Below are positions 1 to 48,999 of a DNA stretch of 48,999 bases, one piece after another. Numbering within the stretch: position 1 is the first letter of the stretch; each line of letters opens with the position of its first letter. The DNA comes from Saprospiraceae bacterium (GTDB lineage: Bacteria; Bacteroidota; Bacteroidia; Chitinophagales; Saprospiraceae). The DNA is taken from positions 1 through 48,999 of the forward strand of contig JAQXAY010000234.1 of assembly GCA_029252685.1 (NCBI GenBank), in the 5' to 3' direction. The notes beneath the pieces were generated by a model. It was not told the origin of the DNA. It saw only the letters and a program-made list of their open reading frames with translations, and made no database searches. The translations under genes and the position numbers were made by a program.

Positions 1-3000
1 ATTTTCGGTCCTGTAAAGGATTACGAATGTTTCTGTGGGAAGTATAAAAGAATTCGATATAAAGGAATCGTTTGTGATAGATGTGGAGTAGAGGTAACTG
101 AGAAAAAGGTTCGTAGAGAGCGCATGGGGCACATCAAACTTGTGGTTCCTGTAGTTCATATCTGGTTCTTTAAATCACTGCCTAATAAGATCGGTTATCT
201 TTTAGGTCTTTCTTCAAAGAAACTAGAAACGATCATTTATTATGAACGTTATGTTGTGATACAGCCAGGTGCTGGAGAAGAACATGGTTTCGCTCATATG
301 GATCTAATAACAGAAGATGATTATCTGGAGCTTTTGGAAAAATTGCCACCAGAGAATCAACAACTGGATGATTCTGATCCGAATAAGTTTATCGCAAAGA
401 TGGGTGCAGATGCAGTACATGATCTGCTAGAACGCCTTAATTTGGATGACTTAGCCTTTAAATTACGTCAGCAAGCTGCAACTGAAACTTCTCAACAACG
501 TAAGAGTGAAGCACTTAAGCGTTTGAGGATTGTTGAAGCTTTCCGTGATGGTCAGACACGCATAGATAATCGTCCTGAATGGGCTGTGATTAAATATCTT
601 CCTGTAATACCACCAGAGCTAAGGCCACTAGTGCCGTTGGATGGTGGTCGTTTCGCAAGTTCAGATCTTAATGATTTGTACCGAAGAGTAATTATCCGTA
701 ATAATCGTCTAAAGCGTTTGTTAGAGATTAAAGCTCCTGAGGTAATCTTAAGAAATGAGAAGCGTATGCTTCAAGAAGCTGTAGATTCATTGTTCGATAA
801 TTCAAGAAAATCCAATGCTGTAAAAGCGGAGGGTGGTCGTCCGCTAAAATCATTAAGTGATATTCTTAAGGGTAAGCAAGGACGTTTCCGTCAGAACCTT
901 TTGGGTAAACGTGTGGATTATTCAGGTCGTTCAGTAATCGTTGTAGGTCCTAAGATGAAGATCCACGAGTGTGGTCTTCCTAAAGGAATGGCTTCTGAGT
1001 TATTTAAGCCATTTATTATTAGAAAGCTGATTGAAAGAGGGGTCGTTAAGACCGTGAAGTCAGCTAAGAAATTAGTAGATCGCAAGGACCCAATTATTTG
1101 GGAAATCCTTGAAAATATATTAAAAGGTCACCCGGTACTATTGAACCGTGCACCAACTCTACACAGACTATCTATCCAGGCTTTCCAGCCAAGGTTGATA
1201 GAAGGTAAAGCAATTCAGCTTCACCCGCTTGTATGTGGTGCCTTCAATGCCGATTTTGATGGTGATCAGATGGCGGTACACGTACCGTTATCTCATGCAG
1301 CTATTCTTGAGGCTCAGGTATTGATGCTTTCTGCACACAATATGTTGAATCCACAAGATGGTTCACCCGTTACACTTCCTTCTCAGGATATGATTCTTGG
1401 TCTTTATTACATCACCAAAGAGAAAAGCTCTACGGAAGAAGTGAAGATTCAAGGTGAAGGTAGATACTTCTACTCAGCTGAAGAGGTTATGATCGCATAC
1501 AATGAGCGTAAGCTTGATTTACATGCAAAGATCAATGTAAGGGCTAGACAAGAAGATGAAGAGGGTAACCTTGTCATTAAGCGTATTGATACTACTTGTG
1601 GTCGTGTGTTATTCAATCAGGCAGTTCCTGAACACCTTCCATTTATCAATGAACTATTGACAAAGCGTAACCTTAAGAAAATTATTGGTAAAATCATCAA
1701 GCGTACAAGCTTGCCAATTGCCGGTGAATTCTTAGATAAAATCAAAGAATTAGGATTTATGTGGGCCTTCAAAGGAGGTTTGTCATTCAACCTAGGTGAT
1801 TTGATTACTCCATCAGTTAAGCTTGATACACTAGATAAGGCTCAAAGTGAAGTTGATGAAGTATGGGGTAACTACGAGATGGGACTAATCACCAACTCAG
1901 AGCGTTACAACCAGATTATTGATAAATGGACTTTTGCCGATAATCATATTACAAATGTGTTGATGACAGAGCTTGCTGAACACAAGCAAGGTTTCAACTC
2001 TGTTTATATGATGCTTGATTCAGGAGCACGTGGTTCTAAGCAGCAAATTAAGCAGCTTTGTGGTCTTCGTGGTCTTATGGCTAAGCCAAAGAAATCAGGT
2101 GACTCTGGAGGTGCTATTGTAGAGAATCCAATTCTTTCAAACTTCGTTGATGGTCTTTCAGTACTTGAGTACTTTATCTCAACGCACGGTGCACGTAAAG
2201 GTCTTGCCGATACAGCACTTAAGACTGCCGATGCAGGTTATTTAACACGTCGTCTTGTAGATGTTGCTCAGGATGTTGTAGTTATGGAAGAGGATTGTGG
2301 AACACTTAGAGGTGTTGAAACATCAACTCTTTTTGAAGGTGATAAGGTTGTTGAAAATCTTTCTGATAGAATCAAAGGGCGTTATACACTAAGACCTGTG
2401 TTAAATCCTAAGACTGGAGACCAACTTTTGGCTAAGAGCGAATTCATTACTAATGAAATGGCTGAACATATCCAAGAGATCGGTATTGAAACAGTAGCTA
2501 TTCGAACAGTTCTTACTTGTGATTCAAGAAGAGGTATCTGTCGTACATGTTATGGTTTAAATACAGCGACAGGACGTATCACTGAACTTGGTGATTCTGT
2601 AGGTATCATTGCTGCTCAGTCAATTGGAGAGCCTGGTACTCAACTTACACTTCGTACCTTCCACGTGGGTGGTATCGCTTCAGTTTCCAAGACTGAGTCA
2701 GAGATCGAATCTAAGTTTGAAGGTAAATTAGTATTTGACGGTATTCGTACTGTAGAAAATAAAGATGGTGATACTGTAAAGAATGTTGTTCTTTCTAGAA
2801 CAGGTGAAATCAGAATCACTAATGAAAAAGAAACTAAAGTATTTGTAACCCACCACATTCCTTATGGATCTAATCTATATGTTGAAGAAGGTGGAACAAT
2901 TGCTAAAGGTGACAAGATCTGTGATTGGGATCCATTCAACGCTTTGATTGTTTCAGAATTCTCAGGTACTACTCAATTCGAGAGTATCGAAGAAGGTATG

Positions 3001-4137
3001 ACTTACCGTTCTGAGCGTGATGATCAAACAGGTCACGTACAAAAGGTAATCATTGAATCTAAGAATAAGCGTAAGATTCCTACGATCAAAATCATTAGCA
3101 AAGAAGGAGAAGAACTTAGAAGTTACAATCTTCCAGTAGGTTCATTGCTTTCTGTTAGTGAGGGAGGAACAATAATTAGTGGTCAGCAGATTGCTAAGAT
3201 TCCACGTAAGCAGTCTCAGATTCAGGATATTACCGGTGGTCTTCCTCGTGTAACTGAATTATTTGAAGCGAGAAATCCTTCGAATCCTGCAGTTGTTTCG
3301 GAGATTGACGGTGTTGTTAGTTTCGGTAAAATAAAGCGTGGTAATAGAGAGGTAACAGTTCTTTCTAAAGATAATCAGAAACGCAAGTACCTAATTGGTC
3401 TTTCTAAGCACATTCTAGTTCAAGATGGTGACTTTGTAAGAGCTGGTACACCACTTTCTGATGGTGCTACTGCTCCAAGAGATCTTCTAGGTATCCGTGG
3501 CCCATTATCAGTGCAGCAGTATTTGATCAATGGAGTTCAAGATGTATATCGTTCTCAAGGTATCGGTATTAACAATAAGCATATGGAGGTGATCGTTCGC
3601 CAGATGATGCGTAGAGTTACTATCGCTGATCCGGGTGATACAAAATTCTTAGAGCGTGAGGCTGTTGAGAAGCTTGCATTCCTTGATGAGAATGATTGGA
3701 TCTTTGACAAGAAGTTCATTACAGATGCAGGCGAGTCTACAGCATTCTATGCTGGTAAGATCGTTTCATTGAGAGAGCTTAGAGAAGAGAATTCTTACTT
3801 GAAGCGCAACGATAAGAAAGTAGTTCAGTTTAGAGATGCAGTTGCTGCAACTTCTGTTCCACTTCTGCAAGGTATTACCAAGTCTTCTCTAGGAACTGTG
3901 AGCTGGATTTCAGCAGCATCATTCCAAGAAACGACGAAGGTATTAAGTACTGCAGCAATCGGTGCTAAGTCTGATAATCTACTTGGGCTTAAAGAAAATG
4001 TAATCGTAGGTAAGCCAATACCAGCAGGTACAGGTTTCAGAAAGTACGAAGAAATTTTCGTTACAAGTAAAGAACAGCATGAAGCTTATTTAGAGCGTCA
4101 AGCAATGTATGAAGACGATGAGGATTACGAGCAATAA
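1..4137 (+). CDS. rpoC: DNA-directed RNA polymerase subunit beta' (5' end cut by the window)
   Basis: Catalytic beta' subunit of RNA polymerase. The open frame runs from base 1 with no start codon; about 50 N-terminal residues lie outside the window, judging by E. coli beta'. The first visible residues form the N-terminal zinc ribbon (Cys at window residues 10, 12, 25 and 28). The active-site Mg-binding motif [12 protein letters not shown] begins near residue 416. The second zinc site is visible as EEDCGTLRG near residue 765 and the later Cys cluster [11 protein letters not shown]. The bridge-helix and trigger-loop region ([18 protein letters not shown]) is intact. The ATG at 124 is internal, because the zinc ribbon lies upstream in the same frame. 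The gene presumably follows rpoB, as in most bacteria, but rpoB is not visible. A strong hairpin terminator follows the stop. No frameshift or missing catalytic residue was seen. Confidence 0.98.
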
Positions 4138-4155
4138 AATAATCCTTTAAATCAT

Positions 4156-4193
4156 AAAAAAAGGCTGTAGCAGTTATCTGCTCAGCCTTTTTT
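4156..4193. terminator. bidirectional intrinsic terminator between rpoC and ribE
   Basis: A long hairpin: AAAAAAGGCTG, one bulged T, AGCAG, a TTAT loop, CTGCT, then CAGCCTTTTTT. The A tract on the left becomes a T tract on the minus strand, so the same hairpin can end both convergent transcripts, rpoC from the left and ribE from the right. Confidence 0.9.
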
Positions 4194-4225
4194 CTTTGGA
4201 TCAATAATGAAGCTTGTGCGCTAAA

Positions 4226-4819
4226 TTATTTAGCGTAAACCTGCATGTACTTAGCCATATATTTGCCTATGATATCAAATTCAAGGTTTATTTTTGACCC
4301 GATTTCGATATGCTTAAACGAAGTATGCTCATAGGTGTAAGGAATGATAGCAACGCTGAATCTGTTTTCAACAGGACTCACTACAGTTAAGCTCACGCCG
4401 TTGATACAGACAGAGCCTTTATCAACAAGTAAATGCTCAGGAGTCAAGGTGTATTCAAAGGTGAATATCCAGGATCCATCTTTATTTTCTTTTCCTACAC
4501 AAGTGCCAGTAGCATCAACGTGGCCTTGAACAATATGCCCGTCAAGTCTCCCATTGGAGATCATTGCCCGTTCCAAATTTAGCTCATCACCTACTTTTCG
4601 GTCGCCTATGGCAGAACGAATTAATGTTTCATCGATCGCAGTTACAACATATTCATCTCCTTCAATAACTACTACTGTTAAGCAGACGCCATCATGAGCA
4701 AGACTTTGGTCGATCTTCAATTCATTCGTGATAGGCGATTTTACCGTAAAATGTACGTTAGTGCCTTCTTTTTCGATCTTGGTAATTGTACCAGTCGATT
4801 CTATGATTCCAGTAAACAT
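4226..4819 (-). CDS. ribE: riboflavin synthase, alpha subunit
   Basis: Converts two molecules of 6,7-dimethyl-8-ribityllumazine into riboflavin and a pyrimidine by-product, the last step of riboflavin synthesis in the cytoplasm. The 197-aa protein has the usual family length and the invariant N-terminus MFTGIIESTG. Two lumazine-binding barrels follow one another: the first has DGVCLTVV near residue 44, the second GHIVQGHVDATG near residue 95 and INGVSLTVV near residue 140. The start is the family-typical MFTGII. The gene lies 9 bases downstream of a secreted T9SS-protein gene on the same strand and may be co-transcribed with it, which is an unusual partner. The symbol is also written ribC in some genomes. 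Confidence 0.96.
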   Translation of the reverse strand: MFTGIIESTGTITKIEKEGTNVHFTVKSPITNELKIDQSLAHDGVCLTVVVIEGDEYVVTAIDETLIRSAIGDRKVGDELNLERAMISNGRLDGHIVQGHVDATGTCVGKENKDGSWIFTFEYTLTPEHLLVDKGSVCINGVSLTVVSPVENRFSVAIIPYTYEHTSFKHIEIGSKINLEFDIIGKYMAKYMQVYAK

Positions 4820-4828
4820 AAAATGTAA

Positions 4829-7576
4829 TTATCTAAATAAGTCTATATAGCCGGAAAGAATACCCTCTCGTTCTATGATACCATTAACTCTGTCTTCGAA
4901 AACTCGACATTTATAATAGTACGTTCCAACTGGAAGATCGTCCCCGGCTTGATTTGTTCCATCCCAATTAATGTTGGGATCCATAGATTGAAACACTAAT
5001 TCGCCCCAACGGTTGAAAATTTGTATCTCTATTCTGTCAATAAAACAATATGGGTATGGGATAAACACATCATTATCGCCATCGCTATTAGGTGTAAAAG
5101 CATTTGGAAGTTCGTATCGAGGACAATTATCTACACAGATTTCATTGGAGAAAGTACTTTCATTTGCAAATGAATCAATAGCGGTAACCGCATAACATCC
5201 GGCTAGACCAAATTCAGGAGCATGTAGATATAAAGTATCGAATGGATCCCCAATAGTTTCTATAAGTGCATAGTCACTATCTACCTTATTCTTAAAATAG
5301 ATATTGTAGGCAACAACATCGTCTGTATCCTCACAGCTAAAGTTTGGATTATTCCACTCCAATTGATTGAAAAGATCTATTTCAACACAGTTTATAGCTT
5401 CATCACAAATATTACTGACTTCGAGCACTGGTGGGCATGGTGCTATAAGATCTATCGGTGTGGCACAAGCTATTTGCGATCGGTTAATTAACAAAGAATC
5501 TAAACTCTCAACACCATAATCTCCAGTTGCCCGAATGAAATAACAATAATTTCTTCCGTTAACAAGATCCTCTTCAAGGAAACTAGGTACTTCCGTAGTT
5601 GCAATACTATCAAATATTCCTGGGAGGGTTTCTTTGAACACCGTAAACTCAATGTTATCCCAGGGTACATCGAAGTCCCAGTTTAAGAGGTTTGATTCAT
5701 CACTAGGCTGAATCGAAAGGAAAACTGAAGATGCTTCATTTGATGATCCAAACACCTCAGAAGTATTTCCATTCGTAAGGAAGTTAACTTTAAATCGATA
5801 AGATTCACTTGTTGTGTTAAGATTTTCAACTGTAGTGAAGGTGTCTATAGCTTCCGAATAAGTGTCTGCTGTTGCTGAGAACCCTGTAGGGAAAAAGTCT
5901 GTCCCATTGATACCTTCAGCTATTAGCAATTCGTAGGTATAAGGTCCTGGATTCAGTAGCGTATCCAGGTCTTCGGCTATAGGTCGTGTCCAACGAACAA
6001 ATATAGTTCCGGAAGTGAGATCAGTACTACTAACATCTACGTTAGTCATAAGTGGAACATCTCGATTGAGTTGCACACAGCTTTCATTAGATGGTAGGCT
6101 TTCAACCAAGTTGTAGGGTTGAGGGAAATTGGTATTTGTGAGTTTTGCAAAATTTGCAATTACCCTGTAGCAATATGTTTTTCCCTGATCTACATCATTA
6201 TCAATGTAAATGTATTTACCATTTTCTGATTCATTGGTGATTCCAATTACGCGTTCATATCCTTTTCCATCAAGACCTGTTTCACAGGTGTCAATTTGAA
6301 ATTGATTTGAACCTATCTTTCTCCAAACACTAAATCCATAAAAGTAATCATCTTCTGCATCCTCACATATGTAGGGCAAATCCCAAGTCACACGGATGGT
6401 GTTATTAACTGATTCTGTTTCTACATTTTCTGGTGCAGGCCCAACTACTTTTATTCGAAGGGTCTTAAGATTCGCAAGTCCAGTAGTCCCATTATCATCT
6501 AATGCCTTAAACACTATGAAATAAGGTTGGTCGCTTATATGTTCACAGAGCGTATTCCATTCAAAGGTGCCTTCTACAATTGGCGAAGTATAATTTAATG
6601 GTGCATCAAAGCTTGCATTACCAAAGAAACTCGTTTCTAAAGGTCCTCCTAGGGCCGTGAGTAATACATTGTCGCCAGGGTTAGGGTCATCAGCAAAAAC
6701 ATCGACAGATAATGTCTGTCCAGCTACTACACAGATATAATCTTCTGTGTCTATAGTTGGGGGTTGATTGTCATTACAATTTTCAATTAGTATTTGCATA
6801 TCCCGAACCATGGTATCTATAGGCTCTCCATCCCGCCAGGATATTATGATCATAGCTATATTGTATTCTCCAGCTATTTGAGGAGAAGTCCACAAGAAAT
6901 CACCAGTAATAGGATCTAACGTATAAATATTATCTGGTCCAGGGCCAATGAAATTTGGATATTGATAATTTGGAACTTCAGTATGAATACTCTGCAATGG
7001 CGTAATCATTTCAAAGGATAAGCTATCTCCATCTGGATCTACTGGATTAGGGTTGTGAATGAATGGCTGTCCAACACAACCTACATCAATAGGAGGCTGT
7101 AAGAGCATAGGAGTGCTATTAGGCCCATCGAATTGACAATTTAGAAAAGTATAACTGGTCTGTATATGAAAAGGTACAGTATCAGAATTGGGAGCATTGA
7201 CATTCAGAACGCCTCCATTTCTGTTGGGGTCGGTCATTGAAATAGTATAGGTGCCACTTGCTGTATATGTGTGGGTGGCAATATAAAGGTTCTTTTTAGT
7301 ATCGTTCCCTAGCCCTTCTCCCTCATTACCTGGCCCATTCGAACGCATCACCATTTCACAGGTACCATCTCCCCAGCAGATTTCCAAAGAATCTCTATCC
7401 GCAGCTTGGCTGGATTCTTTAGTGTATGTTGTGATAATGGCCTGCACACTAAAATCAGTACATTCCCCAATCGGTGAAACAGAAATCTCTCCAGCTCTAT
7501 TGTGGGTAGCATGGAGCCATAGGGGAGTAGTCATAAGAATGAAGAAAAATAAAAAGTGTATGTTCTTCTTTGGCAT
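4829..7576 (-). CDS. secreted multidomain protein with type B T9SS sorting domain (gliding-motility-associated C-terminus)
   Basis: A 915-aa secreted protein of unknown specific role. Residues 1-23 form a signal peptide, with the mature protein starting around HATHNRAGEI, an N-terminus I recognise from many Saprospiria-type surface proteins. Residues 25-270 contain a PKD-like segment (EICWGDGTCEM, then THTYTASGTY) and a cadherin-like segment (DPDGDSLSF). Residues 380-810 look like three or four fibronectin type III domains (VTWDLPY, VRWTRP, NLLNWDFD, LEWNNPNF). The C-terminal 95 residues are the type B T9SS domain, with NAFTPNSDGDNDVF, FNRWGELVF and WDGTNQAGDDLPVGTYYY. This predicts export by T9SS and surface attachment or release. 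It sits directly upstream of ribE with a 9-base gap. An adhesin or matrix role is an inference. Confidence 0.9.
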   Translation of the reverse strand: MPKKNIHFLFFFILMTTPLWLHATHNRAGEISVSPIGECTDFSVQAIITTYTKESSQAADRDSLEICWGDGTCEMVMRSNGPGNEGEGLGNDTKKNLYIATHTYTASGTYTISMTDPNRNGGVLNVNAPNSDTVPFHIQTSYTFLNCQFDGPNSTPMLLQPPIDVGCVGQPFIHNPNPVDPDGDSLSFEMITPLQSIHTEVPNYQYPNFIGPGPDNIYTLDPITGDFLWTSPQIAGEYNIAMIIISWRDGEPIDTMVRDMQILIENCNDNQPPTIDTEDYICVVAGQTLSVDVFADDPNPGDNVLLTALGGPLETSFFGNASFDAPLNYTSPIVEGTFEWNTLCEHISDQPYFIVFKALDDNGTTGLANLKTLRIKVVGPAPENVETESVNNTIRVTWDLPYICEDAEDDYFYGFSVWRKIGSNQFQIDTCETGLDGKGYERVIGITNESENGKYIYIDNDVDQGKTYCYRVIANFAKLTNTNFPQPYNLVESLPSNESCVQLNRDVPLMTNVDVSSTDLTSGTIFVRWTRPIAEDLDTLLNPGPYTYELLIAEGINGTDFFPTGFSATADTYSEAIDTFTTVENLNTTSESYRFKVNFLTNGNTSEVFGSSNEASSVFLSIQPSDESNLLNWDFDVPWDNIEFTVFKETLPGIFDSIATTEVPSFLEEDLVNGRNYCYFIRATGDYGVESLDSLLINRSQIACATPIDLIAPCPPVLEVSNICDEAINCVEIDLFNQLEWNNPNFSCEDTDDVVAYNIYFKNKVDSDYALIETIGDPFDTLYLHAPEFGLAGCYAVTAIDSFANESTFSNEICVDNCPRYELPNAFTPNSDGDNDVFIPYPYCFIDRIEIQIFNRWGELVFQSMDPNINWDGTNQAGDDLPVGTYYYKCRVFEDRVNGIIEREGILSGYIDLFR

Positions 7577-7733
7577 ACTTTGAAATTTAATTTGTGGGAA
7601 GCTGGAACATGTTGAACCCTATCATAAGATAGTCAACAGAGTAACGAAATAACAAAATAATTAGTTTTTTTAAGTAGTGCTTTAATAAAAGAGTGCAAGA
7701 AAAAAGAAGTTTCCTGCCTATTTAAGGACGGAA

Positions 7734-8591
7734 TTAGAATTGTTGGAGTGCATCCTTTAGAGCATCTGCCCAGTTTGGGATTTCCTTTCCTGTTATTTTT
7801 TTAAATTTTGACTTGTCCATTAAACTATATGCTGGACGCTTTGCTGTTGTATTAAATTCAGTACTAGGAATAGGATTAACAATACAGTTTATCTGCTTTA
7901 ACTCTAAGATTAATTTTGTGAATTCATACCAAGAGCATGCGCCTTCATTACTATAATTGAAAATACCCAATTGTTCTTGCTGCACTAAAGTAAAAATAGC
8001 ATCTATAAGATCTTCTGTCCAGGTAGGACTTCCTATTTGGTCATTAACAACACGTAGTGACGAGCGTTCTTGACCATACTTGATCATTGACTTTACGAAA
8101 TTATTTCTGTGCTTTGAATAAAGCCAGGATGTTCTAACAATAGTATACTTACAAGCGGACTTTATTATTTCCTTTTCTCCAGCGAGTTTGGATTTACCAT
8201 AGGTGTTTACAGGAGCTGGGATATGTGTTTCCTTGAATGCCTCAAGACCTGTTCCCGAATATACATAGTCTGTAGAGATGTGGACAAGATGGCAATTGTT
8301 TTGTACACAAAGCTTTGCAAGGATTGCACATGCCTTTTGGTTTATAAGAAAGGCTTCAGTTTTTGATTCCTCTGCCTTATCTACTTGAGTGTAAGCACCA
8401 AAATTTAAGAAAATGTCAGGTCTTATTTTTAGGAAACACTCGGAAATTGATGCCTCTGAGGATAGATCTAATTGAGTTCGGTCGGCGAAGAAGAAGTCAT
8501 ATTGATTTGTGTAAAGGTCTTTTTTTTCGAGCAATGTTTGTCCAAGTTGACCCGAGGAGCCGCTTACTAATATGACTTTTTTTGTACTCAT
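7734..8591 (-). CDS. rfbD: dTDP-4-dehydrorhamnose reductase
   Basis: Last enzyme of dTDP-L-rhamnose synthesis: it reduces dTDP-4-dehydro-L-rhamnose with NAD(P)H in the cytoplasm. The 285-aa protein is a short-chain dehydrogenase/reductase of normal RmlD length. The N-terminal nucleotide-binding loop reads SGSSGQLGQ (near residues 10-18), STDYVYSG near residue 105 is a family signature, and the catalytic Tyr and Lys are in YGKSK near residues 131-135. The start codon overlaps the rfbC stop by one base (TAATG), which suggests translational coupling. Its product rhamnose would go into surface polysaccharide. rfbA and rfbB, needed for the first steps, are not in the window. Confidence 0.95.
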   Translation of the reverse strand: MSTKKVILVSGSSGQLGQTLLEKKDLYTNQYDFFFADRTQLDLSSEASISECFLKIRPDIFLNFGAYTQVDKAEESKTEAFLINQKACAILAKLCVQNNCHLVHISTDYVYSGTGLEAFKETHIPAPVNTYGKSKLAGEKEIIKSACKYTIVRTSWLYSKHRNNFVKSMIKYGQERSSLRVVNDQIGSPTWTEDLIDAIFTLVQQEQLGIFNYSNEGACSWYEFTKLILELKQINCIVNPIPSTEFNTTAKRPAYSLMDKSKFKKITGKEIPNWADALKDALQQF

Positions 8592-9139
8592 TATAAAGCA
8601 GGTTTATGGTCGCCAAAAGCTGGTTGCACTCTATCTTTTTCTGAAAGTGAAATATCTTTCTGATCTAACTTCCAGTCGATTGCAAGGTGTTCATCATTAT
8701 AGATAAGACCACCTTCTGCTTCTTTGTTGTAGAAGTTATCACACTTGTAAAAGAATTCAGCAGTTTCCGAAAGCACTGCATAGCCATGAGCGAAACCTCT
8801 AGGAACAAATAGCTGCTTTTTATTTATTGCACTTAGTAGGATAGAGAAGCTCTTTCCATATGTTTTAGAACTTGGACGAAGGTCAACAACTACATCTAAT
8901 ACTTCTCCTGAAATAACACGAACTAACTTTGCTTGAGCATGGGAACCTACCTGATAGTGTAGGCCCCTTAATACACCATAAGAAGATTTTGCCTGATTGT
9001 CCTGAACGAAGTGGGTTTTAATACCAGCAGTTTTGAAGGTAGCTTCATTAAAGCTTTCATAGAAATAACCTCGGTCATCTTCCCAAATCTGTGGTTCGAA
9101 GATTATTAGGTCTTCGATTTCAGTTTTTATAAAAGGCAT
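8591..9139 (-). CDS. rfbC: dTDP-4-dehydrorhamnose 3,5-epimerase
   Basis: Epimerises C3 and C5 of dTDP-4-dehydro-6-deoxyglucose, the third step to dTDP-L-rhamnose. At 182 aa it has the usual cupin length. Visible family motifs are the N-terminal DDRGYFYESFN, the catalytic His in VLRGLHYQ (near residue 63), DVVVDLR, FVPRGFAHGY, and the Tyr-containing FFYKCDNFY around residue 131. It is followed by rfbD with a one-base overlap. It begins 5 bases after the der stop, so der, rfbC and rfbD look like one transcript. Mixing a ribosome-assembly GTPase with sugar-nucleotide enzymes is odd but probably reflects loose operon structure. Confidence 0.96.
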   Translation of the reverse strand: MPFIKTEIEDLIIFEPQIWEDDRGYFYESFNEATFKTAGIKTHFVQDNQAKSSYGVLRGLHYQVGSHAQAKLVRVISGEVLDVVVDLRPSSKTYGKSFSILLSAINKKQLFVPRGFAHGYAVLSETAEFFYKCDNFYNKEAEGGLIYNDEHLAIDWKLDQKDISLSEKDRVQPAFGDHKPAL

Positions 9140-9144
9140 TCTTC

Positions 9145-10446
9145 TTATTTTTTCCTAAAATGTATGGTTATTGGTACTCCTGAGAAATCGTAACTCTCCC
9201 TAAGTTGATTCTCAAGGTAGTTCTTATAACTTTCTCTTAAGTGTTTTGGATTGTTACAGAAGAAAGCAAAAGCTGGATAATATATAGGTAGCTGAGTTAC
9301 GTATTTGATCTTTACATAAGAACCTCTGTACGTTGGAGGTGGTACTCTTTCGATCTTTTCCTGCATCAATTCATTCAAATCCGATGTTCGAATTTTACGG
9401 GTTCGATTTTCGAACACTCGAACTCCTTGCTCTATGGCTTTGAAGATACGTTGCTTCTCCTTTACAGATATGAATACGATTGGAATATCGTTAAACGGTG
9501 CGATCTTATCTCTGATCTCCCGTTCCATATCACGAGCTGTATTAGTTTCTTTTTCGATTAAATCCCACTTGTTTACAAGTATGACCATCCCTTTGTTTCT
9601 CTGTTGGGCCAAGCGGAAGATTTTCATGTCTTGGGCTTCAACTCCAGTTTGGGCATCAATCATTAAAAAACAAACATCTGATTCTTCTATCGATTTTATG
9701 GCACGCATAACAGAGTAAAACTCTAGGTTTTCATGAACCTTTGCTCTTTTACGCATACCTGCCGTATCGATAAGCATAAATTCCTTGTCGAATTTTTTAT
9801 ACACGGAGTGTATGGAATCTCTAGTTGTACCTGCGATGTCTGTAACTATATTTCTTTCATCTCCCAATAGTGAATTGGTGAAAGATGATTTTCCCACATT
9901 AGGCTGACCTACTATTGCAAATTTTGGAATATCAGTCTGCTCTTCATCTTCTTCATCCATGTTTTCTACAACAGCATCTAGAAGTTCACCGGTACCACTA
10001 CCTGTAATAGAAGATAAGAAAAATGTATTTTCAAAACCTAGGGACCAAAATTCATTCGCTTCAAGCAAACGAGCATTGTTATCGACTTTGTTTACGGCTA
10101 GGTAGACTGGTTTATCACCTTTACGCAACATATTGGCTACGTCCTCATCAAGATCTGTGATACCAGTTGTGCAATCAACCATAAAAACGATAATAGAAGC
10201 TTCGTCAATAGCAATTTCTACTTGCGAACGAATAGCTTTTTCAAAAATATCGTCAGATCCTTGAACAAAGCCTCCTGTATCTACTACAGTGAAGGTTTTT
10301 CCATTCCAGTATGAACTACCATACTGGCGATCTCTAGTAACACCACTGAGGTCATCAATGATGGCTTGTCTCTGTCCTATCAAGCGATTAAATAGCGTTG
10401 ATTTCCCCACATTCGGTCTTCCTACCACTGCAACAAGATTGCCCAT
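9145..10446 (-). CDS. der: ribosome-biogenesis GTPase Der (EngA)
   Basis: Double-domain GTPase needed for maturation of the 50S ribosomal subunit. The 433-aa length is normal. The first G domain has the P-loop GRPNVGKST (9-17), DTGG (56-59) and NKVD (119-122). An acidic linker around 162-170 (MDEEDEEQ) leads to the second G domain with GQPNVGKSS (180-188), DTAG (227-230) and NKWD (292-295). The rest is the C-terminal KH-like RNA-binding domain (from about 350), ending in TIHFRKK. All nucleotide-binding motifs are intact. It lies 88 bases downstream of era on the same strand and 5 bases upstream of rfbC. Confidence 0.98.
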   Translation of the reverse strand: MGNLVAVVGRPNVGKSTLFNRLIGQRQAIIDDLSGVTRDRQYGSSYWNGKTFTVVDTGGFVQGSDDIFEKAIRSQVEIAIDEASIIVFMVDCTTGITDLDEDVANMLRKGDKPVYLAVNKVDNNARLLEANEFWSLGFENTFFLSSITGSGTGELLDAVVENMDEEDEEQTDIPKFAIVGQPNVGKSSFTNSLLGDERNIVTDIAGTTRDSIHSVYKKFDKEFMLIDTAGMRKRAKVHENLEFYSVMRAIKSIEESDVCFLMIDAQTGVEAQDMKIFRLAQQRNKGMVILVNKWDLIEKETNTARDMEREIRDKIAPFNDIPIVFISVKEKQRIFKAIEQGVRVFENRTRKIRTSDLNELMQEKIERVPPPTYRGSYVKIKYVTQLPIYYPAFAFFCNNPKHLRESYKNYLENQLRESYDFSGVPITIHFRKK

Positions 10447-10534
10447 AAGTCATTTTTATTTATAAAGTGCAAAGAAACGGATTCCTTGCCGAAAAAAGTC
10501 ATTAATAAAAGATAAACAATAAAAATATCAGTTC

Positions 10535-11431
10535 TTAATCCTGATAACCAAAGTTTTTAAGCAATTGGTCATTATCTCGCCATCCATCTTTGACCTTTAT
10601 ATGCATTTCGAGGAATACTTTTGTTTGTAAAAATGCCTCAATGGATTTACGTGCTTCTGTACCTAATTTCTTGATCCGCTCACCTTTGTGTCCTATCAAA
10701 ATAGGTTTTTGAGATTTTCGATCTACATATATCAATGTGGAGATTCTGATAAGGTCTTCTCCTGCATTGGTTTTGGTCTCTTTATAGGATTCGATTCCAA
10801 TCTCAACTGAATATGGAATCTCTTGTTTGTATTGCTCTAAGATTTTTTCTCGAATGATTTCACTAACAAAAAATCGTTCGGGTTTATCCGTTAATTGATC
10901 TTTTGGATAATAAGCTGGTCCTTCAGGAAGTATATCAGTAATGGTAGACAATAGTACATCCGTATTTGTGCTGTTAAGTGCTGAAATTGCTATAACATGT
11001 TCAGCTCCAGTTCTTTCTTTCCAATAGGTTTTTGCTTCTTCAATCTCCCCTTCTTTCATTAGATCCATCTTGTTCAAAACAATAATCTTAGGGACGGGTT
11101 GTTTTTTTACCACCTCGATAAAAGCGTCTTCCTCTTCGTACTTATCTTTAAGGTCAATTACGAGGAGGATGAGGTCTGCATCGTCAAAGGAACTGTATAT
11201 GAATTTGTTCATTGCCTTTTGCATTCCGTAGTTTGGATCCTTTATGTGGCCTGGTGTATCAGAAAATACAAATTGAAAGTCCTCTCCACTTAAGATTCCA
11301 ATAATTCTGTGTCTTGTTGTTTGAGGTTTACTCGTTATAATGGACATGCGTTCACCAACCAAAGCATTCATTAATGTTGATTTACCTGCGTTTGGTCTTC
11401 CCAAAATATTTACAAATCCCGATTTATGCAT
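10535..11431 (-). CDS. era: GTPase Era
   Basis: Essential GTPase that binds the 3' end of 16S rRNA during 30S assembly. The 298-aa protein has the family length. The G domain shows GRPNAGKST (11-19), the switch I region SKPQTTRHRI (35-44), DTPG (58-61) and NKMD (120-123). The C-terminal KH domain carries the RNA-binding loop LIGHKGERIKKLG around residue 247. The gene begins 3 bases after the stop of an unknown protein and lies upstream of der, so the two ribosome-assembly GTPases are neighbours on one strand and may share a transcript. Confidence 0.98.
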   Translation of the reverse strand: MHKSGFVNILGRPNAGKSTLMNALVGERMSIITSKPQTTRHRIIGILSGEDFQFVFSDTPGHIKDPNYGMQKAMNKFIYSSFDDADLILLVIDLKDKYEEEDAFIEVVKKQPVPKIIVLNKMDLMKEGEIEEAKTYWKERTGAEHVIAISALNSTNTDVLLSTITDILPEGPAYYPKDQLTDKPERFFVSEIIREKILEQYKQEIPYSVEIGIESYKETKTNAGEDLIRISTLIYVDRKSQKPILIGHKGERIKKLGTEARKSIEAFLQTKVFLEMHIKVKDGWRDNDQLLKNFGYQD

Positions 11432-11434
11432 AAA

Positions 11435-12022
11435 TTACTTTTGTTCGATCCATTTTGGTTTATTATCCAAAAGGGATTGAAGATGTTCCATAAAAGTTAA
11501 AGGTTTGAATTTTCTCCAGTTAACGGAATAGGTGTCTGGAAATATGAAAGCGTGCGTGTCGATATTCGTTTCCTTCAGCTCCTCATACACATGATTTCTC
11601 ACATTCAGCAAGCAAAGCCAGCCGAATTCCTCCCCCACATCCTGAGCCCACTCCTCGAAATAACAATCATCTGAGGCATGGAAATTCAAAACATTTTCAC
11701 AAATAAGCACAAATTTAATAATTCCTTCATTAATAAGGTGGTCTGCTATTTCTCTTTTCAAAAACATCACATCATTTTCTATAGCATCATTCCATTCGCC
11801 AATTAATTCTATAATTGCAAAACCTTTATCGTAGTCGGTAAAAAGTATCTTTAGATAAAGTGTTTCAGAGCCGAAGGAGTCCCATTGGGGGTGGATGTAA
11901 TAGTTATATACTTTCTGTGAAAATTCAAATTCACTATATTCTTTCTTGAAGTAGGGAGACTTAGAATCGTTCTCTACCTTATAGTAATCCCTCCAACGAA
12001 AAAAAGGCTCTATGTCATGCAT
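11435..12022 (-). CDS. conserved-looking protein of unknown function, upstream of era
   Basis: I do not recognise this 195-aa protein. I chose the ATG at 12022 (MHDIEPFFRWRDYY) rather than an upstream ATG at 12097, because the longer frame would overlap the start of the divergent ATPase gene and adds a low-complexity leader. It has no signal peptide or membrane helix. It is acidic and rich in aromatic residues, with FRWRDYY at the start, a mixed alpha/beta middle (FAIIELIGEW, IIKFVLICENVLNF) and a Trp/Cys stretch (FEEWAQDVGEEFGWLCLLNVR). It ends 3 bases before the era start, so it is almost certainly co-transcribed with era, and a link to ribosome assembly is possible but only by position. 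Confidence 0.75.
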   Translation of the reverse strand: MHDIEPFFRWRDYYKVENDSKSPYFKKEYSEFEFSQKVYNYYIHPQWDSFGSETLYLKILFTDYDKGFAIIELIGEWNDAIENDVMFLKREIADHLINEGIIKFVLICENVLNFHASDDCYFEEWAQDVGEEFGWLCLLNVRNHVYEELKETNIDTHAFIFPDTYSVNWRKFKPLTFMEHLQSLLDNKPKWIEQK

Positions 12023-12091
12023 TTTTTTTATGCAAAAATAAGCGATATTTTGGCTCGATGTTGTTTCAAATGTCACAGAACTGAAAAAGAA
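12023..12091. promoter_or_regulatory. divergent promoter region
   Basis: The 69 bases between two divergent starts must hold promoters for both directions. On the minus strand TATTTTTG (12040 to 12033) matches the Bacteroidota -7 consensus TAnnTTTG, but it would leave a very short leader before the ATG at 12022. On the plus strand only an imperfect match (ATATTTTG, about 12047-12054) is seen. No clear -33 element with good spacing was found. Confidence 0.35.
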
Positions 12092-12595
12092 ATGCAAAAA
12101 GTAATATTTACTGGTCCAGAGTCATCCGGGAAAACCACTATGGCTAAGTGGTATGCTGAACAGATTGGTGGTGTTTATGTACCTGAGTTTGCAAGGATTT
12201 ATTTTCAATCTGGTAATGATAACTATGGGCTCAAAGATCTTGAGGAGATCGGTAAGGGACAATTAGCTCTACTTGAATCTGCGGATCAGTTTGAGCGTCA
12301 GGCAGTTTGTGATACAGGTATGCTTGTTATAAAAACTTGGGCAGAGTTAAAGTTTGGTGCTCAACTTGAGTTTGTAGACAGTTCAATTGTTCAGGACAAT
12401 TTGGCTCTATATATATTATGCAAACCGGATATTCCTTGGGAGCCAGATCCATTGAGAGAGGATGAGCATAGTCGCAATGAATTATTTGAACACTATAAAA
12501 TTCTACTAAATAAGTATCAGTTGAGGTATCAGGTATTGGCGGGTACATTAGAGGAGCGAAAGAAATTTCTTTATGGCTTAAATTTACCTGATTAG
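12092..12595 (+). CDS. NadR-like P-loop ATPase (AAA_28 type)
   Basis: A 167-aa P-loop protein resembling the nucleoside-kinase half of NadR. The start at 12092 (MQKVIFTGPESSGKT) puts the Walker A motif GPESSGKT at residues 8-15, as in relatives; the in-frame ATG at 12017 would add an unlikely Cys-rich leader and overlap the divergent gene. EFARIYF near residue 32, CDTGMLVIKTW near residue 75 and the DIPWEPDPLRE motif near residue 113 are typical of this family. In Bacteroidota such genes often sit near PnuC-type vitamin transporters and TPP-controlled TonB receptors. Here the next gene is a TPP-riboswitch TonB receptor, but no PnuC gene is present and the riboswitch lies downstream of this gene. 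Likely substrates are nicotinamide riboside or a thiamine-related compound; the choice cannot be made from sequence. Confidence 0.82.
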   Translation: MQKVIFTGPESSGKTTMAKWYAEQIGGVYVPEFARIYFQSGNDNYGLKDLEEIGKGQLALLESADQFERQAVCDTGMLVIKTWAELKFGAQLEFVDSSIVQDNLALYILCKPDIPWEPDPLREDEHSRNELFEHYKILLNKYQLRYQVLAGTLEERKKFLYGLNLPD

Positions 12596-12620
12596 GACAA
12601 TAAGATTTCGATTTTTGTTT

Positions 12621-12628
12621 TACATTTG
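12621..12628 (+). promoter_or_regulatory. -7 promoter element of the TPP-controlled transcript
   Basis: TACATTTG matches the Bacteroidota sigma-factor -7 consensus TAnnTTTG exactly and lies 8 bases before the riboswitch P1 stem, which fits a transcription start around 12635. No good -33 TTG is seen at the expected distance. Confidence 0.55.
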
Positions 12629-12635
12629 TGCAATT

Positions 12636-12709
12636 CATTTGGGGTGCCTACTGATTAGGCTGAGAACATACCCATAGAACCTGCCCAGGTAATTCTGGGA
12701 AGGGAAATG
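12636..12709 (+). promoter_or_regulatory. TPP riboswitch aptamer (THI element)
   Basis: Senses thiamine pyrophosphate. The conserved core is present in order: GGGGTGCC (12641), GGCTGAGA ending at 12664, ACCC (12670-12673), GAACCTG (12677-12683), GGTAATTCTGGGAAGGGA (12688-12705). The closing P1 helix is CATTT (12636-12640) with AAATG (12705-12709). It precedes a TonB-dependent receptor gene, the usual arrangement for thiamine uptake in Bacteroidota, so high TPP should lower receptor expression. Confidence 0.95.
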
Positions 12710-12786
12710 CTCGTCTTTGTGCGTGCAGGTTCTATATTTCTGCAAAATGTGACTGGAGCCCTTCCGGAAACAAAAACGTTTTTATT
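12710..12786 (+). promoter_or_regulatory. riboswitch expression platform and leader
   Basis: Bases 12725-12735 (GCAGGTTCTAT) are a perfect 11-base complement of the aptamer core 12674-12684, so the core can either fold with TPP or pair here. The competing local hairpin is TGCAG/CTGCA (12724-12728 with 12740-12744). A further small hairpin CTGGA/TCCGG (12753-12767) precedes the start codon. None is followed by a T tract, so control of translation or of Rho access is more likely than an intrinsic terminator. Confidence 0.65.
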
Positions 12787-15207
12787 ATGCGCAAATTATT
12801 TTTTACACTTACCGCATTGTTTTTTGGTTTAAACCTAACAGTAGGACAAACTGATATAATAGGTCAGATAACTGACTTGCATGGCGAATCAGTAGAAGGT
12901 GCTACCGTCTATGTATCAGAAACTCAGAAAGGAGCTGTTTCAGATTCTAATGGAAGGTACCAGCTAGGTGGTTTTACTACTAATAAAGAGTATCAAGTGC
13001 GGTTTTCTTTTGTAGGCTTTAAGCCGGTTTATAAAACAATCATGTTTACTAGGGCTAATACACGCCTAATGATAAATGTTCAATTTACGGAGAACACATA
13101 TCAGTTAAAGGATGTGCTAGTATATTCAACCAGAATCAAAGAGGGTTCTCCATTTGCATATACGGATATGAATAAGGAGGAAATTACTGAGAATAACCTC
13201 GGTGTTGATGTGCCTTACTTACTTCAATGGACTCCTTCAGCCGTAGTAACTTCTGATGCAGGCACAGGTATTGGGTATACAGGAATTCGTATTAGAGGAT
13301 CTGCACCTACTGCAACCAATGTAACTATTAATGGAATACCATTAAATGACGCAGAATCTCATGGAACATTTTGGGTGGATCTACCTGACTTTGCATCTTC
13401 TGTTCAGGATATTCAGATTCAGCGAGGAGTGGGTACATCTACAAACGGTGCTGGTGCATTTGGGGCTTCTGTTAATTTGAATACTAATACACTTGAAGAG
13501 GACCCTTATGTAAATCTTGGTTCTACAGTGGGGTCATTCAACACCTTCAAAACTAATGTTCGGGCAGGTACTGGTCTGATGGCTGGCAAGTTTTTACTTG
13601 AAGGTCGTATTTCAAAGATCGATTCTGATGGATATATAGACCGTGCTAGTTCTGATCTTGATTCTTGGTTTGCTTCTGCAGCCTATGTTGGAAAACGTTC
13701 TTTACTTCGCTTGAATGCTTTTTCTGGGCATGAGATTACCTACCAAGCATGGAATGGAACTGACCCTTCTTATGTAGAAGTTGACTCTTTGAGAACATAT
13801 AACGTATCTGGTACAGAAAAAGCAGGAGAACCTTACGAAAATGAGGTTGATAATTATAGACAAGATCATTATCAGTTGCTTTACAACTACAAGCTTAATA
13901 AGAATATGGACTTTAATGTTGCGGGGCACTATACTCGCGGATTGGGTTATTATGAAAGCTACAAGGCAGAGCGAGAAGTTATCTTGAGTGATTCTCTAGA
14001 AGAGCGAGATGCAGTAAGAAGAAAATGGTTGGATAATCATTTCTACGGAGCCACTTACTCTTTAAATTACAGGTCAACAGACACTAAATTGAATGTATCT
14101 CTTGGTGGTGCTTACAATGAATACCTGGGTCGTCACTTTGGTGAATATATTTGGATACAAGGTGAGCCTATCTTGGATGAGCCATATAGTCTTTATGATA
14201 ATGACTCAGAGAAGAGTGATTTCAATCTTTACTTGAAGGCCGATTATGACTTAACGGATAAGTTATCTGTTTTGGGAGAAGCACAAGTTCGAATGTTGAA
14301 CTATACCTTTGTTGGGATAGATGATAATGGAACAGAAAAAGTAGGTGACGCATCTCTTACATTTTTCAATCCTAAATTTGGATTGTCTTATAAGTTAAGT
14401 GATGAACAATCTGTATATGGATCCTTTGCGATTGCGAATAGAGAGCCAAACCGCGATGACTATGTGGATAACCCAGTTAATGAACGTCCTACTCATGAGA
14501 CACTAACAGATTATGAATTGGGATATCGATTTGCTGGAAAGCAATTAGTGTTTAATGCAAATGCATACTACATGGATTATGAGAATCAGCTGGTGTCAAC
14601 AGGTGCTTTGAATTCAGTAGGGGCATATATTCGCACAAATATTCCAGAATCAGTGCGTATGGGGCTTGAGTTGGATGTCCGTGCTACGCTTGCTGATAGG
14701 CTGATTGAATTGGGAGCAAATGCTACACTTAGTCAGAATACAATTGGAGATTATACTGCTTTCTTAGATGTTTATGATGGAGACTTTAATTGGCTTGGAG
14801 TAGAAGAGATGGAGATTTCAGGAAAACCTCTTTCTTTTAGTCCTGCCTTGATAGGAGCATTGAATTTAGGCTTCAACCTAATGACTGATTCTGATGATCA
14901 AGATCTTAATCTAGCTTTACTTTCGAAATATGTAGGCAAACAATATATTGATAATATGGGTAATGAAGATGCAAGTCTTCCTGCTTATAATTTTTCAAAT
15001 ATTAGACTGATGTATTCTAAGGAATTTAGCCAAGGTCCAAAGCTTGGAATCAATTTTACCTTGCGAAATATATTTAATCAGAAGTTCTCTTCGAATGCAT
15101 GGTCTTATGGCTATGTGAATTCGGATAGTGGTTCTGTAGGTTATTCTTTGGGGCTTTATCCGCAGGCTGGAAGAAACTTCCTGCTTGGATTAAGTCTTGA
15201 GTTTTAA
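12787..15207 (+). CDS. TonB-dependent outer-membrane receptor, probably for thiamine
   Basis: An 806-aa outer-membrane active transporter powered by TonB/ExbBD. Residues 1-20 are a signal peptide ending in TVGQ. Residues 22-105 form the carboxypeptidase-regulatory-like domain common in Bacteroidota receptors (GQITDLHGESVEGATVYV, then SDSNGRYQL). The plug domain spans about 125-235, with IRIRGSAPTATNVTINGIP and the region around RGVGTSTNGAGAFG. A 22-strand barrel follows and ends with the outer-membrane signature FLLGLSLEF, terminal Phe. The substrate is inferred from the TPP riboswitch in its leader, not from the protein itself. No inner-membrane transporter or thiamine kinase gene follows; a terminator closes the unit straight after the stop codon. 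Confidence 0.93.
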   Translation: MRKLFFTLTALFFGLNLTVGQTDIIGQITDLHGESVEGATVYVSETQKGAVSDSNGRYQLGGFTTNKEYQVRFSFVGFKPVYKTIMFTRANTRLMINVQFTENTYQLKDVLVYSTRIKEGSPFAYTDMNKEEITENNLGVDVPYLLQWTPSAVVTSDAGTGIGYTGIRIRGSAPTATNVTINGIPLNDAESHGTFWVDLPDFASSVQDIQIQRGVGTSTNGAGAFGASVNLNTNTLEEDPYVNLGSTVGSFNTFKTNVRAGTGLMAGKFLLEGRISKIDSDGYIDRASSDLDSWFASAAYVGKRSLLRLNAFSGHEITYQAWNGTDPSYVEVDSLRTYNVSGTEKAGEPYENEVDNYRQDHYQLLYNYKLNKNMDFNVAGHYTRGLGYYESYKAEREVILSDSLEERDAVRRKWLDNHFYGATYSLNYRSTDTKLNVSLGGAYNEYLGRHFGEYIWIQGEPILDEPYSLYDNDSEKSDFNLYLKADYDLTDKLSVLGEAQVRMLNYTFVGIDDNGTEKVGDASLTFFNPKFGLSYKLSDEQSVYGSFAIANREPNRDDYVDNPVNERPTHETLTDYELGYRFAGKQLVFNANAYYMDYENQLVSTGALNSVGAYIRTNIPESVRMGLELDVRATLADRLIELGANATLSQNTIGDYTAFLDVYDGDFNWLGVEEMEISGKPLSFSPALIGALNLGFNLMTDSDDQDLNLALLSKYVGKQYIDNMGNEDASLPAYNFSNIRLMYSKEFSQGPKLGINFTLRNIFNQKFSSNAWSYGYVNSDSGSVGYSLGLYPQAGRNFLLGLSLEF

Positions 15208-15242
15208 AAAAAAGGGAGCTGAATTTTCAGCTCCCTTTTTTT
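15206..15242. terminator. bidirectional terminator containing both stop codons
   Basis: Near-perfect inverted repeat AAAAAAAGGGAGCTGAA ... TTCAGCTCCCTTTTTTT with a two-base centre. It ends the receptor transcript on the plus strand and the beta-barrel transcript on the minus strand. The two stop codons, 15205-15207 and 15241-15243, lie at its two feet. Confidence 0.93.
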
Positions 15243-15915
15243 AAAAGTTATAATTCAGACCAAATCGGAAAACAATAGGTATAGATAAGGATTGGCTATT
15301 GTCCAGTACATTGTATAGAACTGAAATCTCGGTGTTTAGAATTCCCCCAACTGAGGTATATCCAAGGCCGAGATAAGCATTGTTTCGGATTTCACGCTCA
15401 ACAAGGACGTCGTCTGTATTTGGGTCAACTGCTAAAAATGTTTGATTGAAGTTATCTCTAAAAACTGGCGTATAATTTGTTATGGATTTTTCATATTCAG
15501 CATGTGCAAATATTGCAGGAAGTATTTTATATCTTCCAAATAAGGCAAATGACGTAGAAAATGTATTGCCTCGTTTTATATCATCAGTAAAACTAAATCC
15601 ATTAAAGCCTAGGCCTCTTAAGTGTCTATAGGTTGCAGATATCCTAGGGCCTATGGATAGTTTTTCAGTGACTTTATAACCGACCATTGGTGAAATTCCT
15701 ATAGCAAATTCACTAATCTGATTGTTTGAACTAAATCCAGGGCTAACCATACCACCGAACCAAAGTTTGTCCAAAAGGTCTCCATCTTTATCAAAAGCCT
15801 TGTCTACAGAAGATTTTGATTTCTTTTTAGACCGTCCTCGCTGTGCAGAGGTATCCGTGGGTATAAAAGATAGGGTCAAAAAACTTATTAAAATGATCGT
15901 TATTCTCAATTTCAT
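15241..15915 (-). CDS. small outer-membrane beta-barrel protein, function unknown
   Basis: A 224-aa protein with a signal peptide (1-24, cleavage after TSAQ) followed by a strongly basic patch RGRSKKKSKSS. From about residue 50 it shows alternating hydrophobic/polar strands typical of an eight- to ten-strand barrel (IGISPMVGYKV, LSIGPRISATYRHL, FALFGRYKI, IFAHAEYEK, AYLGLGYTS, FRFGLNYNF). It ends in a terminal Phe, the usual signal for outer-membrane insertion. It is too short to be a PorP/SprF-type T9SS partner. It stands alone on the minus strand, convergent with the TonB receptor. No specific function can be assigned. Confidence 0.8.
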   Translation of the reverse strand: MKLRITIILISFLTLSFIPTDTSAQRGRSKKKSKSSVDKAFDKDGDLLDKLWFGGMVSPGFSSNNQISEFAIGISPMVGYKVTEKLSIGPRISATYRHLRGLGFNGFSFTDDIKRGNTFSTSFALFGRYKILPAIFAHAEYEKSITNYTPVFRDNFNQTFLAVDPNTDDVLVEREIRNNAYLGLGYTSVGGILNTEISVLYNVLDNSQSLSIPIVFRFGLNYNF

Positions 15916-16004
15916 ACATCTAAATTTTCATCTAATTTATTCAGTAAAACTCTAAATTTTAAGCAAGACTTGATTAAAATTTTATCAATAATTGCTTTAA
16001 GAGG

Positions 16005-16221
16005 TATATTTGTATTATATTCATTTAAGTAACAATATGTAAGGCGCTGTCATTGTGATCCATTCCTAAAAGTACAACGTCATAAAGAATAATCAATTGT
16101 TTTTCCCCGTCATTGTATTGCAATATTAACTATTGAAAACCAGACATATCCATTGCGAATTAAGGTTGTAATGGGAAAGAACGACCGAAAGGCCTCTGCT
16201 CAAATTGTGCAGGGGTTTTTT
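16005..16221 (+). ncRNA. candidate small RNA with its own promoter element and terminator
   Basis: Most of the 489-base gap 15916-16404 is free of genes. TATATTTG (16005-16012) matches the -7 consensus exactly, and an intrinsic terminator ends at 16221, giving a predicted transcript of about 200 bases from around 16019. Within it are a hairpin CCATTGC/GTAATGG (16150-16156 with 16168-16174) and a direct repeat GTCATTGT (16049-16056 and 16109-16116). No convincing reading frame is present. It matches no riboswitch class I know. It could also be an attenuated leader of the metalloprotease gene, but that gene has a nearer promoter candidate. Confidence 0.4.
16193..16221 (+). terminator. intrinsic terminator in the 15.9-16.4 kb gap
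   Basis: Stem CCTCTGC (16193-16199) with GCAGGGG (16209-16215), one G-T pair, a 9-base loop, then six T. No gene on the plus strand lies upstream within the gap, so it must end a noncoding or leader transcript. Confidence 0.75.
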
Positions 16222-16249
16222 ACTGATTTAAACAAGTTTCGGTTAAATA

Positions 16250-16283
16250 TTGTATGTAAAGTAAAAAATGCAGTATAATTTTG
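16250..16283 (+). promoter_or_regulatory. promoter candidate for the metalloprotease gene
   Basis: TAATTTTG (16276-16283) fits the -7 consensus TAnnTTTG, and TTG at 16250-16252 could be the -33 element, with a 23-base spacer that is slightly long. The predicted start is near 16290, about 115 bases before the chosen ATG at 16405. Confidence 0.5.
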
Positions 16284-16404
16284 TGCAAAAAATTATCTGT
16301 ATTGAATTAAATTTGTGTTTAGCACAAATAACTTATACTTTTTTACCCGATTCTCTGCCCAAATAATAAGCTCCCAATTTATAAAACGTGTAAAAATCAA
16401 TTTA

Positions 16405-19400
16405 ATGCTTAGAAGGCTAATCTGTTCTACATATATTATTTTGTTCTTTGGTTGTAGTATGTTATTGAATGCTCAATCACGAGCAGAACTACCTGGTGAT
16501 GATAAAATTTCACAGATCTTAAATAATCAATTTAAAGACTATAATGTCTTTCAATTCGATACAAAGGATTTATTAGACCAAAGGTCTAATGATCAACTTG
16601 GTTTTTTCACACAACTATCCATAGGGGATACTTATGACTGGGCGCTTGCCCTAGAGCCAAATAAGATTAAAGCAGATAACTATAGATTGAGCATAGCTAG
16701 TGATGCGGGAGATATAGATGGTATTATAAACAATGGAATTTATACATTTGGTGGTATAGTTCATGGAACAGATCATGAAGTTCGACTGACTGTAATGGAA
16801 GATTTTCTCTACGGATATGTTGAGACAGGTGATGATGCAGTATTTATAGAGCCACTCAATTATTTTGTAGATGGAGCAGCTAAGGACTTATTTGTTGCCT
16901 ACAAAGCTAGTGAGATAATAAAGGGTGCACCCCTCAAGTGTGGTGTTACCGAGATGCAAAAGCGCGGGAAGACCATCCACCAACATAATCATTCAAAAAA
17001 AGAAGATAGCCATTCAAGAATGCCTGGGAATTGCTTTGAGTTAGAAATTGCCTATGCCAATGACTTTCTTATGTTTCAACAGTTTGGCTCAGTAGCTGCT
17101 GTTGAGGCACATGTGACGGGCGTTTTGAATAATGTACAAGGTAATTATGATGACGAGTTTAGTGATGAAATTCAGTTTTTGATTGTAGAAATCTTTGTTC
17201 CAACTTCTGCAGCTGCAGATCCATTTACAAGTTCTACTAATTCAGGAACTTTATTAAATGATTTTACAAGTTGGGGTCCTACAGGATTCTCTGCAACGCA
17301 TGATCTTGGAGCGCTATGGAGTGATAGGAATTTCGATGGAGGTACTATTGGACTAGCGTGGGTAGGAGTAGTCTGTGCTAATTTTAGGTATCATATATTG
17401 GAGAATTTTAGTACAAATGCAAATTTATTACGCGTACTACATGCGCACGAGATGGGGCATAATTTTAGTTTTAATCACGATAGTGGTGGTTCAAACACTA
17501 TAATGGCACCTTCAGTTAATTCTGCTACTACCTGGTCTACACAATCGCAAAATGAATTTGATGCATATATTCCTAATGTTGACCCACCGAACGGCTGTTT
17601 AGTGTTTTGTCCTCCTCCAGTGCCGCCTGTAGCCATATTCTCACCGAATTATAACGTTGTTTGTCCAGGTTCTTTTGTGACCTTGTTTGATCAGTCAATC
17701 AATTCTCCAACATCCTGGTCATGGAATATACCTGGAGGAATACCAAGCTCGAGTACAGAGAAAAGCCCAACCATACAATTTAATAATGTTGGGACTTACA
17801 CAATAAGCTTAACAGCTACTAACGCAAACGGATCAAATACATCCAATGGGGTAGTTACAGTTTTAGCAAATGGTGGAACAGATATATTCTTTTATGAGGG
17901 ATTTGAATCTGGAGCTGGACAGTTTACTGTGGAAAACCCTGACGGGAGTGATACTTGGACAAATGTGACAGTGCAAGGGACTCGAGAGGGTTCTAAAGCG
18001 ATGTATGTAAATAACTATGATTACAATGCTCAAGGTGAGGAGGATGCTCTAATTTCTCCTGTTTTAGATTTTACGGGCAGAACTAACAGTGAACTTGACA
18101 TTGAATATGCCTATACAAGATATAATAACAATAATAAGGATTCATTAAAAGTGTATGTCTCTACTAATGGAGGAAGTACCTACACGACTATTTTTGCAAA
18201 TACAGAAAATGGTAATGGAAACTTTGGTACTGTTCCGCAAAGTACAAATGAATTTGTTCCTAGTCAGGAAAGTGATTGGTGCTTTGGGACAACCTTTGGC
18301 CCAGGCTGCTTGAACTTAGATCTATCTGCCTATGATGGTCAATCTAATGTTGTAATTAAGATTGTCAATAAAAATGACTGGGGAAACAATATGTATGTGG
18401 ATAATATAAGAATGACCAGTTCTTGTGTTGTTCAGAATCCACCCGTCGCTCTTTTTACTGCGGCACCAACAAGTGGATGTTTCCCTATAGTAGTATTTTT
18501 CAATGATCAGTCTACAAACTCACCTTCCTCTTGGAACTGGTCTTTTCCTGGTGGAACTCCTGCTAGTTCTTCATCACAGAATCCGACAGTAGTTTATTCT
18601 ACTCCAGGGACTTATTCAGTAACCTTGACTGCTATAAATGCAGCTGGGTCAGATACAGAAACAATTTCTGGAATGATCGTAGTAGAAGGGCCTCCTGTTG
18701 CTTCGTTTACAGCAGTAAATAATAATGGAACAGTATCTTTTACAAATAATAGTACGGGAAATAACTTATCCCATCAATGGACTTTTGGAGATGGCAATGG
18801 ATCTGCTTCAGTAAATCCTACTCATACCTATGCTGACGATGGCCCATATACGGTTGTTTTAGTTGTTACAAGTCCTTGTGGTGTTGATGTTTTTGAACAG
18901 ACTATATTCGTTGAAAGTCTTCCCGTTGCTCAGTTTTCAGCACTTGAAACAGATATCTGTGCAGGAGAAATAGTCTCATTTGTTGACGAATCTACTTCTA
19001 ATGTAATTAGTTGGGATTGGTCTTTCCCTGGAGGGACACCATCAAGTTCATCTCAGGAGAATCCTCAAATCTTATACAATACAGCTGGTGTGTTCCCTGT
19101 AACTCTTATTGTAACGAGTACATTGGGTAATGATACTTTAGTTAGTAATGATTTCATAACTGTAGATCCACAGCCTCAGGCAGGATTTTCAAGTGTTATT
19201 TCTGGGTTTGATGTCACATTGACGAATAATTCTTTGGATGCAACTAGCTACAACTGGAGTTTTGGTGACGGTGGGACAAGCACAGCTAGTGATCCTACAC
19301 ATACATACGCTTCAGATGGTGCTTATACAATAGAGCTCATTGCAAGTAATTCTTGTGGTTCAGATACGATTACGGAAGATATAGTGATTAGTTCACTTCC

Positions 19401-22400
19401 TCAAGGAGGATTTACTTCAGATGTTAATATAGGTTGTGTGCCATTAACTGTTAATTTCCTAGATATTTCCAGCGCAAATACGACTTCATGGTTATGGACA
19501 TTTGAAGGAGGAACACCTGCTACTTCTTCAGATCAAAATCCAACAGTTGATTATAATAGCGTTGGTGTGTTTGATGTAACATTAGTTGCTACAAATGCCA
19601 ACGGTAGTGATACGGTGTCATTAGCAGATTATGTAATTGTCAATGATATTCCTGTGAGTGATTTTTCATTCACTATAACCGACCAAACAATAACATTAAC
19701 AAACCAATCTAATAACGCAGATACTTATCTATGGACCTTTGGTGATGGTAATTCAGATACGTCAACAGATGTTGTTTATGATTATGCTGCGGATGGTTTC
19801 TATACTTTAGTATTAGTAGCATCTAATAATTGTGGATCTGATACTTTAACACAAGAAATAGAAATAGCGACCTTGCCTGAAGCTGGTTTTACATCGGATA
19901 GTCAGGGAGCTTGTCTTCCTGTTGAAATTCAATTTACTGATGCTTCATCTGCGAATACAGACTCATGGTTATGGACCTTTGAAGGAGGGACACCAGCAAG
20001 TTCAACAGATCAGAATCCACTGATATCTTACGATACACAAGGCATTTATGATGTTCAGCTTATCGTAAGTAACGAACTTGGTTCTGACACACTACTTTTT
20101 GAAGATTATATAGAGACTTTCGCTTTACCTGTTCCGTCATTTACTGCTTCAGGTTCAGGACTTGATATAGACTTTACCAATAACAGTCAGTTTGCAGATA
20201 CTTACTTCTGGGATTTTGGTGACACAAACTCTAGTACAGAAACAGATCCTTCACACACCTATGGTGATATAGGTGCGTATGCAGTTACTTTATATGCTAT
20301 AAACAGTTGTGATACTGTTTCAATTACGGAGCTATTGAATGTAAATCTAGGTCCTCAGGCAATAATCAATTCAGATCTTACAGAGGGATGCCCTGATCTG
20401 ACTGTTGCATTTAACGATGGTGCATCTCCGGATGTGGAAACTTGGGAATGGACCTTTGAGGGAGGAGATCCTTCTTCATCTACAGCTCAGCAACCTACGG
20501 TAACTTATTCAGCTCCTGGTAGTTATGATGTACAACTTGTTGTTGGAAATACAGATGGCACAGATACACTATTTTTAGAAGATTACATAACGGTATTTGG
20601 GCTGCCAGAAGCCGGATTTACTACAGTGGTTAACAATGATGAGCTTTCATTTACCAATACTTCAGTAAATGCGGATACTTATGAATGGCAATTTGGAGAT
20701 GGAGCTATTTCAAATGAAACAGATCCTGTTTACACATATAGCACAGATGGTTCATACACTGTTCTTTTGATTGCAGAGGGGCCTTGTGGGATAGATTCTA
20801 TTAGTCAAGAGGTATTGATAGTTACTCCGCCAACTGCAGACTTTATTATATCAGCTGATTCAATATGTGAAGGTAGTTCTGTACTGTTCACAAATAACTC
20901 TTCTTCTAATTCTACCAGTTTCAATTGGTCATTTGAAGGAGGAACACCTTCTACCTCGACAGCAGAGAATCCGGAAGTATTCTATTCTGTTCCTGGGCAG
21001 TACGATGTTAGTTTGATTGTTGAAAATGCTGCTGGTCAGGACTCTATGATCATGACAGATGTAATAACTGTGAATCCAAATCCTGTAGCCCAGTTTTCTG
21101 CTTCTGTAAATGTGGCTACTCTAAGTACCACAAATACTTCTTTAAATGGACTTCAATATGAGTGGTATTTTGGTGACGGGGGAGAAAGTAATGTATTTGA
21201 ACCTCAGTATGATTATATAGAGGACGGCATTTATGAGATATTATTAATTGTATCTAATGCTTGTGGCGTTGATAGTTTTACGCAGGAAGTAGAGATTGTA
21301 TTACCTCCAACTGCTGCCTTTGAGGCGAATTCTACGAATGGATGTGCACCTTATGAGATTGAGTTTTCAAACCTTTCAACAGATAATGCAGATACGTACT
21401 CTTGGCTATTTGAGGGAGGAACACCATCCACTTCAACAACGGAGAATCCTGTAGTTATCTACAGTAATGAAGGGATATTTGATGTACAATTAATTGTTAG
21501 CAATGCAGTAGGATCTGATACACTTAACCTTGAAGATTATATAACAATTGGATTGGGGGTAGTTGCGGATTTTGAAGCTTCAGTGAATGGAACTGAGGTA
21601 AACTTTACGAATACTTCTAATAATGGTTTGACTTACTTCTGGGATTTTGGAGATAATCAGACTAGCAATGAGGAAAATCCTGTTCATACATATGGCTCAG
21701 ATGGCGTATATACAGTTACTCTAAGCGTTACTAATGACTGTGAATCCGTTGATATACAGCAAGAAGTAATAATCTCAGTAGGCGCACCAATAGCACTATT
21801 CGAATTTGATCAAGAATCTTTCTGTACTGGTTCTGATGTTGAATTCTTTAATCTGTCTTCAGCGAATACAGAATCCTATCAATGGACCTTCCCAGGTGGA
21901 CAGCCAAGTACTTCTACAGAGGAGAATCCTACTGTTATCTATCAAACTGCAGGCGTCTATTCTGCTACTTTGATAGCTTCTAATGCCAATGGTACAGGAA
22001 GTTATGAGTTAGTAGGAGAAATAATTGTATACGAAGCCCCTATTGCAGGTTTTGATCATACTGTTTCTGGTTTTACTGTAGATTTTATTAATAATTCTCA
22101 ATATGGAGTTTCTTACAGCTGGGATTTTGGAGATGGATCTGATCCATCAAATATAGATACTCCAAGTTATTTATATACTGAAATAGGCACTTATACTGTA
22201 AGTCTTACAGTTATGAATCCGTGTGACACTGCTGTCGTTGAAAACACAGTGGTTATTGATGAAACAGCACCTTCAGCCTTTTTTACTGCTGAGCCAACGA
22301 GTGGATGTGCTCCACTTGAGGTAGACTTTATTGACCTTTCTACAGACAATGTTACAGATTGGTTCTGGCAATTTGAAGGTGGCGTTCCAGAAACTTCAAC

Positions 22401-23028
22401 AGAAACAAATCCAAGTGTTGTTTATGAAAATATTGGAGAGTTTAATGTAACACTTACCGTTTCGAATGCTGTAGGATCAGATGTGATTCAGTTTAGCAAT
22501 TATATTGAGATTGGAAAAGGCCCTGAAGCTTTATTTTCTTATCAGAATGGAGCGCTAGGAGGTATACAATTCATTAATAATTCAAGTGATGTATCCAATT
22601 ACACCTGGAATTTTGGTGATGGTAATACAAGTAACGTTATTTCTCCGCTTCATTTTTATGAAGAAGCCGGTGTCTATGCTGTTGAACTTATTGCAACGAA
22701 TGAGTGTGGTAGCGATACAATGATCATCGAGCTTGAATATACACCAGTTTCAATTGATGAAATAGGGGAATTGGCAGCTTTAGATATTTACCCAAATCCA
22801 ACTAGTGGAAGCTTTGAGTTTAATCTTAGGCTTAAGGATCAGGCTGAGCATAAGCTTCAGGTTACACTTCTTGATCTTTTAGGAAGGGATCTGGAGGTTA
22901 AAACATACAAAGTATCTAATGGCACATTGAATGCTAGTTTTGATATTTCTGATCTACCAGCTGGTTTGTATTATTTAGAATTTGAATCTGAAGGAAAGAA
23001 AATTGTCGAAAGAATAATAAAGATCTAG
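16405..23028 (+). CDS. secreted reprolysin-like zinc metalloprotease with 19 PKD domains and type A T9SS signal
   Basis: A 2207-aa exported protease. I chose the ATG at 16405 because it begins a clean signal peptide (1-24, MLRRLICSTY... ending LLNAQ); an in-frame start at 16315 would add 30 residues before it. Residues 25-200 resemble a protease propeptide. The catalytic domain covers about 209-400, with the zinc site HEMGHNFSFNHD (348-359) and the Met-turn TIMAPS just after. The usual Gly of HExxHxxGxxHD is Ser here. One PKD domain follows (about 408-488), then a jelly-roll/MAM-like domain (492-676, FFYEGFESG to MYVDNIRM), then 18 PKD domains (679-2112). The last 80 residues are the type A T9SS sorting domain (IYPNPTSGSFEF, ending ERIIKI). 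It is likely released or anchored at the surface to degrade proteins. A terminator follows. Confidence 0.93.
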   Translation: MLRRLICSTYIILFFGCSMLLNAQSRAELPGDDKISQILNNQFKDYNVFQFDTKDLLDQRSNDQLGFFTQLSIGDTYDWALALEPNKIKADNYRLSIASDAGDIDGIINNGIYTFGGIVHGTDHEVRLTVMEDFLYGYVETGDDAVFIEPLNYFVDGAAKDLFVAYKASEIIKGAPLKCGVTEMQKRGKTIHQHNHSKKEDSHSRMPGNCFELEIAYANDFLMFQQFGSVAAVEAHVTGVLNNVQGNYDDEFSDEIQFLIVEIFVPTSAAADPFTSSTNSGTLLNDFTSWGPTGFSATHDLGALWSDRNFDGGTIGLAWVGVVCANFRYHILENFSTNANLLRVLHAHEMGHNFSFNHDSGGSNTIMAPSVNSATTWSTQSQNEFDAYIPNVDPPNGCLVFCPPPVPPVAIFSPNYNVVCPGSFVTLFDQSINSPTSWSWNIPGGIPSSSTEKSPTIQFNNVGTYTISLTATNANGSNTSNGVVTVLANGGTDIFFYEGFESGAGQFTVENPDGSDTWTNVTVQGTREGSKAMYVNNYDYNAQGEEDALISPVLDFTGRTNSELDIEYAYTRYNNNNKDSLKVYVSTNGGSTYTTIFANTENGNGNFGTVPQSTNEFVPSQESDWCFGTTFGPGCLNLDLSAYDGQSNVVIKIVNKNDWGNNMYVDNIRMTSSCVVQNPPVALFTAAPTSGCFPIVVFFNDQSTNSPSSWNWSFPGGTPASSSSQNPTVVYSTPGTYSVTLTAINAAGSDTETISGMIVVEGPPVASFTAVNNNGTVSFTNNSTGNNLSHQWTFGDGNGSASVNPTHTYADDGPYTVVLVVTSPCGVDVFEQTIFVESLPVAQFSALETDICAGEIVSFVDESTSNVISWDWSFPGGTPSSSSQENPQILYNTAGVFPVTLIVTSTLGNDTLVSNDFITVDPQPQAGFSSVISGFDVTLTNNSLDATSYNWSFGDGGTSTASDPTHTYASDGAYTIELIASNSCGSDTITEDIVISSLPQGGFTSDVNIGCVPLTVNFLDISSANTTSWLWTFEGGTPATSSDQNPTVDYNSVGVFDVTLVATNANGSDTVSLADYVIVNDIPVSDFSFTITDQTITLTNQSNNADTYLWTFGDGNSDTSTDVVYDYAADGFYTLVLVASNNCGSDTLTQEIEIATLPEAGFTSDSQGACLPVEIQFTDASSANTDSWLWTFEGGTPASSTDQNPLISYDTQGIYDVQLIVSNELGSDTLLFEDYIETFALPVPSFTASGSGLDIDFTNNSQFADTYFWDFGDTNSSTETDPSHTYGDIGAYAVTLYAINSCDTVSITELLNVNLGPQAIINSDLTEGCPDLTVAFNDGASPDVETWEWTFEGGDPSSSTAQQPTVTYSAPGSYDVQLVVGNTDGTDTLFLEDYITVFGLPEAGFTTVVNNDELSFTNTSVNADTYEWQFGDGAISNETDPVYTYSTDGSYTVLLIAEGPCGIDSISQEVLIVTPPTADFIISADSICEGSSVLFTNNSSSNSTSFNWSFEGGTPSTSTAENPEVFYSVPGQYDVSLIVENAAGQDSMIMTDVITVNPNPVAQFSASVNVATLSTTNTSLNGLQYEWYFGDGGESNVFEPQYDYIEDGIYEILLIVSNACGVDSFTQEVEIVLPPTAAFEANSTNGCAPYEIEFSNLSTDNADTYSWLFEGGTPSTSTTENPVVIYSNEGIFDVQLIVSNAVGSDTLNLEDYITIGLGVVADFEASVNGTEVNFTNTSNNGLTYFWDFGDNQTSNEENPVHTYGSDGVYTVTLSVTNDCESVDIQQEVIISVGAPIALFEFDQESFCTGSDVEFFNLSSANTESYQWTFPGGQPSTSTEENPTVIYQTAGVYSATLIASNANGTGSYELVGEIIVYEAPIAGFDHTVSGFTVDFINNSQYGVSYSWDFGDGSDPSNIDTPSYLYTEIGTYTVSLTVMNPCDTAVVENTVVIDETAPSAFFTAEPTSGCAPLEVDFIDLSTDNVTDWFWQFEGGVPETSTETNPSVVYENIGEFNVTLTVSNAVGSDVIQFSNYIEIGKGPEALFSYQNGALGGIQFINNSSDVSNYTWNFGDGNTSNVISPLHFYEEAGVYAVELIATNECGSDTMIIELEYTPVSIDEIGELAALDIYPNPTSGSFEFNLRLKDQAEHKLQVTLLDLLGRDLEVKTYKVSNGTLNASFDISDLPAGLYYLEFESEGKKIVERIIKI
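18439..22740 (+). repeat. array of nine two-domain PKD units
   Basis: Eighteen PKD domains alternate strictly between two types. Type B has a Cys near its start and the core W-x-F-(P/E)-GG-x-P followed by SSS/STS and NP. Type A lacks that Cys, opens with a short TxxNxS strand and has the core WxFGDG, and usually ends with a SPCG or NxCGSD strand. The unit is about 478 bases (about 159 residues). One isolated type B domain precedes the jelly-roll domain, making 19 in all. Confidence 0.88.
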
Positions 23029-23050
23029 AAACTGTATAAATCTAGTACAG

Positions 23051-23091
23051 AAAGTGGGCAAAAATCTTAGTTGAATTTTGCCCACTTTTTT
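23051..23091 (+). terminator. terminator of the metalloprotease gene
   Basis: AAAGTGGGCAAAAAT (23051-23065) pairs with ATTTTGCCCACTTT (from 23075), followed by a T tract to 23091. It begins 22 bases after the stop codon. Confidence 0.92.
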
Positions 23092-23672
23092 ATTGTGCAT
23101 CGGTTGAACTTCTAAGGTGATTCTGGGGAAAATTATTCTTCGATAGATTTGTATGGCCACATTCTTAACAGTAAAACTTAGGAGTATACAACTGGAATTT
23201 TAAAATCAAGTATAGATATTGCTCATTAATCTGCTGAATTATACTATTTGTAGTTCAAATCTGAAGGATATTGCTCGATTTATATTTTAATAAAAGTATA
23301 ACTAAAAGATAATGAGTTGTTTAGGTGGAAGGTCGAAATTAATTCATGAAATTTCGACCATTTTTATTTTTAATATTACTTTTTAGGCACTTTGTCAGCT
23401 GCAAATATTTAATTGATTTTAAGCTGTCATAAATATGCCAATTGATATTTAATCAAAATCTGGAATGAACAAAATATATATATTTATCATACTCAAATAA
23501 AAGTCTACCTAATATTCTATTCTAACAGGTTTTATCCTGGTTAAAAAGTTCAAATTGATAATTTAGACCTGGTACCCTTACCCGTAAATGGTCTCAACTT
23601 ATCCTCACCTTAAGACTATCGTAACTGTCAAGTAAGTGCTTGTTTTATGGGATTTTAAAAATTGTTGTGAGT
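23092..23672. other. gene-free gap with a second terminator-like hairpin
   Basis: About 580 bases without a convincing gene. TAGATTTG (23144-23151) matches the -7 consensus, and a perfect 9-bp hairpin GGTCGAAAT/ATTTCGACC (23331-23339 with 23351-23359) followed by ATTTTTATTTTT acts like an intrinsic terminator, so a transcript of about 210 bases is possible. The only reading frame at that place is 16 codons from 23153 and is probably chance. The rest, up to the next gene, is AT-rich leader in which no clear -7 element was found. Confidence 0.45.
23331..23371 (+). terminator. intrinsic terminator-like hairpin in a gene-free gap
   Basis: Perfect 9-bp stem GGTCGAAAT/ATTTCGACC, 11-base loop, T-rich tail. 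It lies 240 bases beyond the terminator of the metalloprotease gene, so it is unlikely to serve that gene. Confidence 0.65.
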
Positions 23673-26600
23673 ATGAGATTTAATTGCTTTAGGATTATTG
23701 CTATTGCCTTTTCGTTGATAGCAGTAAATGATCTTTCGGGACAGGATTGTTCTTGTGTGGATTGTCCAATAGATATATTTAATTTACAGACACATACTAG
23801 TACGATTGATGTGCAGGTGGCAGGTTCTAATGATCTTGGTGATTGCGGCCTAAATCAAGTATGCTTTACCATTGCCCATACCTGGGTTGGTGATTTATCC
23901 GTTTCCTTGGTTTCTCCTTCAGGGCTAAAGTATCTAGTCATGGCCGATGCAGAGAATATGCCTCCAAACGGTTGTGGAAATTCAGAAAATAATATTGATA
24001 TCTGTATAGAGACTGGAACAAGTAATCCAATCACGAATAATACGGAATATATCTGCAACGGTACTGGAGCTTTTTGTATGGAAGGCAATGGTTACACTGT
24101 TCCTTGCGGCGGTGTAACGGATCCATTTGATGGAGCTTTGCAAGCTCCAAATTGTGATCTTGCTGATTTCAATGTTCCAGGACATCCTGCAAATGGTCAA
24201 TGGACCTTAGTTATAAATGATATTTGTGATCTTAACATAGGGCAATTGATTGATTGGTCCATAAGTTTTGATTGTGGTACATCTTCATGTTTGGGTTGTG
24301 ATGCGGACGGAGGTGATCTTACTTTTTCTGATTTTCAGGCTTGTGTGGGGGCTGCTGAGCTCAATCTGGAATTAGACCCGGTATACATGGGTACTGCTCC
24401 TGACTCATTGTTGTTTGATTATACCTACTTGATTATAGATTCTGGTTTTATAGTGGAGGTTAGTTCCAATCCAGATTTACAAAGTTACGGAGCTGGAATC
24501 TATTCCGTGTGTGGAATCTCTTATGAGACTGGACAATTAGCTGCAGTAGAAGGTCTTGTAGGTACAGCTTATTCTTCAATTGGTGTAAATCTAGGGATTT
24601 GTTTTGATGGTTCAGCCAGCTGCCTAGGGATAGAGATATTTGACCCTATTCCAGCTTATACAGAACTTGTAGAGCTTTGTTTTGGTAATTGTCATACTGG
24701 TTTAGATGATATAGAATATTGTACTTCAGGATTGTATGTTGTCAACTATGAAAGCGTTGGGGGCTGTATATCATCGATGAGTATAGACCTGAATATTGAA
24801 GAAGAATTCATTAGTACGGAGCAATTTTTCGTTTGCGCTGGAGAGGAGGTTTTGTACAATAGTCAGTCTTATTCGGCAGGAACGTATACAATTTTGTTGA
24901 ATTCTACCTTGGGCTGTGATAGTACAGTAACACTCTCCGTAGAGGAGGTTCCCGTTGATGCTGTTATTACTTCGGATGCATTGAACTTTGATTGTACAAT
25001 AGATTTGATCAAGCTTTTTAGTTCGGGCTCAACTTTTGAGAACTTAAGGTGGCTTGATGATGCCGGAAACCTCTTAGGAAGCGAGGATAGTCTTTCAATA
25101 AATACTGCTGGAACATACTATCTGGAGGCCTCTTCTGTGGCATCTAATGGCACTTGTATGGATACAAGTATGATTATAGTAGATGATCTCGGAGAATTGC
25201 CTGAAGCACCTATTTTTACTTTATTTGAAACTGGTCTTTGTATCAATGAACAGATTACATTTTGTGTATTGTTAGATAGTAATGTTGATACCTATGAATG
25301 GGTTTTGCCAAGTGGGGCAGGTGTTATAGGCGATGATAGTAGTCAATGTATTGAAGTTCTCTTTTCTGAAATTTTATCTGGTGAGGATATTTGTGTGTCA
25401 GGTCTAAATGCATGTGGTCAGGGTGCGTCATCTTGTATAAGTTTAGATGTCGATGAAGAACCTCTTATTCTTAATGTTTTTGAAGATTGTGATCTAAGCA
25501 CAGAAAGTTTTGATCTTGAAATCGTAGTATCAGGAATAGGACTTTCCGTTGTTTCTAGCACTATCAATACATTTGATTTTGATGGGAGTACTTTTTCTGC
25601 TGAAAATTTAGCTGGAGGTCTTACCTATTTTATAGAATTTGAATCTGCGAATTGCGGGTTGATTTCTGTTTCTAATACGAATGATTGTATTTGTGGAAAT
25701 GCAGATCCTTTTTTGGTTGGAGGTTCGCCTGAAATTTGCATTGGTGAACCTATTGAATTCGATAATACTGGCCCTTTGAATAATAGTTTATATGCGACAG
25801 CCTATATTCTTCATTCTGATCCTTCAGATGCGCTGAACTCTATTTTGATGATTTCTGATTTACCCATTTTTGAATATGATGCAACTATAATACCTACGGG
25901 GGTACTATTATACGTTACAGGTGTAAGAGGAAAGCCATTACCTATATTTAATGATCCTTTTATTGATCTGGATGATCCTTGTCTTACTTTCAGTAATCAG
26001 TTGGTATTTGAGTATAAAGAGCCAGAACCAATAGTTGCAAATATACCTGATATCTGTATTGGAGACCCATTACAATTAAATGTTGAGGGAACTGGAGGAC
26101 CATTTATGGTCTATGTTAATGGATTTGGATACGACTTTTCAAGTACCGGTAATATTCTTTTATTGCCGAGCCTAACAGGTAATTATACATTAGAGTATTA
26201 TGAGGACGGAAATGGGTGTACTGTAGATATGAATATGAATCTATTGTATGAGGTTCATGTGCCTGGGGACATAGGATTGACTACTTCAGCTGCTGAATTG
26301 TGCAATTCAACATGGGATGGAGAAACTACAAGTGTAGATCTTTCTACATTTTTAACAAATAGTACACCAGGTTCATGGACTGATGTCTCGAATTCGGGTG
26401 CGCTTTTGGGTTCTATATTTGATGCCGATGGAATTGAGCCTGGTTTGTATACGGTTGAGTTTACCACTGATGAAATAGGATCATGTCCATCTGAATCTTT
26501 AAGTTTGACAGTTGAGGTTGTTGCATGTGCTTGCCCAGGGCTAGAATCGAATGCTTACACTATTTGTAATTCAGAAAATTATTTGGATTTGAGTCTGTTT

Positions 26601-28070
26601 GTTCCCGATGGATTAGAAGGAGGTGTTTGGAGTTTAGATTTATCTGGATCTGTTGGCTCTGTCCCGCTTATTGAATTTGGAACCTTAATTTTCGATGCAA
26701 CTGTCTCAGGAGATTTTTCTTTGTTTTATGATTATACAGATTTAGGGTTTTTAGGTTGTCCTGCAATGGATACTTTGTATTTGGAAATCAATTCCTTGGA
26801 ACTTGTGTCTTTGAGCGAAGAAAGAGTTGATATTTGTATTTCTGACCTGCCATTGAATTTAAGTGATTTCGAACCTCAGGATGTTCCTGGCTCATGGTCT
26901 TATATGGGCACACAGGATGTAGTCTTAAATGAGGATGTGATTGAACTTGCGGAGGTGGGAAGTCATATACTTTATTTTAATGCAGATGCTACTCAAGATT
27001 GTGCTATTGGAATGGATTCTCTTCAAGTTGTAGTTCTTGATGTTCCTCAGCGTTTGAATCCAGCTGACAAGTTTATTGAGAAATATTGTTATGAAAATGC
27101 AGTGCAAATAGGCAGCTCTGCTTTATGCTCACAATCTAATTATGAATTTTTGTGGCATACCATATCTGGTTCAGAATTAAGTGATATTTATGCATGTCAG
27201 CCATTAGTTACAGATGCAGGGGTCTATGAGTTGATTGTTTATGATATGAATACGAATTGTGAAACTGTAGATACGGTGTTTGTGTCAGAAGCTGAAGATG
27301 AGCCAGAATTTGACATCAATGTAGACCCTATTACATGTTTTGGGGACTCAGATGGTGAAATACAATTTAATTCCATCGACGTGACATACCAACCATATAC
27401 GATCTTTCTTAATGGTGAAATGGTAGATTATCTAAACCCTGTTGAGAACTTAGGTTCTGGTAGCTATGATTTACTAATGATTGATTCGGAGGGTTGTACG
27501 ATAGGAAAAACACTTTCTATTTCTGAGCCTAGTGAGATGGTTTTAAATTTATTGCCTTTTGATCCAATCGTACAGATTGGGACACAGGTATCCTTAGAAG
27601 CTCAAAGTAATTATCCTGATGTTGTCTTTAATTGGGAAACTATCTCGGGTAACTACAATGATTATGGACCACTTCTTGACCTTACCGTTTTCTTTAATCA
27701 AAATGTAAGCTTGGAAGCAATAAATAGCGCTGGTTGCGCACGCCAGCTCGAAATAGAGCTTGAAGCTTTAGATAAATACAAGGTTTTCGTTCCTAATATT
27801 TTTTCTCCAAATAACGATGGTATAAATGATGGGGTAACTATTTTTTCGGGTAGTGACATCAATATAATTCGCTCCTTCAGGATTTTTTCTAGATGGGGGG
27901 GATTGGTTTATGAAAACTATAATTTTTCTCCAAATGACCTTGATTTAGGTTGGAATGGTTTTGTTGATGGACAGAAAGCGGCGGAAGGGGATTATGTTTG
28001 GTATGCAGAGGTGGAAATTGAGACTGGAGAAAGCAGAATGTTTAAGGGAGATATTGCACTTATTCGTTAA
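23673..28070 (+). CDS. giant secreted P-domain protein 1, type B T9SS sorting domain (one PKD-like repeat)
   Basis: A 1465-aa surface or secreted protein, the shortest of four paralogues. The ATG at 23673 opens a signal peptide (MRFNCFRIIAIAFSLI..., cleavage near LSGQ); a TTG at 23640 in frame is less likely. Order of parts: CSCVDCP motif and proprotein-convertase P domain (26-207, HTWVGDLSVSLVSPSG), a conserved unnamed domain with IYSVCGISYE (210-330), two GCDS-type short repeats (330-430), one Cys-paired Ig-like domain (428-505), one PKD-like domain (506-596), a long Cys-containing region with CICG and CACP motifs, a SprB repeat (about 1211-1295, DPITCFGDSDGEI) and the type B T9SS domain (1368-1465, VPNIFSPNNDGIND and FSRWGGLVYEN). 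An adhesin or matrix role is inferred. No enzymatic residues were recognised. Confidence 0.9.
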   Translation: MRFNCFRIIAIAFSLIAVNDLSGQDCSCVDCPIDIFNLQTHTSTIDVQVAGSNDLGDCGLNQVCFTIAHTWVGDLSVSLVSPSGLKYLVMADAENMPPNGCGNSENNIDICIETGTSNPITNNTEYICNGTGAFCMEGNGYTVPCGGVTDPFDGALQAPNCDLADFNVPGHPANGQWTLVINDICDLNIGQLIDWSISFDCGTSSCLGCDADGGDLTFSDFQACVGAAELNLELDPVYMGTAPDSLLFDYTYLIIDSGFIVEVSSNPDLQSYGAGIYSVCGISYETGQLAAVEGLVGTAYSSIGVNLGICFDGSASCLGIEIFDPIPAYTELVELCFGNCHTGLDDIEYCTSGLYVVNYESVGGCISSMSIDLNIEEEFISTEQFFVCAGEEVLYNSQSYSAGTYTILLNSTLGCDSTVTLSVEEVPVDAVITSDALNFDCTIDLIKLFSSGSTFENLRWLDDAGNLLGSEDSLSINTAGTYYLEASSVASNGTCMDTSMIIVDDLGELPEAPIFTLFETGLCINEQITFCVLLDSNVDTYEWVLPSGAGVIGDDSSQCIEVLFSEILSGEDICVSGLNACGQGASSCISLDVDEEPLILNVFEDCDLSTESFDLEIVVSGIGLSVVSSTINTFDFDGSTFSAENLAGGLTYFIEFESANCGLISVSNTNDCICGNADPFLVGGSPEICIGEPIEFDNTGPLNNSLYATAYILHSDPSDALNSILMISDLPIFEYDATIIPTGVLLYVTGVRGKPLPIFNDPFIDLDDPCLTFSNQLVFEYKEPEPIVANIPDICIGDPLQLNVEGTGGPFMVYVNGFGYDFSSTGNILLLPSLTGNYTLEYYEDGNGCTVDMNMNLLYEVHVPGDIGLTTSAAELCNSTWDGETTSVDLSTFLTNSTPGSWTDVSNSGALLGSIFDADGIEPGLYTVEFTTDEIGSCPSESLSLTVEVVACACPGLESNAYTICNSENYLDLSLFVPDGLEGGVWSLDLSGSVGSVPLIEFGTLIFDATVSGDFSLFYDYTDLGFLGCPAMDTLYLEINSLELVSLSEERVDICISDLPLNLSDFEPQDVPGSWSYMGTQDVVLNEDVIELAEVGSHILYFNADATQDCAIGMDSLQVVVLDVPQRLNPADKFIEKYCYENAVQIGSSALCSQSNYEFLWHTISGSELSDIYACQPLVTDAGVYELIVYDMNTNCETVDTVFVSEAEDEPEFDINVDPITCFGDSDGEIQFNSIDVTYQPYTIFLNGEMVDYLNPVENLGSGSYDLLMIDSEGCTIGKTLSISEPSEMVLNLLPFDPIVQIGTQVSLEAQSNYPDVVFNWETISGNYNDYGPLLDLTVFFNQNVSLEAINSAGCARQLEIELEALDKYKVFVPNIFSPNNDGINDGVTIFSGSDINIIRSFRIFSRWGGLVYENYNFSPNDLDLGWNGFVDGQKAAEGDYVWYAEVEIETGESRMFKGDIALIR

Positions 28071-28263
28071 TTTGGGATTAATTTTTGATAAGTCGTTTTA
28101 ATGACATAAATTTATGATAATTAGGTGATTGTGAATATAATGTTGCTTTAAAATTATGTGTTTTTTTGACTTCTAATTTGCATTTAGAAGCTCAAAAATA
28201 ATGTAAATTAATAATTGACCTGTTAACACCAGGTTTTTGAAAACTATAGAACAACACCTACAC
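28071..28263 (+). other. gap between giant genes 1 and 2 with two weak hairpins
   Basis: No gene. CTTCTAA/TTAGAAG (28170-28176 with 28184-28190) is a perfect 7-bp hairpin but lacks a following T tract. ACCTG/CAGGT (28218-28222 with 28230-28234) is followed by five T (28234-28238) and could be a weak terminator or attenuator 25 bases before the next start. Unlike the other gaps in this locus there is no strong terminator, so genes 1 and 2 may be partly co-transcribed. Confidence 0.35.
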
Positions 28264-31200
28264 ATGAACGACGCTTTTGCATCGGCAATCCGCAGATTAT
28301 CTGTGGTATGCTTTTTTATGATAAATTCCATATTGGCTTTCGCTCAACCTTGCGAATGTGCTAATTGTCCGCTTCCAATTACAGATAACGGTTCTTTTGA
28401 TGGTCTTTTGGATGTTACAGTTAATGGTCCAAATGACCTTGGTCTATGTCCACTTGAACAGGTTTGTTTTACTATAGACCATACCTGGATAGGTGATTTG
28501 TCTGTAAGTTTAACCTCACCTGCAGGTCTGAATTATCTTGTCATGGCTGATGCTAATAATGCAAGCGGAGGCTGCGGTACTAATGAAGACGATATTGATG
28601 TATGTATTGAGTTAGGTACAATGTCTCCATTGACAGGAGGTGCAGAATATAGTTGTAACAATGGTGGGGCTGCGCCTTGCCTAATAGGTGTTTGGAATGT
28701 TCCCTGTAATGTGACAGACCCCTTTGGAGGTGCTGTATCTGCACCGAATTGTGACTTAAATGATTTTAATATTCCAGGCGATCCTGCAAATGGTACTTGG
28801 GCTCTGACGATAAATGATGTTTGTGCTCAGGATGTTGGAACTCTGATTAACTGGTCTCTTGTTTTTGGGTGTGGTGTTATTGATTGTATATTATGTGAAG
28901 CTGATGGAGGTACATTGAATCAACCAGATGTTACTTCTTGTCAATTTGATCCAAGTTTGAACTTAAGTGTTAGCCCAGATTATGGATCGGGTGTCCCTCC
29001 TTCTGCTACAGAATATGGATATGTATACGCAGTCACTGATCTAGCCACAGGTTTAATAAATAGTTTTGAGTTAAATGCTAACTTCTCCGCATTGCCTGTT
29101 GGGGATTACTCTATCTGTGGATTATCCTATGCTTTCGTTGATGCAGTTATATATCCAACTTATATTGGTTCGCCTTATGCAGATCTTGAAGCTGATTTAG
29201 CCTTGTTGGATCCAGTTTTTTGTGGAAATCTTTCAACTAATTGTTTCGAGTTAGTTGTTGCTCCTTTGCCTACTCCAGGTATGGAGGCTGTGGATCTTTG
29301 TATAGGAGACTGTTATACATATAATGGAGTGGATTATTGTAATCCTGGTTTGTATCCTGTGATGATCACATCATATTTAGGTTGTGATAGTTTAGTGAAT
29401 CTAATGATCAGCCCATTATCTGATTCTAATGTGTTTATTGAAGGTCAGGTTTGTCCAGGAGAGACACTTGAAATAGGTGGAAGCGAATATCCCAGTGGTA
29501 ATCATTATCATTCGGATGTTGCTTATAATGGATGTGATAGTACCACAACCATTATAATAACAGAGTTTTTTGTAGCTGCATCAACCTCTACACCTCCTCC
29601 AATAACTTGCACAAATCCTTCAGTAATCATTACAAGTAGTGGTTCTTTTGGTTCTAGTTTTTTATGGTATGATGAGGATGGAAATCAAATATCAAGTCTT
29701 CCTGCAGTGGAAGTCTTTGAGGGTGGATGTTATGATTTAGTTGTATCAAGAGACTCTACAGGGATATCTTGTTCGGATACGTCAACTGTTTGTGTTGTAG
29801 AATTAATAGAAGAGACAGAAGTACCTACACTAACTGGTCCTACAGAAATATGCTATGGGGATACAATTACATTAAATGCCTCGATTGTTCCAGATTATCA
29901 AGATTATACTTGGACATTCCCTTCTGGGGTTGAAGTTTTAAATGGTGGAGATGGATTTCCTATCGCTATTTTAGTTTGGAATAGTCCAAATACGGGGACA
30001 GTCTGTGTAGTCGCCGAAGGCAGTTGTGGACCTTCTTTGCCAGGGTGTTTAGATATTGGATTTTCAATTGCATTAGATCCTCCTGCCATAAGTGGATTGG
30101 ATCAACTTTGTCCAAGTGATATTGCTGATTATGTGTCAGTTTTATCTGGAAGTAATGGATTTAATTGGACCTTGATTGGTGATGGGACAATACTCAATGG
30201 TCAGGGTACGGATACAGTTTCTGTACAGTGGAATAGTCCTGGGGTATGGCAAATATGTGCTAATGGTGTTTCTGATTGTGGAAGTGGTCCAATGACCTGC
30301 TTCCCAGTTTTAGTAAATTCTACGCCAGCTGCTCCCTTACTTACAGGTCCGTCTTTATTTTGTGATTTGGATACCTTGATGTTTACAGCTCAGGCATTTG
30401 ATCCATTGAATATTGGATTTAGCTGGGATATTCCTGGTTGTGCATCAGTCGTAGGTGGTAATGGAGCAGATACTCTTTTACTTTTGATGAATGAGCCTTG
30501 TGATTCGATTGAGGTTTGTGTAACCTCAGAAGGTGTTTGTGGTTTCGGGGAAAGTTCCTGTGCTGAAGCATTTCAGATAGCTGACGTAATTGCAGGTGAT
30601 ATTACTGGTAATCAAACACTTTGTTTAGATAATACAGAAACTTACCAAGTGCCTTTAAACGCTGATGCTATTAATTATGAATGGTTTGTGACAGGAGGTA
30701 ATCTGCTTTCTGGACAAGGTAGTAATGAGATTGATGTTTTATGGACTGATGCAGGTGTGGGCAGTATTTGCCTAGATATGTATGGAGCTTGTAATGTCGA
30801 CTCCTCTTCTTGTTTGGAGGTATATGTATTGCCTGAAGTTGATAGTATAAATGTAATTGGGGCGGATATTGTCTGTGATGGAAGTATCGTTGATTATACG
30901 GTTGAGAATCCTGATACTTTGATTAATACATTTGTTTGGACCAATACCTGTGGTCTGATTTTAAGTGGTCAAGGTTCAGCATCTATAGAAATAGACTGGA
31001 CAGGCTGTCCATCAGGCGGTGAGGTTTGCGTATACGGATCTGGAGATTGTTCTGACAGTCCCTTGTATTGTTTTGATGTTACTGGCGGAACGATTCCAGG
31101 TGATCCAGTAATTAATGGAGCTGATACAAGTTGTGTTGCTATCACTGATACTTATTGTGGTACATCAAGTGATGCCTCCTTGTATAGTTGGACTGTAGTA

Positions 31201-34200
31201 GGAGGAACTATCATTGGAAGTGCTTCGGACTTGTGTGCGGAAGTAACTTGGGAGCAATCGGGAGTTGGTCAAGTTTGTTTAGTCACTGAAAATGGCTGCG
31301 GTAGCTCAGTACAAACTTGTTACGATGTTGTTCTAGGTGATGCTCCTCCTGTGCCAGATATCCAAGGTTCCCTGTTTTCATGTGTAAACGAAGTGCAATC
31401 CTATTCTTATACGATTGCATCAACTAATATAATAAGCGTAGAATGGGCTATCCCAGATGCTTGTGGATCAATTATATCTGATCCGATTTCATCGAGTGTA
31501 GATGTAGAATGGCTAAATGCTGGAGATTGTGAGGTATGTATCCGAGTTGAAAATTCTTGCGGATTTGGACCCTGGTTATGTGAGTCTGTATTCGTTCAAG
31601 CACTTCCTACTCCTGATGCAGGAATTGATGATGAGGTTTGTGGTTTGGATTATAATCTTTCTGCTTCAGTTGGAATGGGTATGCTGTCTTGGGATGCAGA
31701 CGGTCCTGGAGATGTTGTATTTAGTAGTATAGGAGTTGCTAGTCCTGCTATTAGTGTTTCTATTCCAGGTGTATACACCTTAGTACTAGAAGAAGATATA
31801 TCTGGATGTATCGTTTCAGATACGGTGCTTATTCAATTTAATGAAGTGCCTACAGCGTCCCCTGTTGTGGATTATACTTGTGATGGAAGTTCAGAGAATT
31901 ATCAGTTCAGTATAGAAATGCTTGCGGGTAGCTCACCTTATACGATTAATGGAATTTCTGGCACATGGGTGGGACAGGTATTTACCTCTGATTTCATTCC
32001 TAGTTCATCGAATTATTCAGTTGAAGTCTTTGATGCAAAAGGTTGTGGTCCTGTTATTATTGAAGGAACTCATGCATGTCCATGTATTTCTGAGGTTGGT
32101 CAATTTGCTGATACTACGTATCTACTTTGTGTTGATGAAACTTTAGACCTTCCAGATCCTACAGGTTTGGTGTTAGATGATAATGATGTTTTATCTTATA
32201 TAATTACTTCAGTTCCTCCAAATAGTATGGATCTTATGTCGGGTCTCATTGAGCACAAAACCGATAATATAGTAACATTCATCCCTGGAATGCTTGAAAA
32301 TACTACGTATTATTTAACAGCTTTGGTTGGTGATGAAGTTTTGGGATTAGTAGATCCTAATGATGCTTGCGTTTCTTTCAGTACTTCAATTAAGTTTAGT
32401 TTTACGGCCTTACCAAATTTCTCATTTGCCACTCCAGGTGTAGACCTATGTTTTGGTGAGCCTGTTGTTGCTGAAGTTAGTATTCAGGATGCAATTTGTG
32501 CAGATGTGAAATTAGACTTTGGTAATGGCTTAGAGCAAGATTACACTTGTTTAGAGGATGGAGATCTTATTATTTTGCCCTTAAATCTTCCAGGTAACTA
32601 TACTGTTACGGTTATATCTTTAAGCAACGAGAATGGTTGTACGAATAGCTCACTAGCTGAATTTGAAGTGAATATTCAAGAAATTGATGGGGTATTGTTA
32701 GAAACAGATGCAAGTGTTTGTAACAGTACTGAAACAGGTATGACTACTCAAATCGATCTTTCTAATTATATAATATCAAATACTTCAAATTCATTGATTT
32801 GGAAAGATATTTCAGGTTGTCCCTTTAGCGGTAATCTTCCAATTATAGATCTTCAGGGAGTAAGTCCTGGTCAGTATACCTTTTCTTGTGAGGTAGATCC
32901 TTTAGTTTCTAATTGTATTTCAGCTCCAGCGTTTATTGTGTTAACTGTTGAAGATTGTGATTGTCCAGAACTTGATGTTCTTGTTCCGGGGGATTTATGT
33001 AACAGTGCAGCATTCTTGCAGCTCAATGATTTAATAATAGATAACACAGTTGTTGTTGATTGGAATATCATATCTGAGCCAGGTACTGCTGGTTATGCAG
33101 CAGCATCTCTCATAGGTTCTGGGTTAGATTTAACAAATTCTGCACCAGGGGTGTATCAGCTTGGATTAGAGTTTACAGGAAGTGCGCCCTTAGGTTGTGT
33201 GTTGACAAATAGCCTTCAGGTTCAGTTATCGGATCAACTTGAAGCTGGAATATCACTCGGTATACTTGAATTCTGTTTTGAGAGTGGAGAACAAGTTGCC
33301 TTAGGTGAACTGTTGCAGGGTAGTGACGTAGGAGGTATATGGACAGAAGAATCTGTTGTGTCTTCCACAGGAAACGCTTTTTCTGCTATAGCTGGGACAT
33401 TTGATGTTCAAACCCAAAACGTGGGCTTATATAATTTCCGCTATTTAGTGGACTCAGAAGATCCTTGTTTGGACAATGCTACTGATGTTTTCGTTCGGGT
33501 AAATGCTAATCCAATTATTGATATGGAGGATACTGGTCCATTGACCTGTACCGATCCATTAGGAGAGATAAGTACACTTCAACAAAGTAGTTATTCTTAT
33601 CAATGGCTATTTGGAGGCTTTTTGGTTTCAGAGGATTATTCTGTGGAGGTTGACTTAGGCGGCTCTTATGAACTGATAGTGATCGATGAACTTACTTTTT
33701 GTGAGTCCAAGGGTTCTGTGTTTATTGATTCATACCAGGAAACGCCTGTTTTGAGTCTTGATTTTGAAGATGTCATCTGTCATAACCAGGCAACTGGTAT
33801 TGTTGAGGTAGAAAATACTTTAGGAGGTGAAGGGCCTTACGTTTATTCATTGAATGGGGGAGACTTTACTTCGGAGACTGTATTTGATAACCTAGTTGCA
33901 GGTACTTATGAGGTTGTTGTTGAAGATTTAAATGGCTGCGTAGGGGTCGAAAGTGTGGACTTGATTAACCCAGATCCACTTGAGATAAGTGTCGATCTAG
34001 ATTATAGTATTTTTTCAAATGGTTTTATAGGGGTTGGAGATAGTATCCAGATAGATGCCATTGTAAATACGTCTATTGGGAATATTCAGTCTGTTATTTG
34101 GAGCCCTTCTTATTTGGTAGATTGTGATACTTGCCTAACCGTGTATGCATACCCTGAATTTACTACAAATGTGGGTGTTGAAGTTACTGCTGGAGGCTGT

Positions 34201-34533
34201 ATTGCTTATGAAAATATGCAATTACTGGTTCGAAAAGATTATGATGTTTTTGTTCCTAATGTGGTTTCTGCAAACAATGATGGTAAAAATGATATTTTCT
34301 TTATTCAAGGGGGAGATAAGGTTCAAGTGATCCGAGATTTCGAAGTCTTTGATCGATGGGGGAGTTTGATGTTTAGAAATTCAGAATTCTTACCGAATAA
34401 TTCTGCTGAAGGCTGGGACGGTAATTTTGGAGGTGAGTCGGTAAGTGTTGGAGTTTATGTGTATACATTTGAAGTTGAATTTATTGATGGACGGATTAAG
34501 CAGTACCATGGTAGTGTTTCTCTTGTTCGCTAA
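28264..34533 (+). CDS. giant secreted P-domain protein 2, type B T9SS sorting domain (seven PKD-like repeats)
   Basis: A 2089-aa paralogue of its neighbours. The ATG at 28264 (MNDAFASAIRRLSVV...) begins a signal peptide ending at AFAQ (residue 28); an in-frame TTG at 28237 is rejected. Parts in order: PCECANCP and P domain (29-208, HTWIGDLSVSLTSPAG), CGLSY domain (212-333), two GCDS repeats (340-435), one Cys-paired Ig-like domain (437-516), seven PKD-like domains (517-1112), one further Ig-like domain, a module shared with proteins 1 and 3 (PCISEVG, NDACVSF, DCDCPELDV), a SprB repeat (1828-1915) and the type B T9SS domain (1991-2089, NVVSANNDGKND, FDRWGSLMF). Cysteines are frequent and mostly paired within each domain, suggesting disulphide bonds after export. 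A strong terminator follows. Confidence 0.9.
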   Translation: MNDAFASAIRRLSVVCFFMINSILAFAQPCECANCPLPITDNGSFDGLLDVTVNGPNDLGLCPLEQVCFTIDHTWIGDLSVSLTSPAGLNYLVMADANNASGGCGTNEDDIDVCIELGTMSPLTGGAEYSCNNGGAAPCLIGVWNVPCNVTDPFGGAVSAPNCDLNDFNIPGDPANGTWALTINDVCAQDVGTLINWSLVFGCGVIDCILCEADGGTLNQPDVTSCQFDPSLNLSVSPDYGSGVPPSATEYGYVYAVTDLATGLINSFELNANFSALPVGDYSICGLSYAFVDAVIYPTYIGSPYADLEADLALLDPVFCGNLSTNCFELVVAPLPTPGMEAVDLCIGDCYTYNGVDYCNPGLYPVMITSYLGCDSLVNLMISPLSDSNVFIEGQVCPGETLEIGGSEYPSGNHYHSDVAYNGCDSTTTIIITEFFVAASTSTPPPITCTNPSVIITSSGSFGSSFLWYDEDGNQISSLPAVEVFEGGCYDLVVSRDSTGISCSDTSTVCVVELIEETEVPTLTGPTEICYGDTITLNASIVPDYQDYTWTFPSGVEVLNGGDGFPIAILVWNSPNTGTVCVVAEGSCGPSLPGCLDIGFSIALDPPAISGLDQLCPSDIADYVSVLSGSNGFNWTLIGDGTILNGQGTDTVSVQWNSPGVWQICANGVSDCGSGPMTCFPVLVNSTPAAPLLTGPSLFCDLDTLMFTAQAFDPLNIGFSWDIPGCASVVGGNGADTLLLLMNEPCDSIEVCVTSEGVCGFGESSCAEAFQIADVIAGDITGNQTLCLDNTETYQVPLNADAINYEWFVTGGNLLSGQGSNEIDVLWTDAGVGSICLDMYGACNVDSSSCLEVYVLPEVDSINVIGADIVCDGSIVDYTVENPDTLINTFVWTNTCGLILSGQGSASIEIDWTGCPSGGEVCVYGSGDCSDSPLYCFDVTGGTIPGDPVINGADTSCVAITDTYCGTSSDASLYSWTVVGGTIIGSASDLCAEVTWEQSGVGQVCLVTENGCGSSVQTCYDVVLGDAPPVPDIQGSLFSCVNEVQSYSYTIASTNIISVEWAIPDACGSIISDPISSSVDVEWLNAGDCEVCIRVENSCGFGPWLCESVFVQALPTPDAGIDDEVCGLDYNLSASVGMGMLSWDADGPGDVVFSSIGVASPAISVSIPGVYTLVLEEDISGCIVSDTVLIQFNEVPTASPVVDYTCDGSSENYQFSIEMLAGSSPYTINGISGTWVGQVFTSDFIPSSSNYSVEVFDAKGCGPVIIEGTHACPCISEVGQFADTTYLLCVDETLDLPDPTGLVLDDNDVLSYIITSVPPNSMDLMSGLIEHKTDNIVTFIPGMLENTTYYLTALVGDEVLGLVDPNDACVSFSTSIKFSFTALPNFSFATPGVDLCFGEPVVAEVSIQDAICADVKLDFGNGLEQDYTCLEDGDLIILPLNLPGNYTVTVISLSNENGCTNSSLAEFEVNIQEIDGVLLETDASVCNSTETGMTTQIDLSNYIISNTSNSLIWKDISGCPFSGNLPIIDLQGVSPGQYTFSCEVDPLVSNCISAPAFIVLTVEDCDCPELDVLVPGDLCNSAAFLQLNDLIIDNTVVVDWNIISEPGTAGYAAASLIGSGLDLTNSAPGVYQLGLEFTGSAPLGCVLTNSLQVQLSDQLEAGISLGILEFCFESGEQVALGELLQGSDVGGIWTEESVVSSTGNAFSAIAGTFDVQTQNVGLYNFRYLVDSEDPCLDNATDVFVRVNANPIIDMEDTGPLTCTDPLGEISTLQQSSYSYQWLFGGFLVSEDYSVEVDLGGSYELIVIDELTFCESKGSVFIDSYQETPVLSLDFEDVICHNQATGIVEVENTLGGEGPYVYSLNGGDFTSETVFDNLVAGTYEVVVEDLNGCVGVESVDLINPDPLEISVDLDYSIFSNGFIGVGDSIQIDAIVNTSIGNIQSVIWSPSYLVDCDTCLTVYAYPEFTTNVGVEVTAGGCIAYENMQLLVRKDYDVFVPNVVSANNDGKNDIFFIQGGDKVQVIRDFEVFDRWGSLMFRNSEFLPNNSAEGWDGNFGGESVSVGVYVYTFEVEFIDGRIKQYHGSVSLVR
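29812..31600 (+). repeat. seven tandem PKD-like (PKD_6-type) repeats in giant protein 2
   Basis: Each repeat is about 85 residues (about 255 bases). Shared pattern: G-x-x-x-x-C near the start, Y/F-x-W in the middle, a GQG-T/S-type turn, V-x-W, then VCV-x-x-x-x-x-CG and a final C. Four Cys positions recur in most copies. Repeat 5 (TCGLILSGQGS) and repeat 3 (WDIPGCASVVGG) are subtypes that reappear in the next gene. Confidence 0.85.
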
Positions 34534-34560
34534 AGAATAATTGTAGGTGTTAAGTATTTT

Positions 34561-34592
34561 GACCTCTGAGTGTTTACTCAGGGGTCTTTTTT
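34561..34592 (+). terminator. terminator of giant gene 2
   Basis: GACCTCTGAG (34561-34570) pairs with CTCAGGGGTC (34577-34586) across a 6-base loop, followed by TTTTTT. It starts 27 bases after the stop codon. Confidence 0.92.
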
Positions 34593-34685
34593 AATGTTAA
34601 TTATTTATTAATAAAGAATATAATTTTTTACTTTGCAATGGTTTAAAGAATAAACCCCCTGGTATATAAGAATAATTGATACATT

Positions 34686-37600
34686 ATGAGCTACTCCAAA
34701 CTTTGGATGCACTTGCTGTGCATTCCACTCCTCTTTTTGTACACAAATCTGTCTGCACAAGAACCCTGTGAATGTTCGAACTGTCCTGTTGCAATTACGG
34801 ATAACGGTACTTTTGATGCTAATTTGACTGTTTCGACTTCTGGCCCCAATGATCTAGGTCTATGCCCTCTTCAGGAAGTTTGTTTTACAATAGACCATAC
34901 CTGGGTAGGAGATTTATTTGTCACTTTAACATCTCCCAGTAACTTAAAGTATTTTGTAATGGCAGATGCTGGTAACGCTGGAGGAGGCTGTGGAACTAAT
35001 GAACCAAATGTTGATGTGTGCATTACTTTAGGTACAGGTAATCCGCTGACAAATAACACAGAGTATGTTTGTAATAATGTAAATCCTTGTTTGTTCGATA
35101 ACGATTGGACTGTTCCTTGTGGAGGAGTTAATAGTCCGTTAAGTACTGCTGTGCAAGCACCAGGCTGTGATCTAAATGCATTTAATGTAGCCGGGAATCC
35201 AGTGAATGGATTGTGGGTTCTCTCAATAACAGATGTTTGTGCACAAGATGTAGGATTTTTAACGAATTGGAGTCTTAGTTTTGAATGTGGTCTTTTGGAT
35301 TGTTTTACTTGTTCGGCAAATGGAGGAGAATTGACTCAGCCTGATGTTGAATCTTGTAGATTTGAACCCGAGTTAATTCAAAATCCATTTCCTTTTTATC
35401 AAAATCCACTAGATACACCAGATCCAGCCGAATATGGTTATGCATTTGTTATTGTAGATGATAATACAGGAGCTATAATTAGTATAGTGCCGACAGTCAA
35501 TCTAATTTCTGCAGACCCTGGAACTTACACTGTTTGTGGTCTATCGTATTATTTTGATGATTTTGGTGATGCTCAGTTATTTGTTGGGCAACAATATAAT
35601 ACACTAGTTGAGGATCTTTCTTCTGGGAATCCGTCATTCTGTGGAGATTTATCAGATAATTGTTACGAGGTAACTGTGCTTCAGGATTCTGACGATACAG
35701 ATATATCAGATGTGCTTTGCCTAGGAGATTGTTATGAAATTGGAGCATTTATATTTTGTACTCCAGGTTTGCATCCCATGAATCTTGTAAATCAAGACGG
35801 TTGTGACAGCGTAGTTAACCTATTTTTAGATCCCATTTTTCCTGTTTTTAATTCTATACAAGAATTAGTGTGTGCAGGAGATTCGATTTTGATTGGTGGT
35901 ATTTTATATGGTGAAGGCGATACTTTAATTAATGGAATAGCAGCAAATGGTTGTGATAGCACAACATCAATTATAGTATCTGAATTTATTGTAGAATCTG
36001 GTATTTATCCTTTGGTTCCAGGTTTGGATAGCTTGAGTTGCACAAACAATATGGTTCAAGTAGAGGCTTATGGTTCTATTGATGGTCTTTATGAATGGTT
36101 TGATTCTGATGGTAGTCTTGTTAATACGGGAGAAGATTTTGAGGTGACTATAGCAGGTTGTTATGACCTTATAGTGTCTAGAGATTCGTCTGGATATTTC
36201 TGCACAGATACTGCCTTTATTTGTATTGGTGAAATTTTACCTGAGATTGTAGATCCAATCATAGATGGAGAGACATTTTTATGTGTAGGAGATACTATTG
36301 TGTATTCTATTATTAATCCTGATCCAGCATACATTGATTATAGCTGGAATCTACCTGCCGATATTGTAATATTATCTGGGGGAGATGGATTTTCAAGTGT
36401 TGAAATAGAGTGGAACTCAATATTTACAGGTGAAATTTGTGTGCAGACAGAAACAGCCTGTGGTTTTTCAGATGAAGTTTGCTTAGCAATTAGTTTTGAA
36501 TTTGAATTGGAAGCGCCTGTCGTTGATGGAGATGCCTTGGTATGTGTTGGAGATGCAGTTTATTATAGCGCTTCAGTAGATGGTTCAGATGATTTCTTTT
36601 GGACTATAACTGGAGGTTCTATACTTAGTGGACAATTTACTGAAGAGGTCTCTGTTTTCTGGGGTACGGATGGGGGAACCATATGTGCCAGTGGCCTTTC
36701 TTATTGTGGGACAGGACCCGCATCTTGTTTTGATGTAGCTGCTAATTTTCCTCCAACTGTAGCAACAATTAGTGGAGAAGATACGATCTGTGCAGGTAGC
36801 ATGACAAGTTATTTACTGGATGTAGATACGAACACAGATAGTATATTTTGGGATGTTCCTTCCTGTGTACAGATATTGAGTGGTCAAAATTCGGAAGAGC
36901 TTGAGCTGTCCTGGCCTGAGGATTGTTCGGGTGGAGTTATTTGTGTTGAAACTTATAATGTTTGCGGTGCTGGTGAAACGGATTGTTTTGATGTAGCGGT
37001 AATTCCAGTTGCGGTTCCTCAGGGCATACAAGGACCTATCGAGGTTTGCGCTGGAACATATGAGTTTGTTCAGCCTGATCTCCCAGAAGCGATTTCTTAC
37101 CTATGGACTACTTCTGCTGGAAATATTATATCAGGTCAAAGTAATGATACAATAAATGTAGACTTTTTTGATCCTGGATTTATAGACCTTTGCGTTGAGA
37201 TATCGACTGAGTGCCATACGCTAGATCCTAATTGTTTATCGATTGAAGTTCTTGGGACTATTTCAATTCCATTAATTGAAGGTTTAATTTCTGTGTGTCC
37301 AGATTCAACGGCTCAGTATTCTTTAATTAGTCCCGATCCTTTAGTTGCTTCTTATTTATGGACTAGTTCTTGTGGGGTAATTATTGGTAATGTGACGAGT
37401 GATTTAGGTATTTCAGTTGATTGGACTTCTTGTCCAAGTGGTGGTCAAGTTTGTTTAGAAGCCACTGGAGTGTGTGGAGAAATTGAAATTACATGCCTTG
37501 ATGTGGAAATGATTTCTATTCCTGCTGCGCAAGATCTGTTGGGTCCAGATGAAGTTTGTTCATTTGATACCATATCTTTTGAAGCAAGTGGTAGTGAAAC

Positions 37601-40600
37601 CGATATATTAGAATACTTGTGGGATATTCCAGATTGTGCAACACTTATTTCTGGTCAAGGGACGAATCAAATCGAATTAGTTTTTTCAGAGTTTTGCGCT
37701 ATTGAATCAGTTTGTGTAAGTGCTACGAATGCTTGTGCATTTGGTCCAGAAAATTGTTTGGATGTATTGGTGAATACACCTCCTGCTGCTGGAGATATTA
37801 GCGGTGAGGACATTGTATGTTTAGAAACAGAATACTTGTACTCTATTCCTCCAATCGCAGAAGCTACAGACTATATATGGTCTTTCTCTGGTGCAACAAT
37901 CTTAGCTGGTCAAGGAACGGAGGCCATAGAGCTTATATGGACTGAGGGTGGCGATCAAACAATAACGTTAAGTATGACGACTGATTGTGGGCTTATTCCA
38001 GTAGCAGATTTTGCTGTATTTGTTCAGGCAAATATGGAAGTACCAGAGATTTTAGGAGAGGACTTGGTGTGTGATAGCACTACTGTTACCTACTCTCTTT
38101 TAAATGGTATTCCTGAGGTTTTATCTTTTAACTGGACTACTAGTTGCGGTCTTATTTTATCGGGCCAAGGTACTTCTTCTATTGAAATCGATTGGACTGA
38201 TTGCTTAGTTGGAGGTCAAGTTTGTGTAATTGCAAATGGACCTTGTGATAATAGTCCTGAGGTTTGCTTTGATGTAAGTGTTCAAACAAACCCTGAATCT
38301 CCTGTTATACAGGGTGTTGACGCTTCTTGTGAGTCGAGCTTAGATTCATACTGTGTAGATTCTCAAGGTGCGGAAGACTATGATTGGACAATTCTTGGAG
38401 GTCAGATTATTGATGGGATTTCTACAGATTGTATTTCTGTAGAATGGGATACAGAAGGCATTGGGCAAGTATGTGTTCAAACATCAAATACTTGTGGTTT
38501 GAGTCCGCAGGTCTGTATGGATGTTGATATTGATGGTCTGCCAGCTGTGCCTATTTTGGATGGTGTAAGTTTATCTTGTATTGATGAAAGTCAGACTTAT
38601 ACGATCCTAAATCTTGAATCAGATATAATTGGAATAGATTGGACGATTACAAATAGTATAGGATTTATCTTTAGCGGCCAAAATACAGATGAGATTGTTG
38701 TGAATTGGCTTGGATCTGATCTTGGTGAGATTTGTGTAAGTGTTGAGAATGAGTGTGGTATTAGTCAAGCTTGCATTGAAGTTAATGTAGTTGATATACC
38801 AGAGCCTATAGCTGGTTTAGATGATGTTATTTGTGGTTTATCATATAGTCTTGAAGGATCTGGCGGCTCGGGTCTTATAAATTGGTCTTTGGTCTCAGGG
38901 CCTGGATCAGTATATTTTGAAAATGAAAACGAACTCTCCACGGAGGTCACGGTTGATCAATCTGGTTTGTATGTATTCGAATTAGAAATCAATGACTCCG
39001 GCTGTGTGGCTTTTGATCAAGTGGAGATTAGATTTGATGAAATACCAATCCTTGGAGTGGTTACAGCCCCTGTTTGTGATGATATTGCTGATAACTATAC
39101 AATTACAATTGAAGTTTTGAATGGGTCAGAACCTTATACTGTATATGGATTGAGTGGTACTTGGTTTGGGAATATATTTACTTCGGATCTTATACCATCA
39201 GGTGATTCCTATGATGTAGAGATTTATGATAACAATGGCTGTGGACCAGTTGTGTTGTCTGGGGAGCACATTTGTCCTTGTATCTCAGATGCTGGAACCT
39301 ATGTAAATCAAGAAATCAATTTATGTGGTGATGAAGTTTATGATTTGCAGCTGGGACTTGATACAATACTCGATGCAAATGATATTTTAACTTATTATAT
39401 CTTATCTGAATTACCTATTGATACAATTGATCCTGCCTCTATCATGAATGTAAGTCAAGATGATTCTGTACTCTTTGTTCCAGGAATGGAGTATGGTGTG
39501 GAATATTTTGTAGTCATTGGTGTGGGTAATGAGCTTGTGGGGACTACAGATCTAAGTGATCCTTGTTTGTCGCTGTCAGAGGTGGCTTCAATCAGTTTTA
39601 CTCAGAATCCCGAAGTTTCTTTTGTGTTGAATGAGCAGGCATTTTGTGAAGAAGAGTCAGTGGTGGTTGCTATGTCTATTCAGCACAGTGCTTGTGCAGA
39701 TATTATCATTAGTGATGGTTTGGGCAACACCTTTGAATTTTATTGTGTAGGAGATGGTGATGAACTAGTTTTAGGTGATTTTGCTCCAGGCAATTACAAC
39801 TTAGTATTAGAATCGATAATAGGACAAGATTGCATTGGTATACCAGGTGCAGATACAGATGTTATTGTTTATCAAGTTCCTGAACTGGAAATTACTGAGC
39901 TCGTGGAGGTGTGTAATAGCACGGATTCTGGGAATTCAACCTTCTTTAATCTTACAGATATTATTGAGCTTGGGAATGGACCTTTCGAATGGGAGAATTT
40001 AGATAATTGCCTAGCTTCGGGTACTATGCCTGCACTAGATTTTGAGGGAGTTGCTCCGGGTAATTATACCTTTAGAGTTTCTACCACTACAGCTTCTGCA
40101 CCTTGTGAAGACGAAGTATTAGAATTTACTATTGTTGTTCTCGATTGTACTTGTCCAAATTTAAATGTAAGTATTCCAGCAGTTCATTGTAACGGTGATG
40201 CTTTGATTGATCTTGGTCAATATTTAGAGGATCCTACTGTACTTGTAAATTGGAATTTAAGTAATACACCACCAGTTGGTGTTTATAGTCCTCCAAATCT
40301 TACAACGTCAACATTAGATATCACAGGTTCTACTCCTGGACTTTATACGCTTGGTCTTTTATTTAACGGAACAGCTCCAGTTGGTTGCGTATTGGAAAAT
40401 TCATTGAATATTCATTTGTCTGGTCAACTAAGTTCAGGTACACCTTTAGGTACTCTAGAATTTTGTGAGGGGGACGATGCTTTTGTAGATTTATCAAACT
40501 TACTTAGCGGAGCAGATACTGGAGGTTCTTGGACAGAAATTTCTGCAGTAGCATCTTCCGGAGGTGGCTTTGATTCTGCAAATGGTACATTGAATATCTA

Positions 40601-41726
40601 TAGTGAACAATCTGGTTTATATAAATTTGAGTATCAGGTTGATTCTGAGAGTCCTTGTGTAGATGAAAGTTCAGTAATTGAAGTTGTGGTGAATGCATTG
40701 CCAATAGCAGCGGTAGAAGCATTTGATACTATTACTTGTGTGAACCTCGAAGTAGAATTAAGTGCTTATAAGGAGGACAGCTATGTATTTGAATGGTCTG
40801 AACAGTCTGATTTAAATGTGGTGATCGGAACAAACGCTTCTTTAATGATTAATGAGGCTGGGGCATTTAGTTTGGAGGTTGTTGACGCAGAAACTGGTTG
40901 TATATCCTCAGAATCAATAGAAATTCCTGCTTATCTGGAGGTCCCAATTCCGGAGATAGGAGTAAGCGATGTTGATTGTTATGGAGATGAGAATGGACTT
41001 GTTGAAGTTCTTTCAATTGAAGGAGGTGTCAGTCCTTACTATCTTAGTTTTGATAATGATTATTATTCTGATTTGACAGTTTTCCCTTCTCTTGCGGCAG
41101 GGGATTATACCTTGTCAATTGAAGATGCTTTTGGCTGTGTAACGAATGCGATTGTGTCTATAGAGCAGCCTGAACCTATGGAAGTTACTATTGATCCACT
41201 TTTTAATGTTTCTGGAGAGCAATTAGTGGGCTATGGTGATTCACTTCAAGTATTCAGTAATATTAATATTGCTATGGATTTGATTGACTCTATTGTATGG
41301 AGTCCATCTACTTTAGTAAGCTGTGATACCTGTTTGAATACTTGGTTACATCCTGATGAGACTACCATATTTGACCTTGATGTCTATGCTGGTAATTGTT
41401 CTGCAAATACATTGTTATCCGTGTTTGTGAAAAAGGATTATCCGGTGTTTTTCCCAAATGTTATATCTATAAATAGCAGTAATAATATGTTTTATCCACA
41501 TGGGGATTATATGGCTGATGTAGTCAATTATCTGAAGATTTATGATCGTTGGGGAAGTTTGGTTTTTGAGGATTATAATTTCGCGCCAAATGATCCTTCC
41601 CGTGGTTGGAACGGACAGGTCAATGGTCAGAACGTGGAAGCAGGGACTTATATCTTTGTCTCCGAAATTCTATTTATTGACGGGCATAAAGAGCTTTTCA
41701 AGGGGGACGTAAGTATAATAAAATAG
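34686..41726 (+). CDS. giant secreted P-domain protein 3, type B T9SS sorting domain (ten PKD-like repeats)
   Basis: A 2346-aa close paralogue of protein 2. Signal peptide 1-25 (MSYSKLWMHLLC..., ending NLSAQ). Parts: PCECSNCP and P domain (26-205), CGLSY domain (209-335), two GCDS repeats (339-435, GCDSVVNLFL and GCDSTTSIIV), one Cys-paired Ig-like domain (436-518), ten PKD-like domains (519-1368), one further Ig-like domain, the shared module with PCISDAG and CTCPNLNV, a SprB repeat (2087-2175, DVDCYGDENGLVEV) and the type B T9SS domain (2249-2346, IYDRWGSLVFED, RGWNGQVNG). The T9SS domain lacks the NxDGxND motif seen in most relatives (it reads ISINSSNNMFYPHG). The three extra PKD-like domains compared with protein 2 look like one block duplication. 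It is flanked by terminators and is likely its own unit. Confidence 0.9.
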   Translation: MSYSKLWMHLLCIPLLFLYTNLSAQEPCECSNCPVAITDNGTFDANLTVSTSGPNDLGLCPLQEVCFTIDHTWVGDLFVTLTSPSNLKYFVMADAGNAGGGCGTNEPNVDVCITLGTGNPLTNNTEYVCNNVNPCLFDNDWTVPCGGVNSPLSTAVQAPGCDLNAFNVAGNPVNGLWVLSITDVCAQDVGFLTNWSLSFECGLLDCFTCSANGGELTQPDVESCRFEPELIQNPFPFYQNPLDTPDPAEYGYAFVIVDDNTGAIISIVPTVNLISADPGTYTVCGLSYYFDDFGDAQLFVGQQYNTLVEDLSSGNPSFCGDLSDNCYEVTVLQDSDDTDISDVLCLGDCYEIGAFIFCTPGLHPMNLVNQDGCDSVVNLFLDPIFPVFNSIQELVCAGDSILIGGILYGEGDTLINGIAANGCDSTTSIIVSEFIVESGIYPLVPGLDSLSCTNNMVQVEAYGSIDGLYEWFDSDGSLVNTGEDFEVTIAGCYDLIVSRDSSGYFCTDTAFICIGEILPEIVDPIIDGETFLCVGDTIVYSIINPDPAYIDYSWNLPADIVILSGGDGFSSVEIEWNSIFTGEICVQTETACGFSDEVCLAISFEFELEAPVVDGDALVCVGDAVYYSASVDGSDDFFWTITGGSILSGQFTEEVSVFWGTDGGTICASGLSYCGTGPASCFDVAANFPPTVATISGEDTICAGSMTSYLLDVDTNTDSIFWDVPSCVQILSGQNSEELELSWPEDCSGGVICVETYNVCGAGETDCFDVAVIPVAVPQGIQGPIEVCAGTYEFVQPDLPEAISYLWTTSAGNIISGQSNDTINVDFFDPGFIDLCVEISTECHTLDPNCLSIEVLGTISIPLIEGLISVCPDSTAQYSLISPDPLVASYLWTSSCGVIIGNVTSDLGISVDWTSCPSGGQVCLEATGVCGEIEITCLDVEMISIPAAQDLLGPDEVCSFDTISFEASGSETDILEYLWDIPDCATLISGQGTNQIELVFSEFCAIESVCVSATNACAFGPENCLDVLVNTPPAAGDISGEDIVCLETEYLYSIPPIAEATDYIWSFSGATILAGQGTEAIELIWTEGGDQTITLSMTTDCGLIPVADFAVFVQANMEVPEILGEDLVCDSTTVTYSLLNGIPEVLSFNWTTSCGLILSGQGTSSIEIDWTDCLVGGQVCVIANGPCDNSPEVCFDVSVQTNPESPVIQGVDASCESSLDSYCVDSQGAEDYDWTILGGQIIDGISTDCISVEWDTEGIGQVCVQTSNTCGLSPQVCMDVDIDGLPAVPILDGVSLSCIDESQTYTILNLESDIIGIDWTITNSIGFIFSGQNTDEIVVNWLGSDLGEICVSVENECGISQACIEVNVVDIPEPIAGLDDVICGLSYSLEGSGGSGLINWSLVSGPGSVYFENENELSTEVTVDQSGLYVFELEINDSGCVAFDQVEIRFDEIPILGVVTAPVCDDIADNYTITIEVLNGSEPYTVYGLSGTWFGNIFTSDLIPSGDSYDVEIYDNNGCGPVVLSGEHICPCISDAGTYVNQEINLCGDEVYDLQLGLDTILDANDILTYYILSELPIDTIDPASIMNVSQDDSVLFVPGMEYGVEYFVVIGVGNELVGTTDLSDPCLSLSEVASISFTQNPEVSFVLNEQAFCEEESVVVAMSIQHSACADIIISDGLGNTFEFYCVGDGDELVLGDFAPGNYNLVLESIIGQDCIGIPGADTDVIVYQVPELEITELVEVCNSTDSGNSTFFNLTDIIELGNGPFEWENLDNCLASGTMPALDFEGVAPGNYTFRVSTTTASAPCEDEVLEFTIVVLDCTCPNLNVSIPAVHCNGDALIDLGQYLEDPTVLVNWNLSNTPPVGVYSPPNLTTSTLDITGSTPGLYTLGLLFNGTAPVGCVLENSLNIHLSGQLSSGTPLGTLEFCEGDDAFVDLSNLLSGADTGGSWTEISAVASSGGGFDSANGTLNIYSEQSGLYKFEYQVDSESPCVDESSVIEVVVNALPIAAVEAFDTITCVNLEVELSAYKEDSYVFEWSEQSDLNVVIGTNASLMINEAGAFSLEVVDAETGCISSESIEIPAYLEVPIPEIGVSDVDCYGDENGLVEVLSIEGGVSPYYLSFDNDYYSDLTVFPSLAAGDYTLSIEDAFGCVTNAIVSIEQPEPMEVTIDPLFNVSGEQLVGYGDSLQVFSNINIAMDLIDSIVWSPSTLVSCDTCLNTWLHPDETTIFDLDVYAGNCSANTLLSVFVKKDYPVFFPNVISINSSNNMFYPHGDYMADVVNYLKIYDRWGSLVFEDYNFAPNDPSRGWNGQVNGQNVEAGTYIFVSEILFIDGHKELFKGDVSIIK
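36240..38790 (+). repeat. ten tandem PKD-like (PKD_6-type) repeats in giant protein 3
   Basis: Ten repeats of about 255 bases. Subtypes recur with period three: repeat 3 (WDVPSCVQILSGQ) resembles repeat 6 (WDIPDCATLISGQG), and repeat 5 (TSSCGVIIG, DWTSCPSGGQVC) resembles repeat 8 (TTSCGLILSGQG, DWTDCLVGGQVC). Repeats 1, 2, 3 and 7, 8, 9, 10 line up with the seven repeats of protein 2. Confidence 0.85.
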
Positions 41727-41749
41727 CCTAATTATATAAACAAAAAGAG

Positions 41750-41780
41750 AGCCTAAAACATAATTGTTTTAGGCTTTTTT
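41750..41780 (+). terminator. terminator of giant gene 3
   Basis: AGCCTAAAACA (41750-41760) pairs perfectly with TGTTTTAGGCT (41765-41775) over a TAAT loop, followed by TTTTT. It starts 23 bases after the stop codon. Confidence 0.95.
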
Positions 41781-41876
41781 AGTTTGTAAAATTTATAACA
41801 TAAATATTTCATTAATATAGATAATATTTGCATATTATTGCATTGGAAATTTTGTTTTCGAAAACCGATTCCCTTT

Positions 41877-44800
41877 ATGATTAAGAAAACTATACTGAGA
41901 AAATTCAATTTTCTTCTAGCTGGCTTGTTATCCTGCACAATGTTAAATAGTCAGACTTCTCCCGGATGTGGTTGTGATTATTATGGCGTATCTGCTTGTT
42001 TGAACGATACTGTATTTAATGGTGGGGACTTTTTAACTGTATGTTATGAAGTTTCAGATCTGATTAATAGTTCCTTAGGAGTAAATCAAGATATATGTGG
42101 TGTAAGGGTTGATTTTACGCATAGCCTAGTCTATGGTGTGGAAATGTATTTAAGCAGTCCAAGTGGGCAAAGTATTCAATTAGTGGGACCATATGTTGAT
42201 ATTGAAATCGATGATCAATACGGAACTACCTTTGGGACGAATTGGGATGTCACCTTCGTTCCCTCTAATCAAACTCCTAATCCGGATCCAGGGATTCTTC
42301 CTCAGTGGACAAATGCTCAAGTTTGGCTTTCATCAGCAACTTACAATGGCAGCTATTTCCCAAGTGGCACTGACGGTCTAGAAAGTATAAATGGATCAGC
42401 TAATGGTCAATGGTGTATTCAAATTGATAATACGAATCTAATTCAGCCTTATACAGGAAGGATTTTAGATTTTGAGGTTATTTTCTGCGATGTAGGAGGT
42501 CTTCCATGTTGTATGGCTGATGCTGGAGAATTAATTTATAACGATACAGATGTTAGTGGTTGTTTAGGTGATTCGTCTTTAATTCTAGATATCGATCCAT
42601 ATAATGAAAATGGTTTTCCAGATACTAGTTATTACGAATATGGATTTATAATTAGTGATGGGGATTCGCTCATTATTGCTATAGAAGAGGAAAGTAGTCT
42701 TTTAGACTACCCGCCGGGTGATTACACTATTTGTGGGCTATCCTATTTAATTGAGGACTCCCTGTTCATTGATGATTTAGTTGGAAATTTTTCTTTAGAC
42801 TCTTTACACAATTTGCTAGAAGCTGCTGATCCTGCTTTTTGTGCTGATGTCAGTTCCAATTGTATTGAATTTAGTATTGAAACGCCTCCGATAAAGTTTG
42901 ATACTACTCTAGTTATTTGCGAAGGCGATAGCATTGAATTCTTCGGACAGAATATAATAGATGCCGGGGAGTATTTATTTACATTTCCTAATCCTATTGG
43001 CTGTGATTCAATTGGATTACTTCAGGTAAATATTGATACAGGCAATTTGCTTGTTTTATCTGATACGCTTTGTTTTGGAGATTCTGCAACTATAAATAAC
43101 ATTGATTTTTATTTTGAGACTGGCATTTATGAGGAGTCCTTTTTCAATGAAAATGGTTGTGATTCAATCGTAAGACTTGATTTACAGGTCCTACCTGAAA
43201 ATGAGGTCATACGATTTGATACAATCTGTGCAGGTGAAGTGATTACGATAGATGGATCTGACTATGATGCATCAGGGGTTTATAATATTGTTTTAGAAGA
43301 TCATAATGGTTGTGATAGTACAGTAGTACTTAATTTAGAAGTAGAAGAAATTATTGCTTCATTTGTGGGGCCTAATGTGTTGGATTGCGCAAGTGCTTCC
43401 ATAGTACTTGATGGAGGACAAAGTTCAGGGGCAACAGATTTAATATATGCTTGGACTACATCCGGAGGAGTGATTGATTCAGCCACTGATGAGGCTTTTA
43501 TTCAAGTTAGTGGAGCTGGAGATTATACCTTAACTGTTACGTCTAATGCTGGTTGCCAGGATCAAGTTACTTCAACAATTCTTGAAGATGTGAATGTGCC
43601 TGTTATTTCAGTAGCGGATTTTGATGTATTGGACTGTGCAGTCGATACTATAAATCTAGATGCTTCAGGGAGTAATTTTATTAATAGTGGGATTTTTGAA
43701 TGGACTACATCAGATGGAAATATCATACAAGGTTCGAGTACTCCAGTGATTGATATAGACCTTGATGGTACCTATGAATTAACTATTACTGATACCATAA
43801 ATAATTGTTTTTTAAGTGAAGTTTTCGTTGTAGAGATTGATACTGTAGCACCACCACTGTCAGGCTTGGACGCAGTCATAAATTGTGTAAACCCTGCTGT
43901 TCCTTTGGAGCTTGTTGGGGATTATGCCGGGCCTTACAATTGGGTCTGGAAAACTTCTTCTGGGAATGTACTACCAGGTAGTGATAATGTGCCTGTTTTT
44001 TTTGAGGTTTCAGCCGAGGGTATATATGTCCTTGATGTTTTGAATATTGAAAATGGTTGTGTGACAATTGATTCTGTATCAATAGGGATGGATACAATAG
44101 CACCAAATACAATTTTGATTGCAAATGATGATTTAGATTGTGCCAATACTTCTGTTTTGGTAAATGGATTAAATTCAGACCCCTTGAGTGATTTTCAGGT
44201 TGACTGGACTGCTCCTATTGGTGGTATTGAGTCAGGTGATGGCACACTTTCAATAGTCGTGGATGAGGCTGGGCAGTATATCATGGAATATACAAACCTG
44301 GAGAATGGTTGTTCTAGCAGTGACACTATTGAAATTATAAGTAATGTTGAGTTTGAAGACATAGAGGGGGCAGTTGATAATCTAATCTTGGATTGTGAGA
44401 ATACTTTGATCCAATTAGGCACAGACCTTACTAATCCTGATGGTCCTAGTTTTGATTATTCTTGGTACACTGTTGATGGTGTTTCACAAGGACTTGGTCA
44501 AATATTAGAGGTCACTGAGGCGGGCATTTATGTAATGGAATTGCTTAACCAATCGAATGATTGTATTAGTTTGGATACTGTGAATGTTGAGTCTATTCAG
44601 AGAGAGATAATTGCTGATGTATTATTTTCAAATATTCTGACTTGTGACAATCCTGCAACTGATTTGATTGGAAGTTACACCGATTACTTAAATACCGATC
44701 CAATCACTTTGAATTTTACTTGGTATAATCAAGATGGTGTATTACCTGGTCAGGATTCGTTGATTAATGTGGATCAAGCAGGGATATACGAGTTCATTGT

Positions 44801-47800
44801 TTTTGATACATTCAGTAACTGTGGAGATACTATCTCTATCGAAGTAGAGAAGAACACGGAGTTGCCAAGTCCAAATGCTGGCGCTGATGTCGCTCTAGAT
44901 TGTGAGACTGGTTCTGCTGATTTAGTTGGTTCATTTTCTGATGATCCAAATACGCATACGAGTAGTTGGTCTACGACGGAGGGGAATTTTTTAAGTGTGG
45001 GAGAATTTGAGGCGTCTGTAGATGAAATAGGGTCTTATACTTATACAGTTACGAACTCAGTGAATGGTTGTTCTTTTGAGGATCTTGTACTCGTTTACCT
45101 AGATACAATATTGTGCACACCGTCTTTAGATACTATTCCTGATGTAATAGTGAATTGTTACAATTCCCCTGAAGTATTTGGTTCAATAGACGCAACTAAT
45201 GTTTTTGATATAAACTCAAATTTAACGTACTCTTGGAGTGTTGTTGATGGGATTATAGATGGGCAGATGGATACATTGATTATAAAAGCTTTGATTGGGA
45301 CTTATGTTTTTGAAGTAACTAATCCGCTTTTTGATTTTACATCAAGAGATACAATTGAAATTATAGACGGGCGTGAATATCCTGTTATTGATGTGTTTAG
45401 TGATACACTCGTGGTGGATTGTTCTCAGTTGGAAGATAATGTTGAATTATTTGGTTTTGATAATTCAGGATCATCTTTTATCCAATTTCAATGGGAGTCA
45501 CTTGTAGAGACAGATATTGTTTCGGGATCAGACTCCACGCATTGTTTAATAAATGCCCCTGGCTTGTATTCCTTAAGTGGTATAAATACTTTGACAGGTT
45601 GTGAGGATGCTGCTTCAATATTTGTAGATATTGAAGGCGCTTTTCCTCCTGTAGGTTGTTTACCGGATAATGTTCAGTTTGACTGTGATTCTTCTTCGAT
45701 AGAAATTGCTTTAGATGGTTGTACTGATCCTAGCTTCGAGTATAATTGGATTATTGAAACTGGTCAGTTAGAGGGTCCAAATGGAGGCGCTTCAGTTATG
45801 GTTAGTATATCTAATTCTCCTTCTACACTTTTGGTAGAAATTACAGATACAACGAATCATTGTACTTCAGCTGATTCTTTGTTTATTTATGGTGAGGGTC
45901 AGTGTTTCCCAGATTGTGAAATCAGTGTACCTGAAGTATTAAATTGTGCAGTGGATTCGGTGGAGTTAGTATCAATAGGATCAAATGATGAAGGAGATTT
46001 CTCTTACAATTGGGTTACAGATATAGGAAACTTTTGCTCTGCTACAAACAACTCTACAACTTGTGTGGATTCGGATGGATTTTATACCTTATTTGTTGTT
46101 GATAATGCAACTGGATTGAGTTGCTCTTCTACAATACTTGTTGAGGATGATTATTCTACCTTGGATGCTGTGATTAATCCAATCGACAGTGTTAATTGTT
46201 ATGCAGATTCTGTCAATATTTCTTTTTCTGTCTTAGATGATCAGCCTTTTTCAGTCACCTGGATTAGCCCTGATAATGATTGTCCTGTGTCAGAACCTGT
46301 AGATGGATTTTATTTTGCTCGATGTGGCGGGTACTATGGTTTAGTAGTTGCTTCAGATGAGACCGGATGCTTAGATACCTTTAATTTTAATATTCCGATG
46401 GATACAATAAGGCCAATTGCTAATTTGTATTCAGATACTATACTTGATTGCAGTAATCCCTCACTAGCTCTGTTAAGTTCAGGGTCTTCCTCAGGAGTAG
46501 ATTTTTTTTATACATTTTTTAATGCGGACTGGGACTTATTAAATGAAGGGGTTAGTGTTCCTATTTCTACGACTACAAATGCGGGTCTGCATGCTTTGAT
46601 TGTTCAGGATATGATAAATGGATGCAAAGATACTTCGTTTTATGAGGTGATTGACAATGCCAATATTTTTGAAGCAGATGCAGGTGTATATGTGCCTTTG
46701 GATTGTGAAAATCCAAATTTAGAATTACAGGGGAGCTCAGATGCGTTTGATAATCTAGTTTACTATTGGGAAGGAGATGAAGATTGTTTTTTGACAGATC
46801 CCAACAATCAAAATGTAACGATTGATTGTCCTGGTGATTACGTGCTTGTTGTTTTAGATACTATTACAGGTTGCGATGATCTTGCTTACGTCACTATTAG
46901 TCAAGATAGTGATCTGCCATTATCGGATTCTGGGCCAGATGTATTTATTGAATGTACGGATGATTTTGTTGTGTTGGATGGTTCTGGTTCGGATGTGGGA
47001 CCCAATGTTTTTTATAGTTGGTATACTGAGGATGGAAATATTACTAGTGATCCATCTAATACCTTTATTGATGTCGATGAGCCGGGTATTTATTATTTGA
47101 TCGTAGAAAACATAATTACAGCCTGCAGCGATACTTCTTTGGTAGAAGTTATTAATGGAGAAACTTTTCCTATTGCCGATGCGGGTCTAGATCTTATTAT
47201 TGGTTGTGATCAGTTTAGTGTTCAGGTCGATGCGAGTAATTCATCTATAGGTTTAGATTATAATTGGACCACTCAAGACGGTCAGATTGCTCTTGGAGGA
47301 AATAGTCTGAGTCCAACCTTAGGCGCTGAAGGAACTTATGTTTTAACAGTAGAAAATGATGGATGCTTTGATACTGATACCTTATTGGTAACATTAAATA
47401 CAGAATCTCCAGAGGCGATTATTACTACTTTTAGTAATTATATTAATTGTGTGTATGATACCATTACATTAACGGGTCTAGCATCAACTCCTGCCGGAGT
47501 AATAGATTTCAGGTGGTATTCTGCTGGTGAGATTATTGGCGAAAATGAGAACTCTAGTATTCAGTTGACTCAACCTGATATTTACTTTCTTGAAATTTTA
47601 AATGTAGAAAATAATTGTCGAGATACTGCATTTATAGAGATTCTAGAATCTTATGCTGAGCCAAATTTGATTTATGAATTGCCTGAGGCTTTGAACTGTT
47701 TGAATTCAGTTGTCACAATAGATGCCTCTGCATCTAATTCAGATAATGGGATATTAGCAGCTTTGTATGGGCCTCAAAATGCAACAATTATTAATGGAAA

Positions 47801-48929
47801 TTCTTTAACGCCTTCGGTTGATACAGCAGGTACTTACCAGCTAATTATTCGAGATGGTTTTTCTCTTTGTTCAGATACAGTTTCAATTAATGTGTATGAA
47901 GATTACAATCAGCCAGAATTGATTTTAAGTTCAGATCCGAATGTACTCTGTGAGGTTAATGATGCTGTTCTTGATCTTAGTAGCTCTTTACCGCTAAATA
48001 GCATTTCGTATCAGTGGTTTTTTGAAAATATATTAGTACTCGAAGGCGACAGTATCATTGAAGTAGATGAATTAGGGGAGTATTATGTAGTTGGAACAAG
48101 TCAAATTAATGGATGTAAAGATACATTGGATATTAGTGTTGGGTCAAAGGGGGACCCAATAGAAAGTGTGCTTTTCTCGGCTCTTGATCTTAAATGTTTT
48201 GGAGATTCGGATGCAGAGATTAGTATTGATTTTGTAGAAGGAGGAACATCTCCTTATCTCTACAAGTTAGGTGAGCTTGATTTTGGAACCTATAGCCAGT
48301 TCAAGTATTTGTCAGCAGGTTCGTACCTCTTAGAAGTTGAAGATGCGGATGGCTGTCTTTATGAAGAGCTTGTAATTATTGAGGATCCAGCAGCTTTGAA
48401 GGTATCTTTAGGTGATGATCAATACATACGGTATGGAGAACTTACAAATATTGAAGCAGATATTGAGGCTGAAAATGTAATCGAAAAGATCTACTGGGCG
48501 AATATACCTTTTTTGAATTGTTCGAATTGCTTGGATGTAGAGGTGGGGCCTTCTTATACAAGTATCTACGATGTTCTGGTTGTTGATGATCAACTTTGTG
48601 AGGCTAGAGATTCAGTCATAATATATGTTGATGAAAGCCCGGGTATCTTCCTTCCGAATACGTTCAATCCAAACGGATCATTTGAAAATAGTGTTTTTGG
48701 CCCGTTTTCGGATGAGTCAGTTGCCCTAATTAACGATTTTAAAGTTTTTGATCGTTGGGGTGATATGGTTTTCGAACAGCAAAATTTTCAAGCAGCGCAG
48801 CAAGTTGGATGGGATGGTAGTTTTGATGGAAAAAAAGTACAGTCAGGTGTTTTTGTCTGGCTATTGGAAGCAACGCTTACAAATGGAGAGGTGATAAGTT
48901 TGCAGGGGTCTGTTGCTTTAGTGCAGTAG
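41877..48929 (+). CDS. giant secreted P-domain protein 4, type B T9SS sorting domain (19 Cys-paired Ig-like repeats)
   Basis: A 2350-aa, more distant member of the family. The ATG at 41877 (MIKKTILRKFNFLLAG..., cleavage near LNSQ) is preferred to the in-frame TTG at 41838. Parts: CGCDYYG and a P-type domain (about 28-204, VEMYLSSPSGQS, GQWCIQIDNTN), CGLSY domain (211-335), three GCDS repeats (340-491), 19 Ig-like domains each with an N-terminal and a C-terminal Cys (492-2094), a SprB repeat (2095-2180, LKCFGDSDAEISI) and the type B T9SS domain (2255-2350, FDRWGDMVFEQ, VGWDGSFDGKK). The NxDGxND motif is replaced by FNPNGSFENS. It carries none of the PKD-like repeats that fill proteins 2 and 3. 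No terminator is visible in the 70 bases left after the stop. Likely an extended fibrous surface protein. Confidence 0.9.
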   Translation: MIKKTILRKFNFLLAGLLSCTMLNSQTSPGCGCDYYGVSACLNDTVFNGGDFLTVCYEVSDLINSSLGVNQDICGVRVDFTHSLVYGVEMYLSSPSGQSIQLVGPYVDIEIDDQYGTTFGTNWDVTFVPSNQTPNPDPGILPQWTNAQVWLSSATYNGSYFPSGTDGLESINGSANGQWCIQIDNTNLIQPYTGRILDFEVIFCDVGGLPCCMADAGELIYNDTDVSGCLGDSSLILDIDPYNENGFPDTSYYEYGFIISDGDSLIIAIEEESSLLDYPPGDYTICGLSYLIEDSLFIDDLVGNFSLDSLHNLLEAADPAFCADVSSNCIEFSIETPPIKFDTTLVICEGDSIEFFGQNIIDAGEYLFTFPNPIGCDSIGLLQVNIDTGNLLVLSDTLCFGDSATINNIDFYFETGIYEESFFNENGCDSIVRLDLQVLPENEVIRFDTICAGEVITIDGSDYDASGVYNIVLEDHNGCDSTVVLNLEVEEIIASFVGPNVLDCASASIVLDGGQSSGATDLIYAWTTSGGVIDSATDEAFIQVSGAGDYTLTVTSNAGCQDQVTSTILEDVNVPVISVADFDVLDCAVDTINLDASGSNFINSGIFEWTTSDGNIIQGSSTPVIDIDLDGTYELTITDTINNCFLSEVFVVEIDTVAPPLSGLDAVINCVNPAVPLELVGDYAGPYNWVWKTSSGNVLPGSDNVPVFFEVSAEGIYVLDVLNIENGCVTIDSVSIGMDTIAPNTILIANDDLDCANTSVLVNGLNSDPLSDFQVDWTAPIGGIESGDGTLSIVVDEAGQYIMEYTNLENGCSSSDTIEIISNVEFEDIEGAVDNLILDCENTLIQLGTDLTNPDGPSFDYSWYTVDGVSQGLGQILEVTEAGIYVMELLNQSNDCISLDTVNVESIQREIIADVLFSNILTCDNPATDLIGSYTDYLNTDPITLNFTWYNQDGVLPGQDSLINVDQAGIYEFIVFDTFSNCGDTISIEVEKNTELPSPNAGADVALDCETGSADLVGSFSDDPNTHTSSWSTTEGNFLSVGEFEASVDEIGSYTYTVTNSVNGCSFEDLVLVYLDTILCTPSLDTIPDVIVNCYNSPEVFGSIDATNVFDINSNLTYSWSVVDGIIDGQMDTLIIKALIGTYVFEVTNPLFDFTSRDTIEIIDGREYPVIDVFSDTLVVDCSQLEDNVELFGFDNSGSSFIQFQWESLVETDIVSGSDSTHCLINAPGLYSLSGINTLTGCEDAASIFVDIEGAFPPVGCLPDNVQFDCDSSSIEIALDGCTDPSFEYNWIIETGQLEGPNGGASVMVSISNSPSTLLVEITDTTNHCTSADSLFIYGEGQCFPDCEISVPEVLNCAVDSVELVSIGSNDEGDFSYNWVTDIGNFCSATNNSTTCVDSDGFYTLFVVDNATGLSCSSTILVEDDYSTLDAVINPIDSVNCYADSVNISFSVLDDQPFSVTWISPDNDCPVSEPVDGFYFARCGGYYGLVVASDETGCLDTFNFNIPMDTIRPIANLYSDTILDCSNPSLALLSSGSSSGVDFFYTFFNADWDLLNEGVSVPISTTTNAGLHALIVQDMINGCKDTSFYEVIDNANIFEADAGVYVPLDCENPNLELQGSSDAFDNLVYYWEGDEDCFLTDPNNQNVTIDCPGDYVLVVLDTITGCDDLAYVTISQDSDLPLSDSGPDVFIECTDDFVVLDGSGSDVGPNVFYSWYTEDGNITSDPSNTFIDVDEPGIYYLIVENIITACSDTSLVEVINGETFPIADAGLDLIIGCDQFSVQVDASNSSIGLDYNWTTQDGQIALGGNSLSPTLGAEGTYVLTVENDGCFDTDTLLVTLNTESPEAIITTFSNYINCVYDTITLTGLASTPAGVIDFRWYSAGEIIGENENSSIQLTQPDIYFLEILNVENNCRDTAFIEILESYAEPNLIYELPEALNCLNSVVTIDASASNSDNGILAALYGPQNATIINGNSLTPSVDTAGTYQLIIRDGFSLCSDTVSINVYEDYNQPELILSSDPNVLCEVNDAVLDLSSSLPLNSISYQWFFENILVLEGDSIIEVDELGEYYVVGTSQINGCKDTLDISVGSKGDPIESVLFSALDLKCFGDSDAEISIDFVEGGTSPYLYKLGELDFGTYSQFKYLSAGSYLLEVEDADGCLYEELVIIEDPAALKVSLGDDQYIRYGELTNIEADIEAENVIEKIYWANIPFLNCSNCLDVEVGPSYTSIYDVLVVDDQLCEARDSVIIYVDESPGIFLPNTFNPNGSFENSVFGPFSDESVALINDFKVFDRWGDMVFEQQNFQAAQQVGWDGSFDGKKVQSGVFVWLLEATLTNGEVISLQGSVALVQ
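43351..48160 (+). repeat. 19 tandem Cys-paired Ig-like repeats in giant protein 4
   Basis: Each repeat is about 84 residues (about 253 bases). Shared pattern: a short linker often ending in P, (L/I)(D/N)C, a V-x-L strand, Y/F-x-W, G-x-I, then G-x-Y-x-L-x-V and (N/G)GC-x-x-x-D. The two Cys are in positions that could join the two sheets. Repeats are diverged at DNA level, so this is not a recent expansion. Confidence 0.85.
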
Positions 48930-48999
48930 AAATTTGCTTGAAAAGTTAATGTTTAAATGAATATTTGGAATTGTTATAAATATTAAAAATGTTTTTATT
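48930..48999 (+). other. window end, no feature seen
   Basis: AT-rich sequence after the last stop codon; no terminator hairpin, promoter match or gene start can be supported before the window ends. Confidence 0.6.

Follow-up and report, generated by a model that had tools for sequence, protein, structure and literature searches.

Giant P-domain proteins with type B T9SS domains in a Saprospiraceae bacterium: repeat numbers mostly kept among relatives and scarcity of lysine and arginine

P domains usually sit in proteases of the furin and Kex2 families. Structures of the grappling hook protein A (GhpA) from Aureispira sp. CCB-QB1 (PDB 9flp and related entries) have reportedly been presented by Lien et al. 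in 2024. Two reports describe GhpA as a T9SS-secreted, heptameric protein (PMC11205867, PMC13319060). T9SS cargo with a type B C-terminal domain (CTD) is held by PorP-like (PorP/SprF) proteins, and one such shuttle can serve orphan substrates (PMC9143113, PMC12618676). Very long lysine-free stretches that are kept in evolution, so-called lysine deserts, have been described for proteins linked to ubiquitin or pupylation (PMC10665810, PMC10169902). Here, we compare four tandem genes of a Saprospiraceae bacterium with these systems. Genes of this kind number in the dozens in uncultured Saprospiraceae (36 CHU_C domains in 3.4 Mb in the case presented here), and almost nothing is known about them. 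Our analysis ties these genes to the one solved relative, GhpA, and finds their repeat number mostly conserved within orthologs.

Four tandem genes and their surroundings

The window analyzed comprises the whole of contig C48 (48,999 nt) from a genome of 3.44 Mb in 297 contigs that is 95.85% complete. Four tandem open reading frames on the forward strand, P1 to P4, encode proteins of 1476, 2098, 2346 and 2363 aa (Table 1), and the contig ends at position 48999, 70 nt past P4. Where relatives of the protein heads carry names, nearly all of them are Saprospiraceae or Lewinella-type MAGs; plasmid-borne relatives of the head were not found.

Table 1. Coordinates of P1-P4, their modules and neighboring features in the window
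Feature	Position	Strand	Content or basis
Outer-membrane-barrel-like protein, small, 224 aa	15241..15915	-	syntenic with P5 and P2 in relatives
P5, M12B reprolysin-like metalloprotease	16315..23028	+	19 PKD_4 stretches, type A T9SS tail
Hairpin and T run 3' of P5	23051..23088	+	read directly from sequence
P1	ORF 23640-28070; part 23673..28070	+	signal peptide, CxCxxC, P domain, CGLSY, 2 GCDS, 1 Ig, 1 PKD_6, long beta-domain tail, type B CTD
P1 single PKD_6	25197..25451	+	Pfam search, iterated HMM
P1 type B secretion domain	27786..28055	+	CHU_C profile
P2	ORF 28237-34533; part 28264..34533	+	order of P1, with 7 PKD_6
P2 P domain	28348..28896	+	furin P-domain fold in model; 0 Lys/Arg
P2 CGLSY domain	28897..29286	+	common to all four proteins; without Pfam name
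P2 array, 7 PKD_6	29812..31596	+	Pfam search, iterated HMM, positional orthology
P2 type B secretion domain	34249..34518	+	CHU_C profile
Terminator-like hairpin 3' of P2	34561..34586	+	scan
P3	34686-41726	+	order of P1, with 10 PKD_6 (P2 positions 1-7 plus 3 between positions 2 and 3)
P3 array, 10 PKD_6	36237..38789	+	Pfam search, iterated HMM
P3 type B secretion domain	41451..41705	+	CHU_C profile
Terminator-like hairpin 3' of P3	41750..41775	.	scan lists - strand; + strand also ends in T run
P4	ORF 41838-48929; part 41877..48929	+	divergent P-like domain, CGLSY, 3 GCDS, 19 Ig, SprB-like, type B CTD
P4 three GCDS repeats	42906..43346	+	iterated HMM
P4 array, 19 Ig-like domains	43374..48173	+	iterated HMM, positional orthology
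P4 type B secretion domain	48648..48890	+	CHU_C profile

Repeats were counted with HMMs that were built iteratively for three modules (GCDS, Ig and PKD_6), each from a single seed. The GCDS-Ig-PKD_6 counts amount to 2-1-1 in P1, 2-1-7 in P2, 2-1-10 in P3 and 3-19-0 in P4, exactly reproducing the Ig/PKD numbers (1/1, 1/7, 1/10 and 19/0) given in an initial annotation of this DNA. The Ig and PKD_6 profiles cross-match, both modules being beta-sandwiches, and each label is that of the better-scoring profile, usually by a margin of 10-38 bits, with a near tie in P4 at residues 1279-1363 (33 vs 32). According to the same annotation all four proteins are built on one chassis of which only the middle changes. 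This applies to P1, P2 and P3, which BLASTP aligns in two co-linear blocks, one running from the head through GCDS and Ig to the first PKD_6 (35-39%), the other formed by the long tail (24-37%). Their common C-terminal region of ~850-970 aa consists of beta-rich domains and is far longer than had been stated. These alignments support P1, P2 and P3 as co-linear paralogs that differ mainly in the middle block. P4 does not fit the scheme, as BLASTP finds it to share with P1-P3 only aa 184-515 (CGLSY-GCDS-first Ig) and the last ~320 aa. The P domain (PF01483), present in 22 of 22 heads of the family, had been assigned to all four proteins and indeed scores above cut-off in P1-P3, while P4 stays below (17.9 vs 21). 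The SprB repeat, likewise assigned to each protein, remains below the Pfam cut-off of 28 bits in P1 (17.2) and P4 (20.8) and is not called in P2 and P3 by the Pfam search.

The type B T9SS domain expected in all four proteins is present in each of them, with CHU_C (PF13585, cut-off 27 bits) scoring 44.6, 49.8, 34.4 and 33.2 bits in P1, P2, P3 and P4, respectively. TIGR04131 (cut-off 35) is exceeded only by P1 (37.6) and P2 (36.5), P3 (21.6) and P4 (25.7) lying below. Another CHU_C type B protein, of an ordinary length of 915 aa, is encoded near rpoC (4829-7576, minus strand), outside the tandem. The genome encodes SprA (2067 bits) and contains 13 PorP/SprF genes, all located elsewhere than in the window, where none was found; as no PorP/SprF gene lies beside them, P1-P4 classify as orphan substrates. 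We consider it fairly probable that the four proteins are surface stalks that are anchored, have a set length and display a P domain at the tip. Guided by a Sec signal, they would be exported by the T9SS and their type B domain would come to lie at the membrane, with Ig/PKD-type beta-sandwich domains that contain Cys extending outward from the cell as a rod. P domain and CGLSY domain would then be situated at the free N-terminal end and do the binding, possibly in an adhesive role. The paralogs would differ in stalk height and tip, and height would mostly be kept within each paralog over evolution. What speaks against such stalks is that P domains usually accompany proteases, that P3 and P4 do not reach the TIGR04131 cut-off, and that repeat number can change.

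The region upstream of P1 offers a different reading. Congeners and other genera (L053, L057, L058) retain the gene order of small barrel protein, P5 and P2-type protein, and the same barrel gene-P5 synteny is found beside P1 in L074. P domains being normally found in proteases such as furin and Kex2, the P-domain stalks could be the substrate-capture partner of metalloprotease P5 and hold protein material near it. We hold such a partnership to be quite improbable, given that the domain search yielded no catalytic domain in P1-P4, that terminator-like hairpins lie between the genes and that the P5 neighbor is missing in most other head relatives. Promoter-like and terminator-like sites are not commoner than in shuffled sequence, so that only intergenic ones were considered. 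The hairpin and T run after P5 argue for separate transcripts of P5 and P1. For the 224-aa barrel protein as candidate for a missing SprF shuttle, comparison with the PorP/SprF set of its own genome gave nothing (hhalign probability 2%). Profile comparison assigned no clear family to it, one of its relatives giving a partial, sub-threshold match to PF11751 (E 0.001). In L056, the P2-type gene is followed at a distance of ~18 nt by a barrel homolog.

Unrelated architectures at this site in related strains had been named initially as evidence that would speak against a common system, and a comparison of the locus reveals them in part. Genome G001 exhibits, in order and distributed over several contigs, TonB, barrel gene, P5 and P1 head; P1 tail and P2; P3 tail and P4 head; and P4 middle. 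In G002, TonB, barrel gene and P5 are followed by a 328-aa P1 tail, by P2 and by a protein whose head differs. G031 features barrel gene, P5, a single P2-type gene and then unrelated genes. The P1 tail remnant of G002 (L038 8444-9427), directly 3' of P5, is 51% identical to P1 1155-1476; neither a signal peptide nor P1 head sequence precedes it, and with G002 being 87% complete, absence elsewhere is no proof.

Repeat number and kinship among relatives

The initial annotation had interpreted the locus as an adhesin system that diversifies length and surface, one or the other of two modules being amplified to this end. Length and module type do vary greatly among the paralogs, relatives occur with four (L054), nine (L070) or two (L067) PKD_6 or with six to seven GCDS, and the gene content of the site differs between congeners, all of which would suit such a system. 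The orthologs point the other way. Best matches of PKD_6 repeats 1-7 of P2 are repeats 1-7 in both G001 and G002 (7/7 each), and positional counterparts were found for six of the seven in L058 (from G031, another genus) and for five each in L057 and L056. Seven PKD_6 in the same order thus occur in P2-type proteins of six species from at least two genera, and P3 retains the seven repeats of P2 in unchanged succession and has three more inserted past position 2. Similarly, P4 and G031_C78a, a protein from another genus, both have 19 Ig repeats, and best matches reside at the same index for 11 of the 19, a value reached by none of 20,000 permutations. The alignment of P2 with its G002 ortholog contains 16 gap columns in ~2100 at 55% identity, so the length of P2 is held while its sequence drifts.

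Tandem DNA repeats were found nowhere in the window by TRF, and repeat-to-repeat identity within P2, P3 and P4 averages 23-30%; slippage-type variation is therefore not expected, and rapid variation in length finds no support. Taken together, changes in length would be infrequent, occur in blocks and mainly distinguish paralogs, with length mostly kept within orthologs. That repeat number is able to change is seen in L054, P3, L067 and L070. L054 stands as counter-example to conservation, with four PKD_6 vs seven in its near relative L056, the first three strong ones matching L056 positions 1, 5 and 6. Recent tandem amplification of P2 and P4 is ruled out by positional orthology and the lack of DNA repeats, and judging from the sequences, amplification of PKD_6 and Ig is old. 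Amplification of either module in different members is thus borne out, albeit as an old event, and in relatives a third module, GCDS, is expanded instead of Ig or PKD_6, with six copies in L072 and seven in L073. Length diversification as such finds little backing in these comparisons, and we regard a diversifying adhesin system as distinctly unlikely.

On the initial reading the four proteins would be each other's closest relatives, which does not agree with the trees: the P-domain tree places P1, P3 and P4 with other proteins, and the tails of P1 and P4 do not join the pair formed by those of P2 and P3. In the P-domain tree, P1 and its G001 ortholog join L069, L072 and L073 of other species (SH-aLRT 86), P3 clusters with a protein encoded on contig C2 of its own genome (100), P2 groups with its congeners (98) and P4 with G031_C78a (99). 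P2 and P3 fall together in the CGLSY tree (95) and form a pair in the own-genome tail tree (86), followed by C236a/b (91), with P1 and P4 elsewhere at weak support, all three trees being limited by long branches and short alignments. The topologies suggest three older subfamilies (P1, P2/P3 and P4) residing side by side plus a P2/P3 duplication, and they suggest that heads have been exchanged between middles. The protein on contig C2 (L001 1-6147, minus strand, genome G000) starts like P3, with a similar signal peptide and P domain (73% identical), and goes on with ~20 Ig-type repeats, which past the P domain take the place of CGLSY and PKD_6. It is a head swap within one genome.

Comparison between congeners identifies the P domain as the most conserved segment (87% and 81%), with much of the tail at 46-56%, and this fits a binding tip. 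As dS is near saturation (mostly 1.3 to infinite), dN/dS by domain was dropped and the comparison was used for identity and gap counts only.

Exclusion of lysine and arginine

Lys and Arg together account for 0.7-1.6% of P1-P4 and reach their highest density in signal peptide and secretion domain. In P2, neither residue occurs in P domain, CGLSY and GCDS, one is present among the 595 residues of PKD 1-7, and eight are present among the 95 residues of the secretion domain. Head and repeats are thus the only regions that show the depletion. The body of P3 contains 7 in 2216 (0.3%), while the same nucleotides yield 10.8% upon shuffling; with ~11% for shuffled nucleotides, base composition is ruled out as the cause of the depletion. 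Among relatives, runs free of Lys and Arg extend over 1634 (L057), 1979 (L056) and 2252 residues (L058). The trait is wider than the P1-P4 family and uneven, since values between 0.06% and 6.5% were obtained for 16 type B proteins sampled at the level of family, order and class. Two type B proteins from other families, L142 and L139, contain 0.06% and 0.2%, respectively. Acidic residues make up only 2.5% of L142, and acidity and Lys/Arg loss can therefore be uncoupled. In P5, Lys and Arg amount to 1 in 1450 residues (0.1%) in the PKD_4 array, to 5.7% in the catalytic part and to 11.5% in the tail. The difference between the array and the other two parts disfavors a requirement of the secretion route as explanation for the depletion. 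The T9SS cargo literature searched makes no mention of Lys/Arg-poor T9SS proteins.

A stalk kept almost free of Lys and Arg would be expected to resist trypsin-like proteases and to stay strongly acidic and extended, and the exclusion of these residues provides a simple testable hypothesis, i.e. protease resistance. Trypsin-based proteomics in its standard form would hardly see proteins of the P1-P4 type. On a more speculative note, giant stalks of Bacteroidota may constitute a distinct class of material: rods of set length that are selected for nearly no Lys and Arg over 1000-2000 residues and would thus be invisible to trypsin-like proteases of the producer and its surroundings, with catalytic and secretion domains remaining ordinary and repeat number serving as a ruler for tip height. 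We put this forward tentatively, as a possibility on the doubtful side.

Structure models and comparison with known systems

For the P2 head (575 aa, 22 sequences), AlphaFold2 gave a model with a mean pLDDT of 81 and a pTM of 0.37, and for the tail (968 aa, 8 sequences) one with a pLDDT of 76 and a pTM of 0.31; the predicted single domains are credible, their packing is not, and a rod shape cannot be read from these models. Residues 1-178 of the head model match the furin P domain with a Z score of 11.1 and an rmsd of 2.5 A over 118 aligned residues. Foldseek returned pieces of the GhpA cryo-EM structure as top matches for both head and tail. GhpA is also the best profile match, with E 1e-97 in ~25 stretches for the head/stalk alignment and E 9e-109 for the tail alignment, whose best stretch is GhpA 5801-5886, adjoining the GhpA C-terminus. 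On the strength of profiles and models, GhpA is the closest known protein to P1-P4.

It is conceivable, therefore, that P1-P4 build a GhpA-like multimeric grappling appendage that catches prey or particles, all the more as GhpA itself is T9SS-secreted and heptameric (PMC11205867, PMC13319060). We deem this unlikely. Only the repeats and the C-terminal domain match, and profile positions before ~366, which cover the P domain and the greater part of CGLSY, gave nothing in GhpA beyond two negligible stretches of ~1.5 bits. Furthermore, P1-P4 measure 1.5-2.4 thousand residues vs 5898, and single-sequence PDB searches with P1-P4 gave no matches, GhpA being reached by profiles only. An anchored stalk with a P-domain tip is the reading we prefer.

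With GhpA, P1-P4 share a long Ig/PKD-like beta-sandwich array and a related C-terminal secretion domain, and like GhpA they would be T9SS cargo of Bacteroidota. They differ from the heptamer-forming GhpA in being 2.5-4 times shorter (1476-2363 aa) and in a head (P domain and CGLSY) for which no match was detected in GhpA. Residues 1-178 of the P2 head adopt, in the model, the same fold as the proprotein convertase P domain of furin and Kex2; unlike these enzymes, P1-P4 are devoid of a subtilase domain and have the P domain at the N-terminal end of a stalk. With SprB and other type B CTD proteins (PMC9143113, PMC12618676), they have in common a CHU_C-type C-terminal domain, which in P1 and P2 also passes TIGR04131, a signal peptide, and SprA and PorP/SprF in the genome, and they are set apart from SprB-type proteins by SprB repeats that are only sub-threshold, by the lack of an adjoining PorP/SprF gene and by the P-domain head. 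T9SS repeat proteins, GhpA-like stalks and P domains are of a kind already known; the combination of a P-domain tip, a repeat number that is specific to the subfamily and persists across genera, and almost complete exclusion of Lys and Arg is undescribed as far as checked. Very long lysine-free stretches kept in evolution are also the hallmark of lysine deserts (PMC10665810, PMC10169902), in which lysine alone is avoided, whereas P1-P4 dispense with both Lys and Arg and do so in secreted repeats of Bacteroidota.
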